64,000 nucleotides of DNA from Paenibacillus hemerocallicola (GTDB lineage Bacteria > Bacillota > Bacilli > Paenibacillales > NBRC-103111). Location: positions 64,059 through 128,058 of the forward strand of contig NZ_VDCQ01000003.1 of NCBI RefSeq assembly GCF_006265175.1, written 5' to 3'. Below the pieces are notes generated by a model that saw nothing but the letters and a program-made list of their open reading frames with translations, was not told the origin of the DNA and made no database searches. Of the stretch, positions 1-64,000 are shown in pieces; within the stretch, counting starts at the first letter, position 1; each line of letters opens with the position of its first letter. The translations under genes were made by a program, and so were the position numbers.

Positions 1-2
1 CC

Positions 3-2120
3 ATTTACCGGTTATGCCAAGCATGGAATGCGAAGTATCCGTTCATCCGGATGGCGTATACGATTTTTTCATGGATTTCGTTGACCGTGTTTGTTTTAAG
101 CCTGTTTTTTCTTAAAGACTCACGAACCATGATGATTCAATATTTATGGTCGTTTTATGTGCTGCTGCAATTCTGGTTCCTGTGCCGAAGCAAAACGCTG
201 GCGTGGAAGCCTGTCGTGCTGTTCGTCCTGGCGGGCGTCTTTCTTGTCGTGCCGTTCACGGCCCTAACGGTCAATGCCGTCCATGCGCTCTTCGGCGGGA
301 AAACATCCGACACATGGTCCGTTGCCGTCATCACGCCGATTTTCGAGGAACTGTGGAAGCTCCTGCCGCTTGGCGTCTTTCTGCTGTTCTCGCGTCGCGC
401 TTCCGCCTTGAGCTTGAGCGATTATACGTTGATCGGCGCGGCGACGGGAGTCGGCTTCCAATTGATGGAGGAGCTCTCCCGCCGATGGCTGAACTCCGGC
501 GTTCTCTCGGATAGGTACGGGTACAGCTTTACGATATTTGGCGGAGAAACGATCCACTGGGACTTGTTCGCGTTATTTCCCGGTCGTTTCGAAGAAAGTC
601 AGCTGCCGTCGGTAATGTGCGTCGGCCATCCCGTACATACGGCCATGATCGCTCTTGCCTGCGGAATCGCCTATAGACTGCGGACAAAGCTTACGAAATG
701 GATATTTCTGTTCCCGGCACTGATTCTGCTCTGGTCCATCTTGGACCATGCCGCCTATAACGGCCAGAACAAGCTTCCCGATTGGGTGTTTGCTATCCAT
801 AAATGGGACGGAAACGGATATAAGACCCAGCCGGCGTTTCTAATCATGCTTGCGGCAGCGCTCGTTGCCGATTACTGGTCGCTGAACAAAGTGCGGCGCC
901 GACTTCCGGCGCTGCCGAACGAGACGCTTCTCAATCCGTTCTCCGAGCTGTGGAACATGCTCTACGCCCTTTTCCGCGACAGGGGGAAATTCGTTTTTTG
1001 GCTCGGCTTCTACCGAAAGCGGCGGGAGCTCGGGTTTCATTTTCTGTACGGAAACGAGGAAGCGGCCGGCAGGCAAGAGCAGGTCCGGGAACGGATGAAG
1101 CTGTTCTACGGGGCGCTAACCGGAATCGCGGCAATATTGCTTGTTGCCGGTCTGTTCGCGGGGATGGAGGCTTACGCTGGCGGCGATGGAACGGTTTGCT
1201 TCGCCTGTATGTTCGATTCGTTGCAAAACTGGTGGGATCGGCTGGAATGGTATGAGCAAGGAGCGATCGTGTTAGGCGCACTTGCGCTATCGTTGCTGTT
1301 CGTCGGGTTCTGGCCGGCTGTCGGCATCGCGCTGACCGCGGCGGGAATAGCGGGCAGCGGACATGAGATCGCAGGCTATATCCGCGATCCCAAAAAGCTG
1401 CTGACACCGGAGAATGCGCTCGCCGTAGCGGCAGGCATTATACTAAGCCGGATTCCTTTCGGGAGGGCATTGGGATGGGCAGGGAAGAAAGCGCGCGGCT
1501 ACGTGCGCAGACTCCTCGACAAGTTGAGCTCCCGGAGACCGGATGTCGACGTGCCGGATAAACCTCCGAAGCACGACGGTACAGGCCCCGGCAAACACCC
1601 GGAAGATCCGGATAATCCGAAGAAGCCGGATGACGATGCGCCGGATAAAGATAAGCATAAAGCGGATGACGAGAACGACGATAGGGCAACAGTGGCAGGT
1701 AACAAGTACAGCGAGGTCGAAATTGTCGATCATCGGGGAAATCCGCTTGGCGAGTTCGATGAAATCGATTTGGAGAACCGCATTTTCTATGAAGACAAGA
1801 CGGCCAAAGGGCTGGATCGCGTCAATCCGCGAACGGGACAGCCCGCGCAGACGCCTCAGGAATTTACCGACAAGCAATTACTCGGGAAGACGCGGACGCG
1901 TATTCATAACTTGATGGAAAATGCCGCCTCAACCCGACCGACGCCTAACGGGTCTCCCGAAGTGCCCGATTTGGAGGAGATCAAATCGATCCGCGACTTC
2001 GTATTCCGGCTGGATGGCGACACGCCGGAGCTCCGAAGCGCCGCCGAGAATAGTTTGAACCAGCTCAGAGCCGAATTTCCGGATTATACATTCAACATTT
2101 TGTTTGGGGGAAAACCTTGA
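3..2120 (+). CDS. PrsW-like intramembrane protease fused to a C-terminal nuclease toxin domain (5' partial)
   Basis: The frame is open to the left edge and no ribosome binding site precedes the ATG at 51, so the true start probably lies outside the window. Residue numbers below count from that ATG. The first ~290 residues are mostly membrane segments. They carry the PrsW/CPBP-like motifs EELWK (E99, E100, K103), a later FQLMEE and HPVHTAM, which are the expected glutamate and histidine signatures of PrsW glutamic peptidases. A second hydrophobic block lies near 350-455, followed by a basic stretch and a Pro/Asp/Lys-rich linker (~515-560). The last ~125 residues contain D573, E581 and K583 in a D...ExK arrangement typical of PD-(D/E)xK nucleases. 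This layout (membrane peptidase, charged linker, small nuclease) is that of a polymorphic toxin. The peptidase family call is fairly sure. The nuclease call is inference from the motif and the neighbouring small gene. Confidence 0.7.
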   Translation: MYRLCQAWNAKYPFIRMAYTIFSWISLTVFVLSLFFLKDSRTMMIQYLWSFYVLLQFWFLCRSKTLAWKPVVLFVLAGVFLVVPFTALTVNAVHALFGGKTSDTWSVAVITPIFEELWKLLPLGVFLLFSRRASALSLSDYTLIGAATGVGFQLMEELSRRWLNSGVLSDRYGYSFTIFGGETIHWDLFALFPGRFEESQLPSVMCVGHPVHTAMIALACGIAYRLRTKLTKWIFLFPALILLWSILDHAAYNGQNKLPDWVFAIHKWDGNGYKTQPAFLIMLAAALVADYWSLNKVRRRLPALPNETLLNPFSELWNMLYALFRDRGKFVFWLGFYRKRRELGFHFLYGNEEAAGRQEQVRERMKLFYGALTGIAAILLVAGLFAGMEAYAGGDGTVCFACMFDSLQNWWDRLEWYEQGAIVLGALALSLLFVGFWPAVGIALTAAGIAGSGHEIAGYIRDPKKLLTPENALAVAAGIILSRIPFGRALGWAGKKARGYVRRLLDKLSSRRPDVDVPDKPPKHDGTGPGKHPEDPDNPKKPDDDAPDKDKHKADDENDDRATVAGNKYSEVEIVDHRGNPLGEFDEIDLENRIFYEDKTAKGLDRVNPRTGQPAQTPQEFTDKQLLGKTRTRIHNLMENAASTRPTPNGSPEVPDLEEIKSIRDFVFRLDGDTPELRSAAENSLNQLRAEFPDYTFNILFGGKP

Positions 2121-2449
2121 TGTCCATTAGCGCTTTTATACCCGATCCGACCAATGATTTCGAACGGCAATACAACGTACCCGTCGCCGCGGAGGCGTTC
2201 TTCGCGGAATGCTGGGAGCCTGCCGCGGAAGCTTTAGGCTTGAAATGGGTGCCCCTTTTTTCGACCGGGATCGACGTCATGAGGGAAGATTTGCCGGCAG
2301 TGCTCGATGAACTTGCCCGACTGAAGCAGTGGGCCTTAAGCCAAGGGGGCGAGGAACGAACGGCAAAGCTGGCGAGCCGGATCGAATTGCTGCTGACCGA
2401 GTTGCCCAAAGCGCTGCAACGGGATGGAGTCGTCGTCTATATCGGGTGA
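2120..2449 (+). CDS. Putative immunity protein for the upstream toxin
   Basis: A 109-residue acidic soluble protein. Its ATG at 2120 overlaps the upstream stop (TGATG), and a GGGGG ribosome binding site sits about 9 bases before it. A TTG at 2117 is possible but less likely. No domain was recognised. The sequence looks alpha-helical, with PxxLDELARLKQW and a Leu-rich C-terminal helix. Translational coupling to a protein with a C-terminal nuclease-like domain is the standard arrangement for a toxin's cognate immunity protein, so that role is proposed from context only. A strong terminator follows, making this a two-gene unit (or the end of a longer operon that begins outside the window). Confidence 0.55.
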   Translation: MSISAFIPDPTNDFERQYNVPVAAEAFFAECWEPAAEALGLKWVPLFSTGIDVMREDLPAVLDELARLKQWALSQGGEERTAKLASRIELLLTELPKALQRDGVVVYIG

Positions 2450-2541
2450 TGCGCCGACCGTAGCAGTGTGATTCGTTCTCCGAAGTTTGGTTCATTAGCG
2501 TCACCGCAAGGTCGTAAAGAAGTGCCTTAGCCGCAAAAATG

Positions 2542-2585
2542 AACCCTCCCTGTTCTTGTAAAGCAGAACAAGGGAGGGTTTTTGC
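2542..2585 (+). terminator. Rho-independent terminator, possibly bidirectional
   Basis: The AACCCTCCC...GGGAGGGTT stem is extended by TGTTCT/AGAACA with one bulged base, and is followed by TTTTT. An A-run on the 5' side would let it also serve the minus-strand PadR gene, which converges from the right. Confidence 0.85.
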
Positions 2586-2615
2586 AATGGATTCATCCGA
2601 GTCCATACTCCTTGG

Positions 2616-3245
2616 CTATGAATCGGTATGTCCGTGGGAAGGTTCTTTGTATGTTACATTCCAGACGATCTGATCGTCCTTCCGTTCCGTTATGACCTCA
2701 TCCTCAATATCCTCCATCAACTGTCTAAGCCAGTTCTGCTCGGCTTCGAGCAAAGCAAGGGAATACTCCTGTTCGATGACGAATACGCGGTCGATTCCCA
2801 TTGCCATTGTAGCCTCCATGGAGGAGCGGATGTCTTGAATTTGCTTGACGAGCGCTGCGGCCCGTTCCTTCAAAAGATCAAGTGCAACACGAGGCGACAA
2901 ATGACCTAAAAAAGAAAGTCCGGCCGCAAACTGCGGATATTCTTTCACAGGCGTGCGCAATAAAGATTGCAACCATTCGAAAAACTCCGCGTTGCCAGCC
3001 CCCGTAGGCTCGTAGATCGTCCGCTCGGGATGTTTTCCCTCACGCTCCGTCGCTATCGGCTGAATCAGCTTGTTCTTCATTAAAGTCTCGATCACGGCGT
3101 AAAGTGAGCCCGTGTTCAATTTGATACTGTCGGAAATGCCTCGTTGGCGCATCGTGACCCCGATTTCGTAAGGGTGCATGGGGCGCTCATGCAGCAGGGA
3201 CAGGATGGCCAGAGCGAGCAGATTACTCCGCTTTGGTTTGGGCAT
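2616..3245 (-). CDS. PadR-family transcriptional repressor
   Basis: 209 residues, starting MPKPKRSNLLALAILSLLHE with an AAAGGAG ribosome binding site upstream. Residues 1-90 form the PadR winged helix (HPYEIGVTMRQRG recognition region, then the wing at REGKHPERTIYE). Residues ~95-190 form the helical C-terminal dimerisation domain of the Vir_act_alpha_C type. PadR repressors of this size usually bind small aromatic or lipophilic ligands and control a neighbouring detoxification gene. Here the gene is divergent from an FAD monooxygenase whose promoter carries a 9-bp inverted repeat, so local repression is the likely job. Confidence 0.9.
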   Translation of the reverse strand: MPKPKRSNLLALAILSLLHERPMHPYEIGVTMRQRGISDSIKLNTGSLYAVIETLMKNKLIQPIATEREGKHPERTIYEPTGAGNAEFFEWLQSLLRTPVKEYPQFAAGLSFLGHLSPRVALDLLKERAAALVKQIQDIRSSMEATMAMGIDRVFVIEQEYSLALLEAEQNWLRQLMEDIEDEVITERKDDQIVWNVTYKEPSHGHTDS

Positions 3246-3280
3246 GCCGCTTCAGCTCCTTTCTGTTTGATTCAGAAAAG

Positions 3281-3388
3281 TTAACTTCGCTAAAACGTTA
3301 AAGCGAAGTGCGAGTTTCTGAACCAAGAAAAACTTCCTCTAAATCGCGGTCGCTCTTCTTTGAAATACGTCGATAGACGTTTTTCTTA
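3281..3388. repeat. Intergenic repeat family R2, copy 1
   Basis: Begins with a hairpin (ACTTCGCT...AGCGAAGT) and continues into a block containing CTAAATCGCGGTCGCTC. It ends with ACGTCGATAGACGT followed by TTTTTC, a terminator-like stem-loop. The same ordered blocks recur at 19088-19217, and a short part recurs at 36800-36832. It lies between PadR and the monooxygenase promoter. Function unknown. Confidence 0.8.
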
Positions 3389-3461
3389 CAACAACAATGA
3401 TAGTTGGAGATATGGACTTTTACTTATTATAGCCCATTTTGATTATATGGAGAAACAATAG

Positions 3462-3503
3462 TTGACTTAACTTAGTTTAAATAATATAGTCTAATTAAAC
3501 TAA
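3462..3503 (+). promoter_or_regulatory. Monooxygenase promoter with PadR-type operator
   Basis: TTGACT (3462-3467), a 17-base spacer, and TATAGT (3485-3490) form a good sigma-A promoter. A perfect 9-bp inverted repeat TTAGTTTAA (3472-3480) / TTAAACTAA (3495-3503) sits with one arm in the spacer and one just after the -10, where a bound repressor would block RNA polymerase. That the adjacent PadR protein binds it is inferred. Confidence 0.75.
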
Positions 3504-3534
3504 TCGTTTGTAAATAATGAAAGGAAGATGACAG

Positions 3535-4743
3535 ATGGAACCCATTAGTAATCGGGCCAAAAAAGCTTTGATTATCGGCTGCGGGATCGCGGGACCCGCA
3601 ACGGCGCTTTTTCTGAAGAAGGCAGGGATCGACCCCGTCATCTACGAAGCGGACGAACGAACCGACGATTATGCCGGATTGTTCCTCAATTTGGCGCGCA
3701 ACGGGCTGCAGGTACTGAAGGAATTGGGAATAGACGCCCAAATCCGCCAAGAGGGCATTGCGATGTATACTATGAAGATGCTCAGCGGCAAGGGCAAGCT
3801 GTTGGGCAATGTCGGCCAAATGTCCGGAGAACCCCAAGGCTACACGATTAAAAGAGGGATTCTGCACAAAGTATTGCGTGAGGAAGCACTGCGTCAAGGG
3901 ATTTCGATCGAATACGGCAAGAAGCTCAAAAGCATAGAAACAAATGAGCCTGATCGAGTGAAGGCTGCTTTCGAGGATGGAACATTTGCATCCGGGGATT
4001 TTCTGATTGGCTGCGACGGCATTAATTCCCGAGTACGAAAAATTGTCATGCCTAGTGCGCCTGCTCCAACTTACACCGGATTAATTAGCTTTGGCGGGTT
4101 TCTGCAAAGCACGGCGATTGCTTACGAACCGGGAATTCAGACGATGGTCTTCGGAAAACGGGCGTTTTTCGGTTATTTGGTCAGAAATGCCGAAGAGATA
4201 TACTGGTTCGGCAATATGAACTATCCCGGAGAGCCAACCCGGCGGGAGCTGCAGAACATCCCGCAGGCGGAGTGGCGACGAACGCTAAACGGTCTATACG
4301 CCGATGATATCGCGCCTCTTCCGGAGATCGTGCGTTCGACGGAGGAGGAGATCGGCGTTTTCCCGATCTACGATATGCCGTCGTTGCCCGTTTGGCACGA
4401 AAAGTCTGTTGTTTTGGTCGGTGACGCCGTCCATGCTACGTCGCCCAATGCCGGACAGGGCGCCTCATTGGCGCTTGAGGATGCGATTGTGCTGGCCAAG
4501 TGCATTCGGGACTTCCCGGATGCGGGACTGGCATTTTCCGAGTTTCAGAAATTGCGCCGCGACAGGGTGGAGCGGATTGTGCAGTATTCCAGGAGCATCG
4601 GACAACGCAAGCATGCGACGAATCCGGTGCAAGTGTTTTTCCGCGATTTGATGATGCCGATGTTTCTCAAATCGGCCAATAAGGTTTCGCATAGTTGGAT
4701 GTATGATTACAAGGTCGATTGGAACGGGAAGGTCGCGCAATAG
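3535..4743 (+). CDS. FAD-dependent monooxygenase
   Basis: 402 residues of the group A flavoprotein monooxygenase family (PF01494). Visible are the N-terminal dinucleotide fold (GCGIAGPATALFLKKAG, then E at the end of strand 2), the central GCDG motif that contacts FAD/NADPH, and the FAD ribityl-binding GDAVHATSPNAGQGASLALED near residues 296-316. Relatives hydroxylate aromatic substrates or inactivate antibiotics such as tetracyclines and rifamycins. The substrate cannot be read from the sequence. AAGGAAG precedes the ATG. Divergent from padR and probably induced by the ligand of that repressor. Confidence 0.88.
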   Translation: MEPISNRAKKALIIGCGIAGPATALFLKKAGIDPVIYEADERTDDYAGLFLNLARNGLQVLKELGIDAQIRQEGIAMYTMKMLSGKGKLLGNVGQMSGEPQGYTIKRGILHKVLREEALRQGISIEYGKKLKSIETNEPDRVKAAFEDGTFASGDFLIGCDGINSRVRKIVMPSAPAPTYTGLISFGGFLQSTAIAYEPGIQTMVFGKRAFFGYLVRNAEEIYWFGNMNYPGEPTRRELQNIPQAEWRRTLNGLYADDIAPLPEIVRSTEEEIGVFPIYDMPSLPVWHEKSVVLVGDAVHATSPNAGQGASLALEDAIVLAKCIRDFPDAGLAFSEFQKLRRDRVERIVQYSRSIGQRKHATNPVQVFFRDLMMPMFLKSANKVSHSWMYDYKVDWNGKVAQ

Positions 4744-4904
4744 AAGTTCGGGGAAACCCGCTACGCCGGATATGCACTTGCGGGGCAGGACGACCAGAAG
4801 GGTGAATACACGAATGAATGTAACAAGAAAATGACATAATGAGTCATGTTTAATCCGTTATTTCGAATGATTTATTGAAATTAAGAAAATCTGCGTCATT
4901 ATTG

Positions 4905-4933
4905 TTGACATCGCGTTCGATGTTGCGTACAAT
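4905..4933 (+). promoter_or_regulatory. Promoter of the nitrate assimilation operon
   Basis: TTGACA (4905-4910), 17 bases, TACAAT (4928-4933): a near-consensus sigma-A promoter. Transcription would start about 4940, leaving a ~155-base leader before the first gene. A small inverted repeat ATGAC...GTCAT lies ~60 bases upstream (4831-4847) and could be an activator site. The rest of 4744-4900 shows nothing recognisable. Confidence 0.8.
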
Positions 4934-4981
4934 TTACTTATCAACTATCACAAAGCAGTGATATTTTCCTAATCAAATAAG

Positions 4982-5062
4982 GGACACAATGCCGTGTCCG
5001 CTTTGGCAAAGAAGCCTATCCCACTTTACGATGATCGTATCGGGGATAGGCTTTGCGTTTTT
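4982..5062 (+). promoter_or_regulatory. ANTAR-type antitermination leader (two hexaloops plus terminator)
   Basis: Hairpin P1 is GGACAC-AATGCC-GTGTCC (4982-4999), a 6-bp stem with a six-base loop having A at position 1 and G at position 4. Five bases later P2 is GGC-AAAGAA-GCC (5005-5016), again a hexaloop with A1 and G4. The 3' arm of P2 overlaps the 5' arm of a terminator: AAGCCTATCCC (5012-5022) pairs with GGGATAGGCTT (5043-5053), followed by TTTTTC. This is the architecture bound by ANTAR proteins (EutV, NasR). Binding to P1/P2 should prevent the terminator and allow transcription into the nitrate genes. The ANTAR protein itself is not in the window. Confidence 0.8.
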
Positions 5063-5095
5063 CAAAACCGGAAAACAAAGAGAGGGGAATGCGGG

Positions 5096-6352
5096 ATGGT
5101 GGATCGGAAGTCTTTCTTGAATAGCGGTCACAAGGGGTCTTTGTTCAGCGCATTTTTGTACTTTGACATGAGCTTTATGATCTGGGTCATGCTTGGCCCG
5201 CTGGCGGTGCTGATTGCCAACGATTTCGAAATGGATGCGGCTCAAAAAGCGAATTTGGTCGCGCTTCCGGCACTGGGCGGCTCGATTTTACGGCTCGTGT
5301 TAGGTTATTTGACAGATAGAATCGGTCCGAAGAAAACGGGTGTCATCGGGATGACGCTGACGATTATCCCGCTGCTGGTCGGCTGGAAACTGACGGATTC
5401 GCTTGCGGACATCTATTTCGTCGCTCTGATGCTCGGCATTGCCGGAGCCAGCTTTGCCGCAGCTCTGCCGCTCGCCAGCCGCTGGTATCCGCCCGAGCAT
5501 CAAGGACTCGCGCTCGGCATTGCCGGTGCGGGCAACAGCGGAACCATTTTCAGCACCTTGTTCGCCAATCGGTTGGCCCAGCATTATGGAGACTGGCATG
5601 TCGTGTTCGGCTTGGCGATGATTCCGCTGGTTCTCGTATTTCTCATTTTTCTCTTCACGGCCAAAGACAGCCCCAATCAGCCGGCTTCCAAAAAGATGGC
5701 GGACTATGCCAGGGTATTGAAGCAAAAAGATACATGGCTGTTCTGTCTTTTCTATATGGTGACCTTCGGCGGTTTTTCCGGCATGGCCAACTACCTGACT
5801 ATATTTTTCAATACGGAATACGGTTTGAACGCGGTCGCGGCCGCCGATTTTGCGACGATCTGCATTATCGCGGGCAGCTTGTTCCGTCCGATCGGGGGCT
5901 GGTTATCCGACAAGGTGGGAGGTATCCGGATGCTAATGCTGCTCTATGCGGTCATCGGGCTGATGCTCGCCGCGGTCTCGACTTTGCCGGCGCTGGCGGT
6001 CACCACCGTGCTGCTGTTCATCGGCATGATGGGAATGGGGATGGGCAATGGAGCGGTGTTCCAGCTTGTGCCGCAGCGATTTCCCGAAGAGGTCGGCATC
6101 ATTACCGGCATTGTCGGGGCGGCGGGCGGCTTGGGCGGATTTTTCCTGCCGAAAATTTTAGGCAACCTGAAGCTGTCGACGGGATCGTTTACCCCGGGTT
6201 TCCTTGTTTTGTCCGGAATCGCCCTGTCATGCATCGTTATCATGTATTTGGCCCAGCGCGAATGGAAGCGTTCCTGGATCGGAGAAGGCGGCAAGGTAGG
6301 GACGAGCGCATACATGGACGGCGGGCTGACCGCGGATGCGCCCAAAGCATAG
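5096..6352 (+). CDS. NarK/NasA-type nitrate/nitrite MFS transporter
   Basis: 418 residues from the ATG at 5096, chosen because AGAGGGG lies 8 bases upstream and because earlier in-frame codons fall inside the leader hairpins. Twelve hydrophobic segments of the major facilitator fold are visible, with the MFS loop motif GYLTDRIGPKKTG after segment 2 and GGWLSDKVGG in the second half. The nitrate-porter signature is visible as the Gly-rich GIAGAGNSGT and GIVGAAGGLGG helices of the NNP family. It imports nitrate for the reductases encoded directly downstream. First gene after the ANTAR leader. The next gene starts ~50 bp after its stop. Confidence 0.92.
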   Translation: MVDRKSFLNSGHKGSLFSAFLYFDMSFMIWVMLGPLAVLIANDFEMDAAQKANLVALPALGGSILRLVLGYLTDRIGPKKTGVIGMTLTIIPLLVGWKLTDSLADIYFVALMLGIAGASFAAALPLASRWYPPEHQGLALGIAGAGNSGTIFSTLFANRLAQHYGDWHVVFGLAMIPLVLVFLIFLFTAKDSPNQPASKKMADYARVLKQKDTWLFCLFYMVTFGGFSGMANYLTIFFNTEYGLNAVAAADFATICIIAGSLFRPIGGWLSDKVGGIRMLMLLYAVIGLMLAAVSTLPALAVTTVLLFIGMMGMGMGNGAVFQLVPQRFPEEVGIITGIVGAAGGLGGFFLPKILGNLKLSTGSFTPGFLVLSGIALSCIVIMYLAQREWKRSWIGEGGKVGTSAYMDGGLTADAPKA

Positions 6353-6401
6353 AAGCGGCAGCAAGCGAAGGGAACTATACCAAGAAAGGAATGTGACGGA
6401 T

Positions 6402-8825
6402 ATGGGGCGGAGAGAAAAACTGGTACTTATCGGCAACGGGATGGCGGGGGTCAACACCATTGAGCATTTATTGAAGCTGGCTCCAACCAAATATGAGATT
6501 ACGATTTTCGGCTCGGAGCCTTATCCCAATTATAACCGGATTCTGCTTTCTTACGTGTTGTCCGGCGATTCCAAGGTTGAGGATATTTTCATCAACACCT
6601 ACGAGTGGTATAAATCGAACGATCTCAAGCTGTATGCGGGTCATACGATATCCGGCATTGATGCCGAGGCCAAAACCGTAACGAGCGATCATGGCGTCAC
6701 GGTGTCATACGATAAGCTGATTTTCGCCACCGGCTCGAATCCGTTTATGCTCCCGCTGCCGGGTGCGGATAAGGAAGGCGTTATGGCTTACCGGACGATT
6801 CGCGATTGCGAGCTGATGATCGAAGCCTCCGCAACCTATAAGAAAGCGGTAGTTATCGGCGGCGGCTTGCTCGGTCTCGAAGCGGCCAGAGGGTTCCTGA
6901 ACCTGGGCATGAAGGTCGATGTCGTACACATTACCGATACGATCATGGACCGCCAGCTTGACCGGACGGCCTCGAAAATGCTGCAGGAAGCATTGGAAGC
7001 GCAGGGCATGAATTTCTTGCTCGAGAAGCAATCCGCGGAAATCGTCGGAGACAAGCGCGTGACAGGTCTGAAATTCAAGGATGGCACCGAGACCGAGGCC
7101 GATCTGATCGTGATGGCGGCCGGAATTCGTCCGAACGTATCGCTCGCGCAGAGTATCGGGCTCGAGACGAAGCCCGCCATCCTGGTTGACGACTATATGG
7201 AAACGAGCCTGCCGGGCGTTTACGCCGTCGGAGAATGCGCGATGCACCGCGGCATTGTCTACGGTCTCGTCGCTCCGCTATACGAGCAGGGCGCCGTGCT
7301 GGCCAAGCGCTTGGCCGGCGTCGAGACGCCGCCCTATGAAGGGTCTGTCGTTTACACGAAGCTTAAAGTTTCGGGCGTCGATGTATTTTCCGGCGGACAG
7401 TTTATCGAGAACGAAGGAACGAAGGCGATCCGCGTTCATGACGAATTTTCCGGGATTTATAAGAAAGTGCTTATTCGGGATAACAAAATCATCGGGGCGG
7501 TGCTGTTCGGGGACACGGCGGACGGTACCCGTCTGATGCAAATGATACGGAGCGGCCAGAACGTCAGCGGAATGGAGAAAACGGCCATACTCCGCGATTC
7601 CTCCTCGTCCGATCACGTTGGTGGCGGCGTGGCGGAAATGCCTGACGACGCTATTATTTGCGGCTGTAACGGAGTCAGCAAAGGTACGATTTGCTCCGCC
7701 ATTCGAGAGCAGAGCCTGACGAGCGTCGAAGAGGTGAAAAACTGCACCAATGCTTCGCGCTCCTGCGGCGGCTGCAAGCCATTGGTAAACGATTTGCTCG
7801 GTTACACGCTCGGCGACGGCTTCGCTGCGGGTCCGGTCAAGGAAACGATTTGCGGCTGCACCGAGCATTCCCGCGAAGAGGTCGTGTCGGCAATTCGCGA
7901 TAAAGGCTTGACTCACATTCGCGAGATCATGAATGTGCTCGATTGGAAAAATCCGGAGGGCTGCTCCAAATGCCGACCTGCGTTGAACTATTACCTGGGC
8001 ATGATTCATCCGAAAACATACGGCGACGATCCGACCTCGCGATTCGTCAACGAGCGGATGCACGCCAATATCCAGAAGGACGGCACGTACTCGGTCGTTC
8101 CAAGGATGTATGGGGGAGTTACGACACCGTCCGATTTGAAGAAGATTGCCGAGGTCGCCGAAAAATATAACGTTCCGACCGTAAAGCTCACCGGCGGACA
8201 GCGCATCGACCTGCTCGGAGTGAAAAAAGAAGACTTGACCGCCATGTGGTCCGACCTCGACATGCCTTCCGGCTACGCCTACGGCAAAGCGATTCGCACG
8301 GTGAAAACATGCGTCGGCGATGACTATTGCCGGTTCGGCACCGGAGATTCGATGGGTCTCGGCATTGCCATGGAGAAGCGCTTCGAGCGGCTGAGCACGC
8401 CGGCCAAGGTGAAGATGGCCGTCTCCGGCTGCCCGCGCAACTGCGCGGAATCCGGTATCAAAGATCTCGGCGTCGTCTCGGTCGACGGCGGCTGGGAGCT
8501 GTACGCCGGCGGCAACGGCGGCGTGAAGGTCCGCGTCGGCGACTTGCTCGCCACGGTCAAGACCGAGCAGGACGTTATCGAATATACGGAAGCGTACCTG
8601 CAGTATTACCGTGAAACCGGCAATTATGGCGAGCGCACCTCGGAATGGGTCAACCGACTGGGCATCGAGCATATCCGCGAGGTCATGAAGGACTCCGAGC
8701 AGCTCGAGGCGCTTCGCCAGCGGATCGACACCGCTCTCTCGGTGACGAAGGACCCTTGGCGGGAAGCGATCAACAGTGAAAAAATTCAAAAAGACCTGTA
8801 CGAAGTCGTCGAGCTGAACAGATAG
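6402..8825 (+). CDS. nasD: Assimilatory nitrite reductase [NAD(P)H], large subunit
   Basis: 807 residues, the usual NirB/NasD length. Start ATG 6402 follows AAAGGA. Domains in order: an FAD/NAD(P)H oxidoreductase (GNGMAGVNT near the N-terminus, GGGLLGLEAARGF in the middle); two BFD-like [2Fe-2S] modules (CGCNG...CGGC and CGCTE...CSKC); the ferredoxin-like half domain; and the sirohaem/[4Fe-4S] site with C637-x5-C643 and C677-x3-C681. It reduces nitrite to ammonium with six electrons from NAD(P)H in the cytoplasm, together with the Rieske subunit encoded next. All cofactor ligands are present. Co-regulated with the transporter through the upstream leader. Confidence 0.95.
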   Translation: MGRREKLVLIGNGMAGVNTIEHLLKLAPTKYEITIFGSEPYPNYNRILLSYVLSGDSKVEDIFINTYEWYKSNDLKLYAGHTISGIDAEAKTVTSDHGVTVSYDKLIFATGSNPFMLPLPGADKEGVMAYRTIRDCELMIEASATYKKAVVIGGGLLGLEAARGFLNLGMKVDVVHITDTIMDRQLDRTASKMLQEALEAQGMNFLLEKQSAEIVGDKRVTGLKFKDGTETEADLIVMAAGIRPNVSLAQSIGLETKPAILVDDYMETSLPGVYAVGECAMHRGIVYGLVAPLYEQGAVLAKRLAGVETPPYEGSVVYTKLKVSGVDVFSGGQFIENEGTKAIRVHDEFSGIYKKVLIRDNKIIGAVLFGDTADGTRLMQMIRSGQNVSGMEKTAILRDSSSSDHVGGGVAEMPDDAIICGCNGVSKGTICSAIREQSLTSVEEVKNCTNASRSCGGCKPLVNDLLGYTLGDGFAAGPVKETICGCTEHSREEVVSAIRDKGLTHIREIMNVLDWKNPEGCSKCRPALNYYLGMIHPKTYGDDPTSRFVNERMHANIQKDGTYSVVPRMYGGVTTPSDLKKIAEVAEKYNVPTVKLTGGQRIDLLGVKKEDLTAMWSDLDMPSGYAYGKAIRTVKTCVGDDYCRFGTGDSMGLGIAMEKRFERLSTPAKVKMAVSGCPRNCAESGIKDLGVVSVDGGWELYAGGNGGVKVRVGDLLATVKTEQDVIEYTEAYLQYYRETGNYGERTSEWVNRLGIEHIREVMKDSEQLEALRQRIDTALSVTKDPWREAINSEKIQKDLYEVVELNR

Positions 8826-8851
8826 ACCGAAATGCAGAGGAGTGAATGGAC

Positions 8852-9208
8852 ATGAGCAACTATGAAGTAGGCGTCGAGCTGCGGTGGGTGGACGCTGTCG
8901 GTTATGAAGAACTGACCATCAACACGGGAAAAACGATACGTTATCAGGAAACGGAAGTCGCGCTGTTCCGGTTCGGCAGCGGCAAGGTGCACGCGATCCA
9001 GAACCGCTGCCCGCACAAGGACGGCGTACTGGTGGAAGGAATCGTTTGCGACGAGCACGTGTTCTGCCCGATGCACGACCGCAAAATTCACGTCCCGTCA
9101 GGGCTCGTTCAGAAACCGGACAACGGCTGCGTACGGACCTATGCAACCAAAGTGGAGAACGGCCGGATTTACATCGGATTTCCGAAGACAGAGGAGCTTG
9201 CCAGCTGA
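8852..9208 (+). CDS. nasE: Nitrite reductase small subunit, Rieske [2Fe-2S] protein
   Basis: 118 residues of the NirD family. The Rieske ligands are C53-x-H55 and C72-x2-H75. The ATG at 8852 is preferred over 8846 because the AGAGGAG ribosome binding site is then 9 bases away instead of 3. The gene begins 26 bases after the stop of the large subunit, and its product is the electron-transfer or structural partner of that subunit. Nothing is unusual in length or motif. Confidence 0.93.
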   Translation: MSNYEVGVELRWVDAVGYEELTINTGKTIRYQETEVALFRFGSGKVHAIQNRCPHKDGVLVEGIVCDEHVFCPMHDRKIHVPSGLVQKPDNGCVRTYATKVENGRIYIGFPKTEELAS

Positions 9209-9231
9209 TTAAGCATGCGGAGGTGAAGAAC

Positions 9232-11331
9232 GTGACTGTAGAGATGAACCTGTCGCCTGCGCTTGCTTCCTCGACGCACTGCTGCTTCTGCAGCATGCAG
9301 TGCGGTATGGAACTGGTTGCCAAAGGTCCGGGTTTGGCGATAAAGCCGAGCCCGGACTTTCCGGTAGCTACGGGACGCTTGTGCCAGAAGGGGCTCCATG
9401 CGCTGGACCACGTCATTCACGAGGAGCGCATTGTCCGGCCTTCCCGGCGGATGAATCGGCATGAGCTCTGGGAGCCGGTTGAATGGACGGATGCGCTGTC
9501 GCATATCGCTTCCGGAATTAAAGAAATCCAGAACCGATACGGCAACGATGCGGTTTGCGTCTACGGGGGTGGATCGCTGACCAACGAGGTCTGTTACTTG
9601 CTCGGCAAATTTGCCCGGGTTGCCTTGCGCTCCAAATATATCGATTATAACGGGCGTTACTGCATGTCCTCCGCCGCTGCGGCCAGCAATCAGGCGTTTG
9701 GCATCGATAGGGGCATGACGATGCCGCTCTCCGAAATCCCGAAGGCGAAATATTTGATTTTGTCCGGGACGAACATTGCCGAGTGCCAGCCGACGATGAT
9801 GCCGTATTTGCTGGAAGCGAAAAAAAACGGTGCCGTCATCGTGACGATCGACCCCCGCAACACGATGACGTCCAAAAGCGCGGACATTCATGTCCGGCTC
9901 CAGCCCGGCTTCGATTCGGTGTTCGTCAACGGACTGCTGCATGTGATCGTTGCGGAGAAGCTCTATGACGAAGCTTTTGTCCGGGAGCGGACGAATGGCT
10001 TGGAGCAGCTGGTCGAGGCGGTAAAACCGTTCACCCCGGCCAGGGTGGAGGAGCTCACCGGCATACTCGAGGCGGTAACCAGAACGATCGCACGCGGTTT
10101 TGCCAAGGCGGACACCGGGATCGTGATGACGGCCCGCGGCTTGGAGCAGCAAGTGAACGGTGTGGAGAACACGTTGAATTATATAAACCTTGCCCTGATT
10201 ACGGGCAAAATCGGCAGGCCCGGCTGCGGCTACGGGGCGGTCACCGGACAGGCGAACGGACAAGGCGGACGAGAGCACGGGCAAAAGGCGGACCAGCTGC
10301 CGGGCTACCGGTTGATCGAAGATCCGGCCGACCGCGAGCATGTCGCGAGCGTGTGGGGCATCGATTCGGCGGAGCTGCCGGGCAAAGGCGTATCCGCCTA
10401 CGAAATGCTGCAAAAAATCGACGAAGGCGAAATCAAGGCGATGATCGTGCTGGGCTCCAATCCGGTCGTCTCCAGTCCGAACAGTCTGATGGTAGAGCGG
10501 GCGCTGAACAAGCTGGAGCTGCTGGTGGTCGTCGATCTGTTCGAAACGGAAACGGCGCGGTTCGCCCACTGGATGCTGCCGGGCTCCTCCTTTCTGGAAG
10601 GCGAGGGTACATTGACCAATCTGGAGGGCAGAGTATTTCACAGACCGCAGGCGCTGCCGCTCCCTGGCGCGTGCAAGCTGGACTACGAGCTGATCTGCGG
10701 GCTGGCGGAGGAACTGGGCCGCGGCGCTTATTTTCAATATGATTCGATCGAGGATGTATTCAATGAAATGCGCAAAGCAACGGCTGGCGGAAAAGCCGAT
10801 TACAGCGGCATAACGTACGGGCGCCTTAGGCGGGAGAAAGGAATCTTCTGGCCTTGTCCCTCGGAGGATCATCCGGGCACGCCGCACTTGTTCCGGGAAC
10901 GGTTCGCCCACCCCGACGGTAAAGCGAGGCTGAAGGGCATCACGCCGAAAATGCCCGCGGAGCCGATCGACGAGGAATATCCTTATATATTGACGACGGG
11001 ACGGCTGGGGAACCATTATTTAAGCGGTGCGCAAACCCGCCGCACACCCGGGCTCCTCAAAAAAGCCCCGGTGCCGGTAGCCGAAATTCATCCATGGCTG
11101 GCAAGCAAAATCGGTCTGGGTCTGGAAAGCAAGCTCCGCATTACGAGCCGCAGAGCTTCGCTCGTCTTTCATGTCAAAATTACGGAAGGCATTCAGCCGA
11201 GGACGATCTTCGTTCCTTTTCATTGGGGCGAGGAGCTATCCGTCAATAGATTGACCGTCGATGCCTTGGATCCGACAAGCCGCATGCCCGAGTTCAAAAT
11301 TTGCGCGGTGAAGGCGGAGCGGTCCGACTGA
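9232..11331 (+). CDS. nasC: Assimilatory nitrate reductase catalytic subunit (Mo-bisMGD)
   Basis: 699 residues from the GTG at 9232, which has a perfect GGAGGTG 6-7 bases upstream. The frame is open further upstream, but only as antiframe to nasE. N-terminal [4Fe-4S] ligands are C17, C20, C24 and C51. The molybdopterin oxidoreductase domain follows (YNGRYCMSSAA, SGTNIAECQP, VLGSNPVVSSPNS). The C-terminal molydop-binding domain includes TTGRLGNHYLSGAQT. It lacks the extra C-terminal [2Fe-2S] domain of some enterobacterial NasA proteins. Reduces nitrate to nitrite in the cytoplasm, feeding NasDE. The electron donor subunit is not encoded here. Confidence 0.93.
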   Translation: MTVEMNLSPALASSTHCCFCSMQCGMELVAKGPGLAIKPSPDFPVATGRLCQKGLHALDHVIHEERIVRPSRRMNRHELWEPVEWTDALSHIASGIKEIQNRYGNDAVCVYGGGSLTNEVCYLLGKFARVALRSKYIDYNGRYCMSSAAAASNQAFGIDRGMTMPLSEIPKAKYLILSGTNIAECQPTMMPYLLEAKKNGAVIVTIDPRNTMTSKSADIHVRLQPGFDSVFVNGLLHVIVAEKLYDEAFVRERTNGLEQLVEAVKPFTPARVEELTGILEAVTRTIARGFAKADTGIVMTARGLEQQVNGVENTLNYINLALITGKIGRPGCGYGAVTGQANGQGGREHGQKADQLPGYRLIEDPADREHVASVWGIDSAELPGKGVSAYEMLQKIDEGEIKAMIVLGSNPVVSSPNSLMVERALNKLELLVVVDLFETETARFAHWMLPGSSFLEGEGTLTNLEGRVFHRPQALPLPGACKLDYELICGLAEELGRGAYFQYDSIEDVFNEMRKATAGGKADYSGITYGRLRREKGIFWPCPSEDHPGTPHLFRERFAHPDGKARLKGITPKMPAEPIDEEYPYILTTGRLGNHYLSGAQTRRTPGLLKKAPVPVAEIHPWLASKIGLGLESKLRITSRRASLVFHVKITEGIQPRTIFVPFHWGEELSVNRLTVDALDPTSRMPEFKICAVKAERSD

Positions 11332-11440
11332 AGCTCGATATGAAACCGATCAATCATGAAATGGCGAATGTGCTGAACCGGGAGCGGCTTCAACATACGC
11401 CGACAGGAAGACGGATGTCGCAAATCGGGGGGGTAATCGG

Positions 11441-12712
11441 ATGGACATCGCGATGCACAAAGAAGCACGCCTGACACGGCATGCCGTTCAGGTCGCCCAG
11501 GCGCAAGGGTTGATCAAGCCCTATATCACGCCTCTCGAATCGAAACGGGTTCCGCTTGAGCAGGCCTATGGCAGCTATTTGGCGGTGAACATTGCCGCCT
11601 CCCACCCGCTGCCGCATTTTCGACGCTCGGGCATGGACGGCTTCTCGATCCGCACGGAAGATTTGAGAGGAGCCTCCTCAGAGACGCCTGTACGGCTGAA
11701 AGTGATTGAACGCATTCCGTGCGGCGCGGTTCCGAGAAAACGGCTGGAGAGGGGGACGGCGGCACGGACAATGACGGGAGCCATGGTTTCGGAGGGGGCC
11801 GATGCGGTCATCCGTATGGAAATGACGCAGGAGGCGGTCATCGGAGGCATTTCGCATATTATCGTCACAAAACCAATCCAACCGGGCGCCAATGTGTCAG
11901 AGGTCGGATCGGAATTGGAGGAAGGAGCGGGAATAGTAGGGCAGGGGTGTAAAATCCGATCCGGCGAAACGGCTTTATTGGCTATCTACGGGTTTCACCA
12001 TGTGCCGGTATACCGCTCGCCGGTCGTCGCCATCCTATCCACCGGTGAGGAGCTATTGCAAGTGGATGAACCTTTGCAACCGGGCAAAATCCGCAACAGC
12101 AACGCGCCTATGCTAGCCGGTTTGGTTAGGCGGGCTGGCGGGATTCCCCATTGGATCGGAAAAATCGGAGATGATTTGGACGAAACGCGACAGCGGGTCC
12201 AAGAAGCTTTGGCGTCAGCCGATCTCGTGGTCAGCACAGGGGGAGTTTCCGTCGGGGACTATGATGCGATGGCGGACTTTTTCCTGCAATGGGAAGGGAA
12301 AACCTTGTTTAACAAGGTGGCCATGAGGCCCGGCAGCCCGACGACCGCCGGCGTTCTGGACGGCAAATTAATTTTTGCGTTATCCGGCAATCCCGGCGCC
12401 TGCTTTGTCGGGTTCCACCTATTCGTCCGTCCGGTTCTTCTGGGGATGCAGGGAAGCGTGGAACCCCATCTTCCTGAAATCAAAGCATTTTTGCGGCAAG
12501 GCTATGCCAAAACCGATGCATATACAAGGTATGTACGCGGAAGAATCGTTTTTTCAAGCGATGGGCGGGTATGTGTGGAGCCGGCGGGACAAGACAAATC
12601 CAGCATCGTAACCTCGATTAAGGACTCGGATTGTCTGATTTGCATTCCGCCGGGGAAAGAGGAGACCGTCCCGGGCAGTCTGGTTTCCGTATTATGTCTG
12701 GATAAGGAATAA
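11441..12712 (+). CDS. moeA: Molybdopterin molybdenumtransferase MoeA
   Basis: 423 residues with the MoeA domain order: N-terminal region with HPLPHFRRSGMDGFSI, the MoCF-binding core with STGEELL and VVSTGGVSVGDYD, and GNPGACFVGFHLFVRPVL. It inserts molybdate into adenylylated molybdopterin, supplying cofactor for the nitrate reductase encoded upstream. The start has GGGGGG 8-9 bases upstream. The 109-bp gap after nasC contains a short open frame (from ATG 11340) that reads into moeA out of phase and has no recognisable product. Probably the last gene of the nitrate operon. Confidence 0.93.
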   Translation: MDIAMHKEARLTRHAVQVAQAQGLIKPYITPLESKRVPLEQAYGSYLAVNIAASHPLPHFRRSGMDGFSIRTEDLRGASSETPVRLKVIERIPCGAVPRKRLERGTAARTMTGAMVSEGADAVIRMEMTQEAVIGGISHIIVTKPIQPGANVSEVGSELEEGAGIVGQGCKIRSGETALLAIYGFHHVPVYRSPVVAILSTGEELLQVDEPLQPGKIRNSNAPMLAGLVRRAGGIPHWIGKIGDDLDETRQRVQEALASADLVVSTGGVSVGDYDAMADFFLQWEGKTLFNKVAMRPGSPTTAGVLDGKLIFALSGNPGACFVGFHLFVRPVLLGMQGSVEPHLPEIKAFLRQGYAKTDAYTRYVRGRIVFSSDGRVCVEPAGQDKSSIVTSIKDSDCLICIPPGKEETVPGSLVSVLCLDKE

Positions 12713-12824
12713 AGCCTCACAAATAATAAATTAAATAAATTAAAGAATGTCAATAGACAGATGACCAATCGGGGCATTCGCACATATGGTAAGGAGTAAA
12801 TGCTATCCCGAGAGGAGTTTCAAA

Positions 12825-13649
12825 ATGTCAAATGAGTTTGTAGCGCGTTCTTTGGATGAAGTAAGATTTTGGTCGCGGATCATGAAGGAGCATTCGCTGT
12901 TCCTCAAGTTAGGATTCCGGTGCGAGGATACTCAATTAATTCAAGAAGCCAATCAGTTTTATACAACATTCGAAGCGATCGAAAATAAGGCGAATGCTTT
13001 CACCATCGGGACGGATCCGCAGACGATCAAAAAGTTTAACGAGGAAGTTCATATTGCGGTTTCCTACATCTGGATGTTCAAAAGAAAAGTGCTCGGCTTG
13101 ATATTGACTTGCCAACTGCCGGGCGCGAACAACTTCCCGCTTTTGGTCGATCATGTGAGCAGGGAAGCCAATTACTTCAGAAATCGGTTGACGGAACTAA
13201 ATACGGGCAGGTTGGAACCGCTGCCTGACGCCATTATCGACGAAAACGTATTTTTCCTCAGAATTATGGCGGATCATGCCAAGTTTATCAGTCACCTGCT
13301 TGACCCTTCGGAACGGAAGTTGGTCGATCAAGCCAATAACTTCAGTCAAGAATTCGACCAATTGTTATTTCAAGCGCGAGACTTGGATTCCATGCGTCCG
13401 CAATCGCAAACGTCGCCGCTTCTTGACCAGTTTCTCGACCAGAATCGGGTGTCCGTTACATCGTTGCGCGACTTTAAGAAAACAGCTCGCGAGCTGATTG
13501 AGGCATGCCGGATCAAAAGTATCATTCATCCGCTTTTGGCGGATCATGTATTTCGTGAAGCCGAAAGATTTTTGGCCATTATCGACATGTTTGAAAACAG
13601 CTTGACGGGAAAACCCGCGGCTCCCCTTCAAAGCCTGATGCTGGACTGA
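12825..13649 (+). CDS. DUF2935 family protein, putative metal-binding four-helix protein
   Basis: 274 residues, with ATG 12825 placed after AGAGGAG. The sequence is an internal duplication: EVRFWSRIMKEHSLFL and ENVFFLRIMADHAKFI are equivalent, as are PLLVDHVSREANYF and PLLADHVFREAERF. The repeated Glu/His residues on successive helices are what a DUF2935 di-metal four-helix bundle needs. Function is not established for the family. It sits 112 bp after moeA, with AT-rich DNA between, and ends in its own terminator, so it may be separately transcribed. Confidence 0.85.
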   Translation: MSNEFVARSLDEVRFWSRIMKEHSLFLKLGFRCEDTQLIQEANQFYTTFEAIENKANAFTIGTDPQTIKKFNEEVHIAVSYIWMFKRKVLGLILTCQLPGANNFPLLVDHVSREANYFRNRLTELNTGRLEPLPDAIIDENVFFLRIMADHAKFISHLLDPSERKLVDQANNFSQEFDQLLFQARDLDSMRPQSQTSPLLDQFLDQNRVSVTSLRDFKKTARELIEACRIKSIIHPLLADHVFREAERFLAIIDMFENSLTGKPAAPLQSLMLD

Positions 13650-13675
13650 ATAATAACGGTACGTCAATCAAGAAT

Positions 13676-13699
13676 CCGCGTAAATCGCGGTTTTTTTTT
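13676..13699 (+). terminator. Rho-independent terminator
   Basis: CCGCG-TAAAT-CGCGG followed by nine T residues, 27 bases after the DUF2935 stop. Confidence 0.85.
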
Positions 13700-13765
13700 C
13701 TATGACAGCATAATCCACATACAAACAAGGGGGCGTTTGATGGACGTGATATAGTGTTGCCCGTG

Positions 13766-13955
13766 CATAGAGGAACTACATTCCGTTATGGCCCCGAATT
13801 TCGCGACTCGCCTGAAAATAACGGAACAGGCTTCCTTTATATCGAGATTTCGGTGTGAAACTAATCGTGAACAGCGGAATAACGGAACGGTGTTCCCTTA
13901 TTTTGCACTCGACACGAGGGCTCGGGCCAATAGCGTACTCCAGTTCCGCTAATTG
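13766..13955. repeat. Four-unit palindromic intergenic element (REP-like), copy 1
   Basis: Four imperfect palindromes of the form AATAACGGAAn(5-8)TTCCGTTATT lie at about 13766-13789, 13817-13840, 13879-13902 and 13928-13955 (start spacings 51, 62 and 49). The whole block is the reverse complement of the element at 59106-59298, including much of the DNA between the units. The rest of 13700-14440 shows no gene. Short C-rich, stop-filled frames only are seen between 13960 and 14280. Confidence 0.8.
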
Positions 13956-14370
13956 TTGGACCTGCGGTCCCGCAAGGCGCCGCCCGGCAGAGGCAGCGAG
14001 CCTTTCACCGAATCTGGCGCTGCACCCATTATCCGCACTTGTACGCGAATTATGCTGTCGTAGTTTTTTTACGACTGACCATTAAACGCACAAACTTTGT
14101 TCTCAATCTGTTTGAGATTCCCCGACCATACTTCGTAGGTTTAATCGACCCTGTATAGTCACTTCGACCCTCATATTCGACTACTCCTCGCACCTTCGAT
14201 CGTTCGCCTTCGCCCGGCTCACGCTTGGCGTTCGTGGCGAGCCCCTTCCGCGCAGCCGCAATTCGCTGTACGTATCGTTATTTTTCTCTCTTCGCTTGCA
14301 ATCGGTTATAATATGGAATAAATAGACGAGGAAGTTGATTCCTATTACAATCGTCGATCAAAAGACATGG

Positions 14371-14406
14371 AATTCCGGCATCAAAACCAATGTCGGGAAT
14401 TTTTTG
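14371..14406 (+). terminator. Terminator-like hairpin in the leader of the LacI gene
   Basis: AATTCCGGCAT (14371-14381) pairs imperfectly with ATGTCGGGAATT (14390-14401) and runs into TTTTTT. It lies 35 bases before the LacI start and after a TATAAT at 14307-14312, so it could be an attenuator in the LacI mRNA or the end of an unseen small transcript. Confidence 0.5.
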
Positions 14407-14440
14407 CTGGAAAGAAAATTGTAGGGGGATATTTTGGGAA

Positions 14441-15448
14441 ATGAAGAATCCTATGAAAGTAACGATAAAGGATATTGCAAAAATGGCCGGCGTGAGCCAT
14501 CCAACAGTTTCGAAGGCTCTTAACGATGTTCCAGGGGTTGCGGAGGAGACGCGCAATAAAATATTATCCATCGCCAAGCAGATGAATTATATGCCGAATA
14601 TGGCGGCTAAACGACTTTCGGACAAAAAGTCTAATTGTATCGGGCTTATCTGGCCGGTTGCAGAAAGTCTGTTTTTCTACAATCTTTGCATGCTGATCCA
14701 TGCAGAGGCGGGAAAGAGGGGGATAAATGTCATTACTTCCCTTGTCGCCCCGGTCGAAGCGATGCGTACGTTTAACCAACATTTCGTTGATCATATTATT
14801 TTTTGGTGTTACCCTCGCTGGGTACCGTCTATCGAGTTTTTGAAAGAAAAAGAACAATTCCATGGAGAACTTTTGCTTGTAGGCGGGGGCAAAATGGATG
14901 GAGCCCATTGTATATCGATCGACAGAATAACGGGTATATATAAAGCCGTTGATCATTTCGTTCGGCTGGGACATCGCCGTATTTCGTTTATAGGAGAATC
15001 TTCGGATAAATTAACGGGTTTTACTCAAGCTTTTGTCGAGCACGGACTCGAATATCATCCGGACTATGTCGTTCGCACCGATGATCGTAACTTGGATTTC
15101 GATCAGAAGATTCGCGATTTGCTGGTAAATAATAATAATAAGCCTACCGGGATCCTTGTCGATAGTCAGGCTGTTTTGTTCCGGCTGGTTCGATTATTGA
15201 GAATACTAAAAGTTAGCGTTCCCGATGATATTTCCGTTATTGTTTACGACGATATTCCGGAGATGGAGCGTTTTGAAATTCCATTCACGACAGTGGGACC
15301 TTCCATAGAGAAGTTGGCTAAAACATCGATCGAAAGTTTAACGAGAGGACCCGAGACGAATGGCAGTTGGATTAACGTAGAAATCAAATCAGAGCTTACG
15401 ATTCGTCATTCCACCAAGCCCGCAATCGACTCGACAACCAGCAAGTAA
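14441..15448 (+). CDS. LacI-family transcriptional regulator
   Basis: 335 residues from ATG 14441 (GGGGGAT upstream; an ATG at 14453 is also possible). The N-terminal helix-turn-helix is textbook: VTIKDIAKMAGVSHPTVSKA, then the hinge helix PNMAAKRLSDKKS. The rest is a periplasmic-binding-like sensor domain (HFVRLGHRRISFIGESSDK, DDISVIVYDDIPEMERF, FTTVGPSIEKL). It directly precedes an orphan sugar-binding lipoprotein whose promoter has a CACGTG-centred palindrome in the -35/-10 spacer, so it most likely represses that gene in response to an imported oligosaccharide. Confidence 0.92.
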   Translation: MKNPMKVTIKDIAKMAGVSHPTVSKALNDVPGVAEETRNKILSIAKQMNYMPNMAAKRLSDKKSNCIGLIWPVAESLFFYNLCMLIHAEAGKRGINVITSLVAPVEAMRTFNQHFVDHIIFWCYPRWVPSIEFLKEKEQFHGELLLVGGGKMDGAHCISIDRITGIYKAVDHFVRLGHRRISFIGESSDKLTGFTQAFVEHGLEYHPDYVVRTDDRNLDFDQKIRDLLVNNNNKPTGILVDSQAVLFRLVRLLRILKVSVPDDISVIVYDDIPEMERFEIPFTTVGPSIEKLAKTSIESLTRGPETNGSWINVEIKSELTIRHSTKPAIDSTTSK

Positions 15449-15510
15449 CAACTTCATCCGGCAGGGACCCAGTAGCGCGCTTCGCAAAAGCGCGTTATTT
15501 AAGTTGCGTA

Positions 15511-15633
15511 TTTACTTTATGGTACACGTGTAATATAATTTTCTTGTAAACGTTTTATAATATGTTTTTTGAAAAATGAACACGTGTAATATTTAAAAGT
15601 TGGACGTGAATGAAACGAATTGAAAGCGTTTAA
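15511..15633 (+). promoter_or_regulatory. Promoter of SBP1 with two LacI-type palindromes and two cre-like sites
   Basis: TTTACT (15511-15516), 17 bases, TATAAT (15534-15539). The palindrome TACACGTGTA (15523-15532) occupies the spacer. A second ACACGTGT lies at 15580-15587. TGTAAACGTTTTA (15545-15557), at the expected transcription start, is one base from the CcpA cre consensus, and TGAAAGCGTTTAA (15621-15633) is another cre-like site. Together they read as a LacI-repressed, catabolite-repressed sugar promoter. Binding by LacI and CcpA is inferred. Confidence 0.7.
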
Positions 15634-15664
15634 TATTTCCCGTGTTTTAGAAAAGGAGGAGCCT

Positions 15665-16960
15665 ATGACTTGGAAAAATAAAAAAACATGGTTGTCCGCC
15701 ATGTTAGCTGTATGGCTAACTGCTTGCAGCGGAGACAATACGGCAACCGAGAAGGATGACAAACCGGAGAATGTCCCGGAGAAACCCGTCACGTTGACTT
15801 TGTATAATGCGGGTACCTCAATTGGCTTAGAGGACATGATCGAGAAGTTGGTAAAGGAAAAGTTCCCCCATATTACAATAAATACGATTAAAAGGGGGGA
15901 AGGCATCAACATCCAAGTTTTGCTTTCGCAAGGTACAATCCCCGACTTGATTTCCAACCCGATTGGCGGCGTTTGGGGGTTGAAAGACGATCGCCTCTTG
16001 TCTGATTTGACTCCGCTCATCAAGAAACAAGGATTCGATCTGGGAAGACTGACTCCCGGCATTGTCGAAAATGTCAAAGCGCACGATGACAACGGGGAAT
16101 TCATTTTTATGCCGTTCGAATTGAATAATAACGCCTTGTTCTACAACAAAAATATTTTTGATAAATTCGGGGTTACTTACCCGACGGACAATATGACCTG
16201 GGAACAAGTATACGAGCTGGCGAAAAAAGTGACCCGAATGGAGAACGGCATACAATACAAAGGTTTTTTGTACGACGAGACGAGTTTGGTACACAAAAAT
16301 CAATTAGGTCAGACATACGTGGATCCGAAAACGCAGAAAGCTGTCGTGAACAACGATCAATGGAAAAAATGGCTCGAAGTCATGACCAGCTTTTATCAAA
16401 TCGAAGGAAATCAACTGGCTAAAGGAGAGACGGAAAAAGATCTGTTCTTGAAAAGTCAGACATTGGCAATGCGCACGGGTCCCAATTTCTTGACCGAACT
16501 GCCCGAGGCCGAAAAAAGAGGAATGGAATGGGACGTCGTTTCATTGCCGCATTTCACCGAAGGATCGGGGCAAGGCTCCCAGATGAATACACCGATTTAT
16601 GGCATTCCGTCGATAAGCAAGTATCGAGAAGAAGCATTTCAAGTCATTGCTTACTTGCTGTCGGACGAGGTCCAAAGCATTATGGCAAGACAAGGAAGAA
16701 TACCGGTACTGAAAAACGAACAGGTGCTAAAGGAGTTTGGCGCTGGACTGGAGGGACTAAAGGGGAAAAATTTAGCCGCTTTTTTCAAAGATACGATCGC
16801 CAAACCGATCTTGCTCTCGAGATATGACGGCATTTCCAAAGTCGCGATCGTAAACAAAGGAATCCGGGGAATCGGGATGGAGAAGAAAGATCTCAATACC
16901 GCCCTGAGGGAAGTTGAGGAAGAAATCAATAAGGGGATCGAAGCGGCTCTGAACAAATAA
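15665..16960 (+). CDS. Orphan extracellular solute-binding lipoprotein (SBP1)
   Basis: 431 residues. Start ATG 15665 follows AAAGGAGG. Lipoprotein signal ending in LTAC (C21), then a type-1 sugar-binding protein fold (LFYNKNIFDKFGVTYP, MTWEQVYELAKKV, RTGPNFLTELP). The C-terminus NTALREVEEEINKGIEAAL is shared with SBP2 and SBP3 of this window. No permease or ATPase is adjacent, so it must use a transporter encoded elsewhere or act as a sensor or scavenger. Followed after 145 bp by a Tat-exported beta-helix gene. Just after the stop, a perfect GGAGGTGAG leads a 7-codon ORF (ATG 16980), probably a relic. Confidence 0.9.
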   Translation: MTWKNKKTWLSAMLAVWLTACSGDNTATEKDDKPENVPEKPVTLTLYNAGTSIGLEDMIEKLVKEKFPHITINTIKRGEGINIQVLLSQGTIPDLISNPIGGVWGLKDDRLLSDLTPLIKKQGFDLGRLTPGIVENVKAHDDNGEFIFMPFELNNNALFYNKNIFDKFGVTYPTDNMTWEQVYELAKKVTRMENGIQYKGFLYDETSLVHKNQLGQTYVDPKTQKAVVNNDQWKKWLEVMTSFYQIEGNQLAKGETEKDLFLKSQTLAMRTGPNFLTELPEAEKRGMEWDVVSLPHFTEGSGQGSQMNTPIYGIPSISKYREEAFQVIAYLLSDEVQSIMARQGRIPVLKNEQVLKEFGAGLEGLKGKNLAAFFKDTIAKPILLSRYDGISKVAIVNKGIRGIGMEKKDLNTALREVEEEINKGIEAALNK

Positions 16961-17105
16961 GGAGGTGAGGCCCGCCCGCATGAGGCCGACTACACTTGCA
17001 TAAAGCTCCAAGCTTCTTTGTGAACTGCCTGCACTCAAGATTCACAATACGTTAGAAATGGAAGATGGACGGATATTAAAGTGTAAATTGGAGGCGAATT
17101 CGTGT

Positions 17106-19007
17106 ATGAATACGGACACTAACGAGAAGGACAGTAAGCTTATCAGCAGAAGAAACTTGATTATTTCGGCCGGCTTGGCGAGTGCGGCTTTGGCAGCGGA
17201 AGGTGTACTCGGAAACATCCGGGTAGCAAATTCATCCCCGGGGACAGTCGCTCAATCGGTATATGGGGACAGCGCTCTTAACGGAGTTTCAACAATCGTT
17301 CCTGTATCTATCGATGAGTTAAGGAACAATACTACGCCGGATAGCGATGCAAGGTACTACATAACGGATATAGAGAAGCATGGATTTTTCTATTATGACT
17401 CCAATGATACAACAACCCCGGACAATACGGGGACGGTTGTAGTTTCCACATCCGGAGCAAGATTCAAGAGGATCGTCGAGGGCATCTATAATGTCGTCTG
17501 GTTCGGCGCCAAAGAAGATGCCGCATTCGATAATAAGCCGCCTATTCAAGCGGCCATCGATGCTGCAGTCGCGGATGGAGGAGGTACTGTTTTCTTTCCT
17601 CCAAACCGTTTCCGTATTACGCAAAAAATTAACGTCTCTGGATCGCTTCAATTGGTCGGCGCACCCGGATCGATTATAGATTATGATTATAATACGGGTC
17701 ATTGTATCGAAGTTTCCGCCGACAATGTCTTGATTAAAGGTCTTTCTTTTGAAACGGAATACGCTTTCCAATGCGGACAGGTGACCATATTATCCAAAAA
17801 CGTCACCATAACGGAATGTCGATTTAACGGCCGCGGGTGGGCGGGAGTTCTCATGAAAGACACCGCCGGAAGCACGGTTATCGATCATAATTTTTTTAAA
17901 GACTATGCTTTTATGGTGTGCGGTCACGGTTCCCGAAATAATATCATAACGAACAATCATTTTACCGGAGGCTCTACGGAAGGAGTTCCGAACCAAAATG
18001 GTTGGGCTACTGAGCCGGTTGGGGATGGAGTGAAATTATCGTCCTCGACCGGAAGCTACGATCCGCAATATTTCGGTCCGCAAGATAATGTAATAGCCAA
18101 CAACATATTTGACAATTGTTACAGGGATGCAGTGGACATGTTTACGGACGGATCCTATACCATTGTCACCGGCAATGTGATTCGAAATCTCGTTACGACC
18201 GGACTTGATATAAAAACGATATACCGAGATTCTCCATACGAGGGCGGCACGAGTATCCCAAATGTACGTCAGATTAGTCGTATAGTAGTTTCCAACAACT
18301 TGTTTAAGAATATCGGGATTAAGCCGGACTCGAATTTTATTAACATCAACCATCAAGAATACCGTTCCGGCGTCACTCGCGATCCGGCTAACGGGCCAAA
18401 GTTAATTTCCATAATCGGCAATTATTTTGAAACATGCTCGGGAAATGGAATCGATATCATCGCAAGTATCGGGGTAATGATTCATAACAACATCCTTCGG
18501 GATGTTACGAAAAGGGGTATTTCCGTAACAGGAAATTGCTCCGACATTACCATTCAGGGAAATGACGTGGAGTCCAAGGAGCATGGAATTACTTCCACTA
18601 GCGCTGGGAATAAAAATGTTACGATACTCGACAACAGAATTACAGCGGGCATCGCCAATAGCAACTTTTCCGCCCTGCTTGTGGTAGGAGAACGAAACCA
18701 AGTTTCAGGCAATCATATTAAATCATTCGCAAATGGCGTATTTGTATCCGGAGCAACGAAAACGCTTGTTCAAGGGAACCATATCAACAATTGTTCATCC
18801 ACCGGTATCAGGTTTGAGAGTACGGTAGCTACCTCTTCGATTATGAACAATCAAATGTCCGACTGTCCTACAGCGATCCGGTTTGACAGCACTTGCAGCA
18901 AAATATCCGCCTTTAATAACGTGGGGATCGATAGCCCGAACGGTTTTGTAAATACGAACCTAGTTACCGGTTATACAGAAGCAAACAATGTACTGGTAAC
19001 AAGCTAA
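17106..19007 (+). CDS. Tat-exported right-handed beta-helix protein (pectate-lyase-like)
   Basis: 633 residues from ATG 17106 (GGAGG upstream). A Tat signal is present: S14-R15-R16-N-L-I-I followed by an Ala-rich hydrophobic stretch. From ~residue 145 (NVVWFGAKEDAAFDNKPPIQ) it matches the Pectate_lyase_3 entry region, followed by many parallel beta-helix rungs rich in N-x-x-x-G-N and IxxNxF repeats to the C-terminus. No catalytic residues can be assigned with confidence, so it may be a lyase, a hydrolase or a carbohydrate-binding surface protein. It shares the VYG segment after the signal with the Tat beta-helix protein at 51464. A terminator follows. Probably co-expressed with SBP1. Confidence 0.85.
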   Translation: MNTDTNEKDSKLISRRNLIISAGLASAALAAEGVLGNIRVANSSPGTVAQSVYGDSALNGVSTIVPVSIDELRNNTTPDSDARYYITDIEKHGFFYYDSNDTTTPDNTGTVVVSTSGARFKRIVEGIYNVVWFGAKEDAAFDNKPPIQAAIDAAVADGGGTVFFPPNRFRITQKINVSGSLQLVGAPGSIIDYDYNTGHCIEVSADNVLIKGLSFETEYAFQCGQVTILSKNVTITECRFNGRGWAGVLMKDTAGSTVIDHNFFKDYAFMVCGHGSRNNIITNNHFTGGSTEGVPNQNGWATEPVGDGVKLSSSTGSYDPQYFGPQDNVIANNIFDNCYRDAVDMFTDGSYTIVTGNVIRNLVTTGLDIKTIYRDSPYEGGTSIPNVRQISRIVVSNNLFKNIGIKPDSNFININHQEYRSGVTRDPANGPKLISIIGNYFETCSGNGIDIIASIGVMIHNNILRDVTKRGISVTGNCSDITIQGNDVESKEHGITSTSAGNKNVTILDNRITAGIANSNFSALLVVGERNQVSGNHIKSFANGVFVSGATKTLVQGNHINNCSSTGIRFESTVATSSIMNNQMSDCPTAIRFDSTCSKISAFNNVGIDSPNGFVNTNLVTGYTEANNVLVTS

Positions 19008-19031
19008 TTGTATCAAATTTATCAAATAAAT

Positions 19032-19070
19032 CGGCGATCGCTTCCAGTCTGGAATCGATCGTCTTTTTTT
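19032..19070 (+). terminator. Rho-independent terminator
   Basis: GGCGATCG...CGATCGTC with an inner TTCCA/TGGAA stem, followed by seven Ts, 24 bases after the beta-helix stop. Confidence 0.8.
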
Positions 19071-19087
19071 AACGTTTCAAAATTTTT

Positions 19088-19217
19088 AAGTTCGCTAAAG
19101 CGACACAGCTTCAAAGCAATGCTTCTATAAAGCGAACTGCGAAATTGTGAACCAAGAGAAACTACCGCTAAATCGCGGTCGCTCATCCTTGAAATACGTC
19201 GATAGACGTTTTTCTTA
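19088..19217. repeat. Intergenic repeat family R2, copy 2
   Basis: Same ordered blocks as 3281-3388: outer stem AGTTCGCT/AGCGAACT (here with ~25 extra bases inside), TGAACCAAGA, CTAAATCGCGGTCGCTC, and the ACGTCGATAGACGT-TTTTTC stem-loop. The remaining intergenic DNA to 19455 has a second candidate hairpin near 19333-19374 (CGCCCGACATTC/AGTCAGGCG) and no gene. Confidence 0.8.
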
Positions 19218-19455
19218 TGAGACGGATTTAAGCCAAGTGCGACAGTTCTTCCATTCGCAGATCGTCATTAAGCAAACGAAAGGTTGCCTTCATTCTACAA
19301 TTCTTCGAAAGTTTTTATAAGAGCAGTGCAACCCAAAAACGCCCGACATTCCCTTGTGGGGGAAGTCAGGCGTTTGACGACGGCCATGAAACAATCGTTT
19401 GTGCAAGGATGCTTGCAGCCAGTATGGCTAGTTGAAGCGGGAAACGAGCATCATA

Positions 19456-21210
19456 TTACATGGTAATCCAAGCCGTGCCGATACTGAGAAAGCTTCGGAA
19501 TTCACCTGCATCAGTCAAAACGACCGTGCAGCCGCCGTCGATCGTCTCCGAACCGCTTGCGGTGATTTGTACCGGGTTCGTTCCGGAATCCGCCTTCTTG
19601 ATCGTGAATTTCATTCCGTTTACCGTGGATGCCGGAGGCATACTCACGATGACAGGCTGCGCCGAGGCATCCACGATTAGATGGTTGTCTCTCCCATCGA
19701 GTGTCGTATCAGCGTTCGCGTTCCGGTATGGCAGCTTTAAATTCGGCACTGCGGCTGCCGGCGGAAGCGTCAACAAGACGTCTTCTATCGCTCCCAGGTT
19801 CGCAATCGTCCCGCCCAATCGATTCAAGCCGACCGCGCCGGTGGATATTTGGGGATAACTGGCAGATGCGGTCTGTTCCACCCGCACGTTGCGCGTGTGT
19901 GGATCGAACTCGAACGGACTTACCGTGTGGCCGACCGATTCACAATCACGGTACACAAGATCCGTGATCGTAAAGCCTTCTAGAGCGTACGTAGCAAATC
20001 CTCTGCGGATAAACGACGGAGTTCGGTCGTCGATGGAGCGGCAATTATAGAAATGTGAGTTGCCTGCGCTCGACCTGGCTTCCGAAGCGACCGTGCTGAT
20101 GAAGAAAGAGGCGGCGTACGATAAAGCGGCTTCGGTCCCATTGTTCGTATTGCAGTTATACGCCGTGCATCGGATATAGGTCGTGCGGACGCTGTCGGCC
20201 GAGCTGGACAATTCGAAAAACCCGGACCATTTCTCATATTCGGCGAGGCAGTCGATATATTTTACTTCTCCTTGTGCGGCATCGGTGCCGTCTTTGCCGT
20301 AAACGGTCGCAAATCCGAAAGCATTGTTTCGGGAAACGCAGTTTTGGAAGATAATATCGATACGTTCGCTGGCGGTGCTTAATTTCTTTATCATCGACAC
20401 GAATCCGCGTCCTTTGTTGCCTTCCGATACGCAGTTTATGAGCCTGATTTTTTTCAACCGATCGGTAGGTCCGTTTGGTTCGATATCCACTCCGGCCTGT
20501 GGATTCGTTCCGATCGTATTCGTGAATGTGCAGTTTTCGACGAGCAATCCGTCGACGGATATGACGGACAAGCCTTGTCTCCGGTTATTATCCGCCCGGC
20601 AATCCCGCAACACGATGTTGCGGCAATAGCTGTTCGTCGCCTGGTAGTTGCCGATATAAAACCCGTCGCCGCCCGAGTCGTTCGCGTTCACTTGTTCGAT
20701 CGTAACGTTATCCGACCCGCCGATATCGAATATATGAGCCTGCTCTCCCGCCGGGTAAGCCGATTTGTTCATCCGAAACACGGCGCCATTGCCGACAATG
20801 CGCACATTGCTCACATTAAGGATGCGAATCAGCCGCTCATAGGGGGCCGTCACCCGAAGCGTATCAACCGCTTGGATAACGGTACCCGGGGCTAATTCGA
20901 GAACGATATTGCCGGGAATATACAACTGGCCGGTCAAGTAATGGGCGCCTTCCTGCTTGGGAACATACAGCTTTTTCCCTGACGCTGCATTCAGCGCCGC
21001 CTGAAACGCCGCCGTATCGTCAGTCACTCCGTCTCCTTTCACGCCGAACCAGCTTGCCGAAAGCACCGTAACCGGGGAATTGGTCGCGTTCGCTTCTTCC
21101 CATCCATGTCGGTCCAGTATTCCCTCTGAAGCGACGGCGACACCCGCCACTCCGACTTTTGTCATCGGCGCTCCTCGGCTTGCTTGCTTATCAGTCATGT
21201 TATCGGTCAT
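19456..21210 (-). CDS. Right-handed beta-helix protein with degenerate Tat-like N-terminus
   Basis: 584 residues; AGGGGG precedes the ATG at 21210. It opens MTDNMTDKQASRGAP, followed by a hydrophobic Val/Ala stretch. This matches the Tat leaders of the sister genes except that the twin arginine is R12-G13, so export may be lost. Residues ~50-110 (WFGVKGDGVTDDTAAFQAAL) are the classic Pectate_lyase_3 entry. Successive beta-helix rungs (NVSNVRIVGNGAVF, NIVLRDCRADNNRRQG, VENCTFTNT) run to ~460, and a small C-terminal beta domain follows. Reads as a glycan-active or glycan-binding protein. Upstream on the same strand, 18 bp away, is the decayed end of a solute-binding protein, reproducing the SBP/beta-helix gene order. 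Confidence 0.82.
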   Translation of the reverse strand: MTDNMTDKQASRGAPMTKVGVAGVAVASEGILDRHGWEEANATNSPVTVLSASWFGVKGDGVTDDTAAFQAALNAASGKKLYVPKQEGAHYLTGQLYIPGNIVLELAPGTVIQAVDTLRVTAPYERLIRILNVSNVRIVGNGAVFRMNKSAYPAGEQAHIFDIGGSDNVTIEQVNANDSGGDGFYIGNYQATNSYCRNIVLRDCRADNNRRQGLSVISVDGLLVENCTFTNTIGTNPQAGVDIEPNGPTDRLKKIRLINCVSEGNKGRGFVSMIKKLSTASERIDIIFQNCVSRNNAFGFATVYGKDGTDAAQGEVKYIDCLAEYEKWSGFFELSSSADSVRTTYIRCTAYNCNTNNGTEAALSYAASFFISTVASEARSSAGNSHFYNCRSIDDRTPSFIRRGFATYALEGFTITDLVYRDCESVGHTVSPFEFDPHTRNVRVEQTASASYPQISTGAVGLNRLGGTIANLGAIEDVLLTLPPAAAVPNLKLPYRNANADTTLDGRDNHLIVDASAQPVIVSMPPASTVNGMKFTIKKADSGTNPVQITASGSETIDGGCTVVLTDAGEFRSFLSIGTAWITM

Positions 21211-21228
21211 TGTATTCGGTTCCCCCTA

Positions 21229-21438
21229 TCATTTTCCCGCCTTGGCCGCTTCGATCTGATCTGATTGATATCTTCAGCCGTTTCCCGCAGCACCGTATTG
21301 ACGTCTTTGCGTTCTATGCCATGCCCCGGATTCCTTTTTTGACGAGCGACACTTTGGCCAATGATTCGTAAATCGTGGTAGGCGACCAGTTTGGCGACAG
21401 TATCTTGGTTTCACATTTTTCGGGAACCGTATCGGTTC
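21229..21438 (-). pseudogene. Relic of an orphan solute-binding protein (C-terminus only)
   Basis: Reading the minus strand gives KVSLVKKGIRGMA, then (after a frameshift) ERKDVNTVLRETAEDINQ. With removal of a duplicated ATCAG this would end IEAAKAGK-stop at 21229. These match the SBP1 C-terminus (KVAIVNKGIRGIG, then EKKDLNTALREVEEEINK) almost residue by residue. Upstream an in-frame TAA breaks the frame and no further homology is seen. A perfect 7-bp hairpin (GGAACCG/CGGTTCC, 21423-21439) marks its 5' end. Confidence 0.8.
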
Positions 21439-21474
21439 CTTCTTAAATATGCTGGATACGTGCTGCGTTAGCTA

Positions 21475-21505
21475 CATAACTTTTCGTGATAAAGTTATGT
21501 TTTTT
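21475..21505 (+). terminator. Terminator-like hairpin with no plus-strand gene before it
   Basis: CATAACTTT...AAAGTTATG (9 bp) followed by TTTTTT on the plus strand. The only nearby sequence upstream is the minus-strand SBP relic, so either an unseen transcript ends here or it is left from a rearrangement. Confidence 0.5.
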
Positions 21506-21580
21506 GCGTAATTTCAGGCAGAGCAAGAAGTTCCGGTATGTCAATTGTCTGAGTAAATGTCACTCTAACTCGTCTATGAA

Positions 21581-21664
21581 AAGGCTTAGTGACGGAAGTC
21601 GGCGGGATGATGACGCATGACGCCGTCATTGCGAGCGAATACGATCTTCCGTGGTGGAAGCCTT
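21581..21664. other. Strongly self-complementary 84-base segment, possible structured RNA
   Basis: Nested pairs: AAGGCTT (21581-21587) with AAGCCTT (21658-21664); ACGGAAG (21592-21598) with CTTCCGT (21646-21652); and an inner CGCATGACG / CGTCATTGCG hairpin near 21614-21633. No known riboswitch was recognised. It precedes the promoter of the DUF6530 gene. Confidence 0.4.
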
Positions 21665-21732
21665 AAAAATGAATAAAGGACGGGTAAAAAGAACCGAGTG
21701 AACGGAACGGAAGGGTATGTCGAAATCATGGA

Positions 21733-21789
21733 TTGACTAACGATGAAACAGAGAGTATTATTTAGTAAATTAGTAATTTAGTAAATTTC
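21733..21789 (+). promoter_or_regulatory. Promoter of the DUF6530 gene with TTTAGTAAA repeats
   Basis: TTGACT (21733-21738), 17 bases, TATTAT (21756-21761). Immediately after the -10 are two TTTAGTAAAT copies separated by TAGTAA (21761-21788), a likely operator at the transcription start. Confidence 0.6.
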
Positions 21790-21804
21790 AAGAGAGGGAG
21801 TACA

Positions 21805-22284
21805 ATGAAAATACCAACAACATTAAAACATAAGCCCGTAGTCGTGTCGGATAACTATGAGCAGGTAGATGGCCGTTATGCCCGGAACACGGATGCAAAA
21901 GGACTGTCCCTCGGATTGGCCCAGTGGAACGATAGGGGAAAGGTCGATATTTCGGCCAAAGTATGGAGATACACGGGCGAGAAATGGTCCAGACAGTCGG
22001 AGGAGCTGCCTCTTCATCGCGTTCTCGATTTGTCCATTCTGATTTGCAGGTCCATGGCGCATTTTCGCGAAGCCTACAGATACGAGCATTTATATGATCC
22101 GCAGGAGCCTATCATCGACCGGGTGGGCCTGCAGGGGGATGCCATGACCGTGGCGGTATGTACGGATAATGACAAGATCAATGAAGACATCAAGCTGTTC
22201 AACCAAGCTTTGAGCGATGACGATGAGCTGATCGGGGAGCGGCTGCGCGCCTTATCGAGAATTTTAAAGGATATGGGGTATTAA
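21805..22284 (+). CDS. DUF6530 family protein
   Basis: 159 residues; AGAGAGGGAG precedes the ATG. The conserved core DGRYARNTDAKGLSLGLAQW and VSAKVWRYTGEKWSRQSEELP-type sequence, followed by HRVLDLSILICRSMAHFREAY, matches the DUF6530 family as I remember it. A soluble cytoplasmic protein of unknown function. Own promoter and a long hairpin after the stop, so monocistronic. Confidence 0.75.
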   Translation: MKIPTTLKHKPVVVSDNYEQVDGRYARNTDAKGLSLGLAQWNDRGKVDISAKVWRYTGEKWSRQSEELPLHRVLDLSILICRSMAHFREAYRYEHLYDPQEPIIDRVGLQGDAMTVAVCTDNDKINEDIKLFNQALSDDDELIGERLRALSRILKDMGY

Positions 22285-22313
22285 CCGTTGGTTATCCGAT
22301 GCGACGGGACAAC

Positions 22314-22362
22314 ATGGCAGCGGCAGAAGAAGCCGGCATTTCAGGAGGTCTGCCGCTGCCAT
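22314..22362. terminator. Long perfect hairpin between convergent genes
   Basis: ATGGCAGCGGCAGA (22314-22327) pairs perfectly with TCTGCCGCTGCCAT (22349-22362). There is no T-run, but it sits between the stops of two convergent genes and is the only candidate for ending either transcript. Confidence 0.6.
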
Positions 22363-23457
22363 TCATTTAAAGTTTCGAACCGGCTTTCCGCACCTCACCA
22401 AAACATGCCACAATAGTTTTAGCTCCTGAAGCACTTCCGTATACGTTCCGCGATCGCTCCAGGCGACCGGATCGCGCTTCAAATCCATTGCGGCGGACCC
22501 GATCCTGCTCGCATCGATACAATCATCTCGTGCGATGCGCTTGGCCAAGGAAGGCATCGACGGACCTCTAAAATCCGAGGGAACTTCGTCTACCAACAGC
22601 ACAAAGCCCATATGCCAATAAAGATCGATCGAATATCGCCTACATATTTGCTCCAGGGATCGCCCTGTTTGAGTGTCCTTGAAGGAAGGATCCGCTACAA
22701 GCACTTCCACGTCTTCCTTAAGCGAAATATCGCCATGAACCTGGGCTTCGATATAGTGGTTAAGATTGCGACTCGGCTCTTTGTTGGCAGGGTCGGTGAT
22801 TGGCCTCTCGAGATTGACTAACAAATGACGGGCCAATTTTCTCGGGGTCAAATTCATTTCACCTAAAGCGAAATCTCGATTAAACGCCTCCTTCAAGAGA
22901 GCCGCCATTATGACGGTAAACTCCTCGTACGTCCCCTTATCCTTCGGGTCTTGATGCGAATCCGAATACGTGAATGTGCAACGTCTGGACACCTCCGGAG
23001 CCAGAAGAAAGTAGCACGATCCAAAACGCGGAGCCGGTCCGTCCGGATACAGCATTAAATCCAGTGCGCCATATTTGGGACGCTGACTGTCAGTCGAATC
23101 CTTCCGATGATAGGCCCCTCCAAAAATCCCTTTCTCCCAAAGGTCCCGTTCACCGCCAGGGTACGCCGATACGCTGCCGTTGGACAACAAGGTTTCAAAT
23201 TGGCTCTTATAAATTCCATGTTCAAGCAGCGCTTCGGCTACGCTGTTCATTGTCGCCGGAACCGGTCTATCCGGATGGAAATGGAGGGCGACCTTTGCGT
23301 GCGCTTTCAGCTTGGCGACGGCCTCTTCAAATGTTTTATTCGAGAGATCGGACATTTGAAGGATTTCTTGAATCGCTCGCTCAGCTTCATTTTTTTGACT
23401 TCTTGCGTACGCGGTAATGTGCGCTATAGCCAATAATTGCGACCTTGACAAATTCAT
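22363..23457 (-). CDS. DUF3626 domain protein
   Basis: 364 residues from the ATG at 23457, selected because AAAGGAGAG lies ~12 bases upstream. The frame is open 53 codons further, with Cys-rich, non-conserved sequence. Recognisable DUF3626 features are LHFHPDRP, YKSQFETLLSNGSVSAYPGGERDLWEKGIFGGAYH, and KYGALDLM...PAPRFGSCYFLL. The His-rich first motif suggests an enzyme active site, but no reaction is known for the family. Convergent with the DUF6530 gene. Confidence 0.75.
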   Translation of the reverse strand: MNLSRSQLLAIAHITAYARSQKNEAERAIQEILQMSDLSNKTFEEAVAKLKAHAKVALHFHPDRPVPATMNSVAEALLEHGIYKSQFETLLSNGSVSAYPGGERDLWEKGIFGGAYHRKDSTDSQRPKYGALDLMLYPDGPAPRFGSCYFLLAPEVSRRCTFTYSDSHQDPKDKGTYEEFTVIMAALLKEAFNRDFALGEMNLTPRKLARHLLVNLERPITDPANKEPSRNLNHYIEAQVHGDISLKEDVEVLVADPSFKDTQTGRSLEQICRRYSIDLYWHMGFVLLVDEVPSDFRGPSMPSLAKRIARDDCIDASRIGSAAMDLKRDPVAWSDRGTYTEVLQELKLLWHVLVRCGKPVRNFK

Positions 23458-23666
23458 GGGCAGATGAATCTCTCCTTTGAAATTCATGATATCACAACGT
23501 TTTTCACCCGACAAAGGATCAGTCGGACACCGGCACTTTTCTACTCCTGGATAGCAATCCAGAAGAAACGCGACATATACGGTCAAGTTATAATAAGCTA
23601 GTACAATTCCAACCATAGGATATCTGCACAGAGTTAATCGAAATAGGACAAAGAAGGAAGGTAATT

Positions 23667-23779
23667 ATGAAAACATCCCGATCAAAAGACGGCAATGTTA
23701 GCTTATGATGTATATGGAAACGGACCTGCGCAACCCCGAGGTATTGCTGCCCATACTCTCGGGCTTTCTGAAACAGTAG
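23667..23779 (+). pseudogene. Remnant of an alpha/beta-hydrolase gene
   Basis: A good ribosome binding site (AAGGAAGG) and ATG at 23667 start MKTSRSKDGNV. After a frameshift AYDVYGNGPA continues, together the usual N-terminus of a family of small alpha/beta hydrolases. The sequence then jumps to NPEVLLPILSGFLKQ-stop, which resembles the C-terminus of such enzymes. The catalytic centre is missing. Confidence 0.45.
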
Positions 23780-23823
23780 TCTCTTGATCTTCGTAACGCT
23801 CGAAAAATAAAGGAGGAAGTAAT

Positions 23824-24327
23824 GTGAACAACAAAATCCAAAAAATTACACCGAACTTGTGGTTCGATACGCAAGCCGAAGAGGCGGCAAAGCTGTACAC
23901 TTCCATTTTTGATAATTCCAAAATCGGCAAAATTGCTCGTTATGGAAAAGAAAGGCATGAAATCCACGGGATAACCGAAGGAACGGTAATGACCGTGGAA
24001 TTTCAACTGGATGGACAACAATTCGTAGCACTAAATGGAGGTCCTCAATTCAAATTCACTGAAGCGATATCCTTTATCGTCCATTGCGAGGATCAAGAAG
24101 AATTGGACTATTATTGGGAAAAGCTGTCCGAGGGCGGAGACGAAAAGGCTCAAGTATGCGGTTGGCTGAAAGATAAGTTTGGCGTATCGTGGCAAGTCGT
24201 TCCTGCCGCATTATCCGAGATGGTAAGCGATCCCGATTCAAGGAAATCGGAAAGAGTCATGAAAGCATTGCTCCAAACGAAAAGCAAAATCGACATCAAA
24301 GCCTTATTGCAAGCGTATGAGGGGTAG
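23824..24327 (+). CDS. VOC-superfamily (PhnB/3-demethylubiquinone methyltransferase-like) protein
   Basis: 167 residues; start GTG 23824 after AAAGGAGGAAG (the ATG two bases earlier is followed at once by a stop). Beta-alpha-beta-beta-beta modules of the vicinal oxygen chelate fold: ITPNLWFDTQAEEAAKLYTSIF, VEFQLDGQQFVALNGGP, then WLKDKFGVSWQVVPAAL. These are hallmarks of the PF06983 PhnB-like group. Family members are mostly uncharacterised; some are resistance or isomerase-type proteins. Intact, although its neighbours are remnants. Confidence 0.85.
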   Translation: MNNKIQKITPNLWFDTQAEEAAKLYTSIFDNSKIGKIARYGKERHEIHGITEGTVMTVEFQLDGQQFVALNGGPQFKFTEAISFIVHCEDQEELDYYWEKLSEGGDEKAQVCGWLKDKFGVSWQVVPAALSEMVSDPDSRKSERVMKALLQTKSKIDIKALLQAYEG

Positions 24328-24428
24328 GCTTGCATTAAGCTGATACTACACCCTGGTGTTACGGGCTACCGCAACGGGTATGCGCTTAATCCGTTTTCAT
24401 AGCAATCAAAAGGGGAGGGAACCAATTG

Positions 24429-24560
24429 TTGAAGAAAAGGTTGTCCATCGGTATGATGGTGCTGTTGTCCGCATGCATGTATGGAAGTCGGGCGAAAGCG
24501 TTAAAAAAGCAGAGGGACATGCGCCTACCGGCACAAGACCTCTGCTTTTCTGTACACTAA
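24429..24560 (+). pseudogene. Truncated lipoprotein N-terminus
   Basis: TTG start at 24429 after GGGGAGGG. It encodes 43 residues, KKRLSIGMMVLLSAC with a lipobox and then an unrelated basic tail. A terminator hairpin AAAAAGCAGAGG/CCTCTGCTTTT (24504-24549) lies inside the frame, so it reads as a signal peptide cut off by a deletion. A functional micro-lipoprotein cannot be excluded. Confidence 0.4.
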
Positions 24561-24602
24561 CACGAGATTACACGACAAGCCTGATGGTTATCCGTCAAAT
24601 AT

Positions 24603-24806
24603 TTATAGCTTGTCTTGTTCTTCATCCGGTGCTACCGGGATATATTGCTCTTTTACTCGGCTTTCTGCATAAGCTTGCTTATCTTCAACTGCCTCGATTG
24701 CAATTTTATCTTCCGCCAATTGTTGAAGTTTAGCTATTTGTTGGCCTTTGTTCAACAGGATCGCCTCCATTCCTTCCTTAATGTTCCCATATTGAACTGA
24801 AATCAT
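24603..24806 (-). CDS. Possible small charged protein
   Basis: 67 codons on the minus strand, rich in Gln/Glu/Lys with a long amphipathic helix (LQQLAEDKIAIEAVEDKQAY). No good ribosome binding site precedes the ATG and no family is recognised. Listed because its composition is protein-like and nothing else explains 24600-24800. It may be spurious. Confidence 0.3.
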   Translation of the reverse strand: MISVQYGNIKEGMEAILLNKGQQIAKLQQLAEDKIAIEAVEDKQAYAESRVKEQYIPVAPDEEQDKL

Positions 24807-24927
24807 GCAGATCTTTGTGTTGAAGGGGATTGCGCCGCAAACGTCAGAAGAGGCAGTGACAATGAATATTATTATAGTTATTTATAATGGATTAAGGTAA
24901 GTTAGTGGTAAAGGGGGATATTACAAG

Positions 24928-25553
24928 GTGAATGAAATACAATACAATTTGCAATTTGATAAGCTATGCGAGCTTATGCAGCTTGGTGAGTTAGTCGGTA
25001 TGCCTGAACCGGTGTCGGGTGGGTTTTTACACAAAATGTATGCTATTGAAACCACCCGAGGGAAATATGCAATTAAAGCGTTAAACCCTCAAATTATGCT
25101 TAGACCAACAGCCAAACAGAACTATATCAAGTCGGAACGAATTGCCAATATTGTGGCAAATCATATACCTGCTCTGGTCTGAGAATGAATCAGGCGACAT
25201 TAACAAAGATAAATTTCGGGCTTTTATAGCCGGTTATAAAAAGAGATACGGTATACTGGAAGCGAATTGGAGAACGGTATTGGAAAATGAATGGATTTTC
25301 GGGAAAATTAGGTTGGCTGGAATATAGTTTAAAACGGTCCTTACGGATTGAATGTACGAACGAAGAAGAACAGCAGATGGGGACTGAGCAAGTAACAGGA
25401 ACGATAAATGCCATTAGACGTTATGCAAATAACATCTCCGAATTAGAAAAGTGGCTAAAGGATGAGATGTTAGAGAGAGCACCTCATTCAGTCGCTTTGC
25501 GAATGAATGGGGTGCTTTCTTGTGCGGATCGAATCGCATATTTTACGCAATGA
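24928..25553 (+). pseudogene. Aminoglycoside-phosphotransferase-family gene with internal deletion and frameshift
   Basis: The first 84 codons give the N-terminal lobe of an APH-family kinase (PVSGGFLHKMYAIETTRGKYAIKAL, lysine of the ATP site). After a stop, another frame supplies the C-terminal part (ENESGDINKDKFRAFIAGYKKRYG), and from ~25275 a third frame continues NGFSGKLGWLEYSLKRSL and EEEQQMGTEQV. The catalytic HGD/DxD section is gone. A hairpin AGCACCTCATTCA...TGAATGGGGTGCT near 25476-25517 may be its old terminator. Confidence 0.75.
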
Positions 25554-25653
25554 CTAACGAAATCTTAAGAATTCTTCATAATTTTGTTGGATGCTTCTTC
25601 AGGATTGGATTCTAAACTGTGAGTATGGAATTCATCATTGGGAGGAAGCGGTT

Positions 25654-26052
25654 ATGGAGTGGATTTCATTCATCAAGCAATATGTGCGTATGCCGAGATT
25701 CGTAGGAGCGATCGTACCCAGCTCCAAGTACCTCGCAAACAAAATAATCGAGAACATCGACTTTCGTCATGCTCGGTATATCGTGGAATATGGACCGGGC
25801 ACAGGCGTGTTTACGGACAAACTGTTATCTCACAGGAAGCAGGGAACGATAATATTGCTCGTCGAAGTTCGATCGTGTCCGACCCATAAAATGCTCGCAC
25901 TTGTCCCGAATCCTGCAGATGGTGAGACAAGTTGGTTTGTTGAACGGACGGAGCTTCCTTGCTGCGAAGGGAAGCTCTTTTCACCATTCCAACGCAAGGT
26001 TGCAGCCATTCCGAATGGGAATGATCTCAAAATAAATTGTTCATCACATTAA
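25654..26052 (+). pseudogene. Truncated phospholipid/SAM-dependent methyltransferase
   Basis: ATG 25654 follows GGGAGGAAG. The first ~70 residues (MEWISFIKQYVRMPRFVGAI, then YIVEYGPGTGVFTDKLL) are a class I SAM methyltransferase N-terminus with motif I intact, of the type seen in small phospholipid N-methyltransferases (~190 residues). After LLVE the sequence becomes unrelated to the family and runs through a terminator hairpin. Two thirds of the enzyme are missing. Confidence 0.7.
25951..25981 (+). terminator. Terminator hairpin
   Basis: GAGCTTCC (25951-25958) / GGAAGCTC (25970-25977) followed by TTTT. It lies inside the out-of-family tail of the truncated methyltransferase. Confidence 0.6.
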
Positions 26053-26192
26053 CTAAATCATTAAGATAACTATTGATCCAATAGTTGAACAGGTATATAA
26101 TACAGACGAAACGGAAAATATTGTGTGATTGCCAAGATGATAGCGCTTTTACGACGGATTTTCGCTTTTATTTAACTTAATCTTTAAGATAA
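26051..26192 (+). promoter_or_regulatory. ABC-operon promoter flanked by a 19-base direct repeat
   Basis: TTGATC (26073-26078), 17 bases, TATAAT (26096-26101). A 19-base motif, AACTAAATCATTAAGATAA (26051-26069) and AACTTAATCTTTAAGATAA (26174-26192), matches at 17 of 19 positions, one copy just upstream of the -35 and one in the leader. Its core ATCTT-T-AAGAT is palindromic, so a dimeric regulator could bind both sites and loop the DNA. Confidence 0.65.
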
Positions 26193-26214
26193 TAAATCAA
26201 TTGGAGGGATTCAA

Positions 26215-27510
26215 GTGAAAGGGAAAACCGGATGGAGAGTCATCGTCGTTTCATGCTTGGCATGCAGCTTGGCGGCGTGCAGTTCCGGAGGGACTAAGGA
26301 TGGAGACAGTGCGAACGGTCCGTCATCCTCAGCCGCTTCCGGCAAGAAAGTCCAGCTGAAATGGTGGTATGCCGATTCCAAGCAGCAGGACGTAATCGAG
26401 AAAATAGCCCAGAAATTTAACGACGACCACCCGAACATCAAGGTGACCGCGGAAATGAACGCCGGAAGCCAATATTACACCAAGCTGCAAACCGTACTGG
26501 CGGCCAACAGCGGCCCCGATATCATGTGGATGGACGGCCCCGATTTTCCGAAGTTTCAGTCCAAAGGCTTCCTCCTGGCTTATAACGACTTGATCAAAAA
26601 AGACAATTTCAGCATGGATAACTACCCGAAATCGCTGGTCGATTTGTACTCGATAGACGGTAAAATGTATGGCATGCCCAAAGACTTCGACACGATCGGA
26701 CTTTATTACAACAAAGAGCTGTTCGACAAAGAGAACGTCAAGTACCCGGACGCTTCATGGACGTGGAACGACCTGCTCGCCGCTGCGAAAAAGCTGACGC
26801 TGCAGGAAGGCGGCAAAACGGTGCAATGGGGCTTCGCGGCGATGAGCAACACGCAGGAATCGATCTATCCGTTTATGGTGCAGAATGGAGCGAAGCTGGT
26901 TAGCGCGGACAAGAAAACGACCGATATCGGCTCGGATAATGCGGTCGGAGCGGTACAATTTCTGTATGACCTGATGTACAAGGAGAAAGTATCGCCGGAC
27001 GGCAAGTACATGATCGACAACAAGCCGGGCCCACTGTTCAAATCCGGCAAGGTGGCGATGATTACCGGCGGCTCGTGGAATGCCCGCAGCTATTACGATG
27101 CGCTGAAGGAGAAGCTGGATGTGGCGGTGCTGCCCAAACAGAAGCAGGAGGGCAACATCATTCACGGTATCGGCTGGACGATCAATGCGAAGACGAAAAA
27201 TCCGAACGAAGCTTGGGAATTCGTCAAATGGCTCGGCTCCAAAGATGTCGCGATGATGCAGGCGAATGCGGGCGCGGTCATCCCGGCGTTCAACGGTACA
27301 CAGGACACGTGGGTAAAGTCGCTGCCATATAACCTGAAGGTGTTCATCGATATGACGAAATCGTCTACGCCGTACCCGATATCCAATAACGTGGAGTGGG
27401 AAGATCCGGTCGGCGCGCATATTTCGAACATATGGCTGGACAAGGAGAAAGCGGCCGACGGCATGAAAGCGGCACAGAACGAAGCGAACAAAATTATGGC
27501 TGGCAACTGA
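26215..27510 (+). CDS. Sugar ABC transporter solute-binding lipoprotein
   Basis: 431 residues; start GTG 26215 with GGAGGG upstream. Lipobox LAAC (C22) after a short hydrophobic segment, then an Ala/Ser-rich linker and a family 1 sugar-binding fold (LKWWYADSKQQDVIEKI, GPDIMWMDGPDFPKF, GLYYNKELFD, ITGGSWNARSYYD). It delivers an oligosaccharide to the two permeases encoded directly downstream. Unlike the three orphan SBPs, it belongs to the UgpB/MalE-like branch and has its own permeases. No ATPase gene is present, so a shared MsmX-type ATPase is expected elsewhere. Confidence 0.93.
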   Translation: MKGKTGWRVIVVSCLACSLAACSSGGTKDGDSANGPSSSAASGKKVQLKWWYADSKQQDVIEKIAQKFNDDHPNIKVTAEMNAGSQYYTKLQTVLAANSGPDIMWMDGPDFPKFQSKGFLLAYNDLIKKDNFSMDNYPKSLVDLYSIDGKMYGMPKDFDTIGLYYNKELFDKENVKYPDASWTWNDLLAAAKKLTLQEGGKTVQWGFAAMSNTQESIYPFMVQNGAKLVSADKKTTDIGSDNAVGAVQFLYDLMYKEKVSPDGKYMIDNKPGPLFKSGKVAMITGGSWNARSYYDALKEKLDVAVLPKQKQEGNIIHGIGWTINAKTKNPNEAWEFVKWLGSKDVAMMQANAGAVIPAFNGTQDTWVKSLPYNLKVFIDMTKSSTPYPISNNVEWEDPVGAHISNIWLDKEKAADGMKAAQNEANKIMAGN

Positions 27511-27528
27511 CATGGCGGAGGGATACCG

Positions 27529-28482
27529 ATGAGAAGGGCGTTATCAGGGAGCTTGCCGAAATTGCCGTATAATTCTCGCTGGTCCAGGCTGATGCAAAAT
27601 GAGAGGTTATGGGGCTATTTCTTCATCGCTCCCGTATGTATCGGACTGATCGTGTTCAGCATCATTCCGCTCCTGGCATCCTTGGCCCTCAGCTTTACAA
27701 ACTGGGACGGCTCGGACGCGATCAGTCTGGTGTGGCTCGACAACTTCACGAAGCTGTTTCATGATAAAGTGTACCTCAAGTCGATCCGGACGAGCGCCAT
27801 CTATGCTTGCGTGACCGTTCCGTCCTCAATCGGCTTGTCGATCGTCGTCGCCGTTCTATTGAATCGCAAGATGCGGGGCAATTTAGCTTACCGGCTTATT
27901 TATTTCCTGCCGTCGGTGACGATGCCCGTCGCCATCGCAGTCGTATGGAAATGGCTCTACAATTATGACAGCGGTATGATTAACTATGCGCTCAGCCTCG
28001 TGGGGATCCAAGGTCCCCACTGGTTGGCTGACGAGCATGTCGTGCTCTGGAGCGTAATGATAATTGCCATATGGACGGCGATCGGCCATCATATGATCAT
28101 TTTATTATCGGGACTTCAGGGCATTCCCGAATCGTATTATGAAGCGGCGGCGATTGACGGAGCAACCGGCATTCGCCGTTTCTGGCACATTACCGTGCCG
28201 CTGCTGACGCCTGCCATATTTTTCGTGCTCGTCACCAGCATGATCGGTGCCTTCCAGGTATTCGATCTCGTCTTCATGCTCACGCCGGTTACGGCCGGCG
28301 GCGGAGCGGGCGGCGTATTGCAGGATGCGACGCGTACGGCGGTGTTTTCCATTTACCAGAACGGTTTTCAATGGTTTAAAATCGGTTATGCCTCCGCGCA
28401 AGCGTGGGTCATGTTCGTAGTAATTTTCATAGTCACTATGATACAGATGTATTTGCAGAGGAAATGGGTTCATTACGAATAA
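27529..28482 (+). CDS. Sugar ABC transporter permease (MalF-like)
   Basis: 317 residues; GGAGGG precedes the ATG, 18 bp after the binding-protein stop. Six membrane segments are visible, and the ATPase-contact EAA motif appears as EAAAIDGATGIRRFWHITVPLL. It has the short-loop architecture of CUT1-family permeases and forms the heterodimeric channel with the next gene's product. Confidence 0.94.
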   Translation: MRRALSGSLPKLPYNSRWSRLMQNERLWGYFFIAPVCIGLIVFSIIPLLASLALSFTNWDGSDAISLVWLDNFTKLFHDKVYLKSIRTSAIYACVTVPSSIGLSIVVAVLLNRKMRGNLAYRLIYFLPSVTMPVAIAVVWKWLYNYDSGMINYALSLVGIQGPHWLADEHVVLWSVMIIAIWTAIGHHMIILLSGLQGIPESYYEAAAIDGATGIRRFWHITVPLLTPAIFFVLVTSMIGAFQVFDLVFMLTPVTAGGGAGGVLQDATRTAVFSIYQNGFQWFKIGYASAQAWVMFVVIFIVTMIQMYLQRKWVHYE

Positions 28483-28515
28483 GCGATTGCCGGACGAAAG
28501 GAGGACGATGAACCG

Positions 28516-29349
28516 ATGGGCGAGAAACATACTGGAATTTTGGCGCGACTTAGCATCCATCTATTTTTGCTGATCGGCGCCGCAAGCATGCTGTTTCCGT
28601 TTTTTTGGATGATCCTGACCTCGATCAAGACGAATGCGGAAGCCGATCATATACCGCCGATCTGGTTCCCCAACGAGCCGCAATTCTCGTGGTACTTGGA
28701 CATATTCGAGCGGATTCCGTTCGGTCAATATTATATGAATACGATTGCCGTGACGGTCGGCCGCACGTTGCCGCAAGTATTTCTATGCGCGATGGCGGCG
28801 TTCGGATTTGCTCGGCTGAAGTTTCCGGGACGGGACATTATCTTCGTATGTATCTTGGCGATTTTAATGGTTCCTTCGCAGGTACTGCTCATTCCGCACT
28901 TTTACCAGGCAGTGTTGTTCGGTTGGGTGGATAGCTACAAAGCGCTCATCATTCCCGGCATCTTCTCCGCATACGGCACGTTTTTGCTGCGCCAGTTTTT
29001 CCTTTCCTTGCCGAAGGAGCTGGAGGATTCTGCGAAAATCGACGGATGCAGCTATTGGACGATTTTTTGGCGCATAATGCTGCCTCTGACGATGCCCGGG
29101 CTGGCCGCTCTGACGTTTTTCTGCATATTGTCCAGCTGGAACGACTTTATGTGGCCGATGGTCGTGACGAACAGCGACAACATGAAGGTGCTGTCGGTAG
29201 GGATCAACTCCCTGCAGGGCATATACGTATCCGAGCAGCCGCTGCTCATGGCGGCATCCGTTATGGCTACCGTGCCATTGCTCTTATTTTTCCTACTGAT
29301 GCAGCGGTTTATCATTAAAGGAATCGCGTTTAGCGGAATCAAAGTGTGA
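28516..29349 (+). CDS. Sugar ABC transporter permease (MalG-like)
   Basis: 277 residues, 33 bp downstream of the first permease, with GGAGGACG before the ATG. Six membrane segments. The EAA loop is degenerate at its start (KELEDSAKIDGCSYWTIFWRIMLPLT), but the G-x(9)-P spacing is kept. The C-terminus MQRFIIKGIAFSGIK is typical of CUT1 second permeases. Last gene of the operon; a strong terminator follows. Confidence 0.94.
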   Translation: MGEKHTGILARLSIHLFLLIGAASMLFPFFWMILTSIKTNAEADHIPPIWFPNEPQFSWYLDIFERIPFGQYYMNTIAVTVGRTLPQVFLCAMAAFGFARLKFPGRDIIFVCILAILMVPSQVLLIPHFYQAVLFGWVDSYKALIIPGIFSAYGTFLLRQFFLSLPKELEDSAKIDGCSYWTIFWRIMLPLTMPGLAALTFFCILSSWNDFMWPMVVTNSDNMKVLSVGINSLQGIYVSEQPLLMAASVMATVPLLLFFLLMQRFIIKGIAFSGIKV

Positions 29350-29374
29350 ATACATGGGACGAAGGAGAAGGAAT

Positions 29375-29418
29375 GGAAAAAAGGGCGGTGCGGCTTGATT
29401 GCTGCGCCGTCCTTTTCC
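29375..29418. terminator. Strong bidirectional terminator
   Basis: A-run, then AAGGGCGGTGCGGC, a 6-base loop and GCTGCGCCGTCCTTTT form a GC-rich hairpin with A and T runs on either side. It can end the ABC operon and the convergent DUF1569 gene. Confidence 0.85.
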
Positions 29419-29459
29419 ATGTGCAGCCAGCTGCAGAAAGAAAATAAAGTGTTAAATGA

Positions 29460-29909
29460 CTAAACTCCAAACTGTTTTAAATGATGGTCCAGGTGCTTGT
29501 AAATTCCTTTTCCCCATTGCTCCGAGGTAAGTTTTCCGAAAAATGGGTGGGGATGCGTTGTACACCTCTCCGGCCCATTATTTTGGAACGCTATAATAGA
29601 TTGTTTCAATATTTCTCTTTCCTTTTCAAATTCTCTTTCGTCTGCAATTAATGTAGTTGGAATAGTGGACATATTGCGGGTAAGCGGCTTGTCATTGTAA
29701 AAAAGCGGTTTTACAAACGTTCCAATTAGTATCCCTAACCAACCTCTGATAGGGAAAGAATTTCCCAATGCAATGTCTTGGAACGAAGAGCAGTGAGCCA
29801 GCATTTGGGCGACATCCATTTGCCCCCATTGCGGTTGTGAATCAGGGCTTAATTTGTCGATGCGGCTTAAAATTTCCCTTGTATGTATAGGATTATAAAT
29901 ATTTTTCAT
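29460..29909 (-). CDS. DUF1569 (DinB-like four-helix) protein
   Basis: 149 residues. GGGGG lies upstream of the start on the minus strand. QWGQMDVAQMLAHCSSF near residues 27-45 and the C-terminal GKGIYKHLDHHLKQFG supply the histidines that DinB/DUF1569 proteins use for metal binding. Members may be metal-dependent hydrolases or thiol transferases; no substrate can be inferred. Convergent with the ABC operon and apparently independent of it. Confidence 0.85.
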   Translation of the reverse strand: MKNIYNPIHTREILSRIDKLSPDSQPQWGQMDVAQMLAHCSSFQDIALGNSFPIRGWLGILIGTFVKPLFYNDKPLTRNMSTIPTTLIADEREFEKEREILKQSIIAFQNNGPERCTTHPHPFFGKLTSEQWGKGIYKHLDHHLKQFGV

Positions 29910-30196
29910 TGTGGCAAATCCCCCATTTGCATTTGGTTTAGGCCGTATTTTTAAACACTTTATTCCACTATAGCTTATGCATTTTCATTGATTTCTTTTC
30001 GATTGCTAAGTTTTGATCCTATTCAACTATATATTTTACTATTCCCGGTCGAGATGTCCAATCGGATATCGAGGATGCGGCCGTGAATACGACTGTCTTG
30101 CCCTCGTTCTTGCCTGTGCATTTCAGGTATATCTGCGTTATAATGAGAAGCGGATGCGAACGATTGGACATTTGAATGGATATGAGGAGAGCTTAC

Positions 30197-31648
30197 ATGA
30201 AATCTAGACCTGCGCGCAAAACGTTCCGTCAGCGTCTCGAGCATATGGTACAAGAACTGCGTAAAGAGATTGCGGCGGGCAGCTTCAAGCCGGGACAGTT
30301 TTTGCCTTCGGAGGAGGAGCTGGCCAAGCTGTTTCAGCTGAGCAACAAATCGGTCAGACAAGGGCTGCACGTACTCGTCGAGGAAGGGTTGATCGAGAAG
30401 CTGCCGCGTATCGGCAACAAGGTAACCGAAGCAGCCGGAACGGTCAAAACGGCTGTTACACTTGCTTGCCGCACCGTGCTGATCGAACAGGCGCGGCTGG
30501 ATTTGATTTTGGAACGCTTTCGCGCGAAATACCCGCATATCGAAGTAAAGCTGATTACGCTGGACTACAACAATTACACTCAGGCGACCAAGCAGCTGAT
30601 GGAAAGCAAGGCGCTCGACATCATCATGCTTAACCATATGGATTTTATGCAGATGGCGGAATGCGATGGACTGGAGCTGTTGGAGCGTTTTCCGCCCGAT
30701 CCGAACGCGTACCCGTTTCTGAACGACCTATTTATGCAGGAGCAGCAATTGTGCGCGAAGCCGTTCGCTTACTCGCCCGTTATTCTCTGCTACAACAAAC
30801 GGCATTTTCAGCAAATGGGTATGGCCGATCCCGACAGCAGCTGGACATGGGATACCGTCCAAAGTCAGGCGGAACTGCTCTCCAACCGCGACCGGTACGG
30901 ATTTTATTTCAACATTTTGTCGGATAACCGCTGGCTTGTGTATTTGCTGCAAAGCGGGCTCACGTTCGCCAGGGACGAGCGGGGACGGTATACGTATTCG
31001 GAGCAGAGGCTGAAGGAATGCTTGCGCGTTTGCCGCAGTCTGATCGCGAACAAAAAGTCGTTCCCGAGCTACATGGCGGAAAGCGAAAGGGATGTGCAGG
31101 AGTTGTTTCTGCAGGAAAAAGTGTCGATCGTCATGACGACCTATTTCGCCCTCAACAATTTGTCCGGCGCGGCATTCCCGTACGACATCGCTCCACTGCC
31201 TTATACCCATGCGCCGGCAACGCTGCTGCAAGGTATAGGGTGGGCCGTAAACAGGCTGTCCCCGGAAAAGGAAGCGGCCAAGCTGCTCGTCGATTTTCTG
31301 ACCTCCCACGAAGGACAGACGCTGATAGAACGACATACGCTAAGCTTGCCGGCGCTGAAAATGGCTGAGACGGAAACGAACGATACCGCCGAAACCGAAA
31401 GTGAATCCTTATCCGGATCGCTTCGCAAACCTACACGATATCAACTGTATAAGGAAATCATTCCTAGCTTCACGCCGATTTCCGACCTCAACTTGCCGCT
31501 CGCCAAGCTGACGCAGTTGAAGCAATGTCTGAAATATTACTGGTTTCAAATGGAGGACGAGGAGCAGGCGGTTCGCAGAATCGAGGAAATGCTGAACGCC
31601 CCCTTGTCTACCGATTCGTACCGGACCGTTCAAGCGCTGCCGGGTTGA
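30197..31648 (+). CDS. GntR winged-helix regulator fused to a cytoplasmic solute-binding domain
   Basis: 483 residues from ATG 30197, which has GAGGAGAG upstream. Residues ~8-75 are a GntR DNA-binding domain (LRKEIAAGSFKPGQFLPSEEELAKLF, SNKSVRQGLHVLVEEGLI). From ~90 to the end it is a complete type-1 extracellular solute-binding fold (ALDIIMLNHMDFMQM, VILCYNKRHFQQMGM, DSSWTWDTVQS, TLLQGIGWAVNRLSPEKEAAK) with no signal peptide. The sensor is therefore an intracellular version of the sugar-binding proteins used by ABC importers. The adjacent ABC operon, with paired palindromic repeats at its promoter, is the natural target. Ligand unknown. Confidence 0.88.
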   Translation: MKSRPARKTFRQRLEHMVQELRKEIAAGSFKPGQFLPSEEELAKLFQLSNKSVRQGLHVLVEEGLIEKLPRIGNKVTEAAGTVKTAVTLACRTVLIEQARLDLILERFRAKYPHIEVKLITLDYNNYTQATKQLMESKALDIIMLNHMDFMQMAECDGLELLERFPPDPNAYPFLNDLFMQEQQLCAKPFAYSPVILCYNKRHFQQMGMADPDSSWTWDTVQSQAELLSNRDRYGFYFNILSDNRWLVYLLQSGLTFARDERGRYTYSEQRLKECLRVCRSLIANKKSFPSYMAESERDVQELFLQEKVSIVMTTYFALNNLSGAAFPYDIAPLPYTHAPATLLQGIGWAVNRLSPEKEAAKLLVDFLTSHEGQTLIERHTLSLPALKMAETETNDTAETESESLSGSLRKPTRYQLYKEIIPSFTPISDLNLPLAKLTQLKQCLKYYWFQMEDEEQAVRRIEEMLNAPLSTDSYRTVQALPG

Positions 31649-31663
31649 ACGCGGAAATGCGAT

Positions 31664-31694
31664 TACTTGCCGTTTTGAACGGCAAGTATTTTTT
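31664..31694 (+). terminator. Rho-independent terminator
   Basis: TACTTGCCGTT / AACGGCAAGTA, 11-bp perfect stem with a 3-base loop followed by six Ts, 16 bases after the GntR-SBP stop. Confidence 0.92.
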
Positions 31695-31796
31695 GTCGTT
31701 CAGGAAAATTGCGCGAACCAAATTCTGTTGTTAACAGGGGACATTATGGCAATCAGTAGCGCATTTTATAATGTATATCAAATGTATAATATTCTA

Positions 31797-31826
31797 TTGA
31801 CACTACTTTATTGGCAGTGATATATT
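31797..31826 (+). promoter_or_regulatory. Promoter of SBP2
   Basis: TTGACA (31797-31802), 18 bases, TATATT (31821-31826). It leaves a ~235-base leader with no recognisable gene. No CACGTG palindrome is seen here, unlike the promoters of SBP1 and SBP3. Confidence 0.65.
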
Positions 31827-32067
31827 TTATTTGGTCAAAGAAATAACTCTGTTATACATTAGATTAAGCCAATCCTGCTGATTCGACCGTTCGACATTCC
31901 GTTCGCGTTCCATGCTTGCCGGACATGATCTGTTTCTACTCTCGAATGAAAGCGCATTCTGGAATGCGTGCCGAATCGGTACGCGCAAACGAACAATCGG
32001 CATAACAATTTGGTTGAAAATGTGCAGAGTACCGCTTTGTCCATGTCAATTTAACTGGGGGATAGCA

Positions 32068-33375
32068 ATGAAAACGAAAAAGTGCATGTTCATCGGTTTA
32101 ATCGGGTTAGTTTCGCTGTCGGCGTGCAGCAAAGGCGACTCGGGAGGTCAGGGGAGTAAAGAAACGGAAAAACCGAAACAACCGTATACGATGATGATCC
32201 ATGGCGGAGGCGTGTCGGCGGAGGAATTCGATCAACGGTTCAGGTCGGTGATTGAAAAGAAGTTCCCGCACATTACGTTCGAGTATGCAAGCAACGGCAA
32301 AGGGACAAATATGACCGATCTGGTCTCCGCCGGCAACGTTCCCGACATCGTCCGAACCGACACCCCGACGCTGCGGACGGGTTATCTCGATCTCGGTCTC
32401 GGTTACGATTTGACCGAATTGGTCAAATCGTTCAACTACGACACAAATCGCTTCAACAAAATATTCATGAACGAAATTTACGAGGCAGGAGGCTCGAAGG
32501 CGTTATACGGACTGCCGGTTCCCCCGTATTTTCCCCACGTGCTGTACTACAATAAAGATATTTTCGATAAATTCGGCGTTGCGTATCCGAAGGACGGCGT
32601 GACCTGGGACGAGGTATACGAGCTCGCCAAAAAACTGACGCGCACGGACAACGGTACGACCATTCGCGGATTCAGCTTTAATGCGATGTCCGCGCTGCGC
32701 GACAATACATATTCGTTGCCGATTTTGGACCCGAACGAGGACAAGCTGGCGAATATGGATCAATGGAAATCGATCTTCGACAACTTCAAGCGTTTCTACG
32801 AAATACCGGGCAACAAGCACGAGAAAACGGTGTCGCTTGAAAACACCGCCTTCAATAAAGGAAATGTGGCTATGCAGGCGAACCAGCACAGTCCCTACCT
32901 GAACCTGCCTGCGGAGCTTAACTGGGACTATGTCGCCTATCCGACCATGCAGGGCGGCCTCAAGCTCACGCCCCAACGCGGTCCGGCCTATTGGGCCATC
33001 TCTCAGACGAGCAAGCATAAGGACGAGGCGTTTGAGGTTATCATGGAGATGCTGTCCGACGAGGTGCAGTTGGCCGACTCCAAGCGGGGCATGCCTGCCA
33101 CGGTGAACAAGACGGAGATTCACGACGCTCTGGGTCAGGACAATCCGGTTTTTAAAGGGAAAAACATGAAGGTGATCCAATACTATCCGCCCGCCTCGTA
33201 TTCGCCCAAACGGAAAAACGGTCTGGTCGACGTTCCTCTGGCTACTCAACAAAGAGTGATCGGAGATACATTCGTCGATCTTGTAAGCAACGGGACTGAC
33301 GTGAACACGGCTTTGCGCAAGCTGGATGAGCAGCTGAAGACGGAGCTGGCAAACGAAAAGGCAAAGGCGAAATAA
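32068..33375 (+). CDS. Orphan extracellular solute-binding lipoprotein (SBP2)
   Basis: 435 residues from ATG 32068 (GGGGG upstream; the frame opens earlier without a ribosome binding site). Lipobox LSAC (C20). The fold and local motifs match SBP1 and SBP3: VLYYNKDIFDKFGVAYPKDG, TWDEVYELAKKLTR, C-terminal VNTALRKLDEQLKTEL. No permease is adjacent. Thirty bases after its stop begins a 2-hydroxyacid dehydrogenase gene, then a secreted PL6 lyase, suggesting it captures oligo-uronides released by that lyase. Confidence 0.9.
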   Translation: MKTKKCMFIGLIGLVSLSACSKGDSGGQGSKETEKPKQPYTMMIHGGGVSAEEFDQRFRSVIEKKFPHITFEYASNGKGTNMTDLVSAGNVPDIVRTDTPTLRTGYLDLGLGYDLTELVKSFNYDTNRFNKIFMNEIYEAGGSKALYGLPVPPYFPHVLYYNKDIFDKFGVAYPKDGVTWDEVYELAKKLTRTDNGTTIRGFSFNAMSALRDNTYSLPILDPNEDKLANMDQWKSIFDNFKRFYEIPGNKHEKTVSLENTAFNKGNVAMQANQHSPYLNLPAELNWDYVAYPTMQGGLKLTPQRGPAYWAISQTSKHKDEAFEVIMEMLSDEVQLADSKRGMPATVNKTEIHDALGQDNPVFKGKNMKVIQYYPPASYSPKRKNGLVDVPLATQQRVIGDTFVDLVSNGTDVNTALRKLDEQLKTELANEKAKAK

Positions 33376-33405
33376 AGATGAGGAAGCATCCGAGGAGAGA
33401 GACAC

Positions 33406-34401
33406 GTGACCATTAACATAGCCATACTGCCCGAACCGAAAGTCCAGCATAGAATTTTTGCCGATGCGCATTGGAAGCAATGGGAAGCGCTCGGGAGAGT
33501 GGCCATCAACCGGCTGCCCGGCCGGCCGACCCCCGAGCGCGTAAGAAGCGTAATCGAAAATGCCGACATAGCCGTAACTTCATGGGGCTGCGGTCCGCTT
33601 GCGGGAGAGATTTTGGACTGCGCTCCACGATTGCGTGCGGTCATCCACGCGGCGGGTACCGTCAAAGGGATTGTCACTCCCGAGCTGTGGGAGCGAGGCA
33701 TTCGGGTTTCGAGCGGCAATGGGGAGCTCGGAAGAGGGGTGGCGGAGACCGCCTTGGGCATGACGATTGCCTCGCTCAAAAACATGTGGCGCTTAACCGG
33801 CTCGACCCGGACGGGAAGCTGGTCGGAAGGAAAAGAACAGGTGCGAGAGCTGTATCAAGTGACAATCGGCGTTGTAGGGGCGGGGAAAGCGGGCGGCCAT
33901 TTCATCAAGCTGCTGAAGCAGTTCCACGTCGACATTCTCGTCTTCGATCCCGGACTTACCGCCGAGCAGGCTCATGCATTGGGGGCGACCAAAACCGAAC
34001 TGGACGATCTTCTGACGCGCAGTGACGTCGTTTCTATTCACGCACCGGCTATACCGGCCACTTACCGGATGATAAACGCGGAACGATTGGCCCGCATGAA
34101 GGACGACGCGATTCTGATTAATACCGCGCGCGGCTCGATTATAGACGAAGCGGCGCTGCTTGACCAATTGCGCCAAGGCAGATTGTTTGCCTGTCTCGAT
34201 GTAACCGATCCGGAGCCGCCGGATCCCGACCATCCGCTGCGTAGTCTGCCCAACTGCGTCATTACGCCCCATCTGGCAGGGGCGGTCAACAACGGCGCCA
34301 AGCGGCTCGGACAATTCGCGATCGACGAAGCAAAGCGACTGATCTCCGGCGAGCGGCTCGATGGCGAGGTAAGGCCAGAGCAGATGAGCACCATGGCTTG
34401 A
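33406..34401 (+). CDS. D-isomer-specific 2-hydroxyacid dehydrogenase
   Basis: 331 residues; start GTG 33406 after CGAGGAGAG. NAD-binding GVVGAGKAGG near residue 150, and the catalytic triad contexts INTARGSIIDE (Arg), DVTDPEPPDPDHPL (Glu) and VITPHLAGA (His) are all present. The family reduces or oxidises 2-oxo/2-hydroxy acids with NAD(P). In an operon with an oligosaccharide-binding protein and a polysaccharide lyase it may process a keto-acid derived from unsaturated uronates, but the exact substrate is not readable. Confidence 0.88.
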   Translation: MTINIAILPEPKVQHRIFADAHWKQWEALGRVAINRLPGRPTPERVRSVIENADIAVTSWGCGPLAGEILDCAPRLRAVIHAAGTVKGIVTPELWERGIRVSSGNGELGRGVAETALGMTIASLKNMWRLTGSTRTGSWSEGKEQVRELYQVTIGVVGAGKAGGHFIKLLKQFHVDILVFDPGLTAEQAHALGATKTELDDLLTRSDVVSIHAPAIPATYRMINAERLARMKDDAILINTARGSIIDEAALLDQLRQGRLFACLDVTDPEPPDPDHPLRSLPNCVITPHLAGAVNNGAKRLGQFAIDEAKRLISGERLDGEVRPEQMSTMA

Positions 34402-34539
34402 CTCACATAAGCAGTCCATGCGCATCCCGCCGAGATAAGCGTTCCTCGGCAGGATGTTTGCGTAAACGGGAGGTGGGGGGATGTGATGCCAGACGGCCCT
34501 TGCATTGCCAACAAAATATAAAACCAGGGAGGGATACGC

Positions 34540-36501
34540 TTGCCCAGTCTACTTGCTTGCACGACCGCAATCCGAAATGCACTGTTTGTCGTTTTGTTTA
34601 TGTGGATCGGCTTCGTCATATTTAGTCCGCAAGCCAAGGCCGCAGACCACTACGTCGCTACGCCGAGCCAACTGACGACCGCTCTCGCCGGCGCGTTGCC
34701 GGGCGACACGATTACGATGCGAAACGGCACGTGGAGCGACTTGTACTTACGCATTAACGGCAATCACGGTACGGCTGCAGCGAATATTACACTGCGGGCG
34801 GAAACGCCCGGTGAAGTGTTTCTGACCGGGACGTCCCGTCTGCGTATCGGGCGAGATTATTGGGTGGTCGACGGACTTGTTTTCAAGGACGGCGCCCTAG
34901 GCTCGGGCATGGGAGACGTGATCGAATTCCGGGACGGATCGAGCCGCCTCGCCAACCATTCCCGGCTGACGAATTCGCAAATGCTATACTTCAACCCCGT
35001 TGACGATACGGCATACAAATGGGTATCCCTGTTCGGTCAATACAACCGTGTCGACCATTCCCATTTCGAAGGAAAAAGCAATCCCGGGGCACTCCTTGTC
35101 GTATGGCGGTACGGCGATACGTCCGATCACGAGGACCATCATCGGATCGATCATAACTACTTCGGGAAAATCCCGCCGCTCGGTGCGAACGGGGCGGAGG
35201 TGATCCGGATCGGCACGAGCCAGTATTCGCGAGGAGACTCGTTCACGACCGTCGATTACAATTATTTCGAGGAATGCGACGGCGAAGGGGAGCTGATCTC
35301 GGTCAAAGCCGGACGCAACAACATCCGCTACAATACGATTTTCAACTCCGAGGGCGGAATCGTTCTGCGGCACGGAGACTACAGCAACGTGAACGGCAAC
35401 TTCATCTTCGGCAACAACTATTCCACGCTTTCCGTAGGCATCCGCATCATCGGGGAAGGGCACAAAATTTACAACAACTACATTTCCGGCATTTCCGGCA
35501 CTCCGTCCAGCTCCTTGCGCGGAGCGATCATCGTCATGAACGGGGACGCGGATTTCGACGAGGACGACAGCGACGGAACGTTGCTGCTCCATACGTACAA
35601 GCCGGTCCGAAACGTAAAGATCGTCAACAACACGCTCGTCCATAACGGAAGAAATATTTTGATCGGCTCGGGAAGCTATTCGGTGCCGCCGGATCAGCTG
35701 ACATTCGCCAACAATCTCGTATACAGCCCGAGCGGTACGGTGTTCATTCCATATTCGACGGCGACCGGTACGATTTATGAAGGAAATATGATGCTCGGCG
35801 CATCGTTTGGCCTGTCGCCCGTGCCGCCAGGCATCGACACGTCGTCGGACCCGTTGCTCGGATTAAGCGCTCTGAACCTGTATAGACCGTCCTCGGCAAG
35901 CCCGGTTGTAGGAGCGGCCGGAGGGACATACACGTTCGTGACGGAAGATATGGACGGTCAAAGCCGGACAGGCGCGGCGGATATAGGAGCGGACCAGCTC
36001 TCCGCGGCAGCGGTCGTACGCAAGCCGCTCGCTCGCGGCGACGTGGGCCCTGTTTGGCTGATCGCGCCAACCTACTATGCCGATCCGGCCAGACCTTACT
36101 ATTATTTGGAAGCGGAAGGGTACAGTTCCATAAGCGGCGGTTTCTCGGACGCGCTCTGCGATGTTTGCTCGGGAGGAGCTTACAGCCACGTACCCGACGG
36201 CAGCGGCGGAGCCCCGGCGACCGATGTTCTGAATTACAGGATCGAGCTGACGACAAGCGCAACCTTGTATGTGCATTTGCTCTCAAGCGGAATCGACACG
36301 TCGTCGGACAGCTTTAATGTTTCGGTAAACGGTTCGGCGTACCAGACCGTCGCCACGACAAGCGACGGAAGCTGGATGTGGAAGCGGCACGCGACGCCGT
36401 TTTCACTCGTACCGGGCTTGAATACGATTTCGATCCACTTTCGCGAGGACGGTACGAGAGTCGACCGTTTGGCCTTAAGCAGCTTCTCTGCGGCGCCTTG
36501 A
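34540..36501 (+). CDS. Secreted PL6-family polysaccharide lyase (alginate lyase/chondroitinase B type)
   Basis: 653 residues; TTG start with AGGGAGGG upstream. Signal peptide 1-35 cleaved at AKA-AD. The parallel beta-helix of family PL6 follows, with the diagnostic block HHRIDHNYFGKIPPLG, NGAEVIRIGTSQYS and VDYNYFEECDGEGE. The Bronsted base and acid appear as K256 (ISVKAG) and R277 (VLRHGD), 21 residues apart, the same spacing as in Pedobacter chondroitinase B. From ~520 a C-terminal beta-sandwich (YYYLEAEGYSSISGGF...) looks like a carbohydrate-binding module. Cleaves uronic-acid polysaccharide outside the cell; alginate or dermatan cannot be separated by eye. Confidence 0.88.
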   Translation: MPSLLACTTAIRNALFVVLFMWIGFVIFSPQAKAADHYVATPSQLTTALAGALPGDTITMRNGTWSDLYLRINGNHGTAAANITLRAETPGEVFLTGTSRLRIGRDYWVVDGLVFKDGALGSGMGDVIEFRDGSSRLANHSRLTNSQMLYFNPVDDTAYKWVSLFGQYNRVDHSHFEGKSNPGALLVVWRYGDTSDHEDHHRIDHNYFGKIPPLGANGAEVIRIGTSQYSRGDSFTTVDYNYFEECDGEGELISVKAGRNNIRYNTIFNSEGGIVLRHGDYSNVNGNFIFGNNYSTLSVGIRIIGEGHKIYNNYISGISGTPSSSLRGAIIVMNGDADFDEDDSDGTLLLHTYKPVRNVKIVNNTLVHNGRNILIGSGSYSVPPDQLTFANNLVYSPSGTVFIPYSTATGTIYEGNMMLGASFGLSPVPPGIDTSSDPLLGLSALNLYRPSSASPVVGAAGGTYTFVTEDMDGQSRTGAADIGADQLSAAAVVRKPLARGDVGPVWLIAPTYYADPARPYYYLEAEGYSSISGGFSDALCDVCSGGAYSHVPDGSGGAPATDVLNYRIELTTSATLYVHLLSSGIDTSSDSFNVSVNGSAYQTVATTSDGSWMWKRHATPFSLVPGLNTISIHFREDGTRVDRLALSSFSAAP

Positions 36502-36741
36502 AGCGGCTTTCGAAGCCGAGTGTGCAGATAGCATGACCGGCAACGATGCTGAAGCGGCTTGCGAACAGGCCGCTATCCCGAACCTGGAGCCGGTCCTCGC
36601 GGAAGCGCTGCAAAGGGCAACGCGACGGTTACTGCCTTTACCGGGTCGGTTCGGGCGACTACAGATTCGCCGCACTTATCGGGTTGGGGAGTCTTCTGGA
36701 ATGGATGACCATCGATAAAAACTAATAAATGGGATTATTTG

Positions 36742-36769
36742 AAAGTCGCTCCTTGAGCGACTTTTTTTT
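36742..36769 (+). terminator. Rho-independent terminator
   Basis: AAGTCGCTC-CTT-GAGCGACTT followed by eight Ts. It lies 240 bases after the lyase stop. The DNA between (36502-36740) has open but unrecognised short frames, perhaps a decayed 3' extension. Confidence 0.9.
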
Positions 36770-36799
36770 GTGCGAGCGCTTAACCAGCTTTTATATGCT

Positions 36800-36832
36800 C
36801 TCGTGCTTCCGCTAAATCGCGGTCGCACATCC
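36800..36832. repeat. Intergenic repeat family R2, partial copy 3
   Basis: CTTCCGCTAAATCGCGGTCG plus CACATCC matches the central block of the copies at 3281 and 19088. The flanking hairpins are missing. Confidence 0.6.
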
Positions 36833-36929
36833 GCAAGTTGCTTGGGAGTATCGAACTACTTGGGTACATCCATTACAAAATTGGTGACATAGAATCACTA
36901 GCGGAAAGGACGGAATTCCCCTAAGATGA

Positions 36930-36997
36930 TGGAGGCAAAGAACGGTCGAACGACATCGAAGCTACGTGTCCCTTCGCGATGTTAGCCGGTAATGCCG
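36930..36997 (+). ncRNA. Possible degenerate cyclic-di-GMP-I (GEMM) riboswitch
   Basis: The stretch GGAGGCAAA, a small GTC-GAAC-GAC hairpin, then AAGCTACGTGTC, CCTTCGCGATG, TTAGCCGG and TGCCG follows the order of GEMM-I conserved elements (GGCAAA, GNRA-type hairpin, AAGCYACGGGUC, GAUGGUAGCCGG, UGCCG). The central CGCAAAGC is not conserved. It precedes the lipoprotein gene at 37056 by ~60 bases. Tentative. Confidence 0.3.
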
Positions 36998-37055
36998 CAA
37001 AGAAATGCATTTCTGACCGATGAGTTTGGGAACAGAGGAGAGGCAGTGACAGATT

Positions 37056-37523
37056 ATGACTAATAAACGCTATATACTTATAGCCTTAATCGCGTTGGCG
37101 GTAACGATACCGGCCACCGGTTGCGCCGGAGTCGCGGTGAAAGAAAGCACGGAGGACAAGGGCAGTGTGACCATCAAGACGGATGGGGGAAAATCGGTTA
37201 CGCTTTCCAGCGAAACGGAGATTCCCAAGGGCTTTCCGACGGATATTCCGCTGCCGGTTGAAGTTGGCGTAGTCTCGTCGTTAAAAAGCAACGACTCTTA
37301 CACTGTAGCAATCGAAACGAAGCTGCCCATGGATAAGGTCGTGAAGCTGTACCAAGATTACGCGGACAAGGCCAATTACAAGGAAGTGTTCAAGATGTCG
37401 GAGGAAGGCTTCTACAAGTACTCGGGTTCGAAAGGTAACGAGCTGTTTGCGTTTAACTTCCAGCTTGACTTGGACAATAAAAAGACGGTGACCGGCACTC
37501 TCGTGTACGAGAAGAAGCCGTAG
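37056..37523 (+). CDS. Small lipoprotein of unknown function
   Basis: 155 residues; AGGAGAGG upstream. Lipobox ATGC with C23. The mature part has a Pro-rich entry (EIPKGFPTDIPLPVEV) followed by a compact alpha/beta region (MDKVVKLYQDYADKANYKEV) and a C-terminal beta pair. This arrangement recurs in many Paenibacillus hypothetical lipoproteins, but no function is known to me. Single gene with its own terminator. Confidence 0.75.
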   Translation: MTNKRYILIALIALAVTIPATGCAGVAVKESTEDKGSVTIKTDGGKSVTLSSETEIPKGFPTDIPLPVEVGVVSSLKSNDSYTVAIETKLPMDKVVKLYQDYADKANYKEVFKMSEEGFYKYSGSKGNELFAFNFQLDLDNKKTVTGTLVYEKKP

Positions 37524-37562
37524 TTGACGCGACCGGCAACGCATTTCGTATACATGCTGTTA

Positions 37563-37604
37563 CAAATCACCCCGGATTCAAATCGGCCTGGGGTGGTTTG
37601 TTTT
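37563..37604 (+). terminator. Rho-independent terminator
   Basis: AATCACCCC...GGGGTGGTT with an inner GG/CC pair, followed by TGTTTT, ~40 bases after the lipoprotein stop. Confidence 0.75.
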
Positions 37605-37654
37605 GCATTCGGCAGGGAAGTCAGCTTATGCCGGAATGAAAGCGTACCATATTG

Positions 37655-37711
37655 TAGACATACAACAATAATATTGCTATAATGACCTTACAGCTCGAGT
37701 AACACGTGTTA
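37655..37711 (+). promoter_or_regulatory. Promoter and operator of SBP3
   Basis: TAGACA (37655-37660), 17 bases, TATAAT (37678-37683). TAACACGTGTTA (37700-37711) is a perfect 12-bp palindrome just past the predicted start, matching the CACGTG sites of the SBP1 promoter and the LacI2 gene. An inverted TTGTA-GACA-TACAA overlaps the -35. The ~530-base leader up to 38240 contains a short hairpin ACGACTT/AAGTCGT near 37960-37980 and only short unrecognised frames. Confidence 0.7.
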
Positions 37712-38240
37712 TAAGAAAATTCATACGGTTTCGGGGGAGGCAGAGTACGAAGCTTGCGGGGCAGATTTTCGTGATCAGCAGGCTTTCGAAAACACGGCGT
37801 TATTTGAAACGGTTAGTGCAAGAGGTAGGTAGAGGGGGAGTAACGGTTCGGCTGCTGTGAACGACTTTTCAGGCAGCCCGGCTGAAGGGGAAGGAGTACG
37901 GAGGAAATGAGATCCGATCAGAAACGGGTTATGACGATCGGAGTGCCGGCACATCCAAACGACTTCGCAAAGTCGTCGACATCGCATCGGATTACGATCG
38001 AGAAAGCGCTATACCCATCTTGCACGTTCTACTCTAACATCTTGCGGATGGGGTAAGAAGCGGATTGTGCGAGACGAAGCGACAGGAGAGCGCGACAATA
38101 TCGAGGATCGTCAAGGAGCATGCCGAAAAGAGTCATAAAAGTCCACGCTGCGGAAACCGAACTATCCGACGGGGATGACTGGAACCGTGCCGGAAGTCAA
38201 CGTACTCAAACAAGTCAAAACTAAATGGAGGGACACGAGA

Positions 38241-39539
38241 ATGATGAAACATCGATTGTTAACGATAGGCGCCGCTCTCGTATCGATTGCTGTCATAGCG
38301 GGATGCGGAGAAAAAGCTGCGGATAAGACCGCCGAAAAGGTCGATCCGGTCAAGAGCATCAGCACGGAACCGGTTACGCTAAAAGCGACTTCCAGCGGTA
38401 TTTCGATTGATGAGAATTACCTCAATACGATGAAGGACCTGATCAAAAAGCATCACCCCAACATCACGTTGGATTTTATCCAGCCGGGGAAGTCCAATGA
38501 ATTGACGGATATGATCGCCGCCGGCAATACGCCCGATCTTGTGTTCACTCATACCGGTATGATCGTTCCCCTGCAGGCAAACGGGATTTTGTATGATCTG
38601 AATCCGCTGGTGAAGCAGCATAAAGTAGATTTGAACCGATTTGATAAGCCATATTTGGACGACGTCTACATGACTTCGACCAAAGGCGAATTGTTTGCGC
38701 TTCCACTTTATTCGAAATATCATGCGCTATACTATAACAAGAGCTTATTTGATAAATTCGGCGCTCCTTATCCAAAAGACGGTATGACGATGAATGAAAC
38801 GGTCGAGCTGGCCAAGCGAGTGTCCCGAGTTGAAGGGGCGACTACTTACCGGGGATTGAATACGGGCAGCAATATTATATGGATCGCCCAGCCTTTATCC
38901 TTATTTACCGTCGACGGCGAAAAACCGATCGTGAATACGGACGGATGGAGAAAAATGTTCGACTTTGGCAAAACCATTTATTCCATACCCGGAAATAGCT
39001 GGACCAGCGTAAGCCCGAGGACGCAGTTTTTGAAAGAGCAGACGTTATCGATGTTCCTTTTCCAAAATTTGCTTGACGAATTAAGCACGCCCACTCAAGA
39101 AGGCTTGAATTGGGACGTAGTCCAATATCCGAGTTTTCCTGAAAATCCGAACGTATATCCTTCTTCCAGTACGGATGTTGTCATGATTACAAGCACCAGC
39201 AAATATAAGGAACAGGCTCTTCAAGTGCTCAATGTTCTTACATCGGATGAAATCCAGCTGATGCGATCGCGTCAAGGGGTTATCACGGTACTGAGCAACC
39301 CGGAAATAAAGAAAGCCTTCGGCACGGAGATCAAATTTGCGGAAGGTAAAAACTTGCCGGGCATACTGAAAAGCAAGCCCGCTCTGTCTCCTCCCATTTC
39401 GGCCTACAGACAGGCGGCGGAAGGAATCGTCAGAAGGAAATTCGAAGATTATTTGAATAATGTCGCGGACGTAAATTCCATCCTGCGGATGGCCGAGGAA
39501 GAAATCAATAAATTGATCGCCACGGAAAAAAGCAAATAA
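38241..39539 (+). CDS. Orphan extracellular solute-binding lipoprotein (SBP3)
   Basis: 432 residues from ATG 38241 (GGAGGG 8-14 bases upstream; the frame opens earlier without signal). Lipobox IAGC (C22). Same subfamily as SBP1 and SBP2: MIAAGNTPDLVFTHTG, ALYYNKSLFDKFGAPYPKDG, C-terminal VNSILRMAEEEINKLI. No permease in the vicinity. It precedes a LacI regulator and the mannosidase/sulfatase operon, so it probably binds the glycan fragments those enzymes act on. Confidence 0.9.
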   Translation: MMKHRLLTIGAALVSIAVIAGCGEKAADKTAEKVDPVKSISTEPVTLKATSSGISIDENYLNTMKDLIKKHHPNITLDFIQPGKSNELTDMIAAGNTPDLVFTHTGMIVPLQANGILYDLNPLVKQHKVDLNRFDKPYLDDVYMTSTKGELFALPLYSKYHALYYNKSLFDKFGAPYPKDGMTMNETVELAKRVSRVEGATTYRGLNTGSNIIWIAQPLSLFTVDGEKPIVNTDGWRKMFDFGKTIYSIPGNSWTSVSPRTQFLKEQTLSMFLFQNLLDELSTPTQEGLNWDVVQYPSFPENPNVYPSSSTDVVMITSTSKYKEQALQVLNVLTSDEIQLMRSRQGVITVLSNPEIKKAFGTEIKFAEGKNLPGILKSKPALSPPISAYRQAAEGIVRRKFEDYLNNVADVNSILRMAEEEINKLIATEKSK

Positions 39540-39615
39540 ATCGGCACGATCCATACGTCTCTGCGTTGCTTCTTCAAACACAGCGCATGCCTCCCTTTAT
39601 TTGCCCTATTTAATA

Positions 39616-39623
39616 ACACGTGA
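39616..39623 (+). promoter_or_regulatory. CACGTG-centred operator before LacI2
   Basis: AACACGTGAT, 27 bases before the LacI2 start codon, shares the CACGTG core and flanking A residues with the sites at 15523, 15580 and 37700. It suggests autoregulation of the LacI2/GH38 operon. Confidence 0.55.
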
Positions 39624-39649
39624 TATCCTTGTGGTGGGAGGTGTTCGAT

Positions 39650-40675
39650 TTGAAGAAGCGCGTAACCAGCTTTGACGTCGCCGAGAGGGCAGGGGTTTCA
39701 CGAAGCATCGTTTCCGCCGTCATTAACGGTACGAAAGGGATCGGCGTCAGCGAAGAGAAGAGACGCATTGTTCTCGAAGCGATTAAAGATTTAAATTATC
39801 AAGTCGATGCCAACGCCCGCGGAATGAGAACGGGGCGCAGCCGGTGTCTGGCCGCATATGACAATTTTGAAAGCAAGTTTTTCTTGCCCATATTGCAAGG
39901 GTTGAAAAACGTATGCACGAAAGAAGGCTATTACATTCTCCTTTACGATTCCGGAGATGCCGAGAAAGATCGCGAGGGACTTGTCGAGATGTATTTGCAG
40001 CGCCGGATCGACGGGATCATCACAAAGGATTCTACCAGCTTCGTCGATTCGGACTGGGCTCATGAAATTCACAGCAGAGGCGTTCCCTATATTTCCGTCG
40101 AGGGGTATCCGGAAAACAATCAAGTGCCTTCCATCCTGATGGATTATGCCGGCAGCATTGTAATGGCTCTCGATTATTTGCAGGAACGGGGCACTCCGCC
40201 CCCCCTCTATATCGAAATGTATACCGGTCCTGCCTACAGCCCGAATTGGGGAGATCGACAGCGCCGGACTTCATACGAAAACTGGATGAGCATCCGTGGA
40301 CATAAACCGCAAGTAGTATCCGTACAAGATGACAGCTGGGAGCAGTGCGGCGCTCGGTGGGTAGAATGGCTCCGCGCCCAAACGTTGCCGATAACGCTAT
40401 TAACCAATTGGTCTCGCGGCTCCATTAATATTTACAAAGCCGCTTATCAACTGGGGCTTAGGGTCGGAAAGGATCTGTTTGTGATGGCGGCGGACAACAC
40501 GGAGCAGGTGAACGAGCATCTGATCCCTTCTTTGACCGCTGTCGAAGTTCCTTATGAGAAGATGGGGGAGCTTGCAGCCGAACGGATGCTGGAATATATC
40601 GAAGGCTCGCGGAAGCTATCCGACACGAGCAGCATCACCGTTTCGCCCAAACTGATGCACAGGGAGAGCACTTAG
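39650..40675 (+). CDS. LacI-family transcriptional regulator (LacI2)
   Basis: 341 residues; TTG start at 39650 with GGGAGGTG upstream. Helix-turn-helix VTSFDVAERAGVSRSIVSAVINGTKG, then VDANARGMRTGRS in the hinge region, followed by a ligand-binding domain (FLPILQGLKNVCTKEGYYILLYDSGD, RRIDGIITKDS, PSLTAVEVPYEKMGELAAERML). First gene of the mannosidase operon, 88 bp before GH38, and downstream of SBP3. CACGTG palindromes in front of both SBP3 and its own gene make it the probable local repressor. Confidence 0.92.
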   Translation: MKKRVTSFDVAERAGVSRSIVSAVINGTKGIGVSEEKRRIVLEAIKDLNYQVDANARGMRTGRSRCLAAYDNFESKFFLPILQGLKNVCTKEGYYILLYDSGDAEKDREGLVEMYLQRRIDGIITKDSTSFVDSDWAHEIHSRGVPYISVEGYPENNQVPSILMDYAGSIVMALDYLQERGTPPPLYIEMYTGPAYSPNWGDRQRRTSYENWMSIRGHKPQVVSVQDDSWEQCGARWVEWLRAQTLPITLLTNWSRGSINIYKAAYQLGLRVGKDLFVMAADNTEQVNEHLIPSLTAVEVPYEKMGELAAERMLEYIEGSRKLSDTSSITVSPKLMHREST

Positions 40676-40694
40676 GCAAAATTAAGGGGGAATT

Positions 40695-40740
40695 CCCGAA
40701 AGCGGAGTAGTCGCCTTCGATGACCGTTTTCGCTTTCGGG
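40695..40740. repeat. 10-bp perfect inverted repeat ahead of the GH38 gene
   Basis: CCCGAAAGCG (40695-40704) / CGCTTTCGGG (40731-40740) with a 26-base loop. No T-run follows. It may fold in the mRNA between LacI2 and GH38 and tune their relative expression. The ATG at 40720 sits in the loop and is not thought to be the GH38 start. Confidence 0.6.
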
Positions 40741-40762
40741 AGGCCCTATAGGGAGAAGCAGA

Positions 40763-43700
40763 ATGATGTGGTGGACAGTCGAGAAATTGGAGGCGCGAAC
40801 GAACGAATTAGCCGCCTTTCGGTATACGAAATTGGAATTGACGAGTTTGCATTTCAGGAGGATGTTGCAGGGGATATCGGGGCATACCCGCCGGATTCGG
40901 GAGAGTGGCGGACGATCCGGCTAGGCGATATTTGGAAGGGAAGGGATCGCTATATATGGCTGGCTGCCGACTTTGACCTGCCGGCGGCATGGCGCGGCAA
41001 AAAAGTATTGGGTCTTTTCGATTTCGGACGCACGGGAGGAGGAAACAACAGCGGATTTGAATCGCTGCTGTTTCTGAACGGGAAGCCGTATCAAGGAGTC
41101 GACTCGAATCACAGGGAAGTATTTCTGCCATCCGACATCGCCGAGCCGACAGTACGCCTCCGATTCCGTTTGTGGTCGGGCTTGAACGGTTACGAGGCTG
41201 CGGCAGACATCGAGCATCGGCTAGTCTTGGCCAAGATGTGCTGGCTCGACGAGGCGGCCGACGATTTATACTACACGAGCAGGGCGATTCTGGAAACAAT
41301 CTCGACCTTCGATGCCAATCGTCCGGAGCGGGAAGATTTGCTCGGCTTGCTGGATCGCGCGTTTCTAGGCATCGATTGGTCCGATCCGCGTTCAAACGAC
41401 TTTTATGCTTCACTGGCCATAGCGCGTGAGACGCTCGATCATGGTCTTTCCAGTTTACATAAGATACATTCTGTAAACATAACTTGCGTTGGCCATACCC
41501 ATATCGACGTTGCTTGGCTGTGGAGACTTAAACACACGAGAGAGAAAGCCACCCGGTCCTTCTCTACGGTGTTGCGGCTGATGGAGCAATATCCCGAATA
41601 TAGGTTTCTGCAAACCCAGCCTCAGCTATACGAATATATGAAACAGGATTATCCGCAAATCTATGAAACTATTCGCCAGCGTGTGAAGGAAGGACGTTGG
41701 GAGCCGGGAGGCGCCATGTGGCTGGAAGCGGACTGCAATCTGCCTTCCGGGGAATCGTTGGTTCGCCAGATCGTGTACGGCACCCGATTTATCAAATCCG
41801 AATTCGGCCTGGAATGCAACTACTTATGGCTGCCGGATGTTTTCGGATATTGCTGGGCATTGCCTCAAATATTGCGCAAATCGGGTATTGAAGCGTTCAT
41901 GACGACCAAGATCAGCTGGAACCAGTACAATCGAATGCCCCACGACACCTTTCTATGGAGGGGGATCGACGGTTCGGAGATCGTGTCCCATTTCATTACG
42001 ACACCGAATAATAAGCAAGACGAGGAATCGTTTTTGTATACCTACAACGGGGACATCACGCCTCATTCCGTACAAGGGATTTGGAACGGATACCAGGATA
42101 AAGCATTAAACCGGAATTTGCTGCTCGCATACGGATATGGCGATGGCGGGGGCGGCCCCAATCGTGAAATGCTGGAAATGCGCCGCCGAATCGAACGAAT
42201 GCCGGGCTTGCCGAATGTTGCGACAGGACGGGCGGATGACTATTTCGCCAAGCTTGCGGAAGAAATGAATACCCACGATCGCTACGTTCCCGTCTGGGAC
42301 GGGGAAATCTATTTGGAAACTCATCGCGGGACGTATACGAGTCAGGCATACAACAAGCGAATGAACAGGCGTCTGGAGTTTCTTTATCGCGATACGGAAT
42401 GGATCAACATCATGCACTGCATATGGAAATCTGCATGGAACGAATATCCGGACCGGGATTTGCTGGCGGGTTGGAAAATCATATTGAGAAATCAATTTCA
42501 CGATATTATTCCCGGCTCGTCCATCAGAGAGGTGTATGAGGACAGCCGCAAGGAGTACGCGGAAGCATGGGAGCTAGGGAGCCGGCTATGGAATGAAGCC
42601 GCAAGCTCGCTGATTTCCATCAAAGAAACGAGACGGGACAGTGAGGCAAGAGCCTATGCGCTATTCAACAATGCGAACTGGAAACGCTCGGACCTGGTGC
42701 GCATTCCGGCGGACGACGGCATGGACCGGGGATTATGGCGCGACGCCGCGGGACTGCGAATGGCCGCGCAACGGACCGGCGACAGCTGGTGGGTGCGCGT
42801 AACCGACCTGCCTTCGATGGGAGCGGCCAATATATCTTTTCATCCTACGGAGGAACTCATAGAACCGGGATATGGTGAGGGAGAACGGACGAGCGTCGTA
42901 TCCGGCTGCATCCGATACGATAACGGGATGCTGGATACGCCGTTTTATCATATCGAATGGAACGAGAAAGGAGCGCTTACGGCCATATATGACAAGCGGT
43001 CGCGACGAAACGTATTGGCGCCCGGGGCCGAAGGCAACGTATTGCAGGTATTCGAGGATAAGCCGAAAGGACGGCATGAAGCTTGGGATATCGATATTTT
43101 TTACAGCCAGAAAATGCGTATCGTAAACGAGCTTGTCTCGGTACGGCCCGTTGAATCCGGTCCATTGCGCTTCGTTGTCCGTTTTCATTGGAAGTACGGC
43201 CATTCCGTCATCCTACAGGACATGATCGTATATGCAGACATTCCCCGAATCGATTTTCATACGCAAGCGGATTGGCACGAACGCAGGCAATTGCTGAAGG
43301 TCGCCTTCCCGGTCGATATCCGGGCAACCGAAGCTACGTATGACGTGCAATTCGGCAATGTCAAGCGGCCGACGCATTGGAATACGAGCTGGGACTATGC
43401 GCGATTCGAGACGGTAGGACACCAATGGGCCGATTTGAGCGAGCACGGCTATGGCGTCAGTCTGTTGAACGATTGCAAATACGGGTACGACATCAAGGAT
43501 AACGTCATGAGACTGTCGCTTATCAAATCGGCCATGGTTCCGGACGAGCAAGCCGATGTCGGACCGCATGAATTTACTTATTCGCTGCTGGCGCATCGCG
43601 GCGACTGGCGAACCGCCGGTACAGTGAAGGAAGCTTGGGCGTTGAACAACCCGATTGCCGCAGTCCCGGGCGAGCTGGCCAAGCCTGCGTCCTCCCTGTT

Positions 43701-43953
43701 CAGCATCGATGCCGATCATGTCATGATCGATGCGGTGAAGAAGGCGGAAGAAAGCGATGCCGTCATTATCCGCCTCCACGAATACATGGGGGCTCGCGGA
43801 ACGATAACGATAACGAGTGATTTCGAGATCAGCGCTTGGCAAGAAACCGACCTGCTGGAACGGTCAATAGGCGATTTGTCCACGGAAGGCAAAATTCGGC
43901 TCGAGATTCGGCCGTATGAAATTAAAACAGTGGCGATTGTAATCGTGAAGTAG
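40763..43953 (+). CDS. GH38 alpha-mannosidase, with apparent frameshift near its start
   Basis: About 1060 residues; no signal peptide, so cytoplasmic. (Residue numbers count the long frame from 40720.) The zinc and nucleophile sites are intact: GHTHIDVAWLWR with H261 and D263, LPDVFGY with D373 as nucleophile, FHDIIPGSS with H594. The long frame runs back to an ATG at 40720 with no good ribosome binding site. A better start is ATG 40763 (AGGGAGA upstream) in another frame, giving MMWWTVEKLEARTNELAAFR, a typical GH38 beginning. Conserved sequence then continues in the long frame from YEIGIDEFAFQED, implying a one-base indel near 40822. It removes mannose from internalised oligosaccharides. 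The frameshift may inactivate it or be a sequencing error. Confidence 0.85.
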
Positions 43954-43989
43954 TTCGAAACCGTTAACAAAAGACTGGAGAGATGGCTC

Positions 43990-45483
43990 TTGAAAGCGAT
44001 CTTGGTTTTGTTCGATTCCCTTAACCGTCATATGCTTGAGCCTTATGGCTGCGACTGGGTGCATACCCCGAATTTCAAACGGCTGTCCGAGCGCACGGTC
44101 AGATTCACCCGGAGCTATGTCGGCAGTATGCCATGCATGCCTGCCCGCAGAGATTTGCACACGGGCAGACTGAACTTTCTGCACAACAGTTGGGGCCCTT
44201 TGGAACCGTTTGACCGTTCGGTGCCTGAACTGCTGAGCCGGGCGGGGACGTATACCCATCTTGTCAGCGATCATTACCATTACTGGGAGGCGGGCGGAGC
44301 TACCTATCACACGAAATACGACTCTTGGGAATTCAGCCGGGGACAGGAAGGCGATCCTTGGAAGGGGGAGGTGAAGGATCCGGTTCTGACCGGGCACTCG
44401 GACCGGTTTAACGGTCATGCGCTGCGACGGCTTCGACAAGACCGGATCAACCGAACCTACATGCAGAAGGAAGAAGACCACTCGCAATCGCGAACATTTC
44501 GAGACGGGATCGAATTTATCGATACGAACCATTCGGAGGACAATTGGTTTTTGCAAATCGAGGCTTTCGACCCGCATGAGCCGTTTTTCGCGCCGGAGTC
44601 ATACAAAAAACTGTATTCCCATGTTTACGAAGGACCCGATTTCGACTGGGTGCGACCGGGACCCGTAACGGAAACGCCGGATCAGGTGAACCATTTGCGG
44701 CATGAATATGCGGCTTTGGTCAGTATGTGCGACGCCCAATTGGGCCGGGTAATGGATCGAATGGACCAGTACGGCATGTGGGAGGACACGATGCTGATTG
44801 TCGCCACGGATCACGGGTACTTGCTCAGCGAGCACGATTATTGGGGCAAGAACGTGATGCCGCTATACGCCGAATTGTCCAACACTCCCCTGTTTATTTG
44901 GGATCCGCGTACCCGACAGGCAGGCCGCACCTGCGACGCTCTCGTGCAATGGATCGATCTGGCGCCGACCTTGCTGGGCTATTTCGGCGTTTCCGTACCG
45001 TCCACCATGCTCGGGCACGACCTGGTTCCGGTCTACGGTTCGGATGAAACAAAGAGGGATGCGATTTTGTTCGGTTACCACGGCGCTCACGTCAACTGCA
45101 CGGACGGGCGTTATGTATATATGCGGGCTCCCGTTCGCGCGGATAATACACCGCTGTACGATTACACCTTGATGCCGTCCCATATGAATGCCATGTATAC
45201 GGTCGAGGAGCTGCGGCACATCGAATTGGCGGAACCGTTTTCCTTTACCCAAGGCTGCCGAACGATGAAGATCGCGGCAAGCAATGCCATACAGAGCCAT
45301 ACGATGGGTACGCTGCTGTTCGATCTGCAGACGGACCCCGGACAGCTGTATCCGTTGTCGGACGAGCGGATCGAGCAGCATATGCGGCAGTTGATGATCA
45401 GGCTCATGCAACAGAACGATGCGCCGCCGGAGCAATACGAGCGTTTGGGATTGGTTCCGGATTCCATCGTCCGAACAAATTGA
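43990..45483 (+). CDS. Sulfatase (type I, formylglycine-dependent)
   Basis: 497 residues; TTG start at 43990, 37 bp after GH38, with GGAGAG upstream. The formylglycine motif is C49-x-P51-x-R53 (PCMPARR), followed by G-x-x-x-G-type sequence in HTGRLN. Metal and sulfate ligands are suggested by D9 (LVLFDSLN) and VATDHGYLLSEHDYWGK. No signal peptide, so it acts on sulfated sugars after import. This is unusual, because most Firmicute polysaccharide sulfatases are also cytoplasmic only when oligosaccharides are taken up intact. Needs a formylglycine-generating or anaerobic maturation enzyme from elsewhere. Confidence 0.9.
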   Translation: MKAILVLFDSLNRHMLEPYGCDWVHTPNFKRLSERTVRFTRSYVGSMPCMPARRDLHTGRLNFLHNSWGPLEPFDRSVPELLSRAGTYTHLVSDHYHYWEAGGATYHTKYDSWEFSRGQEGDPWKGEVKDPVLTGHSDRFNGHALRRLRQDRINRTYMQKEEDHSQSRTFRDGIEFIDTNHSEDNWFLQIEAFDPHEPFFAPESYKKLYSHVYEGPDFDWVRPGPVTETPDQVNHLRHEYAALVSMCDAQLGRVMDRMDQYGMWEDTMLIVATDHGYLLSEHDYWGKNVMPLYAELSNTPLFIWDPRTRQAGRTCDALVQWIDLAPTLLGYFGVSVPSTMLGHDLVPVYGSDETKRDAILFGYHGAHVNCTDGRYVYMRAPVRADNTPLYDYTLMPSHMNAMYTVEELRHIELAEPFSFTQGCRTMKIAASNAIQSHTMGTLLFDLQTDPGQLYPLSDERIEQHMRQLMIRLMQQNDAPPEQYERLGLVPDSIVRTN

Positions 45484-45500
45484 ACATGGAGGCGAAGTCG

Positions 45501-47243
45501 ATGTTAACCCAAAAGGATTTGGTCCGGGACCTGGAAAATAGATGGGATACCTTAAAAGCTTTCGTGATCGGCGACCCGGAGAGCCATTGGTACGGGACAT
45601 TAGACCCCGCGACCGGCAAGCAGCAAGACATCATCAATCTTGCCGCCTGCCTTTACTGTCATTCCGAATCAAGATGGTACAAAAAACCGGCCATGCTCGA
45701 AGTATTGGAAAAAGCGATAAACTATTTGCTGCGCAGCCAACTTCCGAGCGGGTGTATCTCTTTGGAGAACTGCAATATCGACTCGCCGCCCGATACGGCC
45801 TTTACCGTGCATGTCGTATCGCTCGTATACAAATTGGTGCGGCATGTGAAATTTCAGGAGCTAGTTCCTGCAGAGCGTCAGATCGAACTGTTTTTGCGTC
45901 GGTCGATCGATGGTTTGCTGCATGGAGGATTCCATACCCCCAATCACAGGTGGGTCTTATGCGGAGCGCTCGCTTTGCTATACGAACTATTTGATGACAA
46001 ACGCTTGAAGGACAGAGCCTTTCAGTTTTTGAACGAGGGCTTCGACATTACCCCGGACGGCGAATGGACCGAACGAAGCAATGGGACTTACAATCCGATT
46101 TGCGATTTGTTGCTGTACCATGCAGGAACCGCATTCGGGCATGAACAAGCATTTGCGGCGATTCGCAGCAATCTGAATATGATGCGTTATTTGCTGCACC
46201 CGGACAATAGCGTGGCGACCGAATATTCGAGCAGGGGCGATCGGGATCAGGTCGTCTATTTGAATGGCATGTACAACGCTATATACAGATTGATGGCCAA
46301 TCGCGACAAGAACGAGACCTTCCATCGTATGGCGGCTATTGCAAGCGAAACGGTTTCATCGGTTGATCCGATTTTGCTGCTGTACTGGATGCTATACCCC
46401 GCCGACATGGAATTGAACGAATCCGTAGGTCCGTTAGCGGACAAATATACCGTATTATTGCATGACAACCATTCCGTTGACGTTCCGATGTCCATTAACA
46501 ATACTGGCCGGCAGGAACCCGATTTGCATGGCGCTTCCATTCTTCGGCATCGAAGAGGCAAGCTGAGCGTAACCTTGATGGCCGGACAACAACATTTTAT
46601 GTATATCCAGTACGGCAAGACGAGAATGGTTGCCGCCAAATTGGCGCTGGGTTGGTTTGGAATCGGAAGCGTTTCGTTTCCTGCCATTCGACGAACGGGC
46701 GAGAACGAATACGAGCTGCATGTCGAGCCGATTGGATCTTACGGGGGGATACTTACCGAAGAACAGCTGCTCGCTAACGCCGGAAATCTCTCGCATGTAC
46801 CGTATCAGCTTCGGGAGAAAACCAATGTATTGGTGTTGCCGATCCGCATGAAGATCACGATAGCGGAGTCGGCGATCCGATTGGAGGTGTCGACAGACGC
46901 CATTCCTCATTTATTCGCCCAGATGTTGTTTGCGTTCGATTCCAAGGGAGAGATAGAAGGGAGCGGACTGCGTCAGGCGACTCCGCAATTCTATCATCTG
47001 ACCGAAGGGGAAGCGACTTACAGGTGCGGACCGGATCGTCTGGTTGTTTCGCCGGGCATGAACGAGCATCGATTCGAGACGATGCGCAACGACAAGCAGA
47101 TAGAGGGAGCGATTGCATTAGGCATCAATTGCGTAACGCCTTTAAACAAGACATTTCAGATTTCTTGGGGCGAGGACGGTACGGAAGAGATCCTGCTCAC
47201 GGAAGGCGCGAATATGCCGAACAACGAGGGGGTTGGAATATAA
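45501..47243 (+). CDS. Putative cytoplasmic polysaccharide lyase/hydrolase (alpha/alpha barrel plus beta-sandwich)
   Basis: 580 residues from ATG 45501 (GGAGGCG 6-7 bases upstream; ATG 45486 also possible). Residues ~1-300 are helical with repeated aromatic/His motifs (LAACLYCH, GGFHTPNHRWVLCGALALLYELF, EWTERSNGTYNPICDLLLYHAG) like an (alpha/alpha)-toroid. The rest is beta-rich (HGASILRHRRGKLSVTLMAGQ, TRMVAAKLALGWFG). This two-domain layout is that of PL8/PL12/PL21-type lyases. H-N-R in TPNHRW and the Asn/Tyr in NGTYNP are candidate active-site residues. No named family was recognised. It overlaps or abuts the sulfatase and lies 3 bp from the next gene, so it is in the same operon. Confidence 0.6.
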   Translation: MLTQKDLVRDLENRWDTLKAFVIGDPESHWYGTLDPATGKQQDIINLAACLYCHSESRWYKKPAMLEVLEKAINYLLRSQLPSGCISLENCNIDSPPDTAFTVHVVSLVYKLVRHVKFQELVPAERQIELFLRRSIDGLLHGGFHTPNHRWVLCGALALLYELFDDKRLKDRAFQFLNEGFDITPDGEWTERSNGTYNPICDLLLYHAGTAFGHEQAFAAIRSNLNMMRYLLHPDNSVATEYSSRGDRDQVVYLNGMYNAIYRLMANRDKNETFHRMAAIASETVSSVDPILLLYWMLYPADMELNESVGPLADKYTVLLHDNHSVDVPMSINNTGRQEPDLHGASILRHRRGKLSVTLMAGQQHFMYIQYGKTRMVAAKLALGWFGIGSVSFPAIRRTGENEYELHVEPIGSYGGILTEEQLLANAGNLSHVPYQLREKTNVLVLPIRMKITIAESAIRLEVSTDAIPHLFAQMLFAFDSKGEIEGSGLRQATPQFYHLTEGEATYRCGPDRLVVSPGMNEHRFETMRNDKQIEGAIALGINCVTPLNKTFQISWGEDGTEEILLTEGANMPNNEGVGI

Positions 47244-47245
47244 CC

Positions 47246-50200
47246 ATGAAGTTCGAACAGAAGAAGAGCATACGATTTGAAAATGATTATACGTTCCATA
47301 TAAAGGACAGTTTGAAACATAAGCTCTTTTGGTGGCCGGAGACTTTATTGACCTACCCTCTGGACTTTGGCGAAGATCAGGTTTTAGCGGACGATCTTGC
47401 CCTATATGACTCGCGAACAAACGAGCAGGTTCCTTTTCAGCTCTCTAATCTTAAGGAGGATAGCTCGGGCAGACTGTTGTCCTCCGACCTAAGCTTTTTA
47501 ACAGACCTGGGCTCGGGGGAAGAACGGAGTTTCGTGCTAAAAAAAACTGCTCCGAACAAATTTGAAAACCCTATAAACATAGTAAAAACCGAAAACGGCT
47601 TATGGATCGATAACGGTATCTTCTCGGCGCGGATTCCTCTCTCGCAAATTTATCCTGTACAAATTCCCGGACCTATTATGCAAATCAGCGCTAACGGAAT
47701 GAAATACGGCAATTCTCAAATAGAAACAGGAAAATTGCGGATTTTGGAAATCGTTACGGAATGTCGCGAGCATGGACCTATTTTCGCTGAATATACAGTC
47801 AAGTATGTGTTTGACGGCGGAAAAACTTACGAGGCTATTCTGAAGTTTGTTAAAAATATGGAGTTTATCGAATTTACTGAAACTATCGAAAATATTTCGG
47901 TAAACGATGACGCCTCATTCAAAATATATTGGTCGGGGCTCGCTCCGACACATAGGCATGCTCCCAATAATCCTCCCGTAATGGAGGGCGATTGCGAAAC
48001 CAAGTATGAAGACTTTAATTGGTGCAAAATAGATGAAGAAAACGTAGGCGGATATAATCATCCTGTCGGCATGTGGTCGAATAGGGCGGATGGTCAAATT
48101 CCGTTCAGACTTTCTTTATATGAGCCTCAAGCGGCCGTTGTTAAAGTGAATTCCGCCGCATTCTGGAATGAAACGTCCGGACAATCGATCGGAGCTTTTA
48201 TAGTAGACGAATCCAAATGGGATAACAGGAGGTACGATTTATTTTGTTCCTGGGACGGCTTTGCCGTAACTTTCTTCTATAAAAACGGCTTGATGTGGTG
48301 GAATTATCCAATCATCAGCGGAACCAGAACAACGGCAATAGCCGTATACGAGCATAGGAAGGACAAACAATATTTTGATCGGGTAAGACCCGAGCGGGAG
48401 CCGGAAACAAAATACTTGGCCGGCGGCACGAGGGCAAGCCTTCACAGCTCAAGCTACTGCATGTTTTTGCAGAACAGGTACAGTCTTCTCTCCTTAAACA
48501 CGATCAAAGACTACGTTCTCGACTATCCGGAAGTCTCAAAACGTTGCATTGTCATTTTCGATGAATGCCCTTATAAAGACTATGAGAGTTTTGAAGATTT
48601 TTTAATGAATTATATACTTATAAGCAAGCTTCCGACCCATGGACAAAGAGAAAATGCAGGTTTCCATTCTGTCCCGTATAGAAGAATGACAGGTTTTGCC
48701 GCGGCTTATAACCGATTCAAAGATCAAATGCCATACGAAAATAGAAAACGAATAGAAGCTATGCTGCTGCTATTGACATACTTGGCGGCAAGCGAGCATG
48801 TCGTACCGCTAATTCATATGCTCGGGGGGCCGCCCAACTTGCAGGGAGATGTGCGGAGAACGTTAGGATATATCGCGACGCTCTTCCCGGAGCACCCGGA
48901 AGCAGGGAAGTGGAAGGAAATTTTCGCTAAGTTCGTTGAAACCTCGCTCAGACTGTATACCAGGCCGGATTTGAAAGGACTCCGATTGGAGGGTGGCAGA
49001 TGGGCTGAAAATATAGGCACCTACACGTGGGCATTTTTAATCCCGGCACTTAAAACGGCCATGTTGGTGGAAGAGCATGGCGAATTTAGGAATGTTTTTG
49101 CCAGCAAGCATTCCGCACTGCTTGGCAAGTGGCTGGTTCATTGCATGACGGCCCCTTTTCAAGGAGAAAATGAAAAATCCGTCAAGCTTACGAGCGAAGA
49201 CGGACATCATTGGGGGTGCTTTGCCGAGGGAATGGGGCCTCATCGGGTCTATTTGCCGATAGGAGCGCACGCTGCAAGAAGAACTACTCCCTCCTCCATG
49301 AGAGATTTTGCAAAACATCTCGAACGATACGATCCAATCCTCGCAGAACATATACATTATGTCTGTTCCGACTTGCCAGATGATTTTGAATCCAGGAAAA
49401 AAGAACAGTCGAAGGGAATCGCCGATCAGGATCGACTGAAGAAAGGTACTCGTCCGGATTTTAAAACTACCGCTTTCACCGGGTTCGGCATCATGTTGCG
49501 AAATGGCGTCTATACGCCTGAGGAAGTATCCGTATTTTTGCAGCAAATAGATGAAGGTCCGAACTACAGATGGGGTACTGCCGGAGCCGGCGGCAATGGG
49601 AACATTTACTACTATGCCGACGGAAAAGCATATAGTCACAACGGCAAGGAGGACGCAGGAGATAGAAAAATTAATGACTGCGAAGTAGGCTGCAATTTTG
49701 GAGTTTGGAAAAACAATAAGTATACGTCAATCGGACAAAATGTGATTATGAATGCGTATCATGCTCTTGGAACTTTCCAGTATACGTCCATTGAATCGGA
49801 AAAGGACGACAAATCATATTCCTATCCCGAATATTTGGAAAGAAATGTACTGCTTTCCGGAACGGATTATATTTCCATTTACGATAAAGCGGGTACTCCC
49901 GCCATAAGAAACAGATTCGTCTGGAGCGTATCCAGCTTCGATCAAATGCCCTCTATTCATATGATTTCCGATTTCGAATACACGAGCAAGCTTACTACGG
50001 GAAATAAGACGGGCAGTATCGACTCCGTCTGGTATGAAGGGAAAGGAAACGGTTTTGCAATCGTTAGCCATAGGGACGATTTGCGAGTAGAAAAACGCAG
50101 CTATGGCGCTATCGTCGCTTCGCCAGAATTCAAGGATACGCTTTTTCGAAGCAATAGGAAACTCAAGGGCGAATTCGACGGCGTCCAATTCGAAGGAACC

Positions 50201-51184
50201 GCAGGGGCGATAAGAGAATACCGCACTGGAGATTACGAGATTGCGCTTATTCACGGATACAGTCTCAACGCCAAGGGCATAACTCTTCGATCGGAAAATG
50301 GCAAAACGGGGATAAGCCTTAGTCGGACGCAAGCCGGAGAATGGAAAGGGTATATTTCCAGTCTGCATGAAGATCGAATAGCCGTAACATGCGAGGGAAA
50401 TAAGGACGCACGCCTGTATATGGACTCGATTCCGTGTAAGCCGGATGGAGATGGAATGTACGAAATATCAAGCGGAGAGTACACGTTGGAACTGTTGCAT
50501 AGCAGCGATATGCCGATTCCTGCGAAACCTGTCATTACGAATATTGTTCAAGGAAACGGGATTTGCGAAGTCGATTTTCATGCCGTGGCCGGAGCGGACT
50601 GCTATCAGATTCAAATAAGCCAGGATTTCGGCGAGACATGGAATACCGTAATCGAAACAAAGGAAGTCCGATGCCTCGTTGAAGGATTGGTTAATGACGT
50701 TAAATATTTCGTTAGAGTTTGTGGCAAGAATGATAGCAAGAGCGGTCCGTATTCCCATGAGTATCCCGTCTATCCGTCAAATGAAAAGCCATTATCGCCG
50801 GAAGGACTGGATGTCATCATTAAGGGTGACGACCTGTATTTCTCATGGGGCAAGGTACTAGGTGCCGGAAGCTATCGGTTATATAAAAAGGACAGTAATG
50901 GCGGTACCCAAACCGTATATTCGGGAGATGAATCCGGCTTTGCTTGCAAAAGAGCTTGCGACGGAGCGATAAGCAGCTATGCCGTGTCGGCTGTAAATCT
51001 TTGCGGAGAAGGGGAACCGAGTCCCTTTGAGATTAATGACGACCCGGCTTCTTTAAGAAATTACAAGCCGCTAATCGATAGTTACTTTAATAGAAACTCA
51101 TTGTACGGACATCACCCTTTTAAACTGCAGAACACGCATAAATATAGGGAAGTCCCCTCCTCTTATCCGGAGAGCACCATTTAA
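47246..51184 (+). CDS. Large heparinase-like glycan-active protein with two C-terminal FN3 domains
   Basis: 1312 residues from ATG 47246, two bases after the previous stop (GAGGGGGT upstream). No signal peptide. An N-terminal beta-sandwich (~1-430; EFTETIENISV, WSGLAPTHRH) is followed by an alpha/alpha-toroid (~480-770; RLEGGRWAENIGTYTW, EDGHHWGCFAEGMGPHRVYLPIG), a beta-rich section (~820-1085; GPNYRWGTAGAGGNGNIYYYADGKAYSHNG), and two fibronectin-III repeats (~1092-1175 and ~1182-1270). The order resembles very large polysaccharide lyases. The gene is visibly more AT-rich than its neighbours, pointing to separate acquisition. Ends the LacI2 operon. Function inferred, not recognised. Confidence 0.6.
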   Translation: MKFEQKKSIRFENDYTFHIKDSLKHKLFWWPETLLTYPLDFGEDQVLADDLALYDSRTNEQVPFQLSNLKEDSSGRLLSSDLSFLTDLGSGEERSFVLKKTAPNKFENPINIVKTENGLWIDNGIFSARIPLSQIYPVQIPGPIMQISANGMKYGNSQIETGKLRILEIVTECREHGPIFAEYTVKYVFDGGKTYEAILKFVKNMEFIEFTETIENISVNDDASFKIYWSGLAPTHRHAPNNPPVMEGDCETKYEDFNWCKIDEENVGGYNHPVGMWSNRADGQIPFRLSLYEPQAAVVKVNSAAFWNETSGQSIGAFIVDESKWDNRRYDLFCSWDGFAVTFFYKNGLMWWNYPIISGTRTTAIAVYEHRKDKQYFDRVRPEREPETKYLAGGTRASLHSSSYCMFLQNRYSLLSLNTIKDYVLDYPEVSKRCIVIFDECPYKDYESFEDFLMNYILISKLPTHGQRENAGFHSVPYRRMTGFAAAYNRFKDQMPYENRKRIEAMLLLLTYLAASEHVVPLIHMLGGPPNLQGDVRRTLGYIATLFPEHPEAGKWKEIFAKFVETSLRLYTRPDLKGLRLEGGRWAENIGTYTWAFLIPALKTAMLVEEHGEFRNVFASKHSALLGKWLVHCMTAPFQGENEKSVKLTSEDGHHWGCFAEGMGPHRVYLPIGAHAARRTTPSSMRDFAKHLERYDPILAEHIHYVCSDLPDDFESRKKEQSKGIADQDRLKKGTRPDFKTTAFTGFGIMLRNGVYTPEEVSVFLQQIDEGPNYRWGTAGAGGNGNIYYYADGKAYSHNGKEDAGDRKINDCEVGCNFGVWKNNKYTSIGQNVIMNAYHALGTFQYTSIESEKDDKSYSYPEYLERNVLLSGTDYISIYDKAGTPAIRNRFVWSVSSFDQMPSIHMISDFEYTSKLTTGNKTGSIDSVWYEGKGNGFAIVSHRDDLRVEKRSYGAIVASPEFKDTLFRSNRKLKGEFDGVQFEGTAGAIREYRTGDYEIALIHGYSLNAKGITLRSENGKTGISLSRTQAGEWKGYISSLHEDRIAVTCEGNKDARLYMDSIPCKPDGDGMYEISSGEYTLELLHSSDMPIPAKPVITNIVQGNGICEVDFHAVAGADCYQIQISQDFGETWNTVIETKEVRCLVEGLVNDVKYFVRVCGKNDSKSGPYSHEYPVYPSNEKPLSPEGLDVIIKGDDLYFSWGKVLGAGSYRLYKKDSNGGTQTVYSGDESGFACKRACDGAISSYAVSAVNLCGEGEPSPFEINDDPASLRNYKPLIDSYFNRNSLYGHHPFKLQNTHKYREVPSSYPESTI

Positions 51185-51272
51185 TGAGTACCATAAAATT
51201 CCGACGTCAAAATCGATCATAGTAAGTCTAGTACGTCAGATTAATTTGAAAAGATGAATGAAAGGATGGCCG

Positions 51273-51306
51273 GCGGGCTCCGATTGCGGAGTCCGCTTTC
51301 TGTTTT
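51273..51306 (+). terminator. Rho-independent terminator of the mannosidase/sulfatase operon
   Basis: GCGGGCTCCG (51273-51282), ATTG loop, CGGAGTCCGC (51287-51296), then TTTCTGTTTT. Confidence 0.88.
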
Positions 51307-51463
51307 GCGCGATTCGGTATATCTTTCGGAAGTGGCCTGGCATCATGAAGCAATTTTATAGCCAAATAGTGAATCTCGCTATCAGATCTATATAGGCATC
51401 CAAAAGAAATACGTCCTATAATCAATTCAAATATAGAAATCGCTTTCAAGGGAGGAATGAAAA

Positions 51464-53755
51464 GTGAACAACCAATCGGACGGCAATCCGGACCGAACCG
51501 AACAGGAGCAGTATACGGAGAAACCATCATCCACGGAAAAGGAGGGGGCTGCAAAGCTCAGCCGGCGCAAGCTGCTTGCTTCTCTCGGAATTACTGGAGC
51601 TGCCGTAGCATCTGGAGGTTTAATCCACACTTTGAACGGAAGCGCTTCCGTCCTCAATTCCGTTTACGGAAATCCCGATACTGTCGGAGCGGACGAAGTC
51701 TCTTATCAGTACGCGGCCAACTTGACGGAACGCACGGTAGGCGCAAAATTACGGGAGTCTATGTCCGTTCTTGACTTTGGGGCAGCAGGCGACGGCATTG
51801 CCAATGATGCTCCGGCGATTCAAAGCGCGATTGATCATGCGGCCGGGAATGGAGGGGGCGTTATCTTTTTTCCAAAAGGTTCGTATCGCTTGGCAGTCCA
51901 GGTGAAGCTCCCTTCCAACATTACGCTTCAAGCCGAACCCGGAACGGTAAAAATAATCATGAACGGAACGACACTGAAAGTCCCGTTCATCACGGCGGTT
52001 CATTGCAAGACGGATCATTTCTTGTTTGCGACGAATATCCATCTGTACGGTCTCGATTTTATCAATGAGGCCAATCTGGTCGCAGGAATTCATTATGTGA
52101 CCTACTGTGCCTGGTACAGCATCAACGTCAGAAACGTATCGATGAGGAGATGTACGTCTCACAACATGGGGCTGCAATATATGACCCATGCTGTCAGGCA
52201 ATGGGGAACTTACAATCAGGCCCTTGCGAGCAACACCGACCCGAATATCGATCCGGCCGTGTCGGCGGGTTTATCTGCGACCGGCGGAGACTTGAACAAG
52301 GACTTTCTGTTTGCGGACAATCGGACTTATACACAGGATGGAGCGCTCGTGCAAATGTTCCGCTACGAGTTTTGCGAGAAAGGGCTTATCCATGCAAACG
52401 ACTCCGTTCGGGGATCGATCAGCGGCTGGGGCGGCGCCGCCGGGAAGGTGGAGGGTGGCAATCTGCAGCACTATCGCCGGTGCCGCCACGTGAATCGTAC
52501 CCAGAATCGGCTGTATGAGCCGAATGCGCTCTACATTATCAATGGTTACATGTGCAACGATACCGGGAATTACGTCGAGCGGGGCATCGATCTGGGCATT
52601 GACTACGAAGGCTGCTTTTACTGTACGGCGGAGCATAATACCGTGAAAAACTCGGGTAACGGCTCGCTGGCCATCTTCTACGCATCCGTCGGCAATAAAT
52701 TTATCGGAAATACTTGCATAGAGGACGGATCGGCACAGAACATCAACGATCTGTTTCAACTGGGAACGAAATGGGACCCGAGCAGCGGCAATTATTTGTT
52801 CGTCAACAAAGGGTCGGGATTTACGAATATCGCGGGTACGGATGAATGCGTGTTCATCGGCAACGAATTTATTTGGTTGGGGGAAACCGGAGCGGGCATT
52901 GTCGATATCGGCGATTTTTCACACTACGCGTTGCGCGACAATAAGTTTACGAATGTCGTCATCGATATGAATTTTAACAATTCGGGAAACAGTCTGCTGT
53001 CCCATAATGAATTCCATATTACCCGGGATGTAAGGAAGAGCATTATCGACATAGGAGACTTGTCGGGTGCCGTTGCTCAATGGACCACCATCGAATATAA
53101 CGATTTTTATATCAAAGCGCAGCAATCGAGTGGAACGAGTGCGATCAACTTATTTAACGACGCGGGTCAGCCCGTGAAAACATACGTGATTGGCAATCGA
53201 ATCTATGATTTCAACAATTATATCGAATCCGACATCTCCTATGAAGGAGCGTCTGCGTCGGCGGCAGGCATACATATATTCGTAATCCGGGACAATTTGC
53301 TGAAAAATGTGCGTCATAAAAGCGCGAAGCTGGCCCGAGTTCTTTTGCAGCTATCGAATAATTACACCCTGCAAGGCAAGCCGTTCCCGGCCGGAGACGG
53401 CGCTCCGGTACTGACACAATTGGGCGACGGCGTTCAGATTGTGGCGGGAACCAAGTTTCCGTACGCGAATTTGGAAGGGAAGACGAAGGAAGGACTCATT
53501 GCGATAAACGACGGATTTTTGTTGGCCGATGTCCATGGGCGGCAGGCATCCGCCTCGTACCAGCCAGGGGATGTGGCGTGGGCTGCCGTGGGAGCGATAG
53601 ATAAAGTGTATTTTTGCATCACGGGCGGCACGTCGAGCACCGGCAGCTTTCCCGGCAATGAAGGAAACGCCATACCGGATGGCTCGGTCGTATGGCGATA
53701 TCTCGGACGCAGGCAAGTGTTATCCGAATACGGGATGATCGGAAATGAACAGTGA
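51464..53755 (+). CDS. Tat-exported right-handed beta-helix protein
   Basis: 763 residues; GTG start at 51464 with GGGAGG upstream. A long hydrophilic N-terminus leads to a clear Tat motif, S33-R34-R35-K-L-L, and an Ala/Gly hydrophobic stretch. The entry segment LDFGAAGDGIANDAPAIQSAI (~100-120) is Pectate_lyase_3. About 20 beta-helix rungs follow (NVSMRRCTSHNMG, ENTVKNSG-type turns) to ~620, then a small C-terminal domain with a conserved W/G pattern (DVAWAAVGAIDKVYFC, DGSVVWRYLG). Shares SVYG after the signal with the 17106 protein. Probable surface glycan-cleaving or -binding protein serving the adjacent operon. Catalytic residues unassigned. Confidence 0.85.
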   Translation: MNNQSDGNPDRTEQEQYTEKPSSTEKEGAAKLSRRKLLASLGITGAAVASGGLIHTLNGSASVLNSVYGNPDTVGADEVSYQYAANLTERTVGAKLRESMSVLDFGAAGDGIANDAPAIQSAIDHAAGNGGGVIFFPKGSYRLAVQVKLPSNITLQAEPGTVKIIMNGTTLKVPFITAVHCKTDHFLFATNIHLYGLDFINEANLVAGIHYVTYCAWYSINVRNVSMRRCTSHNMGLQYMTHAVRQWGTYNQALASNTDPNIDPAVSAGLSATGGDLNKDFLFADNRTYTQDGALVQMFRYEFCEKGLIHANDSVRGSISGWGGAAGKVEGGNLQHYRRCRHVNRTQNRLYEPNALYIINGYMCNDTGNYVERGIDLGIDYEGCFYCTAEHNTVKNSGNGSLAIFYASVGNKFIGNTCIEDGSAQNINDLFQLGTKWDPSSGNYLFVNKGSGFTNIAGTDECVFIGNEFIWLGETGAGIVDIGDFSHYALRDNKFTNVVIDMNFNNSGNSLLSHNEFHITRDVRKSIIDIGDLSGAVAQWTTIEYNDFYIKAQQSSGTSAINLFNDAGQPVKTYVIGNRIYDFNNYIESDISYEGASASAAGIHIFVIRDNLLKNVRHKSAKLARVLLQLSNNYTLQGKPFPAGDGAPVLTQLGDGVQIVAGTKFPYANLEGKTKEGLIAINDGFLLADVHGRQASASYQPGDVAWAAVGAIDKVYFCITGGTSSTGSFPGNEGNAIPDGSVVWRYLGRRQVLSEYGMIGNEQ

Positions 53756-53770
53756 GATACAAAAATAGCG

Positions 53771-53797
53771 AAGAGCTCCGCGAGGGGCTTTTTTGTT
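53771..53797 (+). terminator. Rho-independent terminator
   Basis: AAGAGCTCC / GGGGCTTTT (with G-U pairs) followed by Ts, ~15 bases after the beta-helix stop. Confidence 0.7.
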
Positions 53798-53893
53798 TTC
53801 CTGACAGGCGTGCTGAAACGGGGTCAAAGACAGTCGATTTGCACAAGGCAGACGTCAACTGCATCCTCAGCAATAAATGCTTACTTTTTGCGA

Positions 53894-53922
53894 TTGTGCT
53901 TTCATCCTCATTTTCATATAAT
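53894..53922 (+). promoter_or_regulatory. Promoter of the first AraC gene
   Basis: TTGTGC (53894-53899), 17 bases, TATAAT (53917-53922). Confidence 0.6.
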
Positions 53923-54056
53923 GTTTTTCGTAGGCTTCAAACATGTATTTGCGTCGGCTCCTTTCCATAAATGGTCGTTCCCGGCTGGAGATTACCGCCA
54001 TTTTATGTCGGAAGTTCCTAGGTTTTGGATTGGATTCGGATAGGGGAGGGAGCTTC

Positions 54057-54953
54057 ATGTCTCGATTTCCTGAGTACCAGGACGCGCTGACTTTTAATAA
54101 GTTCGGTAAAAACGATTTGCCGTTTTACGTATTGGTTTGCCGGCATACGAAAAGCTATCGTCTGCATTATCATAACTTTGCGGAACTTTCCTTCGTGATC
54201 GAAGGCTCCGGGGAAGAAATCTTGAATGGCCAAAGCCATCCATTAAAACGAGGGACGATTTCATTTCTGCTTCCCAATCATCTCCATGAAATCGTGATCC
54301 AGCCGGGGACCGTATTGACGAAATATTGCTGCATGTTCGATCTTCATCTCCTACAGTCGAGCTCCATCGATCCTATCGTATGGGATAAAATTTTGAAAAT
54401 CGGCAGCGAGCTGCCTTCCCGCTACGATTTGGAAGGAGAACAAATAGAAAGCTTCGAGAGATTGATCGAAGAAATGTTCAAGGAGTACCACTCTAACGGG
54501 TTCGGGAAAAACACGGTAATCCGGTCCAAGCTATCCGAGGCGTGCGTCTATTTGCTGCGTACGGTGCAGGAATCCATCCATCAGAGCGGCACCCTGAACA
54601 TGGAGAAACAAGGGGCGGTCATGGAAATGCTGAAAGTGATCCACATGCACTATAACGAGGAGCTAAGTCTGACATTCCTTTCCGAGACGCTGGGACGGAC
54701 CCCCACCTATTTGAGCAGCATTTTTAAACGACACGTCGGCCATACGTTTTTGGAATATTTGCACGCACTTCGGGTAGGACGTGCGACCGGGTTGCTGGCA
54801 GCTACAAACTTGTCCATCTCCGAAATCGCATTGGAGGTCGGATTCGGAGACTTCCGCACATTTCGCAGAGTGTTCAAAGAAATGAAAGGGATGTCTCCGC
54901 TGGAATTCCGGCACCGTTCCCATTCGAACGACGACAACGCCCTGAGCCTTTAA
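54057..54953 (+). CDS. AraC-family transcriptional regulator
   Basis: 298 residues from ATG 54057, after GGGGAGGGAG. The N-terminal cupin sensor (HYHNFAELSFVIEGSGEEILN, RGTISFLLPNHLHEI) spans ~30-110. The C-terminal double helix-turn-helix is LTFLSETLGRTPTYLSSIFKRHVG and ISEIALEVGFGDFRTFRRVFKEMKGMSPLEF. The His residues in the cupin (HYHN) match sugar-sensing AraC proteins. It lies right after the Tat beta-helix gene and may activate the glycan genes around it. Confidence 0.93.
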   Translation: MSRFPEYQDALTFNKFGKNDLPFYVLVCRHTKSYRLHYHNFAELSFVIEGSGEEILNGQSHPLKRGTISFLLPNHLHEIVIQPGTVLTKYCCMFDLHLLQSSSIDPIVWDKILKIGSELPSRYDLEGEQIESFERLIEEMFKEYHSNGFGKNTVIRSKLSEACVYLLRTVQESIHQSGTLNMEKQGAVMEMLKVIHMHYNEELSLTFLSETLGRTPTYLSSIFKRHVGHTFLEYLHALRVGRATGLLAATNLSISEIALEVGFGDFRTFRRVFKEMKGMSPLEFRHRSHSNDDNALSL

Positions 54954-55037
54954 TGTTTCAAGATCCGTTTGGCTGTTTCGATTCATCGGATAAGGCAATC
55001 CGCCTTCATCAACCCTATACGGATCCGGCTGCCACTC

Positions 55038-55067
55038 CACTTTACAGTCTTCTGTAAAGTGATTTTT
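55038..55067 (+). terminator. Rho-independent terminator
   Basis: CACTTTACAG-TCTT-CTGTAAAGTG, a perfect 10-bp stem, then ATTTTT. Confidence 0.92.
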
Positions 55068-55199
55068 GTGTTGTCAGGTTTTCCTGGCAGGATATTTTGA
55101 TTTATATTAAATATTCCCAGGTTATCTTTTGACATTTTGATACTATTGATAGTGACACTCAGTGAAGAGCGTACATGGATCGATTGGAGGGATGGAAGC

Positions 55200-55919
55200 A
55201 TGAGTGATCGGAAGGTAATCAAACCAAACGCCCATGAGTTGATGGAATTCCATGTTAAGGCGCTGTTTACGCATGACCAGAACGCCCGACTTCGCACGAT
55301 AAACGAGCCTTGGCCCGGAGAGACCCTTGCCCCCCGTTTTTTCTTGGGACGGACTACAGTAGGAACGACTCTATGCCGGTTCCGGTATGATGTTCCGGTG
55401 AAGCTTGTCGAACAATTGGAGAGATTGTGCGCTGACGAACCGGTCGTGACGGATTTCCAGACGAAGCCGAAACATGCCGAGGAGTATTTGAACCTTTTGC
55501 AAGGGGAACGATTCACGATGGGGCCTTGTTTTCTCGTGCCTGACGAAATCGTGCCGTTCACACAGGTTGTCAGCATCACCCCGGAAAACAGGACGGAGTT
55601 TTTGCACGGCGATTTTGAATGGCTGAACTCGGAAATAGACTTCGCGCAGCCTTGCATAGCGCTCGTGCGCGAAGGCCGGGCCGTCTCGATCTGTCGTAGC
55701 GTTCGCATCACATCCAGGGCGCACGAAGCAGGGCTGGAGACCTTGAATGCTTTTCGCGGAAGGGGATATGCCGCGGCAGTAGTTGCCGGATGGGCAAGGG
55801 CGGTGCGGGAGCTGGGGATTGTCCCGTTATACAGCACCTCATGGGAGAATGCTGCATCCCGAAGCGTGGCAGCAAAATCGGCTTTGACTTTCTATGGAGT
55901 CAACTTCACGGTGACTTGA
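55200..55919 (+). CDS. GNAT-family N-acetyltransferase
   Basis: 239 residues from ATG 55200 (GGAGGG ~12 bases upstream). The C-terminal half carries the acyl-CoA site as LNAFRGRGYAAAVVAGWARAV (motif A, R/Q-x-x-G-x-A variant) followed by PLYSTSWENAASRSVAAKSALTFYG (motif B). The N-terminal half (RTINEPWPGETLAPRFFLGRT) is typical of a group of single-domain GNAT proteins of unknown substrate. Independently transcribed, with terminators on both sides of the AraC gene before it. Confidence 0.85.
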   Translation: MSDRKVIKPNAHELMEFHVKALFTHDQNARLRTINEPWPGETLAPRFFLGRTTVGTTLCRFRYDVPVKLVEQLERLCADEPVVTDFQTKPKHAEEYLNLLQGERFTMGPCFLVPDEIVPFTQVVSITPENRTEFLHGDFEWLNSEIDFAQPCIALVREGRAVSICRSVRITSRAHEAGLETLNAFRGRGYAAAVVAGWARAVRELGIVPLYSTSWENAASRSVAAKSALTFYGVNFTVT

Positions 55920-56048
55920 TCACATTTGCGAGGAATTACTGCCGATTCATGATGCCATCGAATTATATTGTGCAGCGATCCGCTATGACCCGCTATAATG
56001 TACGTAGGGCGGATTTGGGCACAATTGAACGGAAAAGGTGGGAGCGGA

Positions 56049-56906
56049 ATGGAACCGGCTGGTCAGCTTCTCAATTATTTTGTCCATCATCTGAGCAGCT
56101 TCAGGACAAAACCGTTTTATCATAGCCATACCGACTACGAGGTTTACTATTTTCATGGCGGGAGCGGCTCGGTGCTCGTGGGCGAGACATCGATCGATCT
56201 CGTTCCCGGGGACTTGATCATTATGAACGGGATCAAGCGCCACGGCTCTGTTATGCGCGATACATGCGCCCGCACGATGTTGCGCATCGAGGAATCCAGC
56301 GTGCAGCCGCTGGTGCAATTGCCGGGAACCGTCGATTTGTTCCGCCCGTTCCGCGAGCTGCAAAACGGTCACTGGCGTCTGACGGGAAGTCGCAAAGAAG
56401 AAGTTGAACACATTTTGGCGAAAATCGACAGATTTTACAACCAGCCAGGGCAAGTCAACGTTACCCGTCTGCGTATGGCCGTCGCCGAGCTACTGCTGTT
56501 TATTTACGATTGCGACGAGCGGCAGCCCGGCAGACGGGAAGACGCCGCAGGGGAGAAGGAAAGCCACGTGCGAAATGTCATCGCGTATATCGAGCAGCAT
56601 TATATGCGCGATCTGTCCTTGGACGAGCTGGCACAAGGCGTTCATTTCAGCAAATATTATGTGCTGAGGCTATTTAAAGAGGTGACCGGCATGACGGTGT
56701 TCGAATACATTCGCCGGCGCCGTATCAATGAGGCGAAGCTGCTGTTCACGCTGAACAAGGCCGAGACGGTGACCGACATCAGCTATCGGCTCGGTTTCAA
56801 GCAACCGACGCATTTTTCGCGTCTTTTCAAACAATTCGTAGGCCAATCGCCGGAGCAATACCGCAAGCAACTGGAAATCATGTTGGCGGACCGCAACGAT
56901 AGATAG
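56049..56906 (+). CDS. AraC-family transcriptional regulator
   Basis: 285 residues from ATG 56049 (GGTGGGAG upstream). The cupin domain includes [21 protein letters not shown] and the E-rich [12 protein letters not shown]. The C-terminal helix-turn-helix pair is [26 protein letters not shown] and [32 protein letters not shown]. It is 126 bp upstream of the heparinase II/III-like gene in the same direction and is the likely activator of that gene. Confidence 0.93.
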
Positions 56907-57032
56907 GCAGTTCGCCGAATACGGCAATCATCGGCATTCGGAGGATCCGCTTCCGTGGTATGCTCTAATTCGAGCGCCTGTCAAACGACGGAGCGCAAGC
57001 TACCTTTATATTCGGTTTTGGGAGGCTACGGA

Positions 57033-58913
57033 ATGTACGGATTTATACGATACGATGCAACGTCCGCTTACGAGCAGTCAGCCGGTTTTCCGCGCGGATT
57101 GAGGGTCTGGAGCGACGAGGAACGAGCAAACGAGCTGAAAAGGAGGATCGCGGAAGAGAAGCGGAGGTCGGAGCTTCACGTGCATTATTACCGGATCGAT
57201 CACGTGCTTGCTTTTCCGCTGCCGGTCACGCAGCTGGACATTATACGCAAGCCGGAAGGGATTCCGGGGATGGAAGCTTACCCTTGGTACACTTGGTTCA
57301 TGTGGGCGATCAAGGAGCGTTGGGATTTGCTGCATGCGGCTTGGCGGCGGTTCGGCGACGAGGAGGCGGGGCTTCTGCTGCAACATGAGCTGGCCATAAC
57401 CGCCAATTGGAGCAATGGACATAAAGGTCCCGGCAAGGCCGGGTTATTCAACGGTCATCTGGCTGTTTGTCTGGCCAATTATTTGCAGCGTCCCGAGGGC
57501 TGGGACCGCGAGCTTCTCGAGAATACGAGGCAATCCGCCATTCAGTTGCTGGAAAGGGACATCGTTCCGTTTTACCATAACGTCTGGGGGCAGAGAGAGC
57601 GGGTCGTTTCCGAGCATCTCGTAAATATTCCGGTTATCGTACTGCTCGGCGGCGCTTATTTGGCGGAGACCGTCGGACATGGCGAAGCGTCATCGTTGGC
57701 GGACAAAGCACAGGAAGTCGTGATGGTTTGGAAAACGGCCCGGCTCGGTGACGAGCATTTATCCGAAGGCATCGCGTACGACGGTTTCTGGCTCGATGCG
57801 CTGACGGACTGGCTGACGGCGCGGGCTAGTTCCAGGCCGTCCGATTCGGATAACGAGCCCGCGTATGCTTCCTTTGTCAACAGCTGTATACAGCTGGCGC
57901 TGCCGGGACGTATCGATATCAATGCTCCGCTCGGGGACAACGAGCCGGAAATGCCATTTTGGATGGACGCCGCGCTAAAGCTGACCCGTATCTACGATTG
58001 GCCGGAGGGCCATTGGCTGGCCGGCAGGCTGCCGCCTGCACGCATGACCGCCGCGGCTTTGGAGCAGCTGCTCGATTGGCCTTGGCGCGATCGACCGGAC
58101 CAAGAGCAGCCTGTTGCCCGCTGCGAGGAGCACCCTTTCGCCGTCAGCCTGCGAAGCGGCTGGGGCAGCGAACACCTGCTGGCGGCCGTCGGCGCTAGCC
58201 GGTATCCGCTCGGGCATTTGCACTTTGACGGCGGGCACGTCGTCATCGGCGGGGGCGATCGCTTCTGGATTACCGATCCCGGCTATCAGCAGTACCGTCA
58301 AGGGCCGGAACGGGAATTTTCGATCGGGATGCAAGCCCACAACGCACCGGTGTTGGACGGTATGCCCCAAACGAAACGCGCCGCTCTCGTACTGCGGGCG
58401 GAAACGGATCAAGAAGGAAGGCAGCATACGGCGCTGCAGTTGGCCGATTGCTATGGGACGACGACCGATTCCGGCGAAGCTGCGGCGACCGACGTGATTC
58501 GCGATGTGTGGATGCTTCCTCGGGGTGTAGTTGTCGTCAAGGATACTATCCAAACGGCACGAAACGGTTTGCGGGCGGACTATTATTGGCAAGCCGGCAC
58601 ATTTCTCGCCTGGGCGTTTCCGGACGGCTGGGCTCGTCTCGGAGACGGTGCGCAGGCGATGTGGATCGGCGCTTTCGACGGATCGGGCGTACAGGAGCCG
58701 ATTGCACCGGTAGCGCTGCATCGCCACGAGGGCAGCCGCGGCCCGCTGACGCTGCATCATTCTCGCGTATTGGAGCAGGACGGCGGAACGGTTTGGTGGG
58801 TATTCGCCTTCGATCGCAGCGCGGGCTGGACGCCGCCGGTTGCAAGTATGGACGAAAGCGGACTCACCATTCGTTTTGCCGAAGGGGTCGAATCGAATGT
58901 GCCGATAAAATAA
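57033..58913 (+). CDS. Heparinase II/III-family protein, cytoplasmic
   Basis: 626 residues from ATG 57033 (GGGAGG upstream; an earlier open stretch lacks a ribosome binding site). The helical toroid comprises residues ~80-370 (WAIKERWDLLHAAWRRFGDEE, SEGIAYDGFWLDALTDWL). The PF07940 beta domain follows (HFDGGHVVIGGGDRFWITDPGYQQYRQ, AHNAPVLDG). No signal peptide, so it acts on imported oligosaccharides, probably unsaturated uronides or hexosamine-uronate units. Preceded by its AraC regulator and followed, after a repeat element, by a nitrilase-family gene. Confidence 0.85.
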   Translation: MYGFIRYDATSAYEQSAGFPRGLRVWSDEERANELKRRIAEEKRRSELHVHYYRIDHVLAFPLPVTQLDIIRKPEGIPGMEAYPWYTWFMWAIKERWDLLHAAWRRFGDEEAGLLLQHELAITANWSNGHKGPGKAGLFNGHLAVCLANYLQRPEGWDRELLENTRQSAIQLLERDIVPFYHNVWGQRERVVSEHLVNIPVIVLLGGAYLAETVGHGEASSLADKAQEVVMVWKTARLGDEHLSEGIAYDGFWLDALTDWLTARASSRPSDSDNEPAYASFVNSCIQLALPGRIDINAPLGDNEPEMPFWMDAALKLTRIYDWPEGHWLAGRLPPARMTAAALEQLLDWPWRDRPDQEQPVARCEEHPFAVSLRSGWGSEHLLAAVGASRYPLGHLHFDGGHVVIGGGDRFWITDPGYQQYRQGPEREFSIGMQAHNAPVLDGMPQTKRAALVLRAETDQEGRQHTALQLADCYGTTTDSGEAAATDVIRDVWMLPRGVVVVKDTIQTARNGLRADYYWQAGTFLAWAFPDGWARLGDGAQAMWIGAFDGSGVQEPIAPVALHRHEGSRGPLTLHHSRVLEQDGGTVWWVFAFDRSAGWTPPVASMDESGLTIRFAEGVESNVPIK

Positions 58914-58928
58914 TGCATGTATATAATG

Positions 58929-58964
58929 AGGTTGTTGACATTGTCCGATGTCATCAACCTTATT
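58929..58964 (+). terminator. Terminator-like hairpin
   Basis: AGGTTGTTGACAT (58929-58941) / ATGTCATCAACCT (58948-58960) with one mismatch, then TATTT. The T-run is weak. Confidence 0.7.
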
Positions 58965-59105
58965 TACATTTCCGTCCAAACGAAATATGCCAATAGTACG
59001 TGGGTTTGGCTGATTCGGGAGCTTGTCTCCTGTCGTGTGCTCCTACATCGCATGATCGGTGAAGGCTTGCCGTCTTTGCCGGCGTTCGCGAGACGTGATT
59101 CCATA

Positions 59106-59298
59106 AAATAGCGGAACTGGCGTATGTTATTGAACCGAATAGCAGTGTCGACAGCAAAATAACGGAAAGCTATTCCTCTATTATGCTGTTCATTATGTAT
59201 TATCCCCCCGAGAGATCGTATTAACGGAAGCCAGTGCCGTTATAATCGGGATTGTAGTGAAATTCGGGACAATAACGGAAGTCTGTGCCGCTATATAT
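59106..59298. repeat. Four-unit palindromic intergenic element (REP-like), copy 2, inverted
   Basis: Units at 59106-59132, 59156-59184, 59219-59246 and 59271-59298 (spacings 50, 63 and 52), each around TAACGGAA...TTCCGTTA-like arms. In reverse complement these match the copy at 13766-13955 unit by unit, and the inter-unit DNA also matches (for example GTGTCGA, GCTGTTCA and GAAATTCGGG). The rest of 59300-59786 is AT-rich and shows no gene. Confidence 0.8.
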
Positions 59299-59786
59299 AG
59301 GGAGTGTATCACTCAAGCCCACTTAATCGCCTCCAAGCTGTATGCGGCTTATGCGTTAGTAGTTTTTTCGAGGGGAAATTTCCCGCTAAATTACTTTTGG
59401 AAGTATATTCCCTTTTCCGAACGAGTGTGATATAAATGAGTTGAAAATGAATCTAATCATTTATTTTTATTTATATATGAATATATGGATTCAATCTTTT
59501 TCGACTGTTGAACTCCATGCATTCCACGATCGAACAACAGTTTAAAGCGAAGAGGGTGGATTGTCAGCCTCAACAAAGGTTGTCGAGCTTTGATTGTAAT
59601 CGCTCTCTTAAAAGCTGCGCTGATATTATCGGATCGGAACTTCTTAAGCAAGTTGGCCTCGCGTTCCAGAACAATCCCACTAAACGCATATGCAGCTTAA
59701 CCGGTAGCGGATGACAAGCATTTAGGGAACCGACCGCCAGTACAGGGAGCAGATCGGGCAAATCATCTCGAAGGAGAATCGTAGCG

Positions 59787-60740
59787 ATGGCGAACTATGT
59801 GAAAATCAGCTGCTTGACAGCCCCACACTGCCGGATCGATCCGTTGACAGATATGGAGGCGATAGTCGATCGGATCATTGCATACTGGAGCAAGCAATTG
59901 GACCAGGTACTGCGCGATCGACCGGACCTGATCGTACTGCCGGAATGCTGCGACGACCCGATGAAGCAAGACCGTACACTGGAATGGTTGTATGACTATT
60001 ACCGATATCGCGGGAACCGTGTTCGCGATTTTTTCGCGGCAACGGGCAGGGACAATCGATGCTACATTGCTTATTCCGCTATGATCGAAGCCGCCGACGG
60101 AAGCTTTCGCAACGCAACCCAGCTCCTTGATCGGTCCGGATCCGTTTGCGGCGTATACAACAAAAACCATCTCACGATCAAACAAAAATCGACCTCCGGC
60201 ACGTTATACGGCAAATTCGCGCCGATTATACAAACGGATTTCGGTCGAGTCGCCTGCGTGATCTGCTTCGACTTGAATTTCAATGAGCTGCTGGAGCAAT
60301 ACGCACGGGAAAAGCCCGATCTGATCGTATTCTCCTCCGCCTATCACGGCGGCTTGATGCAGCAATATTGGGCTTACCAATGTCGGGCCCATTTCGCCGG
60401 GTCCGTGTATTTGCCGAACCCATGCTCGATTATTTCGCCTGTTGGGGAAATCGTCGGGGAGAGCACGAATTATTACCCCTATGTAACTCAGACGGTGAAT
60501 CTGGACTGCGCCGTCATTCATCTGGACTACAACATGCCGCGGCTGGAAGAATTGAAACGAAAATACGGCGCTAAAGTACACGTTCAAGATCCGGGTCGTC
60601 TCGGATCGGTTTTAATATCCAGCGAAACCGACGAGTTCTCTGTCGATGAAGTGATCCGAGAGTTCGATCTGGAATTGTTGGACGATTATTTTGCCCGATC
60701 GCGTGCCGATCGTTGTAAAAGCGGTCATCTTGAGCCGTAA
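59787..60740 (+). CDS. Carbon-nitrogen hydrolase (nitrilase superfamily)
   Basis: 317 residues; GAAGGAG upstream of the ATG. The catalytic triad is complete: E53 (VLPECC), K126 (YNKNHL) and C160 (VICFDL). Members cleave amides, ureido groups or nitriles. The specific substrate is not evident. The C-terminal SSEDEF/FDLELLDDYF tail is shared by a group of Paenibacillus proteins found near glycan genes. It could deacylate an amino-sugar-derived amide, which fits the setting, but this is only inferred. Confidence 0.88.
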   Translation: MANYVKISCLTAPHCRIDPLTDMEAIVDRIIAYWSKQLDQVLRDRPDLIVLPECCDDPMKQDRTLEWLYDYYRYRGNRVRDFFAATGRDNRCYIAYSAMIEAADGSFRNATQLLDRSGSVCGVYNKNHLTIKQKSTSGTLYGKFAPIIQTDFGRVACVICFDLNFNELLEQYAREKPDLIVFSSAYHGGLMQQYWAYQCRAHFAGSVYLPNPCSIISPVGEIVGESTNYYPYVTQTVNLDCAVIHLDYNMPRLEELKRKYGAKVHVQDPGRLGSVLISSETDEFSVDEVIREFDLELLDDYFARSRADRCKSGHLEP

Positions 60741-60779
60741 ACCGCCGCCAGCACCACACGAGCGTAGTTATTACAATCA

Positions 60780-60808
60780 TTGAGTATAGCTTCATCCTGC
60801 TGTATAAT
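60780..60808 (+). promoter_or_regulatory. Promoter of the leader-peptide/RNA methyltransferase unit
   Basis: TTGAGT (60780-60785), 17 bases, TATAAT (60803-60808), 20 bases before a strong ribosome binding site. Confidence 0.75.
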
Positions 60809-60844
60809 GTGAATATTCGTATTGATGGAGGGATGAGAACGTTG

Positions 60845-60886
60845 ATGATGATGGCCGTATTCTTGACAGTTGTTATCAGTTGCTAA
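60845..60886 (+). CDS. 13-codon leader ORF (MMMAVFLTVVISC)
   Basis: GGAGGGATGAG (60828-60838) precedes three consecutive ATG codons. The frame encodes a short hydrophobic peptide ending Ile-Ser-Cys and then TAA. Placement between a good promoter and two hairpins ahead of an RNA methyltransferase fits a regulatory leader peptide. It also resembles the first residues of small 'holin-like toxin' peptides, so a truncated toxin is the alternative. Confidence 0.55.
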   Translation: MMMAVFLTVVISC

Positions 60887-60913
60887 TGAACTGAATAACG
60901 CGAATGACACGCG

Positions 60914-61080
60914 AGAAACCCAAATCCGATATTTCGGGTTCTGTTTTCATGGATTTCTTCCTGCTGTCGATTGTCAAGGAACGGAATAGTCAATACGCTC
61001 TTTTCTAAGGCGGCCCTGAGAGAGGGGTCTACTTACTGTATAGGAGACGCGAATGGACTTTTGTTCATTTGCGTTTTTTT
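60914..61080 (+). promoter_or_regulatory. Attenuator region with two hairpins
   Basis: Hairpin 1 pairs AGAAACCC/AAAT with ATTT/GGGTTCT (60914-60942), followed by TTTT. Hairpin 2 pairs ACGCGAATGGA (61047-61057) with TTCATTTGCGT (61064-61074) and runs into seven Ts, a good intrinsic terminator only 37 bases before the methyltransferase start codon. It therefore lies inside that gene's own leader. Confidence 0.65.
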
Positions 61081-61116
61081 ATACCCAAAATCCCGAATAC
61101 GAAGGAGAAATAGGAA

Positions 61117-62139
61117 GTGGCGCATCTATTTGCAACGGTATTGCCTGGGCTCGAGTACGTTTTGGAGAATGAAATTCGGGTTAAAATTACTGACGCTAAA
61201 ATCGAAAATATAGAGCGAGGCAAAGTTTTTTTTACTTCCGACTTGCCTGCTGACGCATTAATGGTTTTACGGACTGCTGACAACCTATACGAATCGATTC
61301 ATCGGTTTCGGGTTGGCCCTCATAAGATTCATTTAATCGGCATAGAAAAAGAAATATCCCAATTAGACCTTTCTTGCTCTTCTCGCAACCGGTCAGAACC
61401 TGTCAGCTTTAACGTGAACGCCAGCCGAAAGGGAAAGCATACTTATTCCCGTTTTGAAGCTGCTGAAGCCGCCGCACGGGGAATTGCGAAACGCAATGCT
61501 TTTTGTCGGCACGAGATCGCTGGTACGCATGATATAGAATTTCGGCTTGATATTGATCATGAAGAGGCGATGTTCGCTTTAAGGCTGACGGATGCCGCAT
61601 TTCGTTATCGAAAGAACGCAAGAAGTTTTACCAACGCCGCTTTGCGTCCTACAATCGCCCATGCGCTAGTTTGGCTATCAAGTCCCGAACCGACGGATGT
61701 TTTTGTTGACCCATGCTGCGGTTCGGGAACGATTGTTTCCGAACGTATTGCGTACGCTTATTCTCGAATATGCGGAGGGGATTTGTCCAAAGAGGCAGTC
61801 GCAGCCTCATTGGAAAATGTAGGAATCCGCGATCATGTAAAGATTCGACATTGGGACGCCCGGCGTCTGCCCATCGAAGCCGGTACTGTAAATAAAATGG
61901 TTACCAATTTGCCGTTTGGCCGGCAAATCTCATCCGATGAACTCATCCCGTCCCTGTATCAAGCCGTCTTCAAGGAGATGAGACGGGTGTTGGACAAGAA
62001 CGGATTCGTCCTTTGCATGACCGATGCGGATGCCGCGTTACAAACCGCCGCCCGACAGGTCGATTTCAGCTGCCGCAAGGAGGCTGCACTTAGCTTAAAA
62101 GGGCTTCACCCGGCAATCTATAGGCTCGAAAAACAGTAG
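61117..62139 (+). CDS. THUMP-domain RNA methyltransferase (Trm14/RlmL-type, guanine N2)
   Basis: 340 residues; GTG start with AAGGAG upstream. The N-terminal THUMP/ferredoxin-like region (~1-150; TVLPGLEYVLENEIRV, NASRKGKHTYSRFEAAEAAARGI) is followed by a Rossmann methyltransferase with motif I DPCCGSGTI and catalytic N-L-P-F in VTNLPFGRQ. The family makes N2-methylguanosine in tRNA or rRNA. The terminator in its leader and the upstream mini-ORF suggest expression is conditional, as for antibiotic-inducible rRNA methylases, although this family is usually housekeeping. Confidence 0.88.
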   Translation: MAHLFATVLPGLEYVLENEIRVKITDAKIENIERGKVFFTSDLPADALMVLRTADNLYESIHRFRVGPHKIHLIGIEKEISQLDLSCSSRNRSEPVSFNVNASRKGKHTYSRFEAAEAAARGIAKRNAFCRHEIAGTHDIEFRLDIDHEEAMFALRLTDAAFRYRKNARSFTNAALRPTIAHALVWLSSPEPTDVFVDPCCGSGTIVSERIAYAYSRICGGDLSKEAVAASLENVGIRDHVKIRHWDARRLPIEAGTVNKMVTNLPFGRQISSDELIPSLYQAVFKEMRRVLDKNGFVLCMTDADAALQTAARQVDFSCRKEAALSLKGLHPAIYRLEKQ

Positions 62140-62319
62140 TACCCATAGAGCAGAAAGGTTCTGAGACACATCCAAGTTTTTCAATTGTAATATCAAAAGA
62201 AACTCCGCGTACCGAAACGCGGGGCGAGACGCATAAACAGGTATGATGTACTGGATCAAATGAAACAAAAGGGCGATATCCGAGGTGTTTTAACTCTCCG
62301 GATTATCGTCCTTTTAGTT

Positions 62320-62814
62320 TCAGGAAGAAGATTTGTTGCGAGTCGTGGAGCTGAGACGATGAATCTGCTCTTCCAAGACGTCACTTGCCTTGCCTAAAAA
62401 CTGTGTAATCAGCTCGAGCTCCTCTTCCGTATAGGTGGAAGCCAGTTTCACCATCGCGGTGTGAAGGGGGAGGTACGTATTGAAGACCTCTTCTTTATTT
62501 TCATATAAAGGGACAATAATTACTTTGCGACGGTCGTTCGGGTCCTTTTGTCTGCGAACAAAGCCGTTTTTTTCGAGCCGGTCAATCAACGCGGTGACGC
62601 TGCCTGTAGCAAGTCCGGTCAGCTTGGACAGCTCGCCGGCGGTAATGGGTCCTTTTTCATGCAGAATATCTACGGATAGATATTCATTATTGTATAACCC
62701 TAACGAGGCGGCTACATTTTGCTGGTATAGTACCGTGCGGGTGCCCAGGCCTCGCATGCGCAAGGTGAAATTTTGATGCAAATCCGTTGGTTGATCTTGG
62801 CGATCGCTTGACAA
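62320..62814 (-). CDS. MarR-family transcriptional regulator
   Basis: 164 residues; TTG start with GGAGGG 7 bases upstream. Winged helix: PITAGELSKLTGLATGSVTALIDRLEKNG then the wing VRRQKDPNDRRKVIIVPL, flanked by dimerisation helices. Divergent from a UvrA-like ATPase, with a MarR-type palindrome in the shared 197-bp region. A CCGCGT/ACGCGG hairpin (62205-62222) beyond its stop could act as a weak minus-strand terminator. Confidence 0.93.
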   Translation of the reverse strand: MSSDRQDQPTDLHQNFTLRMRGLGTRTVLYQQNVAASLGLYNNEYLSVDILHEKGPITAGELSKLTGLATGSVTALIDRLEKNGFVRRQKDPNDRRKVIIVPLYENKEEVFNTYLPLHTAMVKLASTYTEEELELITQFLGKASDVLEEQIHRLSSTTRNKSSS

Positions 62815-62841
62815 AAGACAACCCTCCTTTTAAGATATATT

Positions 62842-62860
62842 TATCTCGATAATCAAGATA
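62842..62860. promoter_or_regulatory. MarR-type operator
   Basis: TATCTCGATAATCAAGATA is an imperfect 19-bp palindrome of the ATCTTGATnATCAAGAT kind bound by MarR/OhrR-like dimers. It lies between the divergent MarR and UvrA-like genes, 28 bases from the MarR start. Confidence 0.65.
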
Positions 62861-63011
62861 TTAGATAGAAAAGATACTAGATCATCGTATGTTTAATCAA
62901 GTAAACTTATTTTATCGAAATTAACGCGAATTTGCAAAGGAATGAAGCATAATGCTTTGTATAACGGTTTAACGCTACGTTCAAGTTGGGAAATGAGGGG
63001 GAATCTTTGTT

Positions 63012-64000
63012 GTGAAAGAAACTATTGTTATTAAGGGCGCACGGGAAAATAACCTGAAGAATGTCTCGCTTACGCTTCCCAAGTACAAGCTGGTCGTACT
63101 GACAGGTCCGTCGGGCTCCGGCAAATCGACGCTGGCCATGGATACGCTTCAGCGGGAATGCCAGAGACAGTATATGGAATCCATGGGTTTGACGTCCGAT
63201 TCGATCAGCAAGCCGAAGGTCGAATCTATTGAAGGATTGTCGCCATCCATCAGCGTGGGACAGCATGTCACTAACCGCAATCCGCGCTCGACAGTCGGGA
63301 CAGTTACGGACATATACACGTATGTACGATTTATTTTTTCCAGACTGGGTGAGCGAGTATGCCCATCCTGCAGCGGCAGCATCCTGCCTACCTTTGAGCC
63401 GGCTGGTCTGTTGGCGGAAGAAGACGAGGACATGGAGCGTCATACGATGCGTTGTCCGCATTGCAATACGGAGCTTGAGAAGCTGGGAATGTCACACTTT
63501 TCCTTCAATAAGCCGGAGGGAGCTTGTGAAGCGTGCAGCGGGCTCGGTCATGTGGCAAGCATCGATGAAGCGGCTGTTTTCAATCCGGAGCTCAGCTTGC
63601 GCGACGGGGGAGTTGCTTCTCTGAACGGCGTCCATCGCGATATCCAGATCCGTATTTTAATAGCGGCGGGCAAGCATTACGGATTTGACCTTGACCCTGA
63701 TCAGCCCTTGAAAGATTACGGCGATATTCAGCGGGACTTGCTGTACTACGGAGTCGAAAGCGAGGCATTCAAGCGTCATTATCCGAATGTGAAGCCGGTT
63801 CAAGGCACTAAATTTGAAGGTGTCATACCTGGATTGTGGCGGCGCTACAAGGAGAAGGAGGGGGAGTCCGGCTCACAGGAAAAAGAAGGGGGCTTTTTTC
63901 ATGAACAGCTATGCCCCGAATGCCGCGGAGCTCGCTTAAAGAAAGATATTCGTCTTGTTCGGGTAGCTGACGCCTCCATCTCCGACCTATCGGACTGGTC
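63012..64000 (+). CDS. UvrA-like ABC ATPase (3' partial)
   Basis: At least 329 residues from GTG 63012 (GAGGGGG upstream); the gene runs off the right edge. Walker A GPSGSGKST lies near residue 33, then the UvrA signature region IEGLSPSISVGQHVTNRNPRSTVGTVTDIYTYVRFIFSRLG. Two zinc modules follow: CPSCSG...CPHC and CEACSGLGH. UvrA proteins recognise distorted DNA. Paralogues controlled by a MarR repressor are known as resistance factors to DNA-acting drugs (DrrC/UvrA2 type). The moderately divergent Walker region (LTLPKYKLVVLTGPSG) and the MarR partner favour such a paralogue over the housekeeping uvrA. The C-terminal half is needed to decide. Confidence 0.85.
   Translation, partial: MKETIVIKGARENNLKNVSLTLPKYKLVVLTGPSGSGKSTLAMDTLQRECQRQYMESMGLTSDSISKPKVESIEGLSPSISVGQHVTNRNPRSTVGTVTDIYTYVRFIFSRLGERVCPSCSGSILPTFEPAGLLAEEDEDMERHTMRCPHCNTELEKLGMSHFSFNKPEGACEACSGLGHVASIDEAAVFNPELSLRDGGVASLNGVHRDIQIRILIAAGKHYGFDLDPDQPLKDYGDIQRDLLYYGVESEAFKRHYPNVKPVQGTKFEGVIPGLWRRYKEKEGESGSQEKEGGFFHEQLCPECRGARLKKDIRLVRVADASISDLSDW

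Follow-up and report, generated by a model that had tools for sequence, protein, structure and literature searches.

The three SBP lipoproteins encoded in the window (the whole stretch of 64,000 nucleotides analysed here), SBP1, SBP2 and SBP3, are members of one discrete, lineage-expanded family of SBP_bac_1 lipoproteins, which occupies at least 200 distinct places in this genome of 9.65 Mb (found with two queries) and lacks permease genes of its own. In the usual picture of ABC importers there is one binding protein per transporter. For this family, the most promising transporter candidate is permA2/permB2, a pair of ABC permeases whose genes lie behind that of a DUF5696 protein.

An expanded family of SBP lipoproteins

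SBP1 (15620..16960, ATG probably at 15665, lipobox LTAC), SBP2 (31912..33375, ATG probably at 32068, lipobox LSAC) and SBP3 (38175..39539, ATG probably at 38241, lipobox IAGC as read from the sequence) all lie on the forward strand and share 30-34% pairwise identity. Their SBP_bac_1 domains score 60.7, 68.4 and 79.4 bits against a curated cut-off of 26, and a first family HMM, which had one antisense frame among its sequences, gave them 438, 340 and 594 bits. An ordinary permease-linked SBP of the same window (26215..27510, forward strand; SBP_bac_1, 160 bits), used as a non-family comparison, reached only 94 bits with that HMM, and its identity to SBP1-3 is 24-28% over shorter stretches. At E values up to 0.01, Pfam matched SBP1-3 to SBP_bac families only, with neither a TctC domain nor a SusD-type family. 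The AF2 model of SBP3 (pLDDT 90) has as its top Foldseek matches 5f7v (Lmo0181, TM 0.72) and 4rk2 (RHE_PF00321, TM 0.71). With such CUT1 SBPs of ABC importers the family has in common the SBP_bac_1 domain, the lipobox and, as modelled, the fold; it differs from them in having no adjoining permease genes, and its identity to the 50 solved structures listed by Foldseek is 14-18%.

The sequence-only reading had described three intact SBPs of one subfamily, which these data bear out, and a relic of a fourth near 21229. The relic is real but short: it comprises only the C-terminal ~49 residues (21261..21407, reverse strand), with 47% identity over 49 aa by tblastn and an E value of 1.8e-7 that refers to a search space of only 1.25 kb; a search of the whole window at E 1e-6 gave no match to it. 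Its best match is a paralogue in the genome that itself precedes a beta-helix gene.

A family HMM rebuilt from 138 members separates the family clearly: its members reach 390-556 bits and everything else at most 160, apart from two intermediates at 253 and 274. Five further genomes (G001, G002, G003, G093 and G104) carry at least 150 family copies each. In the stretches of this genome that we examined, 163 long open family frames score above 300 bits, and the strict lipobox pattern is present in 127 of 142 frames. The closest paralogues have diverged to a median identity of 50%, and 40 aligned members retain 13 invariant columns; some copies contain stops.

Family SBPs stand apart from permease genes

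As the sequence-only reading had claimed for SBP1-3, family SBPs have no permeases beside them: none of the 200 places in this genome lies within 2 kb of one. Among the 187 places on contigs of known length, which were used for all random-placement and beta-helix statistics, three lie within 3 kb of a permease, whereas 500 random placements yielded 11.8 on average and never fewer than 4. A six-frame HMM search likewise found no permease within 2 kb of any of the 163 open family frames, 144 of which had at least 2 kb on both sides; the same HMMs detected 49 permease frames, spread over 19 permease loci. Homologues elsewhere do not usually have adjacent permeases either, with one such case within 2 kb among 115 family frames of other Paenibacillus-type genomes. 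The family therefore does not have the layout of a canonical ABC importer operon, in which two permease genes adjoin the SBP. That layout is seen in the window in the complete operon 26215-29349, where the comparison SBP is followed on the forward strand by permease A (27529..28482) and permease B (28516..29349), both with BPD_transp_1 domains; it ends 2.6 kb before SBP2.

The genome contains about 70 permA-like and about 70 permB-like loci, and 43 permA places have no listed SBP within 3 kb. We inspected 19 permease loci drawn from these 43 (about half), and in 17 of them an SBP-like gene from outside the family lay in the stretch, so that the list of 43 is overstated. Two pairs outside the DUF5696 loci, L301 and the second pair of L308, had no SBP in the stretch inspected; the DUF5696-linked pair is therefore not the sole SBP-less candidate.

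Regulators and catabolic genes beside the family

Many family loci are small and pair a regulator (AraC, LacI or a GntR-SBP fusion) with a few catabolic genes or a single one, without permeases. In the window, LacI-family regulators (LacI and Peripla_BP_3 domains, forward strand) lie upstream of SBP1 (14390..15448) and beside SBP3 (39620..40675), two cases, as the sequence-only reading had counted. SBP2 is preceded at 267 bp by an SBP-type regulator, a GntR helix-turn-helix fused to an SBP domain (30176..31648, forward strand; GntR and SBP_bac_1/8), one of 14 distinct full-length proteins of this kind (13 besides itself) in the stretches of this genome examined. Among 101 immediate upstream neighbours scanned out of 135 listed (short ones and some long ones were omitted), 35 are AraC, 7 GntR and 4 LacI proteins. 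We also considered membrane-bound regulators fed by the SBPs and rejected this possibility, because membrane segments are predicted for few of the regulators beside family SBPs. By crude hydropathy, 100 of the 160 proteins of the merged regulator cluster have a length of 200-399 aa and no such segment.

Each SBP had been said to lie near a beta-helix or lyase gene. All four neighbours are what they were taken for: a beta-helix protein directly downstream of SBP1 (17058..19007, forward strand; Beta_helix and NosD, with a twin-arginine-like RR motif seen by eye), a beta-helix/pectate-lyase-like protein downstream of the relic (19456..21210, reverse strand; Beta_helix and Pect-lyase_RHGA_epim), a chondroitinase-B-like lyase (34540..36501, forward strand; Chondroitinas_B, 1.3e-76) that follows SBP2 and a D-2-hydroxyacid dehydrogenase (33406..34401, forward strand; 2-Hacid_dh_C), and a pectate-lyase-like protein (51464..53755, forward strand; Pect-lyase_RHGA_epim). 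The nearness fails for the last of these, which lies 12 kb and five genes from SBP3. On the forward strand after SBP3 and its regulator come a GH38 alpha-mannosidase (40720..43953; Glyco_hydro_38N/C) and a sulfatase (43990..45483; Sulfatase, 1e-35).

Genome-wide, the association with beta-helix genes is a statistical preference and not a fixed unit. A beta-helix gene lies within 3 kb of 29 of the 187 family SBPs, against 13 by chance, and, counted from the other side, 28 of the 57 beta-helix genes lie that close to a family SBP. Beta-helix proteins are the commonest class among 68 co-directional downstream partners (68 of 76 listed were scanned, omitting short ones; the list itself contained neither family SBPs nor partners above 1400 aa), with 8 Beta_helix and 7 Pect-lyase_RHGA matches that may overlap, and thus account for at most 15 of the 68. 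The remaining partners are scattered over many families (68 gave matches), of which GFO/IDH/MocA, FAD oxidoreductase, xylose-isomerase-like, BNR and 2-hydroxyacid dehydrogenase proteins recur among the first 25 listed. The idea of an SBP plus beta-helix pair as the defining repeated unit does not survive these counts.

A candidate importer linked to DUF5696

In the loci inspected, genes for a DUF5696 protein and an NHL-TPR-Yip1 protein are followed by permA2 and permB2; the EAA-loop pattern is present in 6 of 7 permA2 and 6 of 7 permB2 proteins. Of 104 Paenibacillaceae genomes, 51 have the SBP family, all of them with permB2; the other 53 include 5 in which permB2 was found. The Fisher test was applied to this co-occurrence, although genomes within a genus do not count as independent. 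When permB2 is required to reach 58% identity, a threshold picked after the list had been inspected, it is present in 49 of the 51 (48 clean matches, the other broken and partial) and in none of the 53; the five family-less genomes carry it at 47-52%. DUF5696 itself, scored above the Pfam cut-off in 59 relatives, occurs in 22 of 23 with a family match and in 8 of 36 without, among the latter G006 with a 28-bit fragment. The one genome with a match that lacks DUF5696, G052, has a match of 167 bits that is not a true member. The multi-genome searches scored the top 16-29 candidates of each genome, and absences in them are therefore not certain. The co-occurrence of permB2 and the SBP family could also reflect a shared niche for complex glycans.

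Physical linkage points the same way. Among 17 genomes outside the genus, no more than 20 kb separates the best family SBP from DUF5696 in 10 and no such linkage is seen in the other 7, whereas the best ordinary permease-linked SBP comes this near in none of them (20 kb was picked after the data had been inspected; G052 was omitted as not a true member, and G032 was included at 203 bits). This linkage is mostly loose, at 4-17 kb. In three genomes a family SBP follows permB2 directly, at 6 bp (L380), 98 bp (L206) and 376 bp (L376), as in an operon with permA2/permB2; the dispersed copies are not so placed.

The numbers of receptors and candidate importers are very unequal. Counting permB2 matches with E up to 1e-75 among the best 21 candidates, a single one accompanies at least 150 SBPs in G093, G104 and G001, and 37 SBPs in G103; the six genomes with at least 150 SBPs have one to three. 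These genomes thus show an orphan-SBP expansion, with hundreds of paralogues and few membrane partners, in which we take permB2 to be the probable partner of the array. Two to five DUF5696 loci are present in each of G000-G003, all with at least 150 SBPs.

We looked at the gene following permB2 in about 18 loci only. The C68 form of the DUF5696 locus has no SBP gene after the permease pair; in L297, L373, L377 and L379 response regulator and kinase genes follow permB2 (domains were tested for L297 only), and in L378 no SBP was detected, yet a different gene follows. The C77 form (L295, L372, L374) has two SBPs of its own, which do not belong to the family.

Discussion

The sequence-only reading had suggested, as one of two possibilities, that these SBPs borrow a common transporter, and the DUF5696-linked pair now provides a concrete candidate. 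We think it somewhat probable that the family is an expanded set of 'plug-in' sugar receptors delivering to a shared DUF5696-linked importer, docking being deduced from co-inheritance and linkage. Different glycan fragments, which a neighbouring beta-helix lyase would release in some loci, would induce different SBPs; the SBPs would hand these fragments to the permA2/permB2 importer, present in few copies per genome and probably powered by an MsmX-like ATPase. Specificity would then be gained by duplicating the receptor and not the transporter. A stronger version, in which the SBP-less DUF5696-type importer is the dock for the whole orphan array, with the DUF5696 and NHL-Yip1 proteins as adaptors accepting interchangeable lipoproteins, we advance tentatively and regard as more doubtful than the general proposal.

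An alternative, which we consider unlikely, is promiscuous docking, in which each orphan SBP would work with whichever permease pair accepts it; many of the ordinary CUT1 pairs (~70 in the genome) would then be in use, or further pairs without an SBP, L301 among them. The abundance of permease loci and the two SBP-less pairs outside the DUF5696 loci leave room for it, and SBP2, with a permease pair ending 2.6 kb away, perhaps uses 27529-29349; that pair belongs with SBP 26215, however, and nothing we found ties the wider family to it. Promiscuity does not predict tight co-occurrence with one permease type, nor a linkage to DUF5696 that ordinary permease-linked SBPs lack, and nearly all the permease loci sampled had a non-family SBP-like gene close by. 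Rather less probable still is that the lipoproteins act as sensors or surface tethers, binding glycan fragments for signalling or holding substrate near lyases without transport. Regulators are indeed common neighbours, a response regulator and kinase accompany the C68 importer locus, and there are precedents in the sensory SBP system BctDECBA, cited in PMC5994714, and in SBP-activated sensor kinases (abstract of PMC11113362); most regulators in the merged cluster have no predicted membrane segment, though, and in three genomes family SBPs sit directly behind ABC permeases.

We find it improbable that SBP and beta-helix lyase together make up a conserved, independent capture-and-cleave module. 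The enrichment, the share of beta-helix genes with a family SBP nearby and the relic's closest paralogue, which also precedes a beta-helix gene, are in its favour and it may hold for a subset, but the downstream partners disfavour it as a general rule. That most copies are decaying, non-functional duplicates deserves hardly any credence: stops in some copies and the relic in the window speak for it, but so many long open frames, the well-kept lipoboxes and the invariant columns despite divergence between paralogues speak against it.

Some features of the family have counterparts in known systems. MsmX is a shared ATPase, and the SusC/SusD proteins of Bacteroides form large glycan-capture arrays with local regulators and enzymes, as does the family described here; they differ in fold and membrane, and in that the transporter SusC has been multiplied too. 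PMC5994714 gives 106 susC and 57 susD for Bacteroides. For a Bifidobacterium lactulose SBP, use of membrane parts encoded elsewhere has been suggested (PMC8110962, in the part considered). This case and MsmX resemble ours in that an SBP lacks a full transporter set of its own and sharing is proposed; the lactulose case, in that part of the paper, concerns single genes with no genome-wide partner named, whereas ours is a large array.

The closest precedent comes from Proteobacteria, in which orphan TctC/Bug SBPs have expanded to tens to hundreds of paralogues per genome, with very few matching membrane components and many copies beside transcription factors; sharing of one membrane component was proposed for them (PMC5994714). 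The two are alike in paralogue number, adjoining regulators and scarcity of matching membrane parts. TctC/Bug proteins, however, are periplasmic SBPs of tripartite tricarboxylate transporters, whereas the Paenibacillaceae family is predicted to be lipid-anchored, of ABC (CUT1) type and Gram-positive, and, unlike those arrays, it has a co-inherited candidate partner transporter. In the open-licence literature we found no description of an ABC-type, Gram-positive orphan-SBP expansion, including in Paenibacillus, and no paper on DUF5696.

This lineage seems to have uncoupled receptor from transporter and multiplied the receptor only. Were the DUF5696 importer to prove the shared dock, DUF5696 would acquire a role, one knockout would probe the function of hundreds of genes, and ligand discovery could begin from the enzyme beside each SBP. 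If true, the orphan-receptor strategy of Proteobacteria would have arisen separately here, with another transporter class and cell envelope, and one importer serving hundreds of receptors would represent a class of ABC uptake that is both modular and new for Gram-positive bacteria.

Orphan sugar-binding lipoproteins in the window

The window encodes three lipoproteins, SBP1 (15620−16960), SBP2 (31912−33375) and SBP3 (38175−39539), which the sequence-only reading had taken for intact sugar-binding proteins (SBPs) of one subfamily. A Pfam scan and reading of the sequences confirmed this intactness, with an SBP_bac_1 domain and a lipobox in each. The three share 30−34% pairwise identity, as against 24−28%, over shorter stretches, with the ordinary permease-linked SBP at 26215. 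As modelled by AF2 (pLDDT 90), SBP3 has the usual sugar-binding-protein fold, its nearest structures being 5f7v and 4rk2.

A relic of the same family, also noted in that reading, was confirmed yet proved short, with some 49 residues of the C terminus left on the minus strand (21261−21407). It matched with an E value of 1.8e-7 in a search space of only 1.25 kb, and was absent from the whole-window search (E 1e-6). Its best match, a paralogue on contig C77, also has a beta-helix gene behind it, so the relic and the beta-helix/pectate-lyase-like gene at 19456 look like a decayed copy of the arrangement formed by SBP1 and the Beta_helix gene at 17058. Short frames at 23700−26100, read by eye, resemble gene fragments and lie beside a DUF3626 gene.

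Two features ahead of SBP2 had gone unmentioned: a complete SBP-permease-permease operon that stops 2.6 kb before it and, just upstream, a GntR HTH joined to an SBP domain (30176−31648), in other words a regulator built on a sugar-binding protein. The fetched stretches of this genome hold 14 distinct full-length GntR-SBP fusions, the window's included (for example in L036, L051, L129 and L156), and 5 of the 14 sit 20−270 bp upstream of an SBP of the orphan family. Elsewhere in the window, two large proteins whose longest frames overlap (45480−47243 and 47024−51184) are flanked by a sulfatase and a pectate-lyase-like gene; neither has a Pfam family above cut-off.

A large family without adjoining permeases

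A search of the 9.65 Mb genome (167 contigs) with SBP3 returned at least 150 matches, the weakest listed at E 6.7e-56, and SBP2 added 50 more places, giving at least 200 family places. A further 82 PF01547 matches lie outside these two match lists; 50 of them are more than 2 kb from a permease and are unclassified as to family membership. On a family HMM built from 138 members, members score 390−556 bits, two intermediates 253 and 274, and the rest at most 160. Nearest paralogues within the genome are 50% identical at the median; just 13 of 163 are at 70% or above.

The family also occurs in relatives, with at least 150 members in each of G001, G002, G003, G093 and G104, 94 in G122, 75 in G124, 37 in G103, 17 in G025 and 8 in G004 (alignment A1, E up to 1e-60). 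Among the named records with relatives are Paenibacillus ginsengarvi, P. mesophilus, P. oceani, P. solanacearum, P. allorhizosphaerae and P. flagellatus. The closest SBP3 relative found, at 62% identity, belongs to another genus (L291, on contig C143 of genome G019). It has a LacI gene and a sulfatase alongside in a differing gene order, and no beta-helix gene among the three neighbours scanned.

The proposed lack of dedicated permeases was upheld in this genome and in other Paenibacillus-type genomes. With permease positions derived from two permease queries, none of the 200 family places (0 of 150 in the first list) has a permease within 2 kb and 5 have one within 5 kb, whereas 32 of the 82 other PF01547 matches have one within 2 kb. 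When the fetched stretches were searched in six frames with HMMs, the corresponding counts were 0 and 4 of 163 family frames, 144 of which have at least 2 kb of sequence on either side; the same HMMs detected 49 permease frames across 19 permease loci. A permease lies within 2 kb of 1 of 115 distinct family frames from other Paenibacillus-type genomes (99 with at least 2 kb on either side), and of 3 of 22 frames in 20 stretches mainly from other genera.

Genes neighbouring the orphan SBPs

Among the 101 genes scanned directly upstream of family SBPs are AraC (35), GntR (7) and LacI (4) regulators. Among 68 scanned co-directional downstream partners, Beta_helix (8) and Pect-lyase_RHGA (7), possibly overlapping, stand beside scattered others, of which GFO/IDH/MocA, FAD oxidoreductase, xylose-isomerase-like and BNR proteins recur among the first 25 of 68 matched families. 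A beta-helix gene occurs within 3 kb of 29 of 187 SBPs; 500 random placements gave 13.0 on average and never more than 27. From these tallies and this enrichment, the recurring arrangement is a regulator, an orphan SBP and a catabolic gene. The repeated SBP plus beta-helix unit of the sequence-only reading is thus supported only as an enrichment, not as a defining unit, with beta-helix lyases the commonest yet a minority partner.

DUF5696 loci as candidate shared importers

Candidate partners were found in loci with two permease pairs, in the order SBP fusion (about 1000 aa; 1007 aa in L294), permA1, permB1, NHL-TPR-Yip1 protein, DUF5696 protein, permA2 and permB2. DUF5696 appears in none of the open-access papers searched. 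Five DUF5696 matches occur in this genome (contigs C13, C18, C68, C77 and C134), and two-pair loci with the large NHL-TPR-Yip1 and DUF5696 proteins are on C68 (L297), C13, C18 and C77. The C68 form has a response regulator and a histidine kinase behind permB2 and no SBP there; its order recurs in G001, G003 and G025 (L373, L377 and L379, judged from the sequence start). The C77 form (L295, L372, L374) has two SBPs of its own, both non-family. Directly upstream of the C18 locus is a gene for a MalK/MsmX-like ATPase. The EAA-loop pattern was found in 6 of 7 permA2 and 6 of 7 permB2; it failed on both ordinary permeases of the window, and a missing match therefore says little.

Family and locus co-occur. 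Among 59 relatives, DUF5696 scored over the Pfam cut-off in 22 of the 23 with a family match (E up to 1e-20) and in 8 of the 36 lacking one (Fisher p 1.5e-8, phylogeny ignored); the family match in the sole exception, at 167 bits, is no true member. Across 104 Paenibacillaceae genomes (best 16 or 21 candidates scored per genome; p-values ignore phylogeny), the family is present in 51 (E up to 1e-60) and permB2 in 56 (E up to 1e-75), including all 51, and the remaining five carry versions only 47−52% identical. At 58% identity or more, a threshold set after the list was seen, permB2 is present in 49 of the 51 genomes with the family (one broken, partial) and in none of the 53 without. Within genus g21, both are present in ten genomes and neither in at least 8 among those listed, at similar genome size.

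The two are also linked. Beyond this bacterium's own genus, the best family SBP lies within 20 kb of DUF5696, a limit set after the data were seen, in 10 of 17 genomes (seven genera), and for the 16 genomes entered first chance predicts 0.38; the best ordinary permease-linked SBP does so in none of the same 17. A family SBP directly follows permB2 in three genomes, 6 bp behind it in G025, 98 bp in G040 and 376 bp in G003, where two stand in tandem, and behind permB2 of the C13 locus come a GntR-SBP fusion at 3.5 kb and a family SBP at 5.1 kb.

Orphan receptors and their possible transporters

In G093, G104 and G001, each with at least 150 SBPs, permB2 gave a single match, as it did in G103 with 37. 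The simplest reading is that one importer, or a few, would be shared by many locus-specific receptors; docking, ligands and the ATPase partner we infer. This is in line with the suggestion, made from sequence alone, that the SBPs borrow a common transporter. Counter-evidence comes from permease pairs outside DUF5696 loci, namely the L301 pair (contig C155) and the second pair of L308 (contig C135), for which no SBP gene was detected within the stretch read. These pairs may be other docks, and a promiscuous use of other permease pairs by the orphan SBPs is possible, as is a sensory role.

The expansion resembles those of the TctC/Bug proteins, with 434 SBPs in Rhodoplanes (PMC5994714). The present family differs in transporter class (ABC, CUT1-type) and in cell envelope, its members being lipoproteins, and it has a candidate partner inherited along with it. 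The open-access papers searched gave no description of such an expansion in Paenibacillus.
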